Part shown: piece by piece, positions 1 to 64,000 of the stretch
Layout of the letters: each line of letters starts with the position of its first letter
Numbering within the stretch: the first letter of the stretch is position 1
Assembly: GCF_019059575.1 (NCBI RefSeq)
Contig: NW_024881825.1
Location: 600,459-664,458 of the forward strand
DNA length: 64,000 bases
Direction: 5' to 3'
DNA from: Amphibalanus amphitrite
Lineage: Eukaryota > Arthropoda > Thecostraca > Balanomorpha > Balanidae
Program-made: the position numbers and the translations under genes
The notes under the pieces: model-generated
What the model was told of the DNA's origin: nothing
The model's input: only the letters and a program-made list of their open reading frames with translations
The model's database searches: none

Positions 1-3000
1 GAGACCTGTACGTACACGCGAAACAAAGTGCAGCTGAGTGGCAGCAGTCTAGCTGCACATAAGACCCGGAAAACGTTCCGTGCACCGATATATCGGCGAC
101 CGCCGGCGTTTCGCTCGGTCGCGGAGCCGTGAACCTTTGTCCTGTTGGCCAATCAGTAGTCGTATGGTCGTGGCGCGGGCGTGGACGGGGGCCGGTTACA
201 CACATAGCCGGCCTCTGGCCTCTGGCTGCGGCCCGTGATCACGGGTGGATGTTGGGAACTGAACATGGCGAGCCGCGCCAGCCAGCGGCGCCCCACGCGC
301 GGCTCACGAACCACAGACGGTAACACTTGACGAGTGAACACCTACATCGCAAACATGAGCCGGTGGGTAACGATGAACGGCGGGCAAAGACAGGCGCCCC
401 ATTCCCCACGGCACGACACCGGTCAATGCGGAAATTAAAAACTGTCAAACATACCTTTTCAACAAGAACCTACGCTAGTAAAACTTCGACAGAACAGGGT
501 GTTACGTGCTTGAAAATGGAAGAAAATTGTTAGCTTTGCAAAAAAAAAAAAAAAAAAAATACCAAGTAACCATTGGTATCGAATACCTACTTGCAGCGTG
601 CAAAATCACTAAAAGCTGCTGCAGCCTGCAGCATTACCAAACCGTTCAAAAACTGTGTTCAAATGGCTTTAAGCCGGTTGACCGGAAGAAGCGGCCTTGC
701 ACTGTGTATACACAGTGCATACCTGCTCACTATAGTGAGCAGGTATGACCGACCGACCCGGTCGTCCGATCGCGTCGCCCACGGGGACGGACGGGGTGTC
801 CCCTGCAGCCGCTCTCCGCCGCGCCGCGACCCTGGACAGCCGGCGCCGAGCGCGCCTGTCGAAAACCGGCCGGCCGGCCGCCCGGCCGCTCTGTAGAAAG
901 GAGAGCCCACTTTCACTGGTCGCGGGCCGAGTGCGCGGTGCGCCGGCCGCCGCGTGACCCTGACCCTGCCCCTCCGCTGAGACCGACAGGATGGCCGGTC
1001 GGCGGCCGGCGCTGCAGTGGACACGCACCCTTCCCACTCATGGATGATAGTTGCATTATGAAACCTGGGCCTGCTGTGAAAGGTGGCTCCTTGCTGATTT
1101 CAATTAATAGTATTGCTCAAAGGTACAGTTGCGAACAGTGGCAAGTCAAAGTAAAATATGTCCCGTTCCTAGACCTGTTAAAGGGAGATAATGAGCTTTC
1201 TTTTTTCTTAAATAAAAATTACTCGACATCTATACTATTTCTGCTATAGTTTCTATAAAATATGAAAATTTCCTAGCACATTTTGGTATGTGAAAAAGGT
1301 TTTTATTTTTGCAAAAAAGAAGCAGTACCTACTTGCAGTACTTGTAACACCCACCGAAATGCGTTGTCCTTCTCTATAAAAAAAGTCGCAGTATATATAT
1401 GGCGCTTTTGTTTCAAACAGCGACGCTTGGGTTTTTGTTTATGTTATCGCCTTGTCGTTGCTTGGTTGTAAGGATTCTAATTTGAATTAGAGTTAATTCG
1501 GTTTAGAATTAATTAGATTCTAATTCGGGGGTACATAGTGCCTACTCTTCTTTGTTTCCAAGTATTATTTTGCGCCACAAATGAACGGCATGCGCCAGAA
1601 ACGCAGCCAAATCTTGCGATTGCGACTACGAAATTCATTATTTTGGCCTCAGAGCCTGAAGCGAAAAATACAAGCATATTTATTTCAAAAAGACTTCAGG
1701 TTTGTCGAACGGTGTTATGAGAATTTTGATAACAGTACTGCATAAGTTTTTCAGTATGCCGCAAAAGTGTTGTATCTATCTTCTTTTATTGTGCAGTCGG
1801 CGGGACCGATTCAAAATTGAGTCGTTGCTACTAAAATAGCAGCATATGGCGACAGATGATGAACAGGAAAAATAGTTGCGTAAATTTAGACATAAACCAC
1901 CCCAAACCATGAATATCTTTTGAAGGCACTATAGACGACCATTAACTAACTAGATGTGATGAAGATCAAATGTAATGAATACGCTCATTTTACAAAATTA
2001 CATGCAAGTACCAAAAAGTGATGTAAGTACTTATTCAACGGTCATTTTCAGCGCTCCCCGCTAACGTGACTTCAAGTTGAGATATTTGCGGCAAGGTACC
2101 GAATTGAGCAAAATGGTTTTAATTTACATTATAACTTGTTGTGTTTTGTCAGAAAATGGTCCTAACTCAGATTTTGTGGAAAAAGGTCATAATCTCCCTT
2201 TAACGTTCTATGGTGACAGTTCTATGACAGACAGTTCTATAGTGACAATGACCTCCGACGGATCCACCCGGTCATCCGGGTGGGTCGATCATTGAGATTG
2301 GCGAATGGCGACTTCCCATTTTCAGAAATATATGTAGGCAATAGACAAAGACATACTTATAGTTGTTTGCAAAGTCTCATCTCAGCCCTCAAACGATGTT
2401 GATAAATAGCACGCTAAATTGTTGGATGCATCGATCACACACTTGGGTACTCTCGAAGAACCGCATAAAACAATTAAACCATAAATACGCACATGACCTA
2501 GCCTAAAGGTAGGTAATCCGCGCCAGATGCGCCGTTCGTTCAGCGGCCGGCTGCACGGGCGGCGCTCCGGTCCGTCCCGTGAAACCCGTCTTCACGAGCT
2601 GACCGGGGGGCTGCCGATCGACCCCGTCAGAGGTCCAGCGCCAGCCGCTGTGTCCGCCGCACATGCACTGAAAACAATTTCACCCAAAACTGGCGAGTAA
2701 ACCGGTGCCTCGCGGGTACCCCTATCCGCAACCATTTTTAACCACCCTCCCAGGAGTCAATTTAGGACATAACACTTTCGCAATTCACTCTGGAGAGTAG
2801 TAACCCTCCACGACTATTCGCACACCAGTGGCTCGCGACCCCTCCATCGAAAGGTATTCATCGACGCCTACCTGGCAGCAGCGCCCCTCAAACCCCTAGG
2901 AGATGGGGTTACCCTCCACGCCTACCCTTCGCCGACCATGTCACGAGGGCCAAAAAAACTCCCACGCTTGACAATATTTGCGGGAAAATATCTATATTAT

Positions 3001-3131
3001 AGCAATCTCACACCTAGAAAACATCGGTGAGAAAGTTTCACATCGGTGGGAAAGATCAAATCGAATTCCCATAGAAATTTCGACATGACTCAGTCACCGG
3101 CAGTCATGCAGACCGCCCGAAATCAAGGAGA
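1..3131. other. Gene-free stretch
   Basis: I see no supportable gene here. Open frames are short and unrelated to any family I recognise. It contains a run of 20 A at 540-559, two abutting perfect palindromes at 700-747 (listed separately), a GC-rich patch at about 740-1030 and otherwise AT-rich DNA. A short hairpin (CCACCCGG ... CCGGGTGG) lies near 2262-2285. The stretch ends at the left copy of the LINE target-site duplication. Confidence 0.6.
700..747. repeat. Two abutting perfect palindromes (18 bp and 30 bp)
   Basis: Bases 700-717 read CACTGTGTATACACAGTG, a perfect 18-bp palindrome with no spacer. Bases 718-747 form a second perfect palindrome of 30 bp centred on CTATAG, beginning CATACCTGCTCAC. 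The two touch without a gap, so the block could extrude two cruciforms side by side. No coding gene overlaps it. Its function is unknown. Confidence 0.85.
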
Positions 3132-3141
3132 TGTGTCGCCG
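3132..3141. repeat. Target-site duplication of the LINE, 3' side
   Basis: TGTGTCGCCG at 3132-3141 recurs at 8773-8782. The two copies bracket exactly the minus-strand retrotransposon, with its simple-sequence tail starting at 3142. A 10-bp match placed this precisely at both ends is best read as the duplicated target site. Confidence 0.7.
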
Positions 3142-3286
3142 TTCTTTCTTTCTTTCTTTTGTTGAATAGGTGCTTCGGACCTTGCGGACCATTGCGCACC
3201 GTTTGTGTTGATCAATGATATACTTATATACGTAGCATGGTTAATATATTGTGAAGTCTAGTGTGTTGTGTTGTAGTATGTGAATG

Positions 3287-6200
3287 TTATAAACGATTTA
3301 TGAGATTTGTTGCGGTAAGATATGAAAATAAGAGATGTAAGAGGTCTTCATAATCATTTCCTAATAAAACCGGTACCGTAAGTTGCAGTGCATTCTGCCT
3401 ACAATATTGATGCAGAACGTTTCTTTCATTATCATATTTGTGGCAGTGCAAGAGGATATGCTCAATACTAAGTGGCACTCTGCAATGGGGACAGGTGGGC
3501 CGAGGCCGGCGATCAAAAATGAATGAGTGAGTATGGTAAGTATGGCCGATGCGAAGTCTAGCTAGCGCCTTTTCTTCTTTTCTGGAATGTCTAGTAGAAG
3601 ATGACCAGCATCCGATCTTTGGTTTGATTCGATAAAGATGTGAGCCTGGTCCGTTGGTATTCCAATTGAGTTGCCAAAGATGATTGCAGCGAGATTTGAT
3701 GGAAGTGCGAATAGAATCAATATCGAAGTGTGCTTGAGAAATGTGTGGAAGTTCCAAGGCTTTTTTGGCATAGTGATCAGCCATGGTGTTTCCCATTATG
3801 CCAGCATGACCAGGTATCCATAAAAACTGTACTTTGGTACCTATCTCCGAAAGGTGCTGGTGAATTTGGGCTATACTTATGTGTGTATGTTGTGAGGTGT
3901 TCAAATTCTGAAGGCTTTGAATAGCGGACTTCGAGTCGGAACAAATGCAAGCTCTCTGGACACGATATTGTTTGATCAGCTGGAGTGCGACTAAGATTGC
4001 ATATAATTCAGCAGAATATATTGACGTGTTATTGATGAGCCTCTTCCGCATCCTAATGAAATCTGGAGAGAAAATGCCTATACCGGTGAGGTCGTTAGCT
4101 TTCGACCCATCTGTGTATATGAAACGATATGTTGCATTTTCTGTCTGATATTTCAAAAACGTTTGTTGGACCTCTTCAGGCGAGAGAGACTTTTTGGATG
4201 TTGTGAAAAGCAAAGAAATAGCGAGATGATGGAATAACCATGGTGCGAACCCAAGACGAGCTAGTGGAAGAACAGCAGGCATGTTGTAACCCAATTCTTC
4301 TTCATATTTTCGAACTCTAGATGCTATCGTAAGGCCTGTTCGTTTTTCGCATCGTCCGAGATAATTAAAATGTAGTCGAGGGAGCACATCTAAAGCTGCG
4401 AATGCTGCATGCTCCGGAAACTGTTTAATCTTCGCATAATATCGTAAGGTAAGGTCGATGCGTCTAATGTGTAAGGGAAGTATGTTTGCTTCTACTTGAA
4501 GAGAATGTATTGGAGAGGTTTTAAGGGCGCCTAATGCCAGCCTAAGAAAATTATTTTGTACAACCTCTAGCTTTTGCAGAGCTGCATGGCTACCGCCAGC
4601 GTACATCACACAACCATATTCTATCACTGGAAGAACAAGTGCTTTGTAAAGACGCAATAAAGTAAGTCGATCTGCGCCAGCTGGTGTACTAAGCAGACAC
4701 CGGAATAAATTAAGTCTTCTTTGGCACTTTGTACGTATGTGTTTTATGTGTTTGTGCATATTCAACCGTGGGTCAAGGACGACTCCTAAGAACTTAAAGT
4801 GAGGTACCAGTGGAATATCTTTGTTTTTCAAAGTTGGAAGGCGTGAAGGTCGAAGAGAAACATGCTTCGAAAAGATCATCAATGCAGATTTCTCTGGAGA
4901 AAATTCTAATCCGTATCTATCAGACCATCTTTCAAGATTTTCGAGTGCAGCTTGTAATCTTTGAATGCCTACGTCATAATCGGGTGTAGTGCACCATATG
5001 GCACTATCATCCGCAAATAAAGAAAACTTAACTCCAGAAGGAATATCATGGAATAAGTCATCAATCATAATGTTAAAAAGCAGAGGAGAAAGACAGCTGC
5101 CCTGCGGAAGACCGTTTTCAGTTTCAAAGAAGTCGGAAAAAATCGAACGACGCCTAACTCGAAAACGTCTGGAACCAGTGAGGAAATTGAGTAAGTAATA
5201 GCCCAGATTTCCTTTAATTCCAAGTTGCTTGAGTTTCCAAATCAAGGCTGGCTTGTAGACCATATCGTATGCACTTTTAATGTCTAGGAATATTGCTGTA
5301 GTGTGTTGTTTCTTTTTGTAACCTAGTCGAATATCGCTTTCAAGTCGAATTAATTGATCTACTGTACTATGATTGTTTCGGAAGCCACATTGAAATCTTG
5401 AAAGCATGTCCTGCTGCTCGAGAATGAACGAGAGACGCTTAGAAACAATGCGCTCCAAAAGTTTTCCTAAGCAGCTTGTCATGGCTATAGGTCGGTAACT
5501 GGTAGGATTGTGTGTCGCTTTCCCTGGTTTTAATAACGCTGCTACTGTACTTGTCTTCCATTCTTCAGGAAATAAATGATTGGCAAAAAGTGAATTGAAC
5601 GTTTTGAGAACCAAAAGTCTCGAACGCTCTGAAAGATTGCGAAAGAAGGCGTAATGTAATTTGTCCGGGCCGACTGAGGTGTTCCCGGAGGCACTTATGG
5701 CATTGTTAAGTTCTTGGAGAGTGAAAGGAACATTATAACTTTCGTCATTGTTAGAATGAAAAGATGCATGATCAACCTGAAAACGTCGACGTACTGCAGC
5801 CACAAAATCTGGAGAGTATCTTGCGTCGGAGCATAGTGTGTGAAATTTGTGATGCTAATGAATTGACAACTTCCTTTGGTTCACTAACTACACGACCCGT
5901 TGGAAGATGGATAACTGGGAAAGTTGCACTTGTCTGCTTCCCAGTCATTCTACGGATCAAGTCCCATATCTTACTGAGTGGTGTACTACAAGTGAATGAA
6001 GAAAGAAAATGTTGCCATGACTCACGCTTAGCGATCTTGATAATACGCTTGGCGTTTGCGCGCTCCTGATTTCGTGAGATTAAGGCCTGGTCCGTTCGGA
6101 GTCTTAAATATGTACGAAAGGCTCGCTTTCGCTTAGCGATGGCCTGCTGCACAACCGGTGACCACCATGGTACTGCTTTGCCTTTTTTACAAGCTTTTGT

Positions 6201-7055
6201 CATTGGAATGCTCTGTTTGGCTGCCGAAATAATTGTTTCTGTAATGTGAGATATTCCGTCTTCTGGATTTGCAGAACGATCCTGCATTTGAGCCTCACAA
6301 AGTTGGGTGAACTTCACCCAGTCGGCTTTGTTAAGGTTCCAACGGGGAACAAATGATGGTATTCCGGTAATTGAAAAACTAAATTTAAGAGAAATCGGGT
6401 AATGATCACTGTCATGGATGTCACTATCAACGCTCCAAAGAAACCAAGGGGCGAGACACGGAGAACAGAGTGATAAGTCAATGGCTGACTCTGTGTTGTG
6501 AGATAAATTAAAATGTGTCGGCTGGTTAAGATTAAGGGTAACTATCCTATGGACGTCAATAAAGTCTTCGATTATTTTGCCTCTACCGTCTAACAACTGT
6601 TCATCCCACCAAGCTGGGCTGTGGGCATTAAAATCACCCATAAGAAGAAATGGATGACGGAATTGCTGAACGAGATGGTTGAGCTGTCGAAGAAGTTCGG
6701 AATTATCGAAATCCGGAGGAATATAAATACTACATACATCTATGTCTCTACCGTTGATGTACAATTACATGGTACATGCAACGGCTTGTAGATCTGTGTG
6801 TATATCGAGTTCGCTATGTGTATAATCATTCTGTACGTATAGCGCCACACCACCGTGGCGGCGCTGTCCGTAAAGCTCATCGTGCCTATATAAAGTGTAG
6901 TTTGATAAATTGAAATTGTACTGATCAGTTGGTAAAAACCAAGTTTCCTGGAGAGCAATGAGTACCGGTGTTAAGACAGAGAAAAAGTTTTTTAGTTCGG
7001 CCCACTTAGAAAGCAGGCCTCGACAGTTCCATTGTAGCATGGTGTGCGTATTCAT
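3287..7055 (-). pseudogene. LINE ORF2: endonuclease, reverse transcriptase and RNase H, broken twice
   Basis: The protein would be about 1,260 residues and lies in three pieces. The N-terminal piece (7055-6765) starts the APE-type endonuclease (QWNCRG, ALQETW). An in-frame TAA at 6765-6767 interrupts it. The frame resumes at 6764-5772 with GDFNAHSPAWW and SDHYPISL, the remaining endonuclease motifs. Near 5831-5840 a one-base shift moves the frame to 5803-3287. That piece has the reverse transcriptase (TSYRPIAMTS, FLDIKSAYD, GLPQGSCLSP, FADD), then RNase H with its acidic residues (YTDGSK, SAELYAI, CSDSKSAI, WIPGHAGIMGN..AD), and a C-terminal CX2CX8HX4C knuckle. Domains and catalytic motifs look well kept, so inactivation seems recent unless the two breaks are sequence errors. 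Confidence 0.88.
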
Positions 7056-8650
7056 GGTTGTCGACGAGAGGAGTTTCCACGGCTGGGCGAGGCCCAGCTC
7101 GACGCGCGGTTCCTACCCATCGAGACGCGAATCGGCGGACGTGGTTGGCGATCCCCTGTGCGAGGAGAGGAGGCCTGGGGATGGGCACCGCTGCGCCCCT
7201 GTACTCTGGTCCAGTCAGTAGTACGGCTTGTTCCTGGGGTCGGTTTCGTTTTCTGGGCGATCTCGGGAGAGACAGCTGGCTGAGAGTCAGGCGAGGGCAC
7301 TGGCTCATCGATCTCGATGGCCTCAGTGGTTTGGGTCGTGCTTGTGGATGCGGCCGGTTTGGGAGCGAGAGGCTTGAGAAGCTCCAGGGGAGGGAGTGCG
7401 GCGATCGGCTCGGTCTGAGTACTGCATGAGACAGTTTGAGTGCTGGCGGCTTTTGCATAGGATTTGCCCGGAGTCGGAGTGGCGTTCTCTGCTTCTACCC
7501 GGCGTCGTGCGTCGGGATAGGAACAGGCGGTTTTGGCTTTCACTTCACAGATGCGTTTTTCCTTCTGCCAGACAGGGCACTGTGAGGACGAAACAGAGTG
7601 ATCTGTGCTGTCACAGCTAAGGCATTTGACTGGAGTGGAGCATGCTGAGCCCTCGTGTGGGGCTTCTCCACACTTCTGGCATCTGGCGGACTGGCGGCAA
7701 GTAGAACTACCATGACCGAAACGCTGACACTTAAAGCAGCGGAGGGGGTTGGGAATGAACACTCGGACGTCCTTCCTAACCCAGCCGATCGTGATCTTTT
7801 CAGGCAGAGTCGTCGTGTCAAAGGTGAGAACTAGCAGACTAGTGTCTCGCCGTTGCCCATCGCGGAAGGTGGTCAGGCGGCGGATGTGTGTTACACCATC
7901 ACCCCTCAGCTCAGACAGAATCTCATCCTCAGACATATGACGGAGTTCCGGAGCAAAAATCGTGCCCTTGGAAGAGTTTCGGCTTTGGTGGAGCGAGACT
8001 GTCACCTTCTTGCCGCAGAAAGTCGTGGTCTTCAGAAGCGGTTTGGTTTCTTTTCGGGAGTTTGTTTTTACGATCAGAGTGCCGTTTGCCGGAGCCTCGA
8101 TAGCTAGATCCATGGAACCAGTGATAGCAGCGATCTGCTTCCTAGGCCAAAAAACGTTCATCTTCCGGAAAGAAACGTCGTCGTCGCAGGGCTTGATAAC
8201 CAGAAAAGAACCGTGGAGAGGCAAGTAAGGCTCGAGCGGAGCGCGATCAACCGAATCACAGGCAGGTGCGTTGTCTAAGTTCGTGCGCGGGTCAGAGCTC
8301 CGGGAGTGGTCGGTGAACGGGCGAGGGTCATGGCTCCGGGCGAGGTCGGTAGACGAGCGAGGGTCAGAGTGCCGGGCGGGGTCAGAGGTCGAGCGAAGGT
8401 CAGAGGCGTGGTCAATGGACGAGCGAGGGTCGGTACCGGGTAGATTAGTCGAGGGGCGGGCAGAGGAGGGAGGGGTGACGATTGGGCGGGAGTCGGTATC
8501 CATGGAGGCGGGAGTGAGGTCAGGAGCAGGAGTAGAGGTTGGAGGGGAGTCAGAGTCGGAGTCGGTATAGGAATCAGAAAGCGGGCGCTGACGGCGCCGC
8601 TTCCCCATGATGGGGCAAACGGGATGAGGGTGTGAGCAGTGAGAGTTCAA
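7052..8650 (-). CDS. LINE ORF1: gag-like protein with three CCHC knuckles
   Basis: The frame gives 532 residues from its first ATG. A second in-frame ATG at 8608 (MGKRRRQRPLSD) may be the true start, since it opens a basic then Ser/Thr/Pro-rich low-complexity head typical of LINE ORF1. Three zinc knuckles lie in the middle: CFKCQRFGHGSSTC and CQKCGEAPHEGSAC (both CX2CX4HX4C), then CLSCDSTDHSVSSSQC (CX2CX4HX6C). Such proteins bind the element's RNA and form the ribonucleoprotein that carries it to target DNA. The tail is rich in Ser, Pro and Arg. The frame is intact. Its stop TGA shares bases with the ORF2 start in ATGA, which suggests that ORF2 is translated by termination-reinitiation. Confidence 0.85.
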   Translation of the reverse strand: MNSHCSHPHPVCPIMGKRRRQRPLSDSYTDSDSDSPPTSTPAPDLTPASMDTDSRPIVTPPSSARPSTNLPGTDPRSSIDHASDLRSTSDPARHSDPRSSTDLARSHDPRPFTDHSRSSDPRTNLDNAPACDSVDRAPLEPYLPLHGSFLVIKPCDDDVSFRKMNVFWPRKQIAAITGSMDLAIEAPANGTLIVKTNSRKETKPLLKTTTFCGKKVTVSLHQSRNSSKGTIFAPELRHMSEDEILSELRGDGVTHIRRLTTFRDGQRRDTSLLVLTFDTTTLPEKITIGWVRKDVRVFIPNPLRCFKCQRFGHGSSTCRQSARCQKCGEAPHEGSACSTPVKCLSCDSTDHSVSSSQCPVWQKEKRICEVKAKTACSYPDARRRVEAENATPTPGKSYAKAASTQTVSCSTQTEPIAALPPLELLKPLAPKPAASTSTTQTTEAIEIDEPVPSPDSQPAVSPEIAQKTKPTPGTSRTTDWTRVQGRSGAHPQASSPRTGDRQPRPPIRVSMGRNRASSWASPSRGNSSRRQP

Positions 8651-8772
8651 GGAGTGGGACAGTAGGGAAAAACTGGATCAAAGTAGGTGTGTAGGTTGGT
8701 GTAGGAAGAGTTCTCAAACAAACCCGTGAAATGCTAACTGCCGGAGCAAGTCAACGATCACCTCAGCCTGTG

Positions 8773-8782
8773 TGTGTCGCCG
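8773..8782. repeat. Target-site duplication of the LINE, 5' side
   Basis: TGTGTCGCCG here matches 3132-3141. It sets the 5' end of the minus-strand LINE at about 8772, giving a short 5' UTR before ORF1. Confidence 0.7.
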
Positions 8783-11313
8783 CTGCTTTCGTGACCTATA
8801 TAAGAATCAAAATGGTCTCATTTGGTAGTTTCGGAAGAAAAAGCGTTGCCAATCGTCCCATGATGAATATTGCAGAGGTTTTAAAGATGCACCCTAACAA
8901 TTGTACTTTCGCCCCCACTTGAAAACCGCCAAACAATGTGCCAACATATCATTGGTTCAAAAAAAGTTAAAAAAAAAATTGTTGTAATTCAAAACTGTAT
9001 GAGACAGCACCATCTAGTTGTAACAGTAGATCCAACTCCTTCAGGGCAGGTTATGTAAAGGTTCGCCATCCACGGATACGCGTTTACGATACCTCGAGTA
9101 GTTCCAACTCTTTCAGTGAGGGCTGTGCCAATGGCTCGACACCCGCGGGGACAATATCCGGTGCTGGGTAGCTACCTTACTGCAGGCTGTGGGTACAGTG
9201 CATATTTACGAGTAATAAGGCAGGCAAGTCTGCTTACCCTCTAGCTAGAATCTGGACATGGCGAGTTAATACACATATACCACCCGCAGAGCAACGCTTA
9301 ATTCGCCAGCTTCGGGTGAAATTGTTTTCAGTGCAGAGTCGCTAATCCGCGGATCACACACCAGCCGGAGGTTGCAACATGGCTGGCAGTTCCGCCTCTC
9401 CGACCGGTGCCAGCTGTATATGGCCGCCGAACTGAAAATCTCCGTGTTGTATTAGTGCTGGGCACTGACCTATTTTATCTCTTAGATCCGGCAAAATATC
9501 TACAGACCAGACTATCGCAATGCTTTGTGAAATGGGGCTAATGCCTCCGCGGTAAACTTTCACTCTCGTTTTAAGGGTAGCACTAGGATAGCATTTCTTG
9601 CGAAATATAGTGACGACAACAGCATCGCAAACTATCGCATTATAGGTAAGCATGAATCATTCAGGAGTGAGTAAGATGCGTCAAACTTTATGTAGGTATT
9701 ATTGTATTATGCAGTCAATGCTCCTTTTAGCTCCAGTCTTCGCCAACCTTTATATTGTTAACGCGCACGTTGAGGTATATAACATCTAATAAGTTCAATT
9801 TTTTTAATATCAAGGTCGAGTGCAACTGAGCCAAATTCTAACAAGAGCTTGAAGTGTGCGGTTCTTTTAGTTTGTGACAATTTTGTTTTTCATGCAAGAA
9901 AGGATTGTCATGGATCGATGGGGTTTCATGGTTTCATGGACAAAAATACCAAGAAGCGCTAGTTGCAAGACTATACGCAAGTGCTCTCAGCTGTGCACAC
10001 TGCACGGTTATCTGCAAAGGTGCTAGAGTGTGATATTTACGTTTTCAAGTGAGCTTTGAAGCTATTTAGCCAAAGAGGAAGGTGTCATTAAGTGGCTCAA
10101 TTCGAACGGTTGTCGAATATCGTCAACATATCGTCGATATAGCCACATCAGCCCGAGTCGCGATCGACGTTCGGCGGCCATACCCTATACCCAGTCCGCT
10201 TCGAGCTGGGGCTTTCACCGGGGGGTCGCTCGCGCAGCGCCGGTGCCGGCGCGCCCGCGCAGCGAAAGTGCGCCCATGCAGCGGATGGTGGCGCGGCCTG
10301 GCACCGAGTGGCGTCACTGCAGCGCCCGTCCGATGACGCCGGTCGGCGCCGACGGTCGGTGACGTAACGCGCCGGCCGGCCAGCTGACCGACGCGACGGC
10401 GAGCCTTTCTTGCCCGCCGGCGGCGCGTGAATGTTTTGCTGCCGGCGCCGAAGGTCACTGGGCCAGTTGGTCGCGCGCGCGGCGAGCGGCACCGAGAGGG
10501 GCCACATCTCGGCGGCCAGCTTCCCTTTCACGACGGTGCCGGCAGTGCCGTCAGCGCCCGTCACGAGGCCGCGTGTCACAATCGACGGGCAAGGCCGGCC
10601 GAGAGGCGCCGGCGAGTGTAGTTACACCGCGGAGGGCCGCGACGGCCGGCATCTGCGCCCGGGCGTGGCTCCACTTCACGCTCGATTGGGAAACCAGCTC
10701 TCCGACGACGGGGGTGACGTGACAGGAAGGAACGGGAGGACGCTGATGCCGTGTCATGGGCAGCACAGCATCCATCCGAGATGCATTGCTGGGACGTCAT
10801 ATAACTTATAAGTGAACCTCCGCACGGTCTAAAATGTGGCAACTTTGTAACGCCCTCACTGCGAGAGAATGTTTTGCAGGGACACCGGACATGGAACTTC
10901 AGTGAGTGGTAAGCTCCCGAGTTCTCGCCGCTTGTGTGCATAGCTATCTCAGCTCAAATATTCATAAAAGTCACCAGGAGTCAGCTTAGTTACGTGACTT
11001 CAACATTATAAGACAATCGGGGAAGGGGGGGGCAGGGTAACTGTTGTTTTGGACCCGGATGATGCTGAAAAGCGATAGGTTCGATGAGAGTTGCAATGAA
11101 AATACTTCGATCGGCAATCGGCAGACGGCAATCTGAAGTACGCCAAATGCCAGACCAAATACCGCGCCCTCACTATGTTTCTAGAAAAAAAAAACAAAAA
11201 CTTATGCTGACTAGTGAAAAAAGATTGTCAAAATCGGGAACATGAATCAGTGAATGCTACTTTTGGTGACCTATAGTGACCTAAGCTTTGACAAAAACCA
11301 TATTTATAATTTA
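8783..11313. other. Gene-free stretch with a CpG-rich segment
   Basis: I found no supportable gene. A degenerate tandem pair of about 70 bp (ATCCAACTCCTTCAG / TTCCAACTCTTTCAG) lies at 9027-9150. About 10100-10770 is strongly GC- and CpG-rich, which opens long frames on both strands by composition alone. It could be a promoter or untranslated exon of the downstream HACD3 gene, but nothing in the sequence ties it to that gene. Confidence 0.4.
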
Positions 11314-11795
11314 AAGGGACCCTCCCACCTTAACATTAGAATTGAGTTGAGATAGCCAAAATGGGGTCCCTGGCTCACAATTACCGGTTTCGGCACTCAC
11401 AACATCGAGAAATGCCTTAACTCCGAAATATTGAATTTCAAAATTGCAGCATTTTGATTCAGAGGGGCTAATGCTTAGGAATACCCCTCTGAATGTGTCA
11501 ACGTCAGCGCAAATATCTAACGATTTTTAAATGTTTGACTAAAACGTTTTGTAGCACGCGGTGGTATATGCTATTTGCGCGCAACATCTGCCGCAAACGC
11601 CGCACTTCTAAAATAAAGTCGCTAGAAACAGCGGAGATCCCAAAAAAGTAAACAAAAGTAAAAGTCGAATATCTTGAAAACCGGTGAATATTTTTCGGTG
11701 AAATTTGGTAGATATTCGTTTTTGCTCTTTCTGAACCGAGCGACATCACTTTCATGCCAATTCATAAACTTTTTTTGAAGGTGGGAGGGTCCCTT
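11314..11795. mobile_element. MITE of about 480 bp with 18-bp terminal inverted repeats
   Basis: AAGGGACCCTCCCACCTT at 11314-11331 is matched by its exact reverse complement at 11778-11795. The interior is AT-rich and non-coding. The flanks are TTTAA-like on both sides, so the target was probably TA or TTAA, but the exact duplication cannot be fixed because the termini themselves end in A/T. The superfamily is not determined. Confidence 0.75.
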
Positions 11796-12347
11796 AAAAA
11801 AAACTTATAGAGAGCTGCCAGTCGCTTTATCGTGACATTCGACGTGGCATAAAGAAAGTAACACGGTGGTCGGTGACTGTAAAATCAGATCGGTGACCGG
11901 ACCAGATGCCCCGGGCCCGGACGGTCCCCGGCTTATCCCAGGGCACACCGTGTGATGTAGGTATTGTTCGCCCCCAGAGGCAGACACACTGTGATGTATG
12001 GAGGCGGTATTTGCCCTGGTGCAGAGCGTCGCGTGACACCCTTCTGGCCAAGGAACTCGCTGTTTGTACTTTGTACCGCTTCAGCACTGTGACGGGATGG
12101 AGAAACACGGACAAAATTTGGTGGCAGCTTCTCCCGCAGACATCTGCCGTGGAAGCCCTCTCTAGTTCTACGGGCTACATATACCTACTTCCGACTTCGC
12201 GTGTCAGAGTTGCACTTCCGACTTCCGAGGTCGGCTGCAATGTTAGGAAGCGGCCGGTTTCACTGCAGTACATCCGCGGCGCACCGCGTGTGGGTGAATT
12301 GTGACGGCTCTATCATCGACAACGTCACTAGCGCGGCGGGGCGCATA

Positions 12348-12486
12348 GGCGGCGGAACGGGGAGGGCAGCGGGGCACCGTGCCCCCTTTGATTTTGGCAT
12401 TTTAACATTAGCCCTATGGGCGTTGCATGAAAGAATGGGACCAAAAGTCGGCAGTGCCCCCACTTAATTGAAGGTGTTCCGCCGCT
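12348..12486 (-). mobile_element. Short MITE, copy A1
   Basis: This 139-bp element has GGCGGCGGAAC-type inverted ends. It is homologous, in reverse orientation, to the copies at 12494-13526 and 15872-16017. Shared internal landmarks are AATTGAAGGTGTTCCGCC, GACCAAAAGTCGGCAGTGC and CGTTGCATG(G)AAAGAATGG. It abuts copy A2 head to head around the 10-bp palindrome CTACCGGTAG, making a long imperfect hairpin. Confidence 0.75.
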
Positions 12487-12493
12487 ACCGGTA

Positions 12494-13526
12494 GTGGCGG
12501 AACACCTTCAATTAAGGGGGGGGGGGCACTGCCGACTTTTGGTCCCATTCTTTCCACGCAACGCCCATAGGGCTAATGTTAACCCTCGCATGTGTGCGGC
12601 GTTTGCTAGCTTCTAATGTGTAGGGGGGGGGGTCGGTTGGACCCCCCCCCCCTTGCCGTTTGGCCCCTGATCGAGCTAGAGCTTCGCGGAAAAACGAGCG
12701 TGTTGCCCGTGACGAGAGGAAGCCGATGATACCCAATTTTAAGGTCCTAGGTCATTGGTTGACCTTCCAGGTCAGGTCAATGACCCAAAGTCGGGAAAAT
12801 CGGGACCTGTTAGAAAGTCGTAAAGTGTGGCTGCTAAGGGGTTTTTCGGGGTGCTGATCACGAATATCGTGTTAGTTTTGATCACAGATGATGTCTTGAA
12901 GCATTTAGACCAGGTCGGGTCAGGTCAGGTCAGGTCAACCAGTAGGCGTCGTGAATGGGTATTCGTAGTACGTGTCAACCGCCTCTGACAGCTTCGTAAC
13001 ATGTTACGAAGTCACCAAAACTACTTCGTAAATGTTCAAATGGTTGCTAAATTCGAATTCAGCTCCAAAAACTAGCCTAGAAACATGTAAAACTCGAAAA
13101 AGTGACCCGAGGTCACTCGAGGTCACCAAAGGTCAATGACCTGACCTGACCTTCAGGTGACCTTGACACACACGGGAGTAACATCAAATCACATGTTTGA
13201 ACGTTTGAAACCACGAAAAGCTTGCAAACACGCGGCTAGTGCGAGCCGACATACGCGAAATCGCGATTCCGGCCAAACAGGGTCTCGGAAAAGAGGTCAC
13301 AGGTCAAAGGTCATTTGGTTCAGGGTCATGAAATTTTCAGGGTAGGTGTAAAATTGATCAATGCGAGGGTACTGAAAGTTTCGTCGCGATCGGCCGCTTT
13401 TTACGCGAGTTATTCGCGAAAAACCATGGGGGGGTCCATCCGACCCCCCCCCCTACACATGCGAGGGTTAAGACTCCCAAATCAAAGGGGGGCACGGTGC
13501 CCCAGTGCCCTCCCCGTTCCGCCGCC
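12494..13526 (+). mobile_element. Short MITE, copy A2, split by a TTAA element
   Basis: The left part (12494-12578) and right part (13472-13526) together match the intact 146-bp copy at 15872-16017. The break falls at the TTAA of GGGCTAATGTTAA. An 885-bp element flanked by TTAA on both sides (12583-13467) sits in the gap. The intact copy A3 shows the empty site with a single TTAA. Confidence 0.8.
12583..13467. mobile_element. TTAA-flanked piggyBac-like non-autonomous element, copy 1
   Basis: The element begins CCCTCGCATGTGTG and ends CACATGCGAGGG, with TTAA immediately outside at 12579-12582 and 13468-13471. The left end carries a second spaced copy of the terminal motif (AATGTGTAGGGGGG). 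Near each end is a hairpin of a G-run, a short loop and a C-run. By eye about 16 AGGTCA or TGACCT hexamers lie inside, including an AGGTC pentamer run near 12912. There is no transposase frame. TTAA duplication and CCC termini are hallmarks of the piggyBac superfamily, and that assignment is inferred from ends only. Confidence 0.7.
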
Positions 13527-14307
13527 TATGTCTTCGAGAACCGCTCAGTTTCAAGTCGCTAAGAAGTGGATGAAATAATACAACAGCTGTAGCTCGGGCC
13601 TTGAGTCCGGATACTTCGACGCTCTCTCAACTGAGCTACGAGATAGAGACAGAAGTTGACGTAATGACATGATGTGGAAAGTGAAAATAATACCTAGGTA
13701 TTGATGGAAATTTATGGACTTAGGTACGCTACAAGAAGATTGAATTGGTCAACCAATTCAAATTCAATCTACTTGTGGAGTAAGTCTATAGATTTTCATC
13801 AATAGTTACCACTTACCATTGAAGTTACTTGCTATCATGTTGATTTTATACATAAGAACCTCATTCATTTTATTTGTATGACATGTTTGAATGCAATTTT
13901 CTCAATAAGTGAAGAAAAATGTTGGTAGTGCTCAACAACACATTGGTAGTGCTCAGCTGAACATTGGTAGTGCTCGGGCATTCCCAGGCCTATACAAAAC
14001 GACGCCCCTAATCCCTATAGAGTATAAGACCAACGATCAGCAGGACGTTTCGATTTTGCCTGATGACGTCATTTTCTTGAAAAATGTTTTAACACAATTC
14101 CACCTTATTTAGGACATCCTTGAAAAGCTGACTACATACACTTTTGGCGCACGAGTTTCATACCGGTGACGCGCCGATTTTAGGGGTAAGGCCGCTGGCT
14201 GGGTAGATTTTATTTTTAATTATTGCATTTCATCACTGTGTCAACTAGCCTGTCTGTTTCTGTCCCAACCATTAACTTGTTGCATTGCGATCTGTTATAC
14301 TTTTCAG
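13527..14307. other. AT-rich intergenic DNA with an old repeat fragment
   Basis: 13909-14010 holds three spaced copies of TTGGTAGTGCTC followed by TATACAAAACGACGCCCC. This resembles the right part of the hAT-like element at 48.6 kb (GGGGTGCTC ... TATACAAATCGACACCC), so it is probably a decayed relative. A tRNA-like stretch at about 13590-13645 lacks room for an anticodon arm. No gene is visible. Confidence 0.5.
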
Positions 14308-14341
14308 AATCCAGAAGCTTTGTACTCATCATTCTTCACCG

Positions 14342-17300
14342 ATGGAAGATGCTGTGTGCCCGTTTGTCTACTGGTCCCAGACCAAAACAAAAGTTCACCT
14401 AAAAATTGATCTCAGGGAGGTAAAGGTAAGTAGGAAATGCATTTTCATTTTTGTGATGCATCAGCTCTTTTCTGGAGACAGCATGGGCATGACATTGCTC
14501 CGAACTCATGAAGTTCCACATGTGCGTACAGTGTCCCAAAATTAGTGAAGTTCGTAATTTTTAAGACCTTTGCCCATCAGAATTTGGGTTGAAAATGACA
14601 TACAAATGAAAAAATCATATTTTTGCTTCCAATTTTACCAAAAGAACATTTTCCTGGATGGTCTTTTTATCCTTCACTCTACTACACCTGTATATAAAGT
14701 CACGCTGTCCCCACTTTTATGGGCCCTATCTAACCCTCAATTTTCCACTCATCCTCTTTTGGCTGAGTAATTATTCAGTCTGACGCCCAAGTGAAAATAA
14801 ATTTTTTGGACACTACATATTGCAAACTCTGCTAGAAAGGAGGTAATTACCTGCTGGCAGTCTAGGCCAGCAGTCTGATTTCAAATTACCTTGGGTAGGT
14901 ATATGACCTTTAGATGTGCTTGCTTTAGTTTATCAAATTGTCACAATAGTACTAATTAGTCTCATCCTACTCTAGCTTGCCTGTGTAGGTAGGTGTGGTA
15001 TTTGCCTATACCCGCTCAGAACAACAATCTCGTAATCAGCAATAAGATTTGACAATTCTTTTGTGGATATTCCTGTTAATTCATGAACAACACTATGGTG
15101 CTGCCATATCAAGCTTATGTGGATAGCAGTTGAAGGGCTGTTTCCATTTGTACAGAAGCCGGATGTGGATTTACTTCCCGAGCAGCTGGTGTTCAGGGCT
15201 GAAGGTCTGGGCAACTCTGGCAACCAACTGTATTCCTTCACCCTGGATTTGTTCCAACAAGTCATACCAGAGGTGAGCAGAGCTCTGTGAATTTTGTAAT
15301 GATCAACTGGGTGTGAATGCAATATGTATTCAATTGTTTGACCAGTTATTTTATTATTATTAAAGCTTTGCTATTTGGTTATAGGTACTGGTTCACAGGC
15401 ATAGTTATAGTTACACACCACAATAGGCAGGGAGGGAAGGAGCTGCCATTTGTAAATGGTTGCCAGCACCATAACTGCAATAGCCTGCTGTATTTCCTGT
15501 CTCAGTAGCGCAGCACCTGGTGTAACACGCTTATTCCCCACACTCAGGAGACCCATGTAACACGCTGATCTTCCCCACCCCCAGGAGACCCAGTACCAGG
15601 TGTCAGACCGCAATGTTCAGGTCACGCTGACCAAGGAGGACGAGGAATGGTGGCCCCACCTGACTCGCCAGAAGACCAAACTCCCCTGGCTGAGGGTAAG
15701 ATTGTACCAATGGGCAACAATGAATTATAGCCAGTGACCATTTGTTTGCAGTCATTAACTCATTATTTTTCTTATGTGCTCTATTTTAAAAAGTGACTAT
15801 GCTACTAGGGGACCCATCCTTTGCTCAATTTTGTTATTTTATTAGAAACTGGTGAACGTTGCCGATCATTAGCGGCGGAACACCTTCAATTAAGGGGGGC
15901 ACTGCCGACTTTTGGTCCCATTCTTTCCATGCAACGCCCATAGGGCTAATGTTAAAATGCCGAAATCAAAGGGGGGGGGGGGGCACGGTGCCCCGGTGCC
16001 CTCCCCGTTCCGCCGCCTATGTTGCCGATCCTTAGCAGGACTGTCCGAACAGTGCCGATCATTAGCAGGAGGACTGTCTGTGCCGCCTGCGACTCTCACG
16101 CAGAGGGCTGTGCTGACCGGGCAGCCGGCCGCTCCCCGCTCCCCGCTCCCCACCCGTGTTTACCGCCTCAGCAGATAGTGAGATGACTGACAGATTGCTG
16201 TCTGGGCAAAAACCCAGATAACTCGGGCGGTCTGGAGCGGCAGATACTGCTGACAGCGGGAAGATTGACACGCCCACACGGGCCGGCCGCGGTGTCGCCC
16301 TCCGACTGTCGCTATGTGCGGTCGGCCCCTAACTGGACCCGCCCCACCGTGCAGACGAAGGGTTACAGCGGCTGGGGAACGGCCCATATGGTTTTCGACA
16401 CGTTTACTTAGCTCTGAATTTCTTCTAACTGAAGTGCAAACAATTTTATCGTGTTTGCTAACACAACACTGCCATGCTGAAAACTATCAAGGAACGTCGA
16501 TGATTGCAGATCGCAATGTGATTCATCGCTGGGCGCTGGCATAATACAGTGAAGCCCTACTACATGAAATCGATCTTCTATACCTCAAGTTATAGTTGCA
16601 AACTACACAGCAGGACACTCAACATATTCGTGTTTAGTTGCTCCATCCTGACCGTGTCACGCGCTCAAGCTCCAGAGAAATTACTCGAGTGATCGGTTGA
16701 GTTCAGAAACATGATTCGTGTTTTTAAAATTGCCGACATTCAGTGTTTGAGCAACTGTTCACTGCTCATTGCTCCCAAAGTGGGTGATCTACGAATCGTA
16801 AATAAATGACTCCGCTCCTCATACCACTGGTAGCCGCCGACTGCAGCGTCCTCTATAACTCTGGCCGCCAGGTGGACTTTGACAGGTGGCGCTCGGAGAG
16901 CGAGGACGAGGCCGAGGGCCGGGACGTGATGAGCGACTACCCGGACGTCTACGACCGGCTCCTACAGGAGGAGACGGCACCGCGGGACAACAGGCGTGAG
17001 TGAGGGGAGGGGAGAGGGCGCCCAGAGACAACAGGCTTGAGTAGGGGAGGGAAGACCGCGCCCCGTGACAATTATAGGCGTGAGTAGGGGGAGGGGAGGA
17101 GACGGCGCCCCGGGATAACAGGAGTGAGTGCCTGAGTAGGGGAGGACAGGAGACAGCGACTGGCTCCTGCAGGAGGAGACCGCGCCCAGAGACAATAGGT
17201 GTGAGCAGTGCTTTCCGCGATAACTAATTTTTGGACCTGCGATAACGATAAAACGATAAGAAAGGTTTACGATAACGATAAACGATAAACGATAAAAAAT

Positions 17301-20300
17301 TCAACAAATTAACAGCGATAGCGATAAAACGATAAAACGATAACGATAATTGTTTTTTTTTTAAACAGCGATAACGAAGCGACAAACGATACAACGATAA
17401 CGATAATTGTTTTTTTAACAGCGATAACAAAAGCGATAAGAAATAGAGCTTAAATAAGTGTACTTAAAGGTTATTTGCAGATCTATACACTAAGCAGATG
17501 GCAACAGGTTGCGCGCACATACTGTCGCGCGGCATACACTGTCGATCGTCTTCCATTTTTCCATCATCCCGTTTTACATTTTATCGTTTATCGTTGATAA
17601 CTTTTGTAACTTGCGGTAAGTGGAGGAGCGATAATTTTGAAAATTTAGCGATAAAGGATAACGATAACTGATTTACTTAACAGCGATAATTATCGTTTAT
17701 CGTTTATCGCTCATCCTATCGAATGCGGAAACCACTGGGTGTGAGTAGGGGAGGGAGACCTCGCCCCGGGACAACAGGCATGAGTGAGGGGCGGGGGCGG
17801 GGGATAGTGCAGCGGACTCTACCGGACGGGCTGGTAGGAGACGACTATTGACCATTCGCTACTTTTGACTGGGCCCTGTACTACTACCAGTTGGCCTGTG
17901 CAATGTTCTGCAACAATATATTTGTTCACATCTTCCAGTGAAATTACAAACATGCCTTTGAGAGCTCTGCAAAAACTTAACTGAGTGTTCTCACAACAAG
18001 TCAGCGCCTTCAGTGCGAAGTATTGTTCAGAAGGCCAAAGTTCCCTCGGAGGACTCACCGCCGCCCGCAGGTCGCCGTTTCCGGTGAATAGCCTATGTGA
18101 GAGCTAACTACTTGATCGTGTACAACCTGTTCGCCACTGTTTTCAGTGAACAACTTCCGCGAGAGCTACCTGATCATGTACAACCTGTGGCAGCTGCTGG
18201 GATTCGCCGTCATCCTCGGCAAGCTGGCGTTCCGCTATAGACTCGAGGGAGAGGGTGCGTACAGTACTTCTGCCGGGGTGGCGCTCTCAGCCTGCGCCTC
18301 GCTGGAATCGCAATACTTGGATTTGTGGTGGCTGCCTATGCTGCGATCATTTGAAAATTGAAATGTGCACGATGCATTATACTGCTATCTGTTATGTTTT
18401 AATATTGTAATAGTTCTGCGCTGGTGCTAATGCATAAAACATAGACATAAATCTGTTCTACGCTAGCCCCGCCCGCTGCCCGCTGGTCTGACCGACCGCC
18501 CGCTGCTGCCAGACTCGATGCTGAAGGCCTACGACACGGTGGGCGTCAACATGAAGCTGGCGCAGGGCCTGCAGGTGCTGGAGATCCTGCACCCGCTCTT
18601 CGGCATGACCAGGGGCGGCGTGCTCGAGCCGCTGATGCAGGTACGACTGTCAGGGACTGACAGATTCATTGCAGGGACTGTCGGGGTGCGCTACTCTGGG
18701 AGGGCGGGGCAGGGGGAGCGGTGCGCTACGGAACTGACTGGCTGAAATCTGTGTCGGACCAGCTTGGTTTTATCGGATTTCGCGCAATCTTATTTTACCA
18801 ATGCATTCAAGAGTCTGATGGTGTGTTGTCAGGTGGCTGGCAGGAACCTGATGTTGTTCATATTGCGGTATTTGATGTCATATCTCTGTCTCAGGAGCCT
18901 GACGTTGTTCGCGGTGTTGTATTTGATGATTTATCCCCGTGTCTGTCGTCAGGTGACGGGCAGGAACCTGACGTTGTTCATATATTGCGGTATTTGATGT
19001 TGATTTCATATCTCTGTCTCAGGATCCTGACGTTGTTTGTGGTGCTGTATTTGATGTTATATCCCTGTGTCTGTCGTCAGGTGACTGGGAGAACCTGATG
19101 CTGTTCGTGGTACTGTATGCTGTGTTTGATGTCATATCTGCCATATTTGATGTTATATCCCTGTGTCTGTCGTCAGGTGACGGGCAGGAACCTGATGCTG
19201 TTCGTGGTGCCGTATTTGATGTAATCTCTGTGTGTCGTCAGGTGACTGGCAGGAACCTGATGCTGTTCGTGGTGCTGGAGGGCGAGCCGAGGATGCAGAC
19301 CAAGCCGGCCGTATTCTACCTGTTCGTCGTCTGGAGTCTGGTCGAGCTGGTCAGGTATGTCAGACTGGAGTCTTGTCAGGCAGACTGTACCTCCGGGGAC
19401 CCGCACTGGCTACTGCACACTCCGTATCATCAGATCAGCTTTGCCTATAGCGCTGCTGTACTCCAGGTACCCGTATTACACGCTCCGTGTTATCAAATTA
19501 GTCATACCTTTTCCATTGTGCGTCAGGTTACCCGTACTGTCAAACCCGTGCTACCTGTCGCTCCGTATTACCAAATTAACCTCGACTATGTCGCTGTGCT
19601 CCAGGTACCCGTACTACACGCTGCGCATCATCCGGCGAGAAATATCGTTCGTCACCTGGCTGAGGTACACCATCTGGATCCCGCTCTACCCGCTGGGCTT
19701 CATCACCGAGGGCGTCCTCTACCTCAGGTGAGAACGTACCTGCCGCTCTACTACGGAGTGCGCCCTGTACCTCAGGTGATACTATCTTTCAAGGCTGGAT
19801 AGCGCTATACCATCTGCACGCTTTCGGTGCGATTCTGTTTGAACTCTGGTGAGGCAGCCCCGCCTTAGCTCCGATAATTTACCTATCGTCTTACTCCTTT
19901 TGTGCCCAAGTGTATCTGGTGCATGTATTTTCCACAATTGTGTTGTAGGCTGATCTCTAACATAGAATTCACATAGAATTCTCGCCATCGGCACCCTCTG
20001 ACAGGTACTGGGCAGTTCTATTATGTTAATTTTCTTTCTTGTTTACTTGTTTGATTTTACTTGGTTGGAGCTTGGTATTACTTTTAGTGGCTGCTCGATA
20101 TAATGGCCAGGACTAAGCTAACGTGACCGAACCGGGTGGGGGATGGTGCCTAGTGATAGGCTGTGGGCCTTTGTGCCATCTCCCCATAACACCACTGTCG
20201 TCAACATTGTTTCTAAATAAATGGTTGTTGTTGTTGTTGTTTTGACCGCGCCTCGTCCACCCGGCCAGGGCGCTGCCGTACTTTGAGGAGACAGGCCGCT

Positions 20301-20788
20301 TCTCCCTGGCCATGCCGAACGCAGCCAACATGGCCTTCCACTTCCCCACCGTGCTGAAGGCGCTGCTGCTCTGCGCATTCATGCCAGGTAGGCTTCATGG
20401 TGGCGGGGAGCTCTCGGATCACTCTGGGACAGTGGGTCGACGGTGGAGAGCTCTCCGAGCGCTCTGAGACGGTGGCGATTATCGATGTCACATCGAGCAC
20501 CACCCATATTCTGTGCTTGACTTGTTTGGCGGTTGAATGATAGCTTTCACAGTGCCATTGAAAAAAATAATTATATTTTATTTGGTCTTCCCACTGTGCA
20601 ACTGAAGCAGCCCGGTGAAATGTTCCCTCAGTCCTCCGTTTTGCCCCAGCTACCGGCTGCACCTCTCTGGCCCCGCCCTGACCTTGGGTTCCCTCTGCCG
20701 CCGTGTTACAGGCATACTTGTGGTGATGCGGCACATGTACCGGCAGCGACGCAAGGTCATCGGACCAGCAAAGGTCAAACAGCACTAG
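14342..20788 (+). CDS. HACD3: Very-long-chain (3R)-3-hydroxyacyl-CoA dehydratase 3
   Basis: Ten exons join in frame with GT-AG borders: 14342-14425, 15156-15272, 15585-15695, 16872-16995, 18147-18254, 18513-18640, 19242-19354, 19605-19727, 20269-20387 and 20712-20788. The product is 367 residues; the human protein has 362. Exons 1-3 encode an N-terminal p23/CS-like domain (VCPFVYWSQTK). The rest is the multi-span ER-membrane dehydratase that removes water from 3-hydroxyacyl-CoA in fatty-acid elongation. The catalytic Tyr and Glu are kept in IPLYPLGFITEG as about Tyr290 and Glu297, with the family spacing of seven. The C terminus is basic (RQRRKVIGPAKVKQH). An acceptor at 14307 implies a spliced 5' UTR. 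Several introns carry tandem copies of the adjoining splice junction. A duplicated acceptor before exon 3 and arrays at exons 4, 7 and 8 are listed separately. Confidence 0.93.
15521..15592 (+). repeat. Duplicated 3' splice site before HACD3 exon 3
   Basis: A 35-bp unit (TGTAACACGCT...CCCCA(C)...CAGGAGACCCA) occurs twice, at 15521-15555 and 15556-15592. Each copy contains a pyrimidine tract, an AG and the first exon bases GAGACCCA. The second copy is the one that keeps the frame. Use of the first would read into TGA within a few codons. Confidence 0.85.
15872..16017 (+). mobile_element. Short MITE, copy A3 (intact)
   Basis: This 146-bp element in HACD3 intron 3 starts GCGGCGGAACACC and ends GTTCCGCCGCC. 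It carries the uninterrupted sequence GGGCTAATGTTAAAATGCC, which is the empty target site for the TTAA element in copy A2. Confidence 0.8.
16975..17205 (+). repeat. Tandem array of HACD3 exon 4 donor copies
   Basis: After the real donor (exon ends 16995, then GTGAGT), the junction CCGCGGGACAACAGGCGTGAGTGAGGGG-type sequence recurs four more times. Examples are GACAACAGGCTTGAGTAGGGG, GACAATTATAGGCGTGAGTAGGGG and GATAACAGGAGTGAGT. The last copy at about 17158-17205 also repeats the preceding exon bases (GGCTCCTGCAGGAGGAGACCGCGCCC). A sixth copy continues after the hAT insertion at 17738-17800. Most copies keep a plausible GTGAGT donor. Confidence 0.8.
17206..17737. mobile_element. Non-autonomous hAT element rich in CGATAA
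   Basis: The 532-bp element has imperfect terminal inverted repeats CAGTGCTTTCCGC and GCGGAAACCACTG. It is flanked by an exact 8-bp duplication, GGTGTGAG (17198-17205 and 17738-17745), the target-site size of the hAT superfamily. The interior is mostly degenerate CGATAA/TTATCG repeats with no coding frame. It inserted into the donor-derived minisatellite of HACD3 intron 4, so that minisatellite is older than the insertion. Confidence 0.85.
18097..18132 (+). repeat. Partial copy of HACD3 exon 5 just upstream of the exon
   Basis: GAGAGCTAACTACTTGATCGTGTACAACCTGTT closely matches the exon 5 segment GAGAGCTACCTGATCATGTACAACCTGTGG that starts about 60 bp downstream. The copy lies in intron 4, on the intron side of the real acceptor at 18146. 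Confidence 0.7.
18823..19241 (+). repeat. Seven-fold array of the HACD3 exon 7 acceptor
   Basis: A degenerate unit of about 60 bp repeats six times before the real junction. The fullest copies read GTCAG|GTGAC(T/G)GGCAGGAACCTGA(T/C)G(C/T)TGTTC, that is, acceptor AG plus the first exon 7 bases, followed by GTATTTGATGT-type filler. Copies start near 18828, 18893, 18949, 19019, 19077 and 19175. The real exon starts at 19242 and is the only copy that continues in frame into the conserved transmembrane segment. Confidence 0.85.
19396..19604 (+). repeat. Array of the HACD3 exon 8 acceptor
   Basis: Three degenerate copies precede the real exon 8 start at 19605: near 19398 (GGGGACCCGCACTGG), 19464 (CTCCAG|GTACCCGTATTACACGCTCCGT) and 19524 (GTCAGGTTACCCGTACT). 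The second is nearly identical to the true junction CTCCAG|GTACCCGTACTACACGCTGCGC. A donor-like copy of the exon 8 end (CTGTACCTCAG|GTGAT) also lies downstream at about 19768-19780. Confidence 0.8.
20107..20241 (+). mobile_element. Truncated LINE or SINE 3' tail
   Basis: About 130 bp in HACD3 intron 8 end in TTTCTAAATAAATGGTTGTTG followed by a short (GTT)n run. A truncated retroelement 3' end with a microsatellite tail fits, but I cannot name the family and see no target-site duplication. Confidence 0.35.
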
Positions 20789-23782
20789 GAGACGGGACGC
20801 GCCTGGGCAGAGGAGGGGTCTCCGGTCAGTCAGTGGCGGAAGGGAAACACGAAAACATCACGCGTGAAAAGAACGTTTATCGAAACAAGTGCGGGGTGAC
20901 TGAATCACTGATGTAGAGGAGTGTTTTCGGATCGATTCGTCAACGATTTTTGTCTTCTCAACTAGTGTTTCTCATCTGTTCTTTTTTTACTTTTTAAACA
21001 TTTCTCGGTGCTTATTGATAGACTCGGCTCTGATCAGTGTCAGCTAGTCCGCCGGTACCAGCTGTTTCGCCGGCTGTCCGCTGGATGGCAGCACTGCCGG
21101 GTCGCCGCGCGGACCGCAGGAGTAGGTGACCGTGGTGATGTGATATCAGGTGGAAGTGGGTCGTGTCTATCTCCCCGGATGGTCGGTGGTTCACCTACTG
21201 TCCTCCAGCGCGCCGCTGACCAGCCGACCGACGGGCGCCCCGCCCAGCGGCGGCAGCGGGGTAGTGGGCGCAGCGAGCTCGCTACCGTTCACGGTTACTG
21301 GCCGGTGGTAGGGGCGTACAGTCCCCTACCGCTGGACTCTCCCTCCTGGACCGCTGACCGGCTGCAGCGGCAGACGTAGTTCGGGTCTCGGGCCGGCCAC
21401 TTGGGAGGCAGGTGGAGACTGATGAGATGCCTCCGCCGCCCCTCTCTCCCTCCCGCCTCTGTGTGGTCGGTGTAGGGGGCTAATCTGGGTCGTCAGCTGC
21501 CTGTTCAGATGCCGCCGGCGCGGTGCTATTCCCTGCTCAGAGTGTTGTGAGGTGGGATAGGCTGGTCCTGCCCTGGAGCCGACTATCGTGACTGCCACGG
21601 GTGTGACGTGTACAGAGTGGGATACGTTAATGACTAGTCGGGTACCGTTAGGTCGCCAGGGTACAGTGCAGACTGAAGGTAGGCGCTGACATTCAGTTCA
21701 GATCAGCTGTCCGGTGGCCACTGCATGTAGCGCTTAGTTGCCGGAAGCAAGCACTCGCCCGTTGGAGGGCCAGACTTATGGGTACAACGGATCAGAGGAG
21801 ACACGGGGTGCCGCGGTCCCTGCCCCGCCGGTCCCTGTTAAATCAGCGACTCAATGTGCGGTACTGCACGGTACTCAGATGCTTCGCCGGCATTCGTTCG
21901 GATCTTAGAGTCACGTTGCGTTGATTTGTTTGCAATACGCTCAGAATCATATGTGAATTCGGCTCCAGTGGGGCCCGCGGATAGTTGTATGTCGCCGTGG
22001 GTTGGATGGAAACATTCACTCTGAACTCGCCAGCCGTTATCAGCAATGACTGTCGGCGAGACTAGCCTAAGACGGGTTCTAGGCTACAGATTGTAAATGC
22101 CAGTGATTACATAAATCGAATGATTGTGACGATTGCTAGTGACATTCCAGTGGCCTGCGATTACCGACGCGGCAGCCACGTAGTCAGGTGGTGCAGTCGG
22201 TGCACCCTTGTGATGTGCACTCTTGTCACCGGGATCACGGGCATTACTGTCGGTCGACAATATATTTGTGTGTGACTGAGACTGTGTGCGGAGTGGGTCT
22301 GCGGTTTCCCTATCCTCACGTGCGTCTGGGGAGCCACGGGGCTTAATTTGAAGTAATTCATGGTATCGGTTTTAGCCCTCATACGCACAGGCGGATCCAA
22401 AAGGCAATCTCGGACGCTGCGGGAGGATATACCCTCGAAAAAGTTTCTCCAATTAAAAAAAAACTTCGGCTTCCGATTCCAAATGCTGCGCAGTTTTAAG
22501 CGAGCCTTTCCTCATAAGAAATATTTAGGAAAATGGCAAATTTATTTCGGGCGCTGCGAGGGGGGTGGGCATTTATTTGCCCCTTGGATCTGCCAGTATT
22601 CACGTCACTTTTGTAATTGGTGCGCAGCTACATAATGGAGCGGGCACGAGCATTGTACAAATGAAAGGAACGCACCCCATTTTTATTTGTGAGCCTTTTA
22701 CACAGGCGCTTGTAGTTGTGCAAAGCCCATTTTAAAAAAAGTTTTACTAAGATTTTATTGGCCCGGGGCGAGAGCCCGAAAGCATTCAGAGTAGCTCAGT
22801 AAAAGTTTAAAAGCCAATATGTTTCTGAATTCAGACATCATCGTAAAACAAAGTTTACAGGTCTATCTCAAACTTTTGAACTTGCGAAGGACAGTATCAA
22901 CATTATATTTGTTTTAAAAAGCTGCGTTCAAGCCCGAGCGCATGGCTTTCAAGATTTCAACTCAAAACCAACAAATGATCTCACAAGCTTGAGCACTATG
23001 TTGCTGCGCAATGGCAATGATCCAGTTACAGAACCGAATTTCAACGAATCTGTCGAGCAAAGCAGACCATGTATTGTATTTGCTAAATGCAGAGTTATTC
23101 AGCAAATTTATTATTTTTGTATGTGACCTCATAAGAATTAAGAAGTACGACCTTCAAAGACGTAGCCGAGAGTCGGTAACCCTTTAAATCGGCTTACTTT
23201 AGCCGTACTCCCAAGGCCCTATATACCTACTCCTAAATGCTTTCCGTGCATGAGTATCTTCTAAGCTATGTCCAAGCATTTGTGTTTGGAATTCCTATTT
23301 CGTGGACATTGGGTACGATTTTCATATGCAGGTGTGATGAAACGCGAAAAGCCCGCAGCAGCCAGACGCTCGGCAGTTCGCGTGTGCGGACGACTTTGAC
23401 ACGGTTGAATGGAGCCTCAGGCTCTGCAGCAGCAATCACTGAACTGACCATCGTGCGAGACTGCGGTCAGATTTCCACACATGTGGGAGCGCTTTACCGA
23501 TCAGATTGTAGGGCGAAGGTTCAGCGAAGGCCGAATTGCTGCTGTCATGTCTGTCCAATGTGTCCAATACGTCCGTTGGCCAACCATGATTATGTACCTA
23601 CCGGCGCTTTGTGTTCCCTCTTCCCCTTCCATTACCGTTGTTGACCCGTTTGTTTCCCCTCCCCATCCCCTCACTGTTGCTGGCCCGTTATTTATCATTA
23701 CCCCTTTTCTCTCCCTCCCTATCATCCCTCTTTCACTCCGCTGTTTCCTCCGTCCTCCTTCCCTGTATGCATGACTTCTGTT
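20789..23782. other. HACD3 3' region and intergenic DNA
   Basis: The HACD3 3' UTR must begin here, but I see no clear AATAAA close to the stop. 21000-22350 is moderately GC-rich and 22400-23230 AT-rich. No supportable gene is visible. Confidence 0.4.
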
Positions 23783-24100
23783 GCAGCCAGTCCATCCCAC
23801 ACCCCAGTCTCTGAGCCCGGCCTGCAGTAGCCCTGCAGTTCCGTATCCGGTGGAGTGGTCTCTGTTCGATCACCTCTGCATGTAGCAGCCAGTCCATCCC
23901 ACACCCCAGCCTCCGACCCCGGTCCGGCCTGCAGAAGCCCTGCAGTTCCGTATCCGGTGGAGTGGTCTCTGTTCGATCACCTCTGTGTGTATCCCCAACA
24001 CATGTAGCAGCCAGCCCATCCCACAGCCCAGTGTCCGAGCCCGGCCTGCAGTAGCCCTACAGTTCCGTATCCGGCGGGGACGGTCGGCGCTGCTCCGTCA
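23783..24100 (+). repeat. Three-copy tandem repeat of about 100-120 bp upstream of a first exon
   Basis: Copies starting at 23783, 23885 and 24007 share GCAGCCAG(T/C)CCATCCCACA, GGCCTGCAG(T/A)AGCCCT(G/A)CAGTTCCGTATCCGG and, in the first two, TGGAGTGGTCTCTGTTCGATCACCTCTG. The third copy runs on into the CpG-rich block ending at the putative first exon (24303). It could be a duplicated promoter or 5' UTR segment. Confidence 0.75.
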
Positions 24101-24301
24101 CCGAGTCCGTCATGCTCGGGCGGCTCTTCTGCGGTCGTCCTCCCCGGCGGCTCAGACCGGGCCGCGCCCTGCTCTCCCTCTCCCTCTCGCTCGCCCTCTA
24201 CCTCTCCCAGGAGCCCGTCGAGCGGCGGCACCGGCAGTCCAGTCTGCAGCCGGCTGTGGCACCTGGAACGTCTGTGCCGCGCCCCTGGACGACGCTGAGC
24301 C

Positions 24302-27300
24302 ATGTGAGTGGAGGCTGGGTCAGCCAGCGCCGGGTCAGGGCGGGATAGTGGTTGAGGGCCCTCCAGTGCCGTGGAAGGGGTAAAGGTGGACACTGGACAA
24401 TGGGTGGGAGGATAGTCCAGGTGCTGCTCGAGTGTTGTCAACCTCTTGTGCTGTTTTTTTGTACTTTCGCTTGTAAATCTTTCATTCCGTATCCGCCGAT
24501 TCCACCATCTTTCCGACGTGCTTTTCCAGACATTTTTAGGATTGCTGTTTAGCCGTAACGTTTAAAAAATTAAAGGCAAGATCATTTGTAAGTTAATTTC
24601 AGTTTGTACTTTGAAGGCCTTGATTGCGAATGCAGCCACGCATTGTTTCAGTATTTTTCAGACTTTGATTCTCATTTTCGTTTCATACTTTCTTGCCTTC
24701 CATTGGCCTCAGGAATCAAAGACTATACATAAAATGCGCAAGTGAAAAGTGGTGTGATAAAACAATAAGAAATAAAAACGACTTCCCAGTAAACCGCTGC
24801 CTTGAGGATATAATGGGATTGAGACCAATGAAACGGTCACGGAAGACATGCACGTTGCATAAATCAACGTATCATTGTTTATATTTGCTTCTAAAGATCC
24901 AAAGGAGCAATACTTATCGGATCTATGATGCCATATTTATCCAGGTAGTAAAATCAGTTAGGCAGAGGAGTCACGTGAAAGCGGTGAATATCGCGCAGTC
25001 ATAAATGGAAAGTATGACGTCTGATAGCGAGCTGAACGGTCGTGTTTTATGCATGGGTGTAGGAGCGCCAAAAATATTGGTGAAGGATGCCACCTGAACC
25101 TAATGAAAAGGGACAGGACCGTGCCAACCAACACGCACAGTGCAAGCGGGGGGGGGGGGGGGGCGAATTTCGCCAACCCCTTGTTTTTCGCAGATATCTT
25201 ACGCCCTTATCATCCCATTAACGTCAAATTTTTAATGCCTGCCTAAAACTGAATTGTGCATCTTGCCATGACAGCAAGATGTAAATCAAGGCCTGGGCTA
25301 AGGAATTTTGACTACTGGGGCAAATGGTCAACGTGTGTTAACCCGCGCCCTGCTGGGAGGGGGGGGGGGAGGTTTTTGGACACCCATCCCCCCTGCGGTT
25401 TTTCGCGGATATCTGAAAAACGGCGGCACCTTATCATCTATCAATTTTATACATTTTGTGAAAATTTCAGACCAGGGTCCTTCAAGGTCAGGTCACCAGG
25501 TCGCTACAAGTGACCTCACCTCATAAACACATCATAAAATGTTTCAATGTATGCCATAGCTACACCAAGTGACGGATCGCTTTGAAGCTTTCAGCAATTG
25601 ATAAGTGTAACAGTATGTACAAATTCGGAATTTTCATATCGGTGACCTAAGGTCGGGTCAATTTTGCGACCTCTCTAGGTATTATAAGTCAATGGGAGAA
25701 AATTCAAAACCGTCTTTTTCGGACGAAAGTCATTCTAAACACTCTCAAACACTAAATTACAAGTAACTTTGACACACTGAACATGAAAACGGCACCCGTG
25801 ACCCCTGTTTATGCCCCTAAGGTCATCTCAGGTCACGAATGGTGTCTAACAGTTTTTTGCGACTAACTTTTGAAAGAGGCATGCTAGAGCGATGAAAACG
25901 CCTTATATATGTTCAGCTCGACGATACAGATCCACTAATATGCAATATGACAATGTCCGGTCAGGTCATGACCTTGACCTGAGGTCAAATTTTCAAGTTG
26001 ACCTTTCAAGGTTAAGTTATAGTTCATTCGATGCGTCTTGACGAGAGGAACTCGATGCCGGTGAAAATAAGCTCGTACAAGGCTTGAGTCAAAAGTTATT
26101 GCAGAAAAACTGTTTCCGAAAAAAATCGTCTATTTTTGCAGTTTTTGCCCCCTGCAGGCAAAACCGTTGACGTTAGGTCAAATCTGAGAGAATCACTCAG
26201 AAAGGGCGTTAATAGGGCTATCGAATGCGCTTTTCCGTGGCGCTGTAGCTCTATTGGTTCCCGAGCTATGCGTTGGCTTCTTGGAAATTGTCGACATTCG
26301 ACCTGGAAATCGGCGAAATTTTGCCTTCAATGACCTCTGGTGGCCTGACCTTTGACCTGACCAAAAAAGTGACCGAAGTGATTTCGTCATTATTTTTGGC
26401 GCTCTTTCGAACGCCGCCTTCTGCGTATCGCTACGTGGCCCAGGAGCCGAGTTAGAAGGGGGGGTGTTCAAACACTCCCCCCCCCCAGCAGGGCGTGGAA
26501 ATCCAGGACCCCCAGCCGGGCGCGGGTTAAAAAACAGACATTTGATCAACCGTCGAATCCAGTAGTTCTAAGCATAGGTAGGTGAAGACCCTCCCTTGCA
26601 TTGTCCAAGATTGGTGAAGGATCCTTCACCAATCTGAAACTTTGGTGAAAGGTATCCTTCAAGAAAGAGATACGTTGCTACACCTATGGTTTTATGTGAT
26701 TTGCTTTGCCGTTTGGTCCGATCTTTAATGCCTCTTTGAAAGTTTCGAGCATATTGATATCCTTCATGGTTTTTTCGCCCTGTAGCCTGTCCCACGTTAA
26801 GTTGCTGCTTGTCCAGATTTTGCTTGTTTTAAAATATTTTGAATAATCGATAATCCCGTTTTAAAAACGAATGAGCTGATAGCAGCATTTCCGAAAAAAG
26901 CTTAGGATGTAGAACAAAACAAAGACGTCAGCCATGTGAAGAGTGTATGGCCTTCTGCGGCAGCTCCCGCTGCAGCTATCACCCGTCTCTCGGGCAGCCC
27001 CCACCGGCCCTCACAGCCCCTGTGCCTTCCCCCTTTGTTATCCCTCCCCATCGGCAGCCTCTACTGGCACATCTTGTATCCCTCCTCCATCCCACCAGTC
27101 CTCACCGTCCCCACAGCTCCGCCACCACCCACTCTCCTCACCGTCCCCACAGCTCTGCCACCACCCACTCCAGCCTCCTTACCGTCCCCACAGCTCTGCC
27201 ACCACCCACTCCAGCCTCCTTACCGTCCCCACAGCTCCGCCACCACCCACCGGTCTCACCGTCCCCACAGCTCTGCCGCCACCCACTGTTCTCTCACCGT

Positions 27301-30300
27301 CCCCACAGCTCCGCCACCACCACTCCAGCCTCCTCACCGTCCCCACAGCTCCGCCACCACCACTCCAGCCTCCTCACCGTCCCCACAGCTCCGCCACCAC
27401 CACTCCAGCCTCCTCACCGTCCCCACAGCTCCGCCACCGTCCACCGGCCTCACCGTCCCCAGTCCCACAGCTCCGCCACCACCCACTCCAGCCTCCTCAT
27501 GCCGTCCCCACAGCTCCGCCACCACCACTCCAGCCTCCTCACCGTCGTCGGCGCGTGTTGCAGGTCGCCGCTGTGGATTTCCGCCCTCTGTCTGGCCCTC
27601 GCCGCCAGTCATGTCTGCTGTGACGATAACGGAGAGTACGGCCTCAAAGTCGAGTACGACCCGACGCTCTTCAACGGCACAGACGTGAGTACTGAGTACG
27701 GCCCCAAAGTCGAGTACGACCCGACGCTCTTCAACAGCACAGGCGTGAGCGCGACACTGTCGTGATGGCGGCACGGTCGTGAATACGGCACATACGGGAG
27801 TACGTCGTAGGCGGGAGCACGGCACAGATGTGTGTGCGACACTAACACGGCATCACGTCAAGCATACAGGCTTATTCATAAAGCCGCTGTAAGCTAATAC
27901 GTTTGACGTTCTTCTCATTCCAAAGGCTGCTGATCAACCCAATATCGTCTTTGGATAGCTCAGTTCGTATGCTCGATGACTGACGGTGCGCTACAAGTAG
28001 CTGTCCTTTTGGTATATCACAGACAAAACCAAAATGACAACGTTCAATTCTTCTAACAAGCAGCTGTGCCTACACACCGCCGAAAGTAGGTATATGTAAG
28101 TCCATAGCAGTACAGCAAAATCGCATAATCATATAGCCTTGGTCTGCTGTTTTTGTTAAAACGATTTCATAATCGGATCTGGCGAATATATGCAAATGTC
28201 TCGTTTTGTACCCGTATTATCTCGTCAGTTGTTTCCACACATTCCACAAATCTGTGGTCGAAAGAACTAGCGTCGATGATGGACGACCGCCGATAATGTG
28301 AAATTAATCACAGCCTGATCGCGGCTCGTAGACGGAGGCGGATCGCTCACACGGGTGCCGGTCGGAGTCTGCGCTGAGTGGGTCCACTCGGTGATGGCTC
28401 AATCCAGCGTCACAGCCGCGGGCCAGGCGGGCCGATCACAGACGGCGGCTCCTGACCCTAAACTGCGCGGGGCGGGGCGCGCGGGGCACCATCCCTCTGT
28501 GGACGCGTGACTGTGGTCTCTGACTGGCTGTTTGTGGGTGTCTGCGGCTGTTGTGTTGCGTCTGAATGACTGGGTGACAGCGCCGCCCGCGCAGCTGTCT
28601 GGGGCCGGAAAACTGAGCCGTCACCGACCGCCCCGGGACGCGGCGACGGCCAGTCTCTCCTCGGCTTTCTCCGGGAGATCGTGCAGTGCACGCGCCGCGC
28701 CGGTGCGGCACCTGGCGTCACCAACCACGAGAGTGACGCGGCGCGAGATGGGCACGGATGACGTCACACTGTCATGACGTCATCGGCGCATCGCGCCATC
28801 AGACCCGTGTCTCGGTGTCGCACGGGGGATTGTTAGGAGAATGGAGATGGGCCGGTAACAGGAGCGGCAGCCGGCGGTTTTTAGAGCACATCGGACATTA
28901 CAAGCAGTTCCAACGGCTGGATAGCGGGAGAAGACGCTGAACCACTGTGAAGCTCCAAGGCGTCGTGTTGGATAGTCGCTGACCAACATAAGCAGAATCA
29001 ATTTCGTGGGCCCTGAACCGCTGCATTCTCAGCGGAGCCGGTGTATCAATCTCACGCCAGCTACCGGCGCTACCGCTGCTGCTGCGCCGCTCTGACGAAC
29101 AATAATACCTTTCTCCGTGCGTTTCGTGTCGTCCATGCTTCTCCACCACCTGACGAAGGTATTGTTCCCGCCGTCGGAAGAGAAACTCGCCGAGACCATC
29201 TGTGTCAACGGTTGCAAAGGCAATGCATGAGTGTCATCGACACATCCTGCTGAGCCGTCTGATGCCCTCTAATGCCGATGTAGGTTTCCAGTTTCGTTAC
29301 GCATGACTGATAATGATATTCACAGTGATGCGATTCAGCGTCTGTTCGGACTCGACTGGGCGTTCCTGTTCAGTTGCTTGAAGTTCACAGAACCGGCTGG
29401 GCACTGGGCAGTGGGCAGTTTTATATTCGTAGAACAGTCCGGGGGAAATAATTATTTCTCGGTCGCTCCATTGGACTAAGGTGGCATCATGTTCGGATAC
29501 TTTCTCCTGGTCAAAATCAAGAAAACAGATGGCTATGTTCTCTGGTCATCGCTTCATTTACGTATGTATCGCACTGATCATCATGATATTATGTTTTTAA
29601 AGGTGGATAATGATAACATTGGCTCAGTGATAATGCATTTTTCGTGAAATGAAATTAGAGGCCAAACTAGTTTGCACCTGTCGTTCCGCGCCTGGGAGTA
29701 CACTGATAGTTCTGCACCTCGCCTTTATCCCGCCTCTGTGCATTGCTGAAGGCCTTTCGCACGGCCTTTTTACTGCCTGTTATCATTGTGGATACATACG
29801 TGCAACTGGCCTTGTTTGAATCACTCTTGCAGTGAAATGATTTGCAATCCGTGACACGACCATTTAAACACCATTGTCCGCACGTCTCTTTACACGCTCC
29901 AGATGCCACACAACAGCACAACTCGCCCCATCTCCTTCCTGAGGACCCATACAGACCCCGGTGACGGGACCCCGCGTCCCCCAGTCCTTCCCGTTTGGTG
30001 CAGGCCCCGCCCGGCCCTGGCCTCGGCGGCAGGTCCGCCCGGCGCCGTGCTCCCATCGTTAGCCTTCGGAGCCGTGTGCCGTGGGGACCCCGCGGTCCGC
30101 CGGCCTCGGCCGCCCGTGGGGCCGCGGTGGCACAAAGTGGCGGACGGGTGTCGGCTTCCGGCCGGGCGGCGCCAGCCCCGCGGCGCCGCGGAGCCCCTGA
30201 GGCTTGTGGTCGGACTGGGCGGTGACGACGGGAGAAACTGCAATACGGCGGCTTCTGACATAGACGGATTTGTGTGCGTCTTTTTGACGCGCTGCCGATA

Positions 30301-33300
30301 ATGGGCAGCCGGGCAGGCTCGTCCATTGGATAGATGTTGGTATTTGTTTTACAAATTAGTAAATGTTCTCATTTGTTCTCATTTGTTCTGTTATCTTTGG
30401 GCATCGTCATTCTTGAGCAGCGCAGTTGAAACACAAATGATCGACACTTGACGACCCACACACCCGATTATCAGCTCGGTTTATCGCGTATCAAGTTGAC
30501 ACACTAAATACACTTGATGCCGTTGATGTCCCATCAACCTCAAACTATCATCGTTTAGGCCAGTAACCGCGCTTTTATGCTGTTCCAACGCTGCATTTTA
30601 TTGCACCATCTACTGTTGTTATTGCTTTACCACCGTCCCACACTGCGATCCACACATCCGTACCGCCTGCCGACCTGTGACACCTGACTTACATAGTGCG
30701 ACCGAACCCTATGACACCTGACACCTGTGCTCCCTATGTTCAGGACCACCCCATCATCATTATGACGCTTTCCTGTCCCGGGCTGGCGGTCAGCAGTCAA
30801 CACACCCAGAAAACGTGAGAGCGCACTTCCAGTAAGAGCATATCCCTCCTGAGTGACCATTTGTACGGCTGCGGGCTGGGTGGCCGTCACTGGCCTGTCC
30901 CACCAAGACGCTTCCGTACCAAGGGGCTGGGCTCTGCCGCTGCGGCACTCCAATCAGTGGTCGGACTCAGTCCAGGGTCTCCCTTTATTCACTGGTCCCA
31001 CGGCATCGAAATAGCGTCAATAGACCGAAGCAACTAAAACATCAAAACAAACAAACACGCACAAACACAACACATCAGGCTTGCTTTTCAGATTTTCGCT
31101 GAGTCTTTTGACTCGTGGACTGGACGGCAGGTGTTGATGGAAGACCGCACTTGGCTGATCTAATATGACCTAATATGACTCCTCTCGCTGACCTAGTATG
31201 ACCGTTTGTCCGGCCGACAGGTGCTGATGGAGGACCGCAACATCGCCTCGGACTGGATCCTGCGGGAGCTGCTGCCGCCCGAGCTGGACGCCGAGGACCT
31301 GGAGCTGGAGCTGCAGCTGCAGGAGGAGAACATTGCCGACGCGTGCCCGCCCGGACCCAAGGGCCTGCTCTGCCGGCGCCGGTTCGCGCTGCGCGGCGCC
31401 GACGAGTGCGCCGGAGGTGAGCGACGCGGGTGGCGGGGTGGCCAGCTGGGTGGGTATTTCCGGTAATTCAGTAGTGCGCTGGCCGGTTTGACCGGTTTGT
31501 GTGCCTATTTTAACTGTTTCTTTTGTATATGTTGGTGTGTTTTCGTGTGTGCCTTTCTGTTAGGATGACTTGCTTGTTTTTTTTCGCAGTATTTTGTTAT
31601 TGATGCTATGCAGGTAGAATGTTTACCGCCTTGTTTTCGGTATGGGATGCCAATGATTGCGTCGGCACGGACTTATTAGCGCCCCATACCGGCGATCTTT
31701 TACGCAATTATCTTTGAGCCGGGTCTGCGGCTGTCACACCCATATTCTATTTCAGAGCGCTTCGTTTTCTAAAAAAGCGATATTCTCGCCACTTCGTATT
31801 TACCGCCATAGGTTTCATGCACCTCTGAATGATTTCGCGATGGGATCAGCACATGATTATGTATCGGAGGATATCACCCTACCTACCTACAAATTATATA
31901 AAAAAAAATATTTATAAAAAGTTTTCTATAACTTGTCAATCGGCCAGTTTCGGTATAGGACGGGAATTTGATAGATCGAGCAGACAAGTTGGGAGATGGG
32001 TTAGAGTCTCGGTGAAGTGCGTCGAGCATAAATCTTGTCGAAGAATAAACATTTCTGAAGTGTTGACTGGTCTAGGAGCAAATTATCGGACGCCATTTCT
32101 TGGCTGATGGTGAAATTCACATGATTAAAGCCATTTCAGTTTCAAAGCGTTCGCAATCCTCGATGAAAACGGTCGTGTTCATACCGTTGGTTTATCGTAC
32201 CTGTGGCTGTGACCCGATCTGATTTGGGTTGATGGTAACTTTACTGAGGCCATCGCATGACCTAGCTGGTCATTGGTATCGTTCAGTACTGATGAAGGAG
32301 CTGTCGAGCGGGGCTACCACTCTGTAATCTTTATCTACCAGTTGCCACTTTTGAGCAGCTGGAAGGAAGGGGCAAGTCTTCCCGGAGCATAGCTAGGCCC
32401 TGGATAGACGGGGCCCACAGGTTGGGTTTCCCTGAGACAGAAGGGTAGGATGGTCCCGGACAGACACGGGCCGGTCCTCTCCACATGGTCCCCTCTGGGC
32501 AGGGCGGGACAGGGAGGCCCTGGACAGAAGGAGCCTACTCCACGGGCGGGCGGGTCCTCTCTGGGCAGGGCGGCCCTGGACAGACCGGGCGCTGGTCCAG
32601 CTTCCCTCTGCTTCCTGTTCCTGGTCAGAACTGGACCGGCCAGCGCCCGCTGCTGGCGGCGTCCCGTCAGCGCGATGGCCGCCAACAAACACTGTGTGAT
32701 GAGCTGGTCTGACGGGCTATCCGATCAAGATGTACCCGGAAATGGGCAGTCGCTCCAAGGCCACCCACTGTGGGCTCTCGAAATGTGGCTGTACTGGGTA
32801 TGTGGCCACGCCCAAGCGGTACAACGTCCTACACTGAGGCGTCACCCGAAGGCCTCAGCTGGGATCACGGCCCTGGTTGTGACGACGTGACAGCCACTGT
32901 CGACGCTCTGCTGCGCCAACTGCCGTCCGCGGGCTACCGAGCGCCGCCGCTGTGCCAGTCTGCAGTTAACCTTGCCACCGTGTCACCCGCTCCGACCCGG
33001 ACCCGGCGAGCCGCGGTCGGGGTGGAGCGGGCCGACATTGACCTGTGACCCGAGCGTATCACTCCGACCGCTCCAGCTCACCGTGGCGCAACCCGCGCCG
33101 AGCCGAGGCCGGCGCGTGGCCCGGCGAGCTGCAGCGTCTAATGACGGCACTGATTGCCGCCGGGACCGTCCCGGCGCGGCCGCTCCACGAGACCCCGAGT
33201 CATTAACTGGCCACACGGGCCGCTAATCGGTCTCTCAGCTGGCTTCTTTATGACACGACTAAATGTCGGTGTCGCCTTGCGCCATGGGAGGGATGTCATG

Positions 33301-36300
33301 TGATATTGTACGGTTAATCACTTTCTCTGGTTTTGTTTCTGCCTTTGTTTCGCGCTTTCATTCTTCCATTCGATGTCTCTGTGAGCAGTTTCCCTGAGCC
33401 CTTTCGCTCTCACCCGGACAGTTTGTGGGATGAGCGCTCCGATCGGTCTCACGCCCGCGCTCAATTTCGGCCCGCTGCTGCGCTGGCGAGCCCGCCTGAA
33501 TGCCTGCAATCTGACCAACTAGGGCAAAGCTGGCTGAAGGAACACCCTGGCAGCGTGTTCCAGTTAGATGTTGGCGCTCCTACCCATTGTGGGCAAGCCC
33601 AATGTGCCGCCAACACGCTTGTAAATCGAATGGGCGTCCGCCGTCCGCCACTGAGGAGCCCAGCGCGCCCTCGTAAACTTATTACCTCTACCTGATTTAC
33701 GTGGTCATCACGCTCGTAAACCTATATTAGCGCTTTCGACAAGATGCTGCTGCTAACGTAACCGCGTGCCGGGATAAACGTCCGTCCGACCTTCGCCCGT
33801 TGCGGACGGTCTACAGTGAAGGTCCGCGCCCATTACACCCGGTCCGCTCCGCTAGACGTCTGCTCCCGTTCCGGCGCGTTCGGCCGCTTTCCCGTCGGAT
33901 CTCGCCGGCGGCCGTTCCCTGTATCATCCCGTGACCTGCCGTCCGCTCTCCGGAGCGGCACACGCCCCGACCGAGCCGTGGCGCAACCGCCGCCCGCCGG
34001 TGACCCGCCGGTGACCCGGGCTGAGCGGCCGCTCCCAATCCCCGCGTCTCCGGTGCCCCCGGGCGTGTATCTCAGACCCCGCCCGAGCCGCCGCGCGGGG
34101 ACGAGCACGGAGCGGCGCCGGCTCGGGACGGCCACCGGAGCGAACCGCTGCGCACCGCGGGGTACAGCGGCAGATGGGAGCGCTCCGCGCGTTGGCCAAC
34201 TGTGGCCGAGTTGCGTCATGTTTTGTGTCGCTGGGATGGTATTTGTAGGTAATAAACCGCCGCGGGATGGGCCAGAGATCACCTGGTGAACGATTGATCA
34301 CCGTAAAGTGACTTTTTGATGAGAGCACACGGTGGGATGTTTCATAAATAAGACCATGAGGTAGGGAGGTAGACGTTGCCATGGGCCCTATCGCGCACTC
34401 AGAGTATATTATCGCACCGACTATATGTGGACATGACACTCGAGCGCACCGCGCGGGATTTGCCGGTATCCAAGTGGGCCGATATGATACCTTCCGGGCT
34501 TACCGACACCGGGAGCACCGATTGCCCGTCGGTCCCGTTCCTATGCCATCCACTCCACAGCTGCTTCTTGTGAGACTTGAGAGGGAGAGATCAGGAGCAA
34601 TCTCCCTGTGTACCGTGCACAGGGTCACTGTCATTCCTCTATCAGCCTGTATGCATCATGACTCGGGTGCTTAATATCTATCAGTTTATCGTGTAACGTG
34701 CATGCACTGTGTGACCAGTGTGTTGACTTTGCACTAACAGGCAAACAAGCCTCGAAGGCTCGAGTTCTGCTACCGACCATACACACCGATTAGCTGAGCG
34801 GAAGCAGCGCTCACCGCCGCTGCTTTGTTCGCCCTGGAGCGGTCGCTATTTGTGGTCGCCGTTATCCCGTGGTGCGCGTGGAAGGACGCAGGGACAGCCG
34901 CCGGGCGCTGGCGCCCAGTACCTTGACGGATAATTGCTCAATCGACGAACGGTATAATGGAAAATGCCCGTCTCGTCTCCGTCAAGTCCATGCCGGCGTC
35001 GGTGCGTCTTATGATGGCATTGAGGACGGAATTTAGAATTATGAAATATTTTCTGACGATAATGTGTTCACCTGATACTTTCTCTACATCATTATTCAAA
35101 GGCAACCGATGACCTGCTGTGATATAATGAAACTCAAACAATGAATGGTTATGCAAATCGGAGCGCAATGTTAGACAGACAACTTTTCCGTCACAAAACG
35201 CGACACACGCTGTAAATCTGATCACCGTTCAGCGCCATGAGCAGGTTGTGTCAGGCCCCGGTTGGTCTGACCGGCCGAGCCCGTCGCCCGCACAGTGCCG
35301 AGCCCCGGGCGGCGGCGGGCCGGGCGTATATCTCACAAGGCCGGCCGATCTCGGGGCGGCGCGGGGTCAGGGGTCAGAGCTGCGCGGGGTCAGGGGTCAG
35401 AGCGGCGGGCGCGGCCGGTCCGGGTCGCCCTGACGTAACGCTCGGCACGGGTCACAGGTCAGAGCAGGCGGCGGACGGGGTGGCGCCGGCTGCGCGGGCG
35501 TGGTTACCGTCAGAACGGGGGGGGGGGGGGGGGGGGGAGGCACGCGGCCTTGTAATCTGGTCTGTATAAATGATCAAAGGCGAGGATTTCATCTCATGCG
35601 GTTACAGTTCCATTTCCATTTCTTTTTATACAATTAAACGTCAGGGTCACGTCAGGCGTCAAGTTCATATGTCACTTCCCGGCGCTTCTCATTTGCTCGC
35701 AGTCCCGGTAATTATCATCAGAGCTGTGCGACCCAAATATCGCCGACCACCCGAGCGCTGATGTGCCACTCCCGCTGAGGGCCGGACAGAGTGATTTCCC
35801 CACCGGTGGTGCCGCGGCGCCGGCGGCGGGGCCAGTACCGGTCCGGCCGGCCCGCGGCGGGGCCAGCCGGTTCCCAGCCGTCTGGGGAAGGGCGCGGTCT
35901 CCCGCCGGGCGTGGCCGGACGGGGAGGGGAGCGTGTGACCCCTGCGGGGAGGGCGGTCCGCTGGAGATCACACGGGAGACAGTCCTGTGGTAAATCCCGC
36001 CGCTGACCTCGCCGGTCCCGTCGCCGCCGTCATTTGGTAGTGCCCGCCGCCCGGGTCACCCGTTTCTCCAGTACCAGCCTTTCTCCAGGGCGAGGTGAAC
36101 GGCACCATGAGCCGACGGGCGGACGGAAATGAGACCGGCCCCCGTCCGGTACACCGTTCAAACATTCACATCATGGTCACATGAGAAGCTTAATTAACCG
36201 GGTTTTGTGATATGGCCATACCAAGACTAGTCATCCTTCGTAACGCAAATCAATAAAGCAGAAGAGATGTGGTTAATACGGACATAAAGTGAGCCCCTGG

Positions 36301-36819
36301 CAAAGGGCGATGACCGCCAATACACACTCCGTCGTTTGGTGCGCAGCCTGATAGGATGTAGATTATAGACGTCTCTGACCTGTTGTGACCCACTGTGACC
36401 TGTCCCTCTTTTCCACAGGTCGGTGTGTGATGTGCCGCCGCTGTGACCTGCTGTGACCCGCTGTGACCACTGACCCGACCCTCCCCCATAGGTCGATGCG
36501 TCATGTGCCGCCACTGCGACCTACTGTGACCTGCTGAGACCCCTGTGACCTAACCCCTCCCTCCCCCACAGGTCGGTGTGTCATGTGCCGCCGCTGCGAC
36601 CTGCTGTGACCTGCTGAGACCCCTGTGACCTGACCCCTCCCTCCCCCCCCCACAGGTCGGTGTGTGATGTGCCGCCGCTGCGACCTTCTGACGCCCGTCA
36701 GCTGGCCCATCTGCTGCAAGAACCACTTCCTGTGCTGTCGGCCCATCGCGCGCGCCTGCCAGTCCTGCAACGTCACGGAGCTCGTCTCGTTCTGCCAGGA
36801 CAAGTTCGGACGCTGCTAG
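24302..36819 (+). CDS. Small secreted cysteine-rich protein, family not recognised
   Basis: Four exons are supported. Exon 1 ends with AT at 24302-24303 before GTGAGT. The others are 27564-27684, 31221-31416 and 36656-36819 (TAG). Joining AT to the G at 27564 makes an ATG that opens a signal peptide (MSPLWISALCLALAAS). The product is then about 160 residues. Next come a short segment with one glycosylation sequon (NGTD) and an acidic Leu/Glu-rich helix-like stretch (residues about 42-85). A C-terminal domain follows with 14 cysteines, including CVMCRRC, ICCKNHFLCC, ACQSC and a final FGRC. The layout suggests a secreted, disulfide-rich factor or prohormone, but I cannot name a family. Exons 3 and 4 and their phases are firm. 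The split start is inferred, and an upstream coding exon remains possible. Decoy junction copies surround exons 2, 3 and 4. Confidence 0.7.
25342..26526. mobile_element. TTAA-flanked piggyBac-like non-autonomous element, copy 2
   Basis: TTAA at 25338-25341 and 26527-26530 bracket 1,185 bp beginning CCCGCGCCCTGCTGGG and ending CCGGGCGCGGG. The right end carries a second spaced terminal repeat (CAGCAGGGCG, about 28 bp inward). Both ends have a G-run/C-run hairpin. The interior is rich in AGGTCA/TGACCT hexamers and AT-rich filler, with no transposase frame. It lies in intron 1 of the cysteine-rich gene. Confidence 0.65.
27109..27550 (+). repeat. Minisatellite before exon 2 of the cysteine-rich gene
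   Basis: A unit of about 40 bp (CACCGTCCCCACAGCTCCGCCACCACCACTCCAGCCTCCT, with shorter variants) repeats about eleven times and ends 15 bp before the exon 2 acceptor. Each unit has a C-rich tract and a CACAG that could act as an acceptor. Its likeness to the real junction (GTTGCAG|GTCGCCGCTG) is weak, so derivation from that junction is only possible. The long proline/serine-rich frames here are products of the repeat. Confidence 0.75.
27632..27752 (+). repeat. Duplicated exon 2 end and donor of the cysteine-rich gene
   Basis: The last 51 bases of exon 2 plus the donor (GAGTACGGCCTCAAAG ... AACGGCACAGAC|GTGAGT) are repeated directly afterwards as GAGTACGGCCCCAAAG ... AACAGCACAGGC|GTGAGC (27695-27752). 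Both copies end in a good donor. Confidence 0.85.
27753..31100. other. Intron 2 of the cysteine-rich gene
   Basis: No gene is supported. It includes CpG-rich patches (28320-28760, 29960-30210). A 219-residue minus-strand frame at 29667-30326 has a cysteine-rich end (CKETCGQWCLNG), but I could not support it as an exon. Confidence 0.4.
31116..31240 (+). repeat. Duplicated acceptor of exon 3, cysteine-rich gene
   Basis: GGACGGCAG|GTGTTGATGGAAGACCGCA at 31119-31146 mimics the real junction CGGCCGACAG|GTGCTGATGGAGGACCGCA at 31211-31239. The decoy frame soon meets a stop (ACTTGGCTGATCTAA). Confidence 0.8.
31417..36400. other. Intron 3 of the cysteine-rich gene
   Basis: No exon is visible in this 5-kb intron. 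CpG-rich blocks at 32390-32660, 33780-34200 and 35230-36110 open long frames by composition. A run of 21 G lies at 35517-35537. Confidence 0.45.
36408..36700 (+). repeat. Four-fold array of the exon 4 acceptor, cysteine-rich gene
   Basis: Three copies of CCC(A)CA(C/T)AG|GTCG(G/A)TG(T/C)GT(G/C)ATGTGCCGCC(G/A)C precede the real junction at 36655/36656. They start after AG near 36418, 36491 and 36571, about 75-85 bp apart. All keep the acceptor and the codons for GRCVMCR. In each decoy the frame ends in TGA just after Asp-Leu-Leu. Only the last copy reads CTTCTGACG and continues to the full cysteine domain. Confidence 0.9.
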
Positions 36820-38413
36820 GCCCGGCGGCACGCCCCGCGCATACAGCGAGCTACAGGGGCTCGTAACGAGCTCACACCTCTGTCCGAGCTGGCAGAGCGC
36901 CGACGGTGGGTCCGCTGCTGTGGTCGAGCTCCACCTGAAGTCGGCGTGATTATGTGAGATATTCTCATCTCCAGCCGGCTTCAGTCACGACGCATATTCT
37001 CCGACTTAACTATAGACGGTTACGGTTGTCAAAATGCGCTTGAGGCGCAGACTTGAGTCGCCGATGAGAAAGTACTTCAGCCGCCCGTATCTTGAGTGCC
37101 CCTTGTCCGCTGCTGATCGCTAGCTGATAATTGGCATTTGCAATCTGATACGCACATATAGCTGAACCGGGCCCAGCTCAGCGGCGGTTCAGCTGATCGT
37201 GGGAGGACAGAAGGCCAAAATTCGAGGTGCCAAGTGACGTGCCGCTTTTGGCTGACCTGAGTTAGCTATCGTTTCAATTTCTTTTCAGCCCTTCGTGTAA
37301 CAATCATTTGAGCTTATTGGCAATCAAATTTCTACTTGCACCAAGTTCATTCGAAGTGCCTAAAGTCGCATACAACATGTCGAACAACTAAAACTAGGCC
37401 CGTAACTCTGATGATGTTTAGCTGTAAGACGATGTAGATCTGTCGTGATATTTATTGTCTGTGTGCTCGTGCCGTCTCTGAGAGTGAACTCCGTCGGCCT
37501 CTAAGGCACGAGTTCCGTCCAGTGACCTGTCGTGGATCGCAGAGTGCGTGTCCTGTGCGTTACATGGTTCAGTAGTCAGTGCGGCACAGCACAATACACA
37601 TGTGACAGGAGAACGGTGGTGTGTTGCTGCTCCGGCCAACGTTCAGAGTCGAACACGGATCCCATTGTTCGATACCGACCCTTCATAGACGCGCCGCACA
37701 CTGAACTGATAAGTTTCTCCCGCCGTATGGGAAGTCTCAACAGCCGTTTACACAATGAAACTGGCGGAGCGCGCTGCCAGACGCACCACTGCCCGAGCCA
37801 CCAGCGTCCAGCCGTGGCTGGTGGCTGGTCCGACGGCACGGCTGGTGCCCGAGTCACCAGCCGTGGCGTGGGATGCGGCCCATCCCGACGGCAGGGCCCC
37901 ACCCACCTACCCGCTAAAGCCACCCTTCCCCTGCCATCCCCGGCCCGGGTCGGAGCTCAGTGGCCACGGGCGCTGCACGCACGCACCACCTGTGTTTGAG
38001 GCGGTGACGGACCGCCCGCGACCCGACCGAGGTCACGGACCATCAGCCGATAACCGTGACCAAATGTCACGTGACGGTGCTGATGGTGAGGCGTTAGTCA
38101 CGTGACTGGAGGGAATAGGTCCGCAGGCGTGCCGCGTGATGCCTCTTGGGGCCGGCCACGGCCGTGTCGAATATCCCGATTTCACTGTGACCTATCGCGT
38201 GTGATTGGTGTTCCGTCCCCTAAATGATGCACCGTTTGTTGGGCTGAGCCACTACAACTCACGCCTCTTCTTTCCTCCGCGCTCTTCCCCTCTCCATGCA
38301 CCTCTCCATACCTCAAACAATGCGATCACATTTCGTACAGCCTGTATTACATGTCTCCCTCCCCTCCCACCCACAGTGAGTCCCCTCCCCCGTCCCCCCG
38401 CGGTACCCCTCCC
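36820..38413. other. Intergenic region between convergent genes
   Basis: This 1.6-kb stretch separates the 3' ends of the cysteine-rich gene (+) and PSMG1 (-). I see no gene and no obvious polyadenylation signal for either. Confidence 0.4.
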
Positions 38414-41400
38414 TCACATGTAGATGTGCGGCGCGTCGGCCGGGGGCCGGGTCGGCCGCGGCCTCAGGTCACCCACTGCCGGCACCACGGCCGACAGGGC
38501 GCCGTGCAGGGCGGCAGCCGTCTCGGCGTCCGGCCGCAGCGCAGACGTGTAGAGCATCAGCAGACAGGCGGCGCGGCGGGCCAGGCAGCACCGACTCAAC
38601 ACTGTGGAGAGGAGAGGAAGCTGTCAGTGGGAGGAGGCAATCAGCAGACAGGCGGCGCGGCGGGCCACAGCAGCACCGGCTCAACACTGCGGAGAGGAGG
38701 GAAACTGTCAGTGGGAGGGGGCAGTCAGCAGACAGGCGGCGCGGGCAGCACCGACTCAACACTGTGGAAAAAGGGACAGTCTGAGGGAGGCAGACAGGCA
38801 GCACCGACTCAACACTGCGGAGAGGAGAGGGAGAGGCAGTCAGCAGATAGGCGGCGCGGCGGGCCAGGCAGCAGCGGCTCAACACTGTGGCGGAGATATG
38901 GGACGGTCAGTGGACGGGGAGCGGGCAATCAGTTCATTGGGAGGGTGACGGTCGGTGGGAGGGGTGTCAGTGTCTGCGCAAAACGGCCGAACTCGCCACA
39001 ATAGCAAACTCGACAACTCTGCTGCCACGGCGCGGTGGGCGGTACGAGCGACCATCCTCAGAGAGTGGCTGAATGGATACAGTAGACATAAATAAACCAC
39101 GAGAGAAGACAGGGGCATTTGTGATACAAAAGGAACGCGTGAAACGCTGACCGCTGCTAAACGGACCGACTCGCTGGTGTCAAAGAACAGAACACAGACG
39201 ACGGGGTCCGCACAACCCGACCCCCCCCCCCCCGCCGCCAGTCAGCAATAGCCGGCAGTCAGCGACTGTCGACGGTTGTCTGTCTGTTGGAGAGTCGTGG
39301 CCAGACCACACGCCGCTATCGATGTGTCTGGGTGAATATCACGCCACATAAGTCACGCCGCGAAAGGTCACGAGGCAGCCCACCGGTCTTCAGATCGACA
39401 CTGGGCGTGAAGTACAGGGTGCGGCGGCACGCCATAAACTGTCTGCGTGCCGCTCGAGAGCGCAGTCGTGCATCCGCCCGCGGCGAGCACCGCTGTGGCA
39501 ACTCGGGCGCGACCGGGCCAGTTCTGGTTCACATGCATATTCAGCGGCGGCGGCACCGGGATCAGGGCCGACCAAACGCGTTACTCCTGCGCCAAACGAC
39601 CACGATCTGGCCCAGACTCGGGCCGGGGCTCCAATCGCCGCCGGGCCCGAGATAGGACCCGGCCTCGGCCAAGGTCGGCGCCCGGCCGGCCGGCCCGTCC
39701 TCCCGGCCTGGGAACCGCCGCCGCCGCCCCCGCCGGGTTCCAGGGCGGCAGCCGCCGGCCGCCGTCACCGGCCCACCACCGCGGTACTTTACTGACGCCG
39801 TCCACGGGCCCGCCCACGAACACAAATAACTCGCGGCTCGAATATGATCGATCATAGTCGCGCCGGGCCCGTCAGAGACGACCGTGGCGTAACCTGCCGG
39901 CCCGCGGCGCTCGGCGTATCAGTTTGTTCCAGCTGACCTCTGGGGCACCGCCGCCGGGTAGTCGCATCAAATGATCGATAGCTGTCAGCCGGTGGCTTTA
40001 CCAACAGACTGCCAGCAACAAAACTGTCACCGTGCGCCTTGGCCGGTGTATTTGCCAATTCCTCGGGTTCAAACGGTACCTATCCGAAATATTTTGCTCA
40101 TTGGCGATTGCCAATTATTAATGCCAAAGAAAATGAATTAATTAATGGATGCTGGAATGAATGGAGCCAAGTTTCCGTAATATTCCGCTGGACTGCAGCA
40201 CAAGCGTACGAAGACGCATACCTACATACATAGATGAGCTCAAAGTTTAATTACCTATAGGTACTGCTGGTTACTATAACCGCATGAATGTGGGTATGAT
40301 CAATCTACAGAGCCGAGTGGGCAAATACGAGATAAATAAAACAAATGACTGATATAATTCGGAAGCACTGAAGGATATCCCCTGGCGGCGACGTTTTAAG
40401 TTTTTTTTTTTTGTCGATCGGTCTGTCCCATCGCGTTCTAGCACACTGTATCCCAGATGTCACAGCACGCTAGCTCGAGAGCGAGACATTCACATGAGGA
40501 GCCCAGCCTGCATGCACTCTAAGCAGCCTCAGGCCATATCGCGCCGCGGATCCCCTGACGTGACCAGATTGGCAGCTTTGCTGGCGGATGCACCCATCCC
40601 AGACCGGTTATCCCGCCTCCATTCGATGGCCCTGTGGCCCGACATCTGTTCAGAGCGCGAGGCGGCGCCGGGGCTCAGCACGCGCCCGGACTGACAGATG
40701 AGCGTCACAAATCGGGCTGGCTGCGGGCCAGCGGAGCCGGACGGGCGGCGACAGGGGCGAGTGGAGGATGGGAGGCCCAGCCCCAGACACCCGGCTCCGG
40801 CAACCGACAGATAATGGAAGAGTTCAGTGGGACGGGCCCGGACGTATCAGCTGATATATAATTGAACTGACAATGTTATCATGAATGATGGGAAATGTGA
40901 TGAGATGGTGCGAATGCAAGGCACATTGAGATAACAGCAAATGCGCCTACGAAAGTGTATGACGAGAGAAAAATATTTGTCTTATCTACAGCGTCTCATT
41001 GGGCATATAGGGCCTTGATTGGGCCCACGGCCGCGTGTCGAGCTTAGTGGCTGAGTCATTCGTCTCCTGCGGCCCCGTCCTGCAGTTCCATGAAGTGTTG
41101 GCAGGCATCCCAACCAGTTGCCATGGTGACCAAGTGTTATGACTCCGTCTGCGGCTGTGTTTCCATGACGACAACATTCGCAGTGAGCAAACAGTGAATC
41201 ACAGACACTGACACCCGAGGATATTCATCGCCTAAACTTGACCTAAACCTCGGAGCAACATACTGCCACGTATCATCGTGGTTACGATGAGATCGGGTTG
41301 AATTGGGGCAAATGGGTAACCAAGCATCATATTACTTTGTCATACATTGGGAAGGCACTGATGATCCTGCTGCAACGGCCAAAAGTAGACCGACCCCGAA

Positions 41401-44400
41401 CTCCACCGTCCCAAAACTGCTCCGTTTCAACTCCACCCCCCCCCCCACACGATTCCGCTCCGGCCAAGTTCTTTTCTATGTCCAACGAAGCCTACCGAAG
41501 GCTGTCAGCAGCGGAAACCAGGGCGATGCCAAAAACTTGGATATCATACTGTCTTCGAAATGATTCAGATTCAGCGAGCGGAAGGAAATGAATAAGACAT
41601 TGGCCGGCGTTCGGAAGTGGTGATTCACTTTCCGCTAATCCTTTTCAAACGTGTTTAACGACACAAACGACTCCGTCCTGTACCATTTCACTCGGCTACG
41701 ACAGCCGCAAAGTACCGACACCGGCTCACCACCAGTCACACCGGACGACCGAATATCTGCCCCGCCCCGCCCCGTCACTGAGCCCCCGGGTCACTACCCC
41801 CGGCTCAGCGCGCCGGCCAGCGGCCACGGCCCGCGGCCCGCACCCACCTCAACTGTCGGCAGCGATCAGCTCGCTGGCCTTTTTGACGTACGCCTCCATG
41901 GCGGCCTCCTTGGTCATGCCCTTCTTGCCGCTCCAGGCGTCCCACTTGGCCTTGCCCTTGAAGTCGAGCATGCCGGGTCGGTCCGTGTTGACGTCGCCCA
42001 CGGTGCCCTGCTTGAAGAGAGCGTAGATCTCCAGCATGTCCGCGTCGGACGGCCGCGTCTTCAGCTTGGTCACGTCCTCGGACGCCTTCTTGAAGTCATC
42101 CTCGAGGCCCATGGCGGCGGCGGCGGCGGGTCTCGGACCGGGACACGGACGGGTGACGCGCTATCGAGCGGCACTGGCCAACTGACGGCGCGGCGGCGGC
42201 CACTGACGCCGATCGATGGCGGCTGACACACGCGAGCTCCGCCGGCGGCCCGGACCCTGTTTATTTATACACGGCAGATACGACACGGCAGTGACACGCG
42301 CGTGGGGAGGGGACACTGGGGAGCGGAGGCCGACGGACGACGGACGGGGCACGGAGGGCGGCACCCGGCACGGCAGCAGTGGCGTGAGGCACGCCGCGTG
42401 ACGTCACTGACCGGTCCCCGGCGCATGCGCAGCACGGTAAACACCACGTGGTCAGACGGCGGCTCTAGCCGTCCAGACACGTGAATGGATGGGCCTGCTG
42501 GACCGGTGCCGCAGGGGCGCCGCCAGCACAACATATCGCGGAGAACTGGTGACGGAAAGACAGATGATTTCATTCTTTCTTCAGGCCGGGAAAACGCACT
42601 TTTAGCCTATTTTCATCATCCACCGCTTCGTCACGGGTTTGCTCCGCCAACTGGCCCCCTCAATGACGAGTAAAAACTCCGCACCCGGGTCGCTGACCGG
42701 CCGCCCCGGCAAAAAGCGTCACTATTCGAATCTGAGGCTGCATGTGTAGACGGCAGGCCGAGCGTCCCCCGCCGACTCCGACTTCCGCTGGGGTAGGACA
42801 GTAGCAGCGACACAAGCAGTGTGCATCGAGTCATGGACAGAGATCGCGCAACACGCCCGTGGACGTCCACCTTTCGGCGTATTTCATGGGCGATAAAGCA
42901 ACGCGCAGTCGCACGGTCGGTAGGGGCCATGCCGTCGCGTCGTCATTAGAGTTGCGCACGATGAATAACCTTCAGAAGTCGTTTTCAATTTAATTGACCT
43001 TTTTTCTATTCAAGTAGCGAAGTAATCTTGGCCGTTGCCCCATACCCACGCTCCACCCCGCATAATGCATCCTGTAGAAAACGTTGTGACATCTTCGCTA
43101 TCATATTCCATATTTCATCTGCAGTCTTCATAATCAATCATAAATCGGTAAGTCAACAGGTCACATACATTTTGGGTCAGGTCGAAGGTCAGGTCATCAA
43201 GGGTCATTCTCTCGATTTTCATCTTGGACGAATCGGTTCATAGCTCGTAATTTAGCCAACGCGCCGGGTAGAACTAGAGCTAGAGCAAAAAAAAAACAAA
43301 AAAAAAACACTAGACGGCTTTTTGTAGTTCGCTTGCTAAAGAGCACTCATATTTCACCCGGGGTCAAAAGTTAAGTATCCATATGTAGGTTTGCAATCCA
43401 CGACCACATTTTCGTTGAAAACATCAGCAGTTACGTTCCACACTAAGCTTCATTAACTATGTTGATTTAACTGACACCGCGTTTCTCTTGTCAAGACGCG
43501 ACCAGCGAGCTAGTTTGATTTGACCTTAAAAATGTCACCTCGAAAATTTGCCCAAAGGGCAAGATCATGACCTGACCGTAAAGTTTGCTGCATATCAGTC
43601 GAACCATATCGTCGTACTGAATATATTCAATGTGTTTTCATCGCTTCAGCATGTCTGTATCAAAAGTTGTTGCATCCCTCTCCAAGAAAAAAGGACTTCT
43701 TGTGTACCTTCCTAGCGCCCGATGAGCTCTGAGTAATAGGGTAGGGTAGGGTCATCGGATCAATTTTCCGTTTAAACTGTCGATATTGATCTGCTTTACG
43801 ATGTTTGGGTGCAAGAATATTTTGATAGATTTCACATAACGAGGAGGCGGTTGATGATGACACATATCGATGGTAGACTTTTGTACTGAGTTGTCAGCGT
43901 GAAGATCCGTATCGACTGACCTGCGGCCGGCGTGCCTTTGACCACGTTGGGAGGCTCCAAAGATGTGAGCAAGGGCGGCAGCTTACACTGGCTGGTGGCC
44001 AAACAGCGAACCAGCAGTGACGGCCGCTCCTCATAGGGGGCAGCACTGCTCAGGTACTCTGCCAGCGGCGCCGAGCCGAGCGCCACCACTCTGGTAGCAC
44101 CCTCGAACTGGCTCAGAACCTGAAACACGCACACGTTGCCTGACAAATGGGATACAGACCAGACTATATTAAGGTTCATGAAATCATGAACAGTCACCAT
44201 AACTATATAACAATTTGACGGCCGTGTGGGCCCGTCCCTGTCGCCACCCGCCGTCTCTGGGCCCGTCCCCCGCAGCCATCTCCTGTCTCTTCCGCCACCC
44301 ACCGTTCCTGTGCCTGTCCCCCGCCGTCTCTGTGGCTGCTGTGGCTGTCTTCACCCCCCCCTCACCACCACCACCACCCACCGTCTCTGAACTCGTTCTC

Positions 44401-45642
44401 CCGCCATCCACCGTCTCTGAGCCCGTCCCCCACCGCCACCCACCGTCTCTGAGCCCGTCCCCCCCGCCAACCACCGTCTCTGAGCCCGTCCCCTCCCCAA
44501 CCGGCAACCAACGTCTCTGAGCCCGTCCCCTCCCCAACCACCGTCTCTGAGCCCGTCCCCTCCCCAACCACCGTCTCTGAGCCCGTCCCCTCCCCACCCA
44601 CCCTCTCGAACCATCCCCTGCCGCCACCCACCGCCTCTGAGCCCGTCCCCCACCGCCACCCACCGTCTCTGAGCCCGTCCCCACCGCCACCCATCGTCTC
44701 TGAGCCCGTCCCCCACCGCCACCCACCGTCTCTGAGCCCGTCCCCCCCGCGACCCACCGTCTCAGCCAGCCAGTAGTGGTGGTCGTCGGCCAGGACGGAG
44801 TCGCAGCGCGCCACACAGGTCCGCGGACCGAGCCGGTACAGCCGGGCGGCCGGCGCCGGTCGGCGGAGCGCGTCACCGTCCGGCTCGGAACGCCGGGCGA
44901 GCTCCACAGTGGCCAGCAGAGGGCAGTCGGCCGGCAGCAGACAGTCCACGTACGCTGTGGGAGCGACGGGGTTGGTGTCAGCAGTTGGTGACAGGGGCAA
45001 AGAGTGGGCCGAGCTCTGGAAAATTAAGTACCTCAAGTGTTTTATCCCCTATTCAACTAAAAAAGCCATGTGGTAAAATGCTTTAATCTGCAGCTTATTC
45101 TATGAAATTGAGTACATAGCTCTATTATCACAGCTCACCAGGAATGCTGGAACTAAATACTACCAGCAGGCTTCTCCATCTGACTTTGAAATAATACAAA
45201 TGGCTAGCCCCTTACCTGTTGCAAAATGACCACAAGCAAGGATCACAGTGTCAGCAGACAGATTCCCTTCCTCACTTGAGAAGGTAATTGTAAAGGGATT
45301 GCTGAAAAAGAGCAGAATGACACCAATTATTAGCTGACAGCATAATTATCAGGGAATAATTTCATGTCAACTGAACCAGTGAACACCAAACCAGGATAAC
45401 TGAGCCACAGGAAATTCAGCCAGGCACCAGCCCATTGCCTCTGCTGCAATTCCTTGCAGTCTGACTATTAGGGTAGGGTGGACCATCATGACTGATGTTT
45501 CTCCATGTCATCGGGCTCATCATGGTCATTGGTCATGTTCACCGCTCACCTACCTGAAGTCATGTGTTGCTTCTTCATCATCCTCTGCATCATTGTAGGC
45601 TCTATTTGTAACTGGCAAAACTTCACCAAAGAATGTCGCCAT
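38414..45642 (-). CDS. PSMG1: Proteasome assembly chaperone 1
   Basis: Five exons on the minus strand join in frame: 45642-45554, 45301-45216, 44954-44758, 44119-43921 and 38601-38414. The product is 252 residues; the human protein has 288. The start [10 protein letters not shown] matches the vertebrate N terminus. An acidic stretch follows (NDAEDDEE). Later matches are [11 protein letters not shown] and [20 protein letters not shown]1 pairs with PSMG2 in the cytosol to assemble the 20S alpha ring. The C terminus IYM keeps the HbYX-type tail of this chaperone, which docks in alpha-subunit pockets. Introns are short except the last (5.3 kb), which contains a separate acyl-CoA-binding protein gene on the same strand. 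The donor of exon 3 and the acceptor of exon 5 are each flanked by arrays of junction copies. Confidence 0.92.
38602..38900 (-). repeat. Five-fold array of the PSMG1 exon 5 acceptor
   Basis: On the minus strand the junction CTCC(A/G)CAG|TGTTGAG(T/C)CGGTGCTGCC recurs at about 38690, 38763, 38819 and 38888 upstream of the real one (38602/38601). The longer copies also carry the following exon bases GCCCGCCGCGCCGCCTGTCTGCTGA. Spacing is about 55-90 bp. The nearest copies retain a pyrimidine-rich tract and AG. Confidence 0.88.
38901..41848. other. PSMG1 intron 4, distal part
   Basis: No gene is visible. 39280-39960 is strongly CpG-rich and opens long frames on both strands by composition. C-runs lie near 39220 and 41438. 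The rest is AT-rich and unremarkable. Confidence 0.4.
41849..42112 (-). CDS. DBI: Acyl-CoA-binding protein
   Basis: A single uninterrupted frame of 87 residues, the usual family length. Landmarks are [17 protein letters not shown], the signature [18 protein letters not shown], and [10 protein letters not shown], which carries the conserved Lys/Trp acyl-CoA contacts. Cytosolic ACBP binds medium- and long-chain acyl-CoA esters and shuttles them to lipid-metabolic enzymes. The start sits in a strong context (GCCGCCATGG) after a GCC run. A TATAAATA box lies about 150 bp upstream on the same strand. The gene lies wholly inside PSMG1 intron 4, on the same strand, with no intron of its own. It could be a retrocopy that gained a promoter, but the intact frame and TATA box favour a working gene. 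Confidence 0.93.
42262..42269 (-). promoter_or_regulatory. TATA box of the acyl-CoA-binding protein gene
   Basis: TATAAATA on the minus strand lies 150 bp before the ATG at 42112. A TSS about 30 bp downstream would leave a GC-rich 5' UTR of roughly 120 bp. It stands out against a GC-rich surround. Confidence 0.55.
42270..43920. other. PSMG1 intron 4, proximal part
   Basis: No exon is seen. 43160-43760 has AGGTCA-type hexamers (GGTCAGGTCGAAGGTCAGGTCA) and GGGTAGGGTAGGG and may be a decayed relative of the TTAA elements. Its ends cannot be recognised. Confidence 0.35.
44240..44763 (-). repeat. Array of the PSMG1 exon 3 donor
   Basis: On the minus strand the exon end and donor (GGCTGAGACG|GTGGGTCGCGGGGG) are followed by about 12-14 copies of GGGCTCAGAGACG|GTGGGTGGCGGTGGGG, a unit of about 30 bp. 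Each has a GTGGGT donor-like site. Copies decay towards 44240. Long glycine/arginine-rich frames here are products of the repeat. Confidence 0.88.
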
Positions 45643-47290
45643 CTCCTGATAATGACAGACTGTTACATACATTGCCGACACAACAGACAACACAAACAAT
45701 GGTTGCTTATTGATACTGAGTCAAGGACGGTGTTTCACGGGAGCTGCTAGCACGATGCCAGCACACTGGAGAATTTGGTTTCCATTGGGAACATTAGCAA
45801 AATCAGATGCTCCAATTTTGAGACTATACCACAACCAGGCCAGACTGGAAAATCAACAAACTACGCTGGGACGCCTCATGGAGCTAAGGCCTAAGGTGCC
45901 AAATTCAGCACTAAAGATTTTACGGCAAAATTTTAGCACAGCTTGCACTGAAAGTTGAAGTTTTTTTAGCCAAATTTGAATGTTTATACTTAATACCATT
46001 TAAGCTAGGCACATGAAAAATGCACATGCAGCCGTATCGATGCCAGAAATGTGAAAAGTTCGATAAAAAATAAGAAGCTGGTTAAAAAAGGCAAGTTGAT
46101 CTAGAATGCTTTTAAATAATTGTATCAGTATTAACGTGGCGAAGTAAAAAAAAATGAGCAGCATGAATGAATACCGTACATAAATCTTGCTAAAAAGTAA
46201 TACCCCTATACCTACACCCTGAAACGGACGATGATTTTGTTGGGCCTTGAAACGATTGTTTTCCAAATTATTTTCGATGACAATGAAACAAAACAAGCTG
46301 TTTCGTTGTTTGCGCCAGGAAGGTATGAAGCGCGGCAGAATCACAACTTAATAAGTGTAACAAAAACGCAGCAACTCTTATACTATTATAATATTTGGTA
46401 AGTTTTAGTCTTACAAGGACTGAAGCCTAATCTTACCTTTTTAACCCCATTTAGTGACCTAAAATCTACTAACCTTCAGCTTTACTGCCTAAAAAATAAA
46501 TTATATGAACCTTACACCTACGGATTTAAAGCTATCTACCTGAAAACTTCTGTCTAAATTTAGCTGCGTTTTTAAGTTATTCCTATATGATACATAACTG
46601 GCGCATGGTGAGATATGTTGCCGATTGCGCCAAAAAGCGCTAACCAACGTAACCAACCGAGGTTTCTAAAAAAAAGCTTTCTTAACATTTAATGAGTACA
46701 ATAAAAAGGAGCAAAAATAGATTTATGTATTTGCCCGTTCATCGGTGACCTTGATTATTCAAGTCATAACTCCCAAAGTCTAATCTCCACATGTGCTGGC
46801 CAGTTCGCAATCTGTAGGATCAGGGTTGTCGATTTCTCAAAATGGTTGGGGGTGCTCAACCCCTGCACCGGGTGAAAGATTGCAGCTTTGCCATGGGGCA
46901 CAACCGTACAAGGCATGGTTGGGTAATGGGTATCCCCATAAGGTACTAATAATCCCGGGATTTCCACTAATATTTCCCAAAGGTTGAACGTTCTTCAAAA
47001 TCATTCTGTTCGCCCTAGTACTTGGCTACCTCATTACATAAACATCTTTCCGAAAAAAGTCGTACATTTGCCGGCAGCTCGGCAGCAGCCCCAGCACCTC
47101 TGTAATAAGGTGACAGAAACCGATGACCGCGGTTAGCACCGGTGCAGCAGCCCCTGCGGTCCACAGGGGCGGACATTGCGCGGGAGGCAACGGTATAGCT
47201 AGGAGGCTCTGGCGTTAATCAGACGATCACAATAATCGCAAAAAAATGACAGGTGATCGCTTTTCGATATTTATGGGTTTACGATTTTCC
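45643..47290. other. Upstream region between PSMG1 and AMPK beta
   Basis: This AT-rich DNA should contain the PSMG1 promoter, and possibly an untranslated first exon of the divergent AMPK beta gene. No coding frame is supported. 46840-46960 has GGGGTGCTCAACCCC-like bits resembling old hAT-derived repeats. Confidence 0.4.
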
Positions 47291-47293
47291 TCA

Positions 47294-48681
47294 GTGGCGT
47301 AGCCAGGTGGGCCCGTGAGGCACATGCCCCCCCCCCATCAGGTTCAGGGGCCCATCAGGTTATTCGGGCCTGAGGGGCACTGCGGCGCCAATTGGCCGCT
47401 GAGGGTCCAGGTTGGCTATATTTGGACTCAGAAGGGCCCCACAGGGCTCGTAAGAACACCTCATGGGCCCACAAGTACCAACATTAAGATCTCCATAAGG
47501 GCCCAAGCCAGCCTCTGAGGGCCACTTGCCGGCTTCTGGGGGTCTTAACCGGCCTATAGGGGCCAGCTCTAGGAGCTGCACACCCGCCTGTAATGGCCCC
47601 ACACCCATTTCTCTGAGGGCCCCTATAACGGCGACTGTGAGGGCCCTCACCGGCACCCCTGAGCGCCACACCGGCGTCTCTGAGGGCCCCACACCCCTAA
47701 CTCTGAGGCCCTACACCAATGCCTTTAAAAACCCTACATGGGCGGTTCTGAGGGCCCTTGACAGTTACCAGCGACCCTGACGGCCCCACACAGGTGACTC
47801 GGAGGATCCCAGCGGCGTCTGAGCGCACCATGCCAGTCTCTGAGAACCACACAAGGCTCCTGAAGGCACCGGTGACCTCTTGATATCTTCTTGTCGGCCT
47901 TTGAAGGGCCCGTTCCGTAATAGCAGTTCTGAGGGCCCCACGCGCGCCTGTGATGGCCCTAAACCAGTGTCTCTGAGAGCCACCACAACGGCGCCTGTGA
48001 GGGCCGTCACCGGCGACTGTGAAGCCCCCACACCGGCGCCTCCAGTCCGAGGGCCCCACATTATCATATCTGAGGGCCCCACACTAGTGCCTCTTAAGGC
48101 CCTATATCGGCGGCTCTGAGGGCCCAACATCGTAGCTTCTGAAGGCCCCACAAGTGCGCATGTGACGGCCACTCTGTCACCGGTGACATTTGAAGGCCCC
48201 ACACCGGCGACTGAGGGCTCCATCGGCGTCTAAGTCCGTTCCGGTCTCTAAAGACGACCCCACAGGGTTTCTGAAGGTACCACCGGCCTCTGATGGCCCT
48301 TTGCCGGCCTCTGAGGGCCCGTCGCCGGTCTCTGGAGCCCCTTGCCGGCTTGTAAAGGGTACGCGCCAGCAACTCTAAGGGTCCGACACCCGTGTACGAC
48401 GGACCCACACTGCAGTGTCTCAACAACTTAACGTCTTTTTTCGCTCTTCTTCTTAAAACTAACTTTTCTGGCTTTACATCTTTATTTCATGCCTTGTAAA
48501 TTGCGTAATTGTTTTATTTTTATTAGTGAAAGACTGCAGAACAATTATTTTCCTCAAGCAGAGTTAGTGGGAGTTATTGAGGGACAAAATCATTGGGGGT
48601 GCCCGGAAAACCATTGGGGGTGCTCATTTGAGCATTAGGGGTGCTGCAGCACCCCCAAAGGTATACAAATCGACACCCATG
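47294..48681 (+). mobile_element. Probable decayed hAT-type element containing a minisatellite
   Basis: The left end CAGTGGCGTAGCCAGG is a terminus widely seen in hAT-type elements. The right side (48590-48681) has GGGGGTGC ... GCAGCACCCCCAAAGG and ends TATACAAATCGACACCCATG, a degraded match to the expected CG(A/C)C(G/A)CCACTG end. I could not find a matching 8-bp duplication. Related fragments lie at 13909-14010. No transposase frame is seen. Confidence 0.45.
47330..48420 (+). repeat. Degenerate minisatellite, CTGAGGGCCCCACA unit
   Basis: Roughly 35 diverged copies of a unit of about 30 bp, core CTCTGAGGGCCCCACACCGGCG, run for 1.1 kb. Unit lengths vary between about 27 and 35 bp. Open frames on both strands arise from the repeat and do not look like genes. 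Confidence 0.8.
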
Positions 48682-49172
48682 TGTAGGATCGAGTTTTGTC
48701 TGTCACTCATGACTCAACAACAAAAAAATCGTGATTATGAGCAGTTCTTCGATGGTTATGGGGGGTTTGAATGAGGACGTGTTGGAAACATAATCCAAAT
48801 ATTGATTATCGCTCCTTGTTGTTGTATGGTCATGGCTCCGCCCAATTTGGTGACATAATCTTAAATCTGACATAATCTTGTTTTCTGCCTCAGCTCTGGA
48901 ACATGGTGAACACATTGCAAAGTGCAGACATATCAATCGGCCTTGATATCAATCAATAACAAAGTTATGTTTTTACTGCCATATTGTCTTCTGAGCCTGG
49001 TCCTGGTTGCTGGCACAGCTTTTTGTACATTACAATTCTGTTTTTTAAGGTCTATTGAAAGCAAATGTTGACATTGTTCATAACTCCAAACAAGTTGAAG
49101 TGGATTTCTCTTTCAGGCACAGGAATAACTTACTAGTGAACAAACTGCAAGGCTGCAACCCACCAGCCTGTC

Positions 49173-52100
49173 ATGGGTAATGCTCAGAACCGAGAGCGTG
49201 GCCAGTCGGCGAGCTCAGCGTCGCCAGTCACCAGGGCGACGGTGGCAGAGTCAGCCTTCAGGTCAGCTATCAGTGGGTGCTAGATCTGTATGAGGGGGAG
49301 GGGCTAAGGTTTGACTGGCCTCCAGGTATTGGTAGATATTTTGATTACCTACCATCTTAGCAGTTAGCAGTACTGTGTGATAACTGATAACTAACTGTGA
49401 TAACTGTGTGACAACTGGACAAGTCTCAAGTTTAAGTGATACATATGTGTACCTAGGAGCAATGATGTGGGCTTCAGTGTGAGAGTCCATCATGCAAGTG
49501 TAACTGAATCTATGACCATGTGGTGGCATGCAATGTTTAACATGGATCGTGTGCATACATTTGATAGGCACTGCTGTAGAATGAGAGCTACACTTTTTTA
49601 TAAGTGGTTCAGGTTGCATATAAATCCATTTTACATCATTTATTTAAGGGTCATTGTGATCAGCTGCTGTCATTGCCAGTCATTGTAAGTAGTGATCTGA
49701 TTACTCATTGATGAGTATGTGAAGTTTGTTTTTGGTAAACTGTTCTTATGTTCAACATCACAAGACATAAGCCCTGCCTAGATCCAGATCCAACTTGCTC
49801 ATTGGTTGGCATTCAAATGAGGAGTTACTGTAACCAGTAAAACGCCTTTTGGGCGACCAACGGAGCGAGCGAGAGGATGGGCCTTGCACGTGCGAAATTG
49901 CGAGGGGGTACCCCCTAACTTGTGCACTGCACCCTACTAACCGGTCTTTAGCGATGTGCCAAATTTCAGCGCAATCGGCCTAGCCGTTCTCGAGATCTGG
50001 AAGCGGCACACTGCACGTGCGCACGTGCAAGCGGGGTCCAAACTGACTTTTGCACGGCACCCTACTAACTGGTCCCCAACCGTGTACCAAATTTGAGCGC
50101 AATCGGCCCAGCCGTTCTCGAGATCTGGGAGCGCCCCCTGCACGTGCGCACGTGCTGTAGCACCCCAACCTGGTGTCCTTGGGGCACTTGACCTGACCTC
50201 AGAGGTCACCGGTTGACGTAGGACCTTAAAATCGGGTATCAATCTCTGCGTCTCGTAACGGCGCACACGCTCGTTTTTTTCCGCGACGCGCCAGCTCCAT
50301 CAGGGGCGAAACGACTAATAAGCATTTCGGCAAATGGCATTTCGACTTTTTTGACAGGTCGGCAAAAAGCACATCGGCAAAATGACATTCGGCGAAATGC
50401 ATTCGGCAAATCGCCTTTCAGCAATTACCACCTCGGCCGGCGCGTATGTAGAAAACCAATAGGTCCGGTGAGGGTTAAATTGTTGTGTATCTGGCCGCTG
50501 TTTTATCTTACCTTGCTAATTTATATCGAGTCTTACTTTCTAGTCTTAATATTTAGAAGGTTCTTTCTTGTAGCACACTTGTTTTATTAGTACGACGTTA
50601 TGGGCGCAAAATGACCTTAGCAGTCGGCGCGCCCTAAAGCCCCAATCAACAAACAAACGGCTTCAGGCCGAAGGCCTGAAGCCTGATGCACAACCACTTA
50701 ACCTAAAAATAATTGACTTATCATTGTCTGCAATCTATTAATGTATCTTCTTCCTTATCCACGGGAAGGCAAAAATCAGTAGGTCAGGTAAGGTAAGGTT
50801 TAGTTATGTTTTTCTTATACTTTGGTGACATGTAAGTGGGTTTCTAGCTTTGAAAAGCGAGTCGGTCCTTAAGTTAACCCTCGCCCTGGCAGGGGGGTCG
50901 ATGCGACCCCCCTAAGGTTTTTCGAAGATAGCGTAAAAACGGCGGTGCGCAGCGCCGCCAAATTTAACACAGCCTATGGGGCAACCTTTTTACATATTAC
51001 CTGAAAATTTCAGGTCCGGGTGACCTTGGGTCAGGTCACCAGGTCAGAAAAACCGGTACAAGGTCATGGTCAAATTTCAATTTTCTTTTTGCACCTGTCC
51101 AACTCACAGTTTTCGACTGATTGCCTTCAAACTCTCAGGATGTGCTAAGTTCACCGAGTTGTATAACATATATTCCGGCTTTTTTGAGGTCACTGACCTG
51201 AGGTCAGTTAGAGGTCATTACGTCGTAATGTTAAGCCTACGGGAAAATACTAAATTCGGAAAATACTGGAGATATCCGTTTTGTTCTATCACTTTTGTGC
51301 TTTGAAACCACGGTACTTAACAGCAGGTCACTTGGTGCTTCTTTGTTTGGTGTACTAATCCATGGGTCAGGTCAAATGAGGTCAACTGAGGTCAAATGAC
51401 GTTTTTGCCAATAACTTGGCACATAATGACGCTAGAGCTTAAAAAATGGTACCATTGTGTTTCTGGTGATCAGCCGAATCGAATGATATGCAATATGATG
51501 CAATTTGGTTAACTTGAACTTAATTTATTAAGCTAAGTTTACTTAAAATTTAAGAAAAACTTTAAGTACACTTAAGCAAGCTAAAAAGTATATCATTCGA
51601 CGCGCCTTGACGTGCTGAGTTCACTGGTGCTTTTCTTTTTTTTTCTCTATCTTAATTAGATCAAAAGTTATAAGCGAAAAACTTTTGACCTGTTTTTAGC
51701 GAAATTTTTACATTTATACCCTCCCAAAACCCCCCTAAATATTGACCTAGAGCAACCAAATTTGCACAGGGGCGAAAACTCCAGGGGGCCCACCTACTTA
51801 CCAAATTTGGTGTTTCTAGGTGCCATAGGAGCCAATCGCGGGGGGGGGGGTCGCATCGACCCCCCCTGCCAGGCCGTGTTATGAAAAATGCCCTGCCAGG
51901 GCGAGGGTTAATACTTACGGGTCAAGTTAGGTTAGGTTAGGTTAATTTCGACTAATTGGCATTTCGGCAAATTGACATTTCGACTTATTGACTTTTCGGT
52001 AAATTGACATTTCGACTAATTGACACTTCGGCAAATTTACATTTCGACTAATTAGCATTTCGGCAAATTAGCATTTCGAGGAATTGACATTTCGACTAAT

Positions 52101-55100
52101 TGACATTTCGGCAAATTGACATTTCGGCAAATTTACATTTCGACTAATTAGCATTTCGGCAAATTAGCATTTCGGCGAATTGACATTTCGACTAATTGAC
52201 TTTTCGGCAAATTGACATTTCGGCAAATTGACATTTTCGGCTTATTGCACGTCGGCAAGAAGGTATGTCGGCAAATTGCATTTCGACTTTTAGCACTTCG
52301 CCCTTTTGACACGTCGGCAAAAAGACACGTCGGCAAAACGCATTCGACATATTGACATTCGGCGAATAAGCATTCGGCAAAATGCAGTTCGGCAAATTGT
52401 CCTGTAACCCCCCAACCTTAACCCTCGCCCCGTTGGGGGGGGGCCATTTTGGCCCCCCCTGTGGTTTTTCCTGAATAGCAACGCCAAATTTTCAGTACCT
52501 TTCCGGGCATCAATTTGACACCTTCACACCAAATTTCAAGTCTTAGGTCACCTTAGGTCAGGAGTTATTGAGGTCAAACTGAGGTCATGTTCGAGCAAAA
52601 ATGAGCAAAAACATGCAATCTTGAAACGCTCACCAAATCTACAGTTATCAAGCAATTTCAAAGTTCTTTATATGGTCTAGTAGACAAAAAGCGGCGCTAC
52701 AAAACTGCTATCTCGGATTTTCAAAATTTTGGTTTTTGACCAAAAAATCAAAAAATTGATTTTTTTAGAAAAACTAAAAAAATCCAAAATTTTTCCGAAT
52801 TTCGAAAAAACCGGAATATATGTGATAGTCCCTAGCGCTCTTCTATATACATACCAAATTTCAGATCGATATCTCGTTTTTTGGCCAAGTTATAGCGAAA
52901 AAACTGTCAAAAATGATGACGTCAAATTTTTTGAACTCAATTTTTAGCGATTCTAGACCACGTACGGCAAAACAAAGACCACCATTGAACTCCCCGTGAC
53001 GAGCTGCATCGATTCGATACCCATTTTATGCAAAAATATTAACTTTGAAATTTGACCTAATTTGACCTGACCTTGACCTGACCTTGACCTGACCTTGACC
53101 AAAACGTGACCTAAGCTGGCCCCAAAGGCTGCCTGACCCACATAATCGCATTTGTCATGTAAAATGGACCATAAAACACGTATCACACGACACTTTCATA
53201 TTGTGACCCCCCAGTGACCTGACCTCAGTGACCTGACCTGGTATCAGTGACCTCAACTAGCAAAATATGTGTTTGAAGAACATTTCCCCATCGATGATTT
53301 TCAATGAAATGCATTTTACTCGATTTTACAACGCATTTCTTGAAATGCCTGTAAACGGTGAAAATTGGACCTTTTACCTGACCTGTGACGTCATCGGTTT
53401 GACCTAGGTCAATAAAATTGGGTCACAAGGTAGTTCCCTGATAGGGCTATCCAACACCGTTTGCCGCTTGTCGCTACGTTGCGTGGTTCTCGAGATCTTA
53501 GGGGGGGGGGGGCAAAATGGCCCCCCCCAACGGGGCGCGTTGCTCGGCAGAGCCCAACGGGGCGCGGGTTAACACATGCAGATGAATTATCTGATGGAGA
53601 CCTAACTGTGTACCGAGTTTCAATTCAATCGGCCCAACCGTTGTGCCGTTATTGAGGTTGCAATTTTGGGGGTTCTTGAAAAATGTCCAACTTTACCACG
53701 CGCCACGTGCGGTGGTTGGCAAGAACGCATGGTGGCCATCACACCACAGAACTTTTACGTCCAAGTGACATTCAGTAAAGAAGACCGCTTGTCAATCGGA
53801 TGTCCCGTTCCTAAGATATTAGCTTTTGAAGAGCGTCCCCACGGCCGGCCGGCCGGCCGGCCGCTCATACTCAGGATTTTCCCTTAATTCAGTATGAGAC
53901 TCCGCTCGCTTCGCTCGCTCCGTAACAATTTAATTGAAATTAGTTGAAATGGTATATTAGTCAATTTAAATTTTGATCAAACTGTAGTTAAAATGCTTAG
54001 TGAATTGTGCCATTGAGTGAATCTGTCCTGTGAATATAATCACATCACTTCACACATCCCAAATCTGTGTCCTTCCCTCATTGTTCCCCCCAGTCCAGTC
54101 ACACAGACACCAGTCCCCCGAGCTGCCCGGCCACACAGACACCAGTCCCCCGAGCTGCCCGGCCACACAGACACCAGTCCCCCAGCTGCCCGGCCACACA
54201 GACACCAGTCCCCAGAGCTGCCCGGCCACACAGACACCAGTCCCCCGAGCTGCCCGGCCACACAGACACCAGTCCCCCAGCTGCCCGGCCACACAGACAC
54301 CAGTCCCCCGAGCTGCCCGGCCACACAGACACCAGTCCCCCGAGCTGCCCGGCCACACAGACACCAGTCCCCCGAGCTGCCCGGCCACACAGACACCAGT
54401 CCCCAGAGCTGACCGGCCACACAGACACCAGTCCCCCGAGCTGCCCGGCCACACAGACACCAGTCCCCCAGCTGCCCGGCCACACAGACACCAGTCCCCA
54501 GAGCTGACCGGCCACACAGACACCAGTCCCCAGAGCTGCCCGGCCACACAGACACCAGTCCCCAGAGCTGCCCGGCCACACAGACACCAGTCCCCCGAGC
54601 TGCCCGGCCACACAGACACCAGTCCCCAGAGCTGCCCGGCCACACAGACACCAGTCCCCCGAGCTGCCCGGCCACACAGACACCAGTCCCCAGAGCTGCC
54701 CGGCCACACAGACACCAGTCCCCCGAGCTGCCCGGCCACACAGACACCAGTCCCCCAGCTGCCCGGCCACACAGACACCAGTCCCCCGAGCTGCCCGGCC
54801 ACACAGACACCAGTCCCCGAGCTGCCCGGCCACACAGACACCAGTCCCCAGAGCTGCCCGGCCACACAGACACCAGTCCCCCGAGCTGCCCGGCCACACA
54901 GACACCAGTCCCCCGAGCTGCCCGGCCACACACAGTCCCCCAGCTGCCCGGCCACACAGACCGCCGACTGACGGTCCCTGTGTCTCTGTGTGCGCCAGTT
55001 TCGACCAGCAGCAGCAGCGGCGGCGCGGCTCGCTGGCGCTGCAGGACGAGGACCCGCTGACGCTGCCGTCGCTGTCGCGGCGCCGCGTCAGCGACGGCGT

Positions 55101-55810
55101 GGAGCCGACGGCGCCGCCCGTGCCGCCGGCCTCGCCCGCCTCGCTGCCGCACCAGCACTCTGCGCCCAGCGAGGTGCCGGCGCCGTCCGCCGAGCGGCCC
55201 AGCAGCCCCTGCTGCCCGTAGTCATCCAGTGGAAAAAGGGCGGCCAGGACGTGCAGCTGTGCGGCAGCTTCACCGGCTGGAAGCCCATCCCGATGGCCCG
55301 CAGCGAGAGCAACATCAATCGGAGCACATGAGCATCGTCAACCTGCCCGAGGGCCGGCACGAGTACAAGTTCCGCATCGACGGCCAGTGGGTGGTGGACA
55401 CCAGCGAGCCCACCGCCGACACCGACGACGGCGACAAGACCAACTACATCGACGTCAAGGGCTCCGACTTCGCCGCCTGCGAGGCGCTGAACCTGGAGAC
55501 GGCGCCGGCGGCCGGCGACCTGTCGGGCTCGCCGCCGGGCAGCTACGGCCGCGAGCCGCCGCCCAGCCGCGCCGCCGCCTGGGAGAGCCGGGCCGCCAGC
55601 CAGCCGCCGGCGCTGCCGCCCCACCTGCTCCAGGTGATCCTCAACAAGGACACGCCCGTGTCGTGCGAGCCCACCCTGCTGCCGGCGCCCAACCACGTGA
55701 TGCTCAACCACCTGTACGCGCTGAGCATCAAGGACGGTGTCATGGTGCTCAGCGCCACCCACCGCTACCGCAAAAAGTACGTCACCACGCTGCTCTACAA
55801 GCCCATCTAG
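49173..55810 (+). CDS. PRKAB: AMP-activated protein kinase beta subunit, two frameshifts in exon 2
   Basis: Exon 1 (49173-49261) encodes MGNAQNRERG..., with the Gly2 needed for N-myristoylation. A spliced 5' UTR is implied by TTTCAG at about 49116. Exon 2 (54999-55810) carries the rest: a Ser/Pro-rich linker, the glycogen-binding module (VVIQWKKGG, LCGSFTGWKPIPMARS, LPEGRHEYKF, DGQWVVD), and the C-terminal domain that holds the alpha and gamma subunits (PPHLLQVILN, NHVMLNHLYAL, ATHRYRKKYVTTLLYKPI). The beta subunit scaffolds the energy-sensing kinase. Two one-base losses disrupt the frame: one at the C-run 55206-55209 and one between about 55321 and 55328. Conserved protein on both sides of each points to sequence error or very recent decay. 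Three TTAA elements lie in the 5.7-kb intron. Confidence 0.88.
49850..50165 (+). repeat. Two-copy tandem repeat of about 130 bp
   Basis: Two copies share GCAC(T/G)GCACCCTACTAAC(C/T)GGTC, CCAAATTT(C/G)AGCGCAATCGGCC and CGTTCTCGAGATCTGG, then CTGCACGTGCGCACGTGC. The last includes a palindrome, GCACGTGCGCACGTGC. A weaker third relative (TTCAATTCAATCGGCCCAACCGTT) lies at about 53615-53645, just outside a TTAA element. Confidence 0.7.
50166..50474. mobile_element. Partial TTAA-type element with inserted short repeats
   Basis: 50175-50300 (GACCTTAAAATCGGGTATCA, CACACGCTCGTTTTTTTCCGCG, CAGCTCCATCAGGGG) matches the inverted left part of the TTAA element at 12583-13467. The unit ends GTGAGGG followed by TTAA (50475-50478). 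Between them lies a short array of CATTTCGGCAAA-type units (50310-50430). The left end cannot be placed. Confidence 0.5.
50878..51907. mobile_element. TTAA-flanked piggyBac-like non-autonomous element, copy 3
   Basis: TTAA at 50874-50877 and 51908-51911 bracket 1,030 bp. The left end is CCCTCGCCCTGGCAGG followed by GGGGGGTCGATGCGACCCCCC. The right end mirrors it, with the loop TCGCATCGA and an extra spaced terminal repeat (GCCCTGCCAGGGCGAGGG). The interior has AGGTCA hexamers, AT-rich stretches and no transposase frame. Confidence 0.72.
51940..52400. repeat. Short tandem array, GGCAAATTGACATTTC unit
   Basis: About 25 copies of an 18-19 bp unit, (C)GGCAAATTGACATTTC or CGACTAATTGACATTTC, alternate between the GGCAAA and GACTAA variants. 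The right part degrades into CGTCGGCAAAA forms. It lies between TTAA element copies 3 and 4. A related short array is at 50310-50430. Confidence 0.85.
52422..53568. mobile_element. TTAA-flanked piggyBac-like non-autonomous element, copy 4
   Basis: TTAA at 52418-52421 and 53569-53572 bracket 1,147 bp. The left end is CCCTCGCCCCGTTGGGGG, then a G-run, CCATTTTGG and a C-run. The right end has the matching loop CAAAATGG and two spaced terminal repeats (CAACGGGGCGCG ... CAACGGGGCGCGGG). By eye about 20 AGGTCA or TGACCT hexamers lie inside, many as a TGACCTGACCT run at 53055-53110. There is no transposase frame. Confidence 0.72.
54095..54960 (+). repeat. Minisatellite before AMPK beta exon 2
   Basis: About 29 copies of a 29-30 bp unit, ACACAGACACCAGTCCCC(C)GAGCTGCCCGGCC, end about 40 bp before the exon 2 acceptor. 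Variants differ by one or two bases (CCCGAG, CCCAGAG, CCCAG). Each unit offers CACCAG|T with C-rich surroundings. The real junction is CGCCAG|TTTCGACCAG, so kinship is possible but weak. Frames of 270-370 residues on both strands are repeat products. Confidence 0.9.
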
Positions 55811-57146
55811 GGGTCGGCGGCCGCGGGGACGAGACGGGGCAGACGGGCCGGCGTCAGGCGGGAGCAGACGCTCGGGTGACCAGATCACCGCTGAGGCCGG
55901 ACCAGGAATCTCGGCGCCAGCCGCCACCAGTTTGACCAGATTCACGACACTGATGAGCTTTGAGGGCCAGTGGCCGACGATACCACTTTGTTTTAGGTAT
56001 TCAGAAACGTATGATTATTACTAGTTTTAGAACATTTTGCCGTTATGGGAATTTTTGTTTGCTAGAGGATTGTTTTGCGTTTCGACACAGTTCGAAAATG
56101 TGTACTCATTTACGTCGCCGGCTAGATGCGCGGCGTGTACCCTCTTGCAAAAGTGCCAAATCTCGGTTCACGTAGTTGAGTGCAGCGTCTGGTGTGTTTT
56201 CGTCTCCGAATTCCGATTATCATTGTAGTTACAGTAGACCCGTAACCCGTTCGGCTGCGTGTCAGTTCGTGATCGGAATGCTCGCTCCCTGTGTTCGCTG
56301 TTCCCCGGAGACGAGTCACATCTGTGCAATACGCGGTGCGGTTCTGCCGTCGGCCGCCAGAGGGCAGGCCGCCGCCGCAGCTCGCACGGAGCCGGCGGAA
56401 CCCACGCTGACCGTACACGACGCAGCTGTGTCCCTGCACCACGCGCTGTGCCAGTAATCTCTTAGGGAGGCCGCCCCATGACATGCTTAGTGGTTATGTT
56501 TATCGTGGTTTATGCTATCTCATGACTTGTTTATGATCTGGTTCGAAATTAGGCTAGCCTGCTCAATCTTGCCAGGAAGGTCTTCTAGTCTGTATCGCTA
56601 TGTCGGTGACTCTTGGAGCTTATGATACCCACCTGTTTATAAAGCGTCGTATTTTGTATCGTATCACACAGCAATCTCGCCAATTTCGCACGCGGACTGC
56701 CCTTAAGTCTCTTACCGCAGATGTGCAGCCCGCGGTCCCACAGTCTTTCGGTCTGGACACTGCTTCGTCACAGGGCCCGCTCGATCCCCCACTGCCGACT
56801 CGGCGTCCGACCCCGTGTAACAAACCTGCCGTTCATGAGCTGTCGTACTACCCGGGGTAGATCAGCAGGGCCGGGGGAGGCTCATGTATTGCCCCCCCCC
56901 CGCGCGGCGTTCCGGTCAGTCTGATTCCCCCACCCAGCCCAGCGCACTACGTCGATCTGAACAGGCGCTGTGCGAATCAATCAACATCGCGACAAATCAA
57001 CATTCAGGCTCGTGCATACTCGCTTTGCGCATTGCTTACATGTTTGCGCCGTGATGATTGTTGGATGTATTCGTAAAGCATTACATTGGACTCGGCGATT
57101 TATTTCCCGCTGTGGTGAAGATAGTGTTATTGAGACAAATTGGAAG
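55811..57146. other. AMPK beta 3' region and intergenic DNA
   Basis: The AMPK beta 3' UTR starts here. I see no convincing AATAAA. No further gene is supported. Confidence 0.4.
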
Positions 57147-57154
57147 GTGCTCGT

Positions 57155-58205
57155 TAGAGATTGCAATCCCGGGATCGGGATCCCGGGATCCCGGCGGGAT
57201 TTTAATCCCGATCCCGATCCCGAAATTCCGCCAATCCCGGGATCCCGAAAAGAATCGGTTTTTCAAAAAGAATGCAGCCGCTGCACGAGTCTTGTTTACA
57301 CTGTTTATGGTGCTGCGTGACATAAAGCAGATAAACATTTAGCTGGCAGCCCGTATTGGCCGTCGACAATCGAGTGTTGGTAGCTCTCGGGTATCACCCA
57401 CAGCGGTTAAGCCGCTTAAATACGTACGAAAAAAGGGTCCCGAACGCCAAAAAAAATTGCAGCATCAGCGCTGCAACATCTTTATCAGGATCACAGATCG
57501 TTCAGCGATTCTGACTTGCCCGTCCGTGGCCGGAACAAAGGAGGTCATCAAGACAGTCTTTGAGCTCGTGTCGCAGAAACATGTCACAGATGTCACGCAA
57601 GTGACGGCATAGCTCACTGATTCAGACGTTGAAGACGGTAGAGTGGAGCTCCCAGTCAGTGACTCTGCTCTCAAAGCGACTTTCGAGCAAATTCTGAGAG
57701 ACATTAATGATGAAATCGGAACCGGAAGGAGGTAAAGTGACCAAGCGACGTTTTGAAAACATTGTGAAATAGGGAGCTGCCAAAGTTGGGGTACACTGGT
57801 TGCGAGTTTTTAAGCAGCAGACCTACCAGCATGGCAATGGCTTAAAACTGTCGCGCTAACTACGAGTAGCGTAGAGGAAGAGTGAGTGAGGCGTGGATGT
57901 GCTGGAACCCGTCTAGTAAACGTACTGGTCGACGCACAGTTTTATGAAGGCCAATTGGGAATAAATGCTAATGCTAATCAAATCGAAACGTTTTATTCGC
58001 AAATTCAATCGTTTTTAATGCAAATGACATGGTCTAAGGATGGCTTTTGGTTGCCTCTTTGTTTGTGGTAAGCTAAAAGACGCAAAATATGTCAGTAGGA
58101 AATCACTCTTACGACATTTAGTGACAAGACCGGGATCCCGGGATCCCGAAATAAAAACTTTCGGGATCCCGGGATTGGTAAAACGTTCCGGGATTGCAAT
58201 CTCTA
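57155..58205. mobile_element. hAT element, about 1.05 kb, with exact 8-bp target duplication
   Basis: The terminal inverted repeats start TAGAGATTGCAATCCCGG at 57155-57172, matched exactly at the right end (58188-58205). Flanking GTGCTCGT occurs at 57147-57154 and 58206-58213, an 8-bp duplication as in hAT insertions. Subterminal regions are packed with GGGATCCC/ATCCCGGG repeats (57170-57250 and 58130-58195), likely transposase-binding clusters. The middle (57460-57900) has no long intact frame; it may be a decayed transposase piece or unrelated filler. Confidence 0.88.
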
Positions 58206-58830
58206 GTGCTCGTCTCATGAATAGTTGTCGTGGGGACTGAGAACGCTTCCCATCACTCAGATTCAAAACCAGCGCTCAATGACTGCCTTTATGCAAGGAT
58301 CGTACTCGTTTCTGCGAAAATAAGCGTGGAGCATCGGGCTGACCTCGCATGAAAGGCCGACTCGGCTGACCGGCGCTCTCCTTCTCCGCTTCTAGAGGGG
58401 GTATGGAAAGGGGGCGTGCTGGATTACGGACCGCGCTGCCTTCACTCTTACCACAAACAACCACTAATAACCACTATCGTGGAGGAAACACAAATTAAAC
58501 AATTCGTCAATCGGTATGGTAAAATATATTTGGTCAGCAGTCGCATTGACGGTGTGCGATGAACAACATCCGTACACGTGAAACACACGTCGCCACCAGC
58601 CCGCCTGGTCCGGCGTCTGGGCGGTGGCCTGAGCTGCGACACGGGTACAGGTCGCGACGGTGCAGCCACGCGCGACTAGCGGCCCTACTAGGCTGCAACT
58701 AGCGTGTGACTAGCGGCCCTACCAGGCGGAAACTACCTGCGTGTGACTAGTGGTGACGCTATGAACGTCACGGCTAAAGCTGGGTATACTGCCACCACCC
58801 TACGTAAGCCTCTAAAATCACTTTCGCTGG

Positions 58831-59213
58831 GTACAGCCCTCAGCAGACTGCGTGGTAGGTATTCTTTTTTCGACAAAACCGGTAATAACTCAAAGACTAT
58901 GTTATCAGTCGATCGTAACTCATTGCACATAGATGCGCCATGCTTCACTCCTTCGATTTGGTTTATCACTAAACAAAGTATATGCCTTGTGTGGCAACAA
59001 AATGCAAAAGTTTGTTTTGGGGGCAAATATAAACTTTTGGGTTTTGTTGCCAAACTGGATGGAAAATGAATATGATTGTCATGCCAATCTAAGGTGCGGA
59101 GCCTTGCGCGTCTTGCTGTTACGATTTCCGAGTGACCGATAGCATAGTATCCGTGTTATTGACGGTTTTGTCGAAAAAAGAATACCTACCACGCAGTTTG
59201 CAGAGGGCTGTAC
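58831..59213. mobile_element. Fold-back element with long inverted repeats
   Basis: GTACAGCCCTCAGCAGACTG at 58831 and the following 30 bases (through CGACAAAACCG) match, inverted with few changes, the segment ending at 59213. Weaker matching continues inwards to about 90 bp. The 383-bp unit can therefore fold on itself. No target-site duplication is obvious and no frame is coding. Confidence 0.75.
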
Positions 59214-60975
59214 GTGCCATTTTGCATTGGTGTACGCACTACATACACACTAGCACCGCAAGGTGAAATACGGATTGTGCAATAGCCAATACACCGCAGA
59301 TTCCATCCACGCGACACAGAAATCACTGGGAAGGTATCACGGGTATGTCGCGGCCCACACACGGGCGAGCATTGGCGAGCTGTCATGGTAAGATATATTC
59401 GCACATCTGCCGCCAAAGAATCGCAGTGGTAACACGTCTCCTCCCACAGAATCGCCGTGGATATAGTCCGAGCGCGCTACATAAGCTCACTCTCACCCTG
59501 ATTCTCCCGGTACAAGCTTGCCTCAGATGCAACATGAGGTACATACTTCCGTGAAACGTAACATGCCGTAACCCAGCACCACTGACGCATGCCGCATACA
59601 TTCTATGTGTATCACCTGCAATCAAACAAGCACAACCTAATACCGATACCAGTAGGTGACCGTAAACATCACAAAATAAAGCCATTTTTCCACCAGTGCC
59701 ACCCGGACGGTACATACAATAGCGCTGCGGTCTACCGTGTGTTCGTGCGCCACACATCACAAACAGCCAGTGCATGGAATGTTTGAGCTTTGTCAAAATG
59801 ACATGAGCAAGTGCAGCCACGATTCCCCGTAACACTCAGCACCCAGTGACAGCCGTTCCCATTCTCCGACACATCGCTTCCACTCCGCTGAGAACAGCCT
59901 TCACATCAGGCCCTGCCCAGGCTGCGATTTGGAGCATAATGAGCGCTAGACGAGCAACGCGGTAGCAAAACTACACTGCTAAAGCGCGACGCTTATCAAC
60001 GTAAAGCGTAGCCAGCCTCTGATTACATAGGTTCATATCCGGACCTATATACCACAAGCGTCTATCTCCAGGGCCAAACATCGCGGATTATCGACAGTCT
60101 GTTGTTGAATGTCGACAGTATTGTATAAATATCAGTCATATCAGAATGCACATTGATTGGCATAGGTACTTTGATTGTTGATGGGTCCATACTCTAGACT
60201 CGGCCTAGATTTGACACAGAGTTTTCACAAGGCGTGCTGTTTGGCAAGTTGACTGTGTGAAAAACAGCGAAATTGTCGACGATCTATCGACAGATACGTG
60301 AGCAATGACTGTCGCAAGATTGTTACATACAGTGCCATCAGCTTTAGCAGTTAGCATGTGCTGAGCGGTGAACAGCCTAACCAGCATTGATAGACGGAAG
60401 ACATTTGAGAGGAAAGGCCGCGTACACAGTGAAAAAGCGCAGTTGTGAATTGTACTATGTTAAACTCACAATAAAATCCACCGAATTTTAAAACAACATA
60501 AATACTAAAAACGCATGCAATATAAAAAAGGAAAAATTCACTCAAAAAGGAATGAGAACTTATAGTTTATAACGCAAAAGTCGCCAAATATAACTTACAT
60601 TAAGCACTCAATAAACATCGTCATGTACACTAACGTCATGATTTGAAATGATGAATTTATAATGCTGGGCCCAGTCGGAATGAGCAGGACCAATGTTCCC
60701 CCGGAAATGTCTTAGATTTCAGATGTCTCTCTAATAAAACACTGCCACGAATCACAAATACAGGTCAAGTAAGGAATGCCAGCAAGCAAGCACAAAATTG
60801 GCTAGTTAAAAAAAAGTAAAAAAGCTAAGCAAACAAGCATAAACGGGTAGTAAAAAAGGAAGCAAACTGAAAGCGCAACAAACAGAGGAGATTACTAAGT
60901 CATCACAAAGCTACCGAAGCTGCCAAGGTCCGTCACAATAACACAACCGCCGTGCCCTCGCCTCCACCAGTGGAG
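59214..60975. other. Gene-free AT-rich stretch
   Basis: No supportable gene, RNA gene or repeat was recognised. It lies downstream of the CRAL-TRIO terminal exon on the opposite side of the 80-bp minisatellite. Confidence 0.4.
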
Positions 60976-60979
60976 CGGT

Positions 60980-61430
60980 GAGAGGCGGGACGGAAGGACG
61001 GGGCCCGGCCGGACGCCGGAGCACCGGTCAGAGGACGGGGCCGCGGCACCTCACTGAGGGCGGCAGCCCAGCCGCCTCTGACAGCCGCTCAGGTAGGCCC
61101 GGGTCAGGTCGAGGAGCGACCACTCCACAGAGGGAGCAGGCCGGACGCCGGAGCACCGGTCAGAGGACGGGGCCGCGGCACCATACTGACGGCGACAGCC
61201 CGGCCGCATCTGACGGCCGCTCAGGCAGGCCCAGGTCGGGAGGCGAAGCGGCCCCGGCACCACACTGAGAGCGGCAGCCCAGCCGCCTCTGACAGCCGCT
61301 CAGGCAGGCCCAGGTCGGGAGGGGAAGCGGCCCCGGCACCACACTGAGAGCGGCAGCCCAGCCACCTCTGACGGCCGCTCAGACAGGCCGGGTCGGAAAG
61401 AGGAGCGACCACTCCACAGAGGGGGCAGGG
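60980..61430. repeat. Minisatellite of about 80-130 bp units
   Basis: Four to five copies share CACTGAG(A/G)GCGGCAGCCCAGCC(G/A)CCTCTGAC(A/G)GCCGCTCAGGCAGGCC, with CACTCCACAGAGGG(A/G)GCAGG in the longer units. Starts are near 61053, 61183, 61263 and 61343. It lies just downstream of the CRAL-TRIO stop codon and may be part of that gene's 3' region. Confidence 0.75.
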
Positions 61431-61772
61431 CGGACCGGTAAGACAAGCTCACCGCGCAGGTACGTGACGTCGGTTGGTCGCCGTATGTGTCTCCAAAGGA
61501 TCACAGAAGAACGGCCTGCACAGCGACTCCAGAGTCACCGCCGCTAAACCGTCCGTAGAGGGACGGCACACGCTACCCATACTGGAATCAATATCGTTTG
61601 TTGTAGTGCGAGACGGGCAAGTCCCGTAGAGAGCGGACAAGGCCGGATTGACACTCCTAGTACCGTCCAAACCACGAACACTTGCGGGCGCCGCCGACTG
61701 GCCGCGCCAGCCGAGTCGCCCGTTCCGCCTCTGAGCGTCGATTGGCGCGGGGTCACGTCGATCGGCGCCGGG

Positions 61773-61910
61773 TCACGACGGGCCGCGGATCATGAGGTCG
61801 GCCCAGCGCTGAGTGTCGTGCGCCGGCCCGTCTCCGCCCAGCTCCGCCGGCAAGATGCGCCGACTGACGTGGTGGTACAGCGCCGATAGGTTGTTACCGT
61901 GGGTGTATAT
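61773..61910 (-). CDS. CRAL-TRIO lipid-binding protein, terminal exon
   Basis: On the minus strand, after CCGTCAG, 45 codons run to TGA. The sequence IYTHGNNLSALYHHV...ILPAELGGDGP matches the end of the CRAL-TRIO lipid-binding fold, where a HGN(N/D)L strand-helix is followed by LP.E.GG. It is closest in style to clavesin and alpha-tocopherol-transfer-like proteins, which carry hydrophobic ligands or phosphoinositides. The exon begins in phase 0. The upstream exons lie beyond the right edge, after an array of at least 2.1 kb made of copies of this exon's acceptor. The subfamily cannot be fixed from 45 residues. Confidence 0.82.
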   Translation of the reverse strand: MYTHGNNLSALYHHVSRRILPAELGGDGPAHDTQRWADLMIRGPS

Positions 61911-64000
61911 CTGACGGAGGGAAACAGACAGGTTGTTACCGTGGGTGTATATCTGACGGACACAGACAGGTTGTTACCGTGGGTGTATATCTGACGGACA
62001 CAGACAGGTTGTTACCGTGGGTGTATATCTGACGGACACAGACAGGTTGTTACCGTGGGTGTATATCTGACGGAGGGAACAGACAGGTTGTTACTGTGGG
62101 TGTATATCTGACGGAGACAGAGACAGGGTGTTACTGTGGGTGTATATCTGACGGAGGGACAAAGACAGGTTGTTACCGTGGGTGTGTATCTGACGGACAC
62201 AGACAGGTTGTTACCGTGGGTGTATATCTGACGGAGGCAGACAGGGTGTTACCGTGGGTGTATATCTGACGGACAGGCAGGTTGTTACCGTGGGTGTATA
62301 TCTGACGGACACAGGCAGGTTGTTACCGTGGGTGTATATCTGACGGACACAGACAGGTTGTTACCGTGGGTGTATATCTGACGGACACAGGCAGGTTGTT
62401 ACCGTGGGTGTATATCTGACGGACACAGACAGGTTGTTACCGTGGGTGTATATCTGACGGACACAGACAGGTTGTTACCGTGGGTGTATATCTGACGGAG
62501 ACAGACATGTTGTTGCCGTGGGTGTATATCTGACGGACACAGACAGATTGTTACCGTGGGTGTATATCTGGCGGACACAGACAGGGTGTTACCGTGGGTG
62601 TATATCTGACGGAGGGAAACAGACAGGTTGTTACCGTGGGTGTATATCTGACGGAGACAGACAGGTTGTTACCGTGGGTGTATATCTGACGGAGGGAAAC
62701 AGTCAGGTTGTTACCATGGGTGTGTACTGTGTATCTGACGGAGACAGACAGGTTGTTACCGTGGGTGTGTATCTGACGGACACGACAGGTTGTTACCGTG
62801 GGGTGTATCTGGCGGAGACAGGCAGGGTGTTACCGGGGTGTATATCTGACGGACACAGACAGGTTGTTACCGTGGGTGTATATCTGACGGAGGGACAAGA
62901 CAGGTTGTTACCGTGGGTGTATATCTGACGGACACAGACAGGTGTTACCGTGGGTGTATATCTGACGGAGGGACAAAGACAGGTTGTTACCGTGGGTGTA
63001 TATCTGACGGACACAGACAGAGTGTTACCGTGGGTGTATATCTGACGGAGGGACAAAGACAGGTTGTTACCGTGGGTGTATATCTGACGGACACAGACAG
63101 GTTGTTACCGTGGGTGTATATCTGACGGAGGGACAAAGACAGGTTGTTACCGTGGGTGTATATCTGACGGACACAGCAGACAGGTTGTTACCGTGGGTGT
63201 AATCTGACGGAGACAGACAGGTTGTTACCGTGGGTGTATATCTGACGGACACAGGCAGGTTGTTACCGTGGGTGTATATCTGACGGAGACAGACAGGTTG
63301 TTACCGTGGGTGTATATCTGACGGACAGGCAGGTTGTTACCGTGGGTGTATATCTGACGGACACAGCAGGTTGTTACCGTGGGTGTATATCTGACGGACA
63401 CAGACAGGTTGTTACCGTGGGTGTATATCTGACGGACACAGGCAGGTTGTTACCGTGGGTGTATATCTGACGGACACAGACAGGTTGTTACCGTGGGTGT
63501 ATATCTGACGGACACAGACAGGTTGTTACCGTGGGTGTATATCTGACGGAGGACAAAGACAGGTTGTTACCGTGGGTGTATATCTGACGGACACAGGCAG
63601 ACAGGTTGTTACCGTGGGTGTAAATCTGACGGAGACAGACAGGTTGTTACCGTGGGTGTATATCTGACGGACACAGGCAGGTTGTTACCGTGGGTGTATA
63701 TCTGACGGAGACAGACAGGTTGTTACCGTGGGTGTATATCTGACGGACAGGCAGGTTGCTACCGTGGGTGTATATCTGACGGACACAGACAGGTTGTTAC
63801 CGTGGGTGTATATCTGACGGACACAGACAGGTTGTTACCGTGGGGTATATCTGACGGACACAGCAGGTTGTTACCGTGGGTGTATATCTGACGGACACAG
63901 ACAGGTTGTTACCGTGGGTGTATATCTGACGGACACAGACAGGTTGTTACCGTGGGTGTATATCTGACGGACACAGACAGGTTGTTACCGTGGGTGTATA
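61911..64000 (-). repeat. About 55-copy array of the CRAL-TRIO exon acceptor, reaching the window edge
   Basis: On the minus strand each unit of about 38 bp consists of the exon start ATATACACCCACGGTAACAA plus CCTGTCTGTGTCCGTCAG, which restores an AG acceptor directly before the next ATATACACC. The exon proper begins with the same 26 bases. Variants include CTCCGTCAG and shortened units. The array continues past 64000. There are no unique spacers between units, so it is not CRISPR-like. Confidence 0.95.

Follow-up and report, generated by a model that had tools for sequence, protein, structure and literature searches.

Splice junctions and their copies in the window

The window, that is, the whole stretch of 64,000 nucleotides analysed, contains genes whose introns carry tandem copies of the adjoining exon–intron junctions. 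Exons are assumed to be spliced as modelled from DNA. For each junction, a 30-mer of 15 exon and 15 intron bases was searched for in the adjoining intron with at most 8 edits; a 40-mer version of the test has a threshold of 12 edits. By the 30-mer test, 10 of the 32 modelled junctions (six acceptors and four donors), in four of the five genes, are positive, with 1 to 52 copies each. The tandem copies are real: in the shuffled-intron control the 30-mer test finds a mean of 0–0.2 copies per junction, and no array was found in 2 × 62 shuffled introns.

HACD3 is on the forward strand. Its exons 2 to 11 (14308–20788) are ten exons of consistent phase, whose joined translation matches PTPLA (5.2e-57) and CS (1.1e-6). 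The exons are 95–99% identical to those on contig C725, which represents the second haplotype and has arrays too. At the exon 4 acceptor (15521–15599; first exon base 15585), one copy lies at 15548, 37 bp upstream (30-mer, 6 edits), and C725 has one copy as well. The exon 5 donor (16995|16996; region 16966–17800) is followed by five decoys at about 17036, 17080, 17122, 17740, and 17780 (3–8 edits), the last two of which are preceded by an AT-rich insertion (~17210–17738). On C725 this donor has four decoys, and the intron is shorter (695 versus 1151 bp in the window). The copy upstream of the exon 6 acceptor (18147; region 18085–18190) is decayed and misses the threshold in the window (11 edits for the 30-mer, 13 for the 40-mer), so that the array is clear only on C725, with two copies against none. 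The exon 8 acceptor (19242; region 18824–19275) has four decoys, at 18833, 18953, 19080, and 19177 (3–4 edits each), versus two on C725. The exon 9 sites differ between the two contigs, too. The acceptor (19605; region 19450–19690) has one copy by the 30-mer, at 19467 (4 edits), and two by the 20-mer, which alone detects that at 19528; on C725 no copy of it reaches the threshold. The exon 9 donor (19727|19728; region 19700–19790) has one decoy at 19773 (7 edits), and one decoy on C725.

The three exons of a cysteine-rich gene on the same strand join in phase, and its product has no match in Pfam. The exon 2 donor (27684|27685; region 27634–27749) is copied about 60 bp downstream (TRF period 60; 7 edits), and 51 exon and 5 intron bases are common to both copies. 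The exon 3 acceptor (31221; region 31100–31240) has a copy at 31131 (7 edits). The exon 4 acceptor (36656; region 36400–36700) has three decoys, at 36419, 36492, and 36572 (2–7 edits), as many as on C725.

The remaining arrays are on the reverse strand. The last exon of an unnamed gene (38414–38601, acceptor 38601; region 38414–38920), likewise without a match in Pfam, has four decoy acceptors, at 38686, 38761, 38814, and 38884 (1–6 edits); on C725 the exon is identical (188/188) and again has four decoys. In PSMG1, whose exons match Pfam PAC1 (8.2e-8), the exon 4 donor (exon end 44758; region 44368–44790) has eleven decoys in an array with a 31-bp unit (6–8 edits), equal in number to those on C725. 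The last exon of a CRAL-TRIO gene (61773–61910) is preceded by 52 decoys with a 38-bp unit, which run to the contig end (region 61773–64000); on C725 the array is about 5.1 kb long. When the exon upstream of it on the other haplotype is placed before the window exon, the product matches positions 90–153 of the CRAL_TRIO profile (2.2e-14), in support of an acceptor at 61910.

The original prediction had listed eleven exons in these genes. Ten stand, counting HACD3 exon 6, provided that its numbering runs one lower than in our models, as it probably does. PSMG1 exon 5 drops out, since no copy was found at either end, and a 40-bp array before exon 2 of the cysteine-rich gene is no junction copy (best 30-mer, 11 edits). 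The array at the unnamed gene was missing from that list. AMPK-beta, a gene absent from its claims, is negative for a junction copy (10 edits).

Copies in other genes and spread of the units

Intronic junction copies recur at 7 of 130 junctions (two donors and five acceptors) in CCT, kinesin, and proteasome genes. Together with the arrays on both haplotypes, these unrelated genes bear out the earlier claim that the arrays are not a single accident. The sample is sparser than the window (7/130 versus 10/32, Fisher P 1.8e-4), the window having been picked for the feature. Sample stretches were chosen for adjacent family hits, and short introns are therefore over-represented. One of 34 predicted CCT introns, a bogus model, was left out of the counts, as were five CCT and two kinesin places with a gap between family hits. 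Eleven further junctions outside the 130, judged clear by eye, have no copy. A flagged acceptor at locus L008 was judged by eye to be a mis-called site.

Copy number differs between the window and C725 at HACD3 and CRAL-TRIO, and a CCT locus has three copies on L058 versus two on L035. A search for dispersed copies, which ignores very common words, covered the CRAL-TRIO, HACD3, and PSMG1 units. The CRAL-TRIO unit (49 matches) and HACD3 18140–20003 match contigs C328 and C725 only, and thus do not lie at many unrelated places as a dispersed satellite or mobile repeat would. The PSMG1 array may not be private, because a 75% similar array is present on another contig, C134. A dispersed repeat dominated an 18 kb DNA query of the contigs, and exon queries were used instead.

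Position of the arrays relative to junctions

The original prediction regarded splice junctions as recurrent seeds of minisatellites. An excess at junctions is seen when arrays are counted, its size depending on the method, and none is seen when positions are counted. By position, among 62 independent introns, the value at junctions is 5.5% (2.2–9.3) versus 6.4% (3.0–10.7) in intron interiors, with overlapping intervals. Acceptor positions give 8.1%, exon positions 30–45 bp inside give 0.3–1.3%, and those 45–60 bp inside give none. In this test long arrays count heavily at interior positions, and arrays can extend only slightly into exons; array-level tests were therefore added.

Three array finders give a 1.1- to 3.8-fold excess of junction-crossing arrays over random placement (P 0.005–0.37). 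The first, in which 20 of 55 arrays cross a junction versus 13.6–18.6 expected, is noisy, as chance 30-mer matches were merged into arrays, some of them from exon to exon. BLAST self-alignment of the sample, which overlooked some short-period arrays, gives 4/9 versus 1.2–2.1 expected (P 0.012, 0.047, 0.105) and also 4/7 versus 1.1–1.8 (P 0.006, 0.025, 0.058). The ungapped diagonal finder, the more inclusive and the most weighted of the three, gives 4/16 versus 1.6–3.1 (P 0.06–0.37); it overlooked short two-copy cases, e.g., HACD3 exon 4, and scores the PSMG1 array, with its 6 exon bases, as non-crossing. In the window, five of eight arrays cross a junction by the diagonal finder versus 1.1–2.0 expected (P 0.0003–0.011), and six of seven do so by BLAST at E 1e-3. 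Junction-crossing arrays exceed random placement clearly in the window, and with P <0.05 in 5 of 12 settings in the independent sample, so that junctions may be preferred; their role as favoured seeds is suggested, not established.

The unit common to the copies ranges from 51 exon and 5 intron bases to 5 exon and 68 intron bases. The junction thus falls anywhere in the unit, indicating that no fixed boundary is copied.

If junctions were mutational hot spots, where tandem duplication is promoted by the junction sequence itself or by a process linked to splicing or transcription, minisatellites would be seeded there more often than in other intron DNA. The crossing arrays of the window, the BLAST excess in the sample, and the value at acceptors point that way, but the result of the inclusive finder, the positional test, the varying place of the junction within the unit, and the selection of the window for the feature all speak against it, and we consider it unlikely. 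Somewhat more doubtful still is a stronger form, in which junctions are true mutational seeds: splicing- or transcription-coupled duplication would prefer them, above all acceptors, about one in nine introns would have decoys, and the exon-proximal rule of the spliceosome would ignore dozens, perhaps more than 100, equivalent acceptors.

Decoy sites and splicing

AG or GT is present within 5 bp in 91 of 96 decoys, and at exactly the aligned position in 76 of 84 acceptors and 23 of 28 donors. For 82 of the 91, use of the decoy would disrupt the reading frame or introduce a stop. Both figures fit the earlier suggestion that junction duplications are tolerated in splicing. About 20 of the 96 decoys score at least as high as the real site, including three of the four at HACD3 exon 8 (13.2–13.4 versus 11.1) and, at CRAL-TRIO, 8 of 53; most score below it.

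The retention of AG/GT, the high-scoring decoys, and the presence of copies on both haplotypes at several junctions would be expected of functional arrays, acting, e.g., as splicing enhancers or alternative sites. However, the usable decoys would mostly lead to a frameshift or stop, most decoys are outscored by the real site, the splice dinucleotide is about as conserved (identity 0.88–0.94) as neighbouring positions, and copy number varies between haplotypes. A functional role of the arrays is therefore very improbable.

Assembly and intron gain

Repeats collapsed or expanded in noisy long reads could mimic such arrays. The window ends within the CRAL-TRIO array, many matches in that array on C725 are repeated at a constant shift of 2,250 bp, and an AMPK-beta exon has an apparent frame break. 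But arrays with different copies are present at the same junctions on two contigs that differ elsewhere, as in the HACD3 exons, and the copies inside an array differ in sequence, leaving an assembly artefact scarcely credible.

Intron gain by tandem genomic duplication of AGGT, as reported, turns a duplicated piece of exon into a new intron (PMC3443670), and the original prediction had linked the arrays to intron gain through exons beginning with GT. The arrays resemble that process, as described, in that a tandem duplication doubles splice-site-like sequence, and among the seven window exons with decoy acceptors, four begin with GT. In contrast to it, the introns here already exist and acquire copies of their ends, and its signature is at chance level: donor and acceptor contexts match each other (at most 10 edits) in 2 of 78 introns versus 3.0 with shuffled partners. 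The copies adjoin existing introns, and GT-initial exons, pooled over window and sample, are not significantly over-represented (6/12 versus 16/60, P 0.17). The link is not supported, and an origin of these introns by tandem duplication of exonic AGGT, with the arrays as its trace, is improbable in the extreme.

Probable mirage-type minisatellites

The arrays are best explained, and probably so, as mirage-type minisatellites, that is, as ordinary tandem duplications that happen to overlap junctions, are tolerated in splicing, and are pruned by selection. Short stretches of intron DNA would be tandemly duplicated, some of them overlapping an exon edge. Copies are nearly absent more than 30–45 bp inside exons, presumably because selection removes duplications that extend further. 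One intact junction would stay beside the exon body, leaving the protein unaffected and the additional copy as a decoy on the intron side. With two copies present, unequal exchange or slippage would alter their number, and alleles would differ as a result. Splicing would keep to the copy nearest the exon body, probably owing to exon definition and to the acceptor signals that acceptor units themselves carry, and the decoys would go unused in RNA. The copies at 10 of 32 window and 7 of 130 other junctions, almost none of them deep in exons, and the differences between haplotypes argue for this duplication reading, as do the lack of a fixed copied boundary, the restriction of the CRAL-TRIO unit and HACD3 18140–20003 to two contigs, and the high share of usable decoys that would disrupt the frame. 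The excess of junction-crossing arrays and the similar PSMG1 array on C134 count against it.

The original prediction knew of no description of such arrays at this density, a claim that concerns the window. The same phenomenon, with the same idea of intron gain, has been described in amphioxus as mirages, tandem repeats over exon–intron borders in Adh3, TnC, the globins BflGb6 and BflGb9, and PGBD5 (PMC3087553, PMC3902484). In those accounts, 5′ and 3′ boundaries are both affected, many but not all copies have AG/GT, unit number varies between haplotypes, mRNA is spliced normally, and somatic instability is reported for Adh3 (PMC3087553, PMC3902484). The barnacle arrays likewise have a boundary-spanning unit (the 10 window junctions), affect both boundary types (four donors and six acceptors in the window, two and five in the sample), keep AG/GT in most copies, and vary in unit number between haplotypes. 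They differ from the mirages described in having more than 50 copies and in occupying several neighbouring genes; amphioxus mirages were examined in RNA, the present arrays in DNA. Internal tandem repeats in human segmental duplications, as described, are also minisatellites; their units measure about 30 bp, and they can sit on exon–intron boundaries and alter introns (PMC2812944), but they are tied to recent paralogues and half are in coding sequence, whereas here the copies occupy the intron side.

Our search of the openly licensed literature found mirages in amphioxus only, and the barnacle may therefore be a second mirage lineage, possibly one for testing whether mirages feed intron gain. 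How splicing passes over dozens of intact decoys is an interesting question in itself. If the sampled rate of 7 of 65 introns holds genome-wide, the genome would offer many natural experiments in splice-site choice, with near-identical sites in a row, only one of which keeps the frame, and alleles that differ in length within a single animal.

Junction copies in the window

Ten of the 32 junctions in the window (six acceptors and four donors) have copies in the adjoining intron, 1 to 52 each, whereas the same search of shuffled introns gives mean copies of 0 to 0.2. The probe is 30 bases centred on the junction, and up to 2.5 kb of the adjoining intron is searched. At most 8 edits are allowed; of 158 probes drawn at random from the window and compared with shuffled neighbouring sequence, not one matches this well. 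We call such a copy, with its splice signal, a decoy. The original prediction, that the repeats adjoining listed exons of HACD3, a cysteine-rich gene, PSMG1 and a CRAL-TRIO gene are copies of the junctions themselves, is borne out at these ten junctions, but PSMG1 exon 5 is not a junction copy in this search, nor is the array just ahead of the cysteine-rich exon 2 acceptor (27099-27546; 11 copies of a 40-bp unit that contains CCCCACAG) a copy of that junction. The HACD3 exon 6 acceptor in the window has no copy at threshold (11 edits for the 30-mer, 13 for a 40-mer). A last exon at 38414-38601 (- strand), absent from the predicted list, has four decoy acceptors. An array of 27 copies of a 32-bp unit (54100-54961) ends just ahead of the AMPK-beta acceptor and is not a junction copy.

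The exon models are built from homology, phase and splice signals. Ten HACD3 exons join in phase and their product matches PTPLA and CS; the PSMG1 exons match PAC1. The upstream CRAL-TRIO exon of C725, the contig with the second haplotype of the genes in the window, and the last exon in the window together match CRAL_TRIO positions 90-153, in support of 61910 as the acceptor. AMPK-beta is named from a reading of the sequence by eye, and the piece scanned has no Pfam match. The AMPK-beta-like exon (54999-55810, + strand) has an apparent frame break near 55330, where one open frame stops and the C-terminal part lies in another; this may be a sequencing indel or a true lesion.

Differences between haplotypes

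The window is the terminal 64 kb of a 664-kb contig (C328) in an 808-Mb assembly of 2,644 contigs. For much of the genome the two haplotypes are present as separate contigs, and many CCT genes are paired. Divergence is uneven: HACD3 exons 3-11 are 95-99% identical between the window and C725, the tested exons at 36-45 kb are identical, and HACD3 exon 2 has no match on the examined C725 stretch.

HACD3 decoys, counted at the 30-mer threshold, number 1 in the window and 1 on C725 at the exon 4 acceptor, 5 and 4 at the exon 5 donor, 0 and 2 at the exon 6 acceptor, 4 and 2 at the exon 8 acceptor, 1 and 0 at the exon 9 acceptor, and 1 and 1 at the exon 9 donor. The intron holding the exon 5 donor array is 1151 bp in the window and 695 bp on C725. 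An AT-rich insertion with ATAACGATAA-like repeats (17210-17738) lies within that array and is not on the C725 haplotype. Counts are equal at PSMG1 (11 and 11), cysteine-rich exon 4 (3 and 3) and the 38.6 kb exon (4 and 4), which says little on age because these exons are identical between the contigs. Partner haplotypes also differ at two CCT loci, with a decoy 47 versus 61 bp off at one and 3 versus 2 decoys at the other.

The CRAL-TRIO array has 52 decoys in the window, where the contig end cuts it. On C725 (236747-241907) its matches run nearly gapless over ~5.1 kb, an estimated ~135 units, 27 of which were examined directly (locus L008). Many of these matches recur 2,250 bp apart, a constant shift that may be genuine or may stem from misassembly. 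The 49 matches listed for the unit are all on C328 and C725.

Junction copies in other genes

Comparison introns were picked by gene family, blind to repeats, in stretches where hits adjoin, which biases them to short introns (median 383 bp for the 62 CCT and kinesin introns). Three acceptors and no donors are positive in 33 CCT introns, two acceptors and two donors in 29 kinesin introns, and no junction in three proteasome introns, giving 7/130 junctions and 7/65 introns with decoys. None of eleven extra junctions, judged clear, has copies. The window (10/32) is denser than this sample (P 1.8e-4), having itself been picked for the feature. Recurrence in unrelated genes and on both haplotypes agrees with the expectation that the copies are not a single accident. 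The junction copies are a real, recurrent and polymorphic feature.

The sequence of the decoys

The decoy set (n=96, 53 of them CRAL-TRIO) covers twelve window junctions and three on C725. AG or GT lies within 5 bp in 91. Splicing at these would cause a frameshift in 59 cases, run into an in-frame stop in 23 and leave the frame open in 9. In exact alignment, sample genes included, AG is kept in 76/84 acceptor decoys and GT in 23/28 donor decoys. The splice dinucleotides are about as alike among copies as neighbouring bases, so that neither removal nor special retention of decoys is apparent.

The reading frame indicates that the real site is probably the exon-proximal copy. By a weight matrix from 65 sample introns, seven of them decoy-bearing, the real site outscores most decoys. 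However, ~20/96 (to rounding) reach its score, including 8/53 at CRAL-TRIO, three at PSMG1 that score 9.9 and three of the four at HACD3 exon 8 (13.2-13.4 versus 11.1), so the real site cannot always be told from its sequence.

Origin of the copies

Our best-supported account is local tandem duplication with selection, tolerance and copy-number change. Tandem duplication would be locally frequent, and selection would act against copies extending further into exons. Intronic decoys may be tolerated through exon definition and because units carry their own acceptor signals, as general knowledge suggests, and copy number would then change. In the sample, no exon position 45-60 bp inside is copied in the intron, and 0.3-1.3% of those 30-45 bp inside are.

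Whether splice junctions are favoured, one of the two alternatives originally put forward, receives a divided answer. By position, sample junctions show no excess: 5.5% are copied in the intron (bootstrap 95% 2.2-9.3; acceptors 8.1%, donors 2.7%) versus 6.4% of interior positions (3.0-10.7). The array tests compare junction-crossing arrays with random placement, allowing exon intrusion up to 30, 45 or 60 bp. In the sample, the ungapped finder gives 4/16 (1.6, 2.4, 3.1 expected; P 0.06, 0.20, 0.37), BLAST at E 1e-3 4/9 (1.2, 1.7, 2.1; P 0.012, 0.047, 0.105), BLAST at E 1e-5 4/7 (1.1, 1.5, 1.8; P 0.006, 0.025, 0.058) and the noisy finder 20/55 (13.6, 16.4, 18.6; P 0.005, 0.10, 0.36), so that 5/12 settings fall below P 0.05. 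The window, which is no independent test, has a clear excess with all three finders (e.g. 5/8 arrays versus 1.1-2.0 expected, P 0.0003-0.011). The segment common to junction and best decoy varies between two extremes: 51 exon and 5 intron bases at the cysteine-rich exon 2 donor, and 5 exon and 68 intron bases at the donor of kinesin locus L070. The junction has no fixed offset within it, matching the expectation for duplications placed regardless of the junction. Taken together, the tests suggest, short of establishing, a junction preference of tandem duplication.

Intron gain through AGGT duplication, for which the AG|GT junctions had been read as a signature, finds no support: 2/78 introns have similar donor and acceptor contexts versus 3.0 expected by chance, and GT-initial exons number 6/12 versus 16/60 (P 0.17).

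A known counterpart in amphioxus

The feature had been thought undescribed at this density. According to PMC3087553, however, amphioxus has tandem repeats over exon-intron boundaries, termed mirages, at both boundary types and with AG/GT in many copies; RT-PCR found regular splicing undisturbed, haplotypes with 6 and 3 units occur, and an intron-gain model was proposed. Additional mirages in TnC and PGBD5 appear in PMC3902484. The barnacle arrays share the features so described that DNA can display. Among the openly licensed papers searched we found no mirages outside amphioxus. The feature belongs to this known class as a further case, with long arrays whose decoy sites are for the most part intact.

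Other repeats and elements

An array at C134:883052-883908, on a further contig, shows ~75% similarity to that at the PSMG1 donor. In the window, a 107-bp unit (~3 copies, 23779-24090) precedes what may be a first exon, with an ATG at 24113 and a donor-like sequence near 24304; the peptide of this exon has no Pfam match. A 16-bp unit (~29 copies, 51945-52399) lies outside the modelled genes. Dispersed repeats with many genome copies occupy 20003-20243 and 43466-43671, and long open frames at 3290-7112 (- strand) resemble, by eye, a non-LTR retrotransposon with endonuclease and reverse transcriptase.
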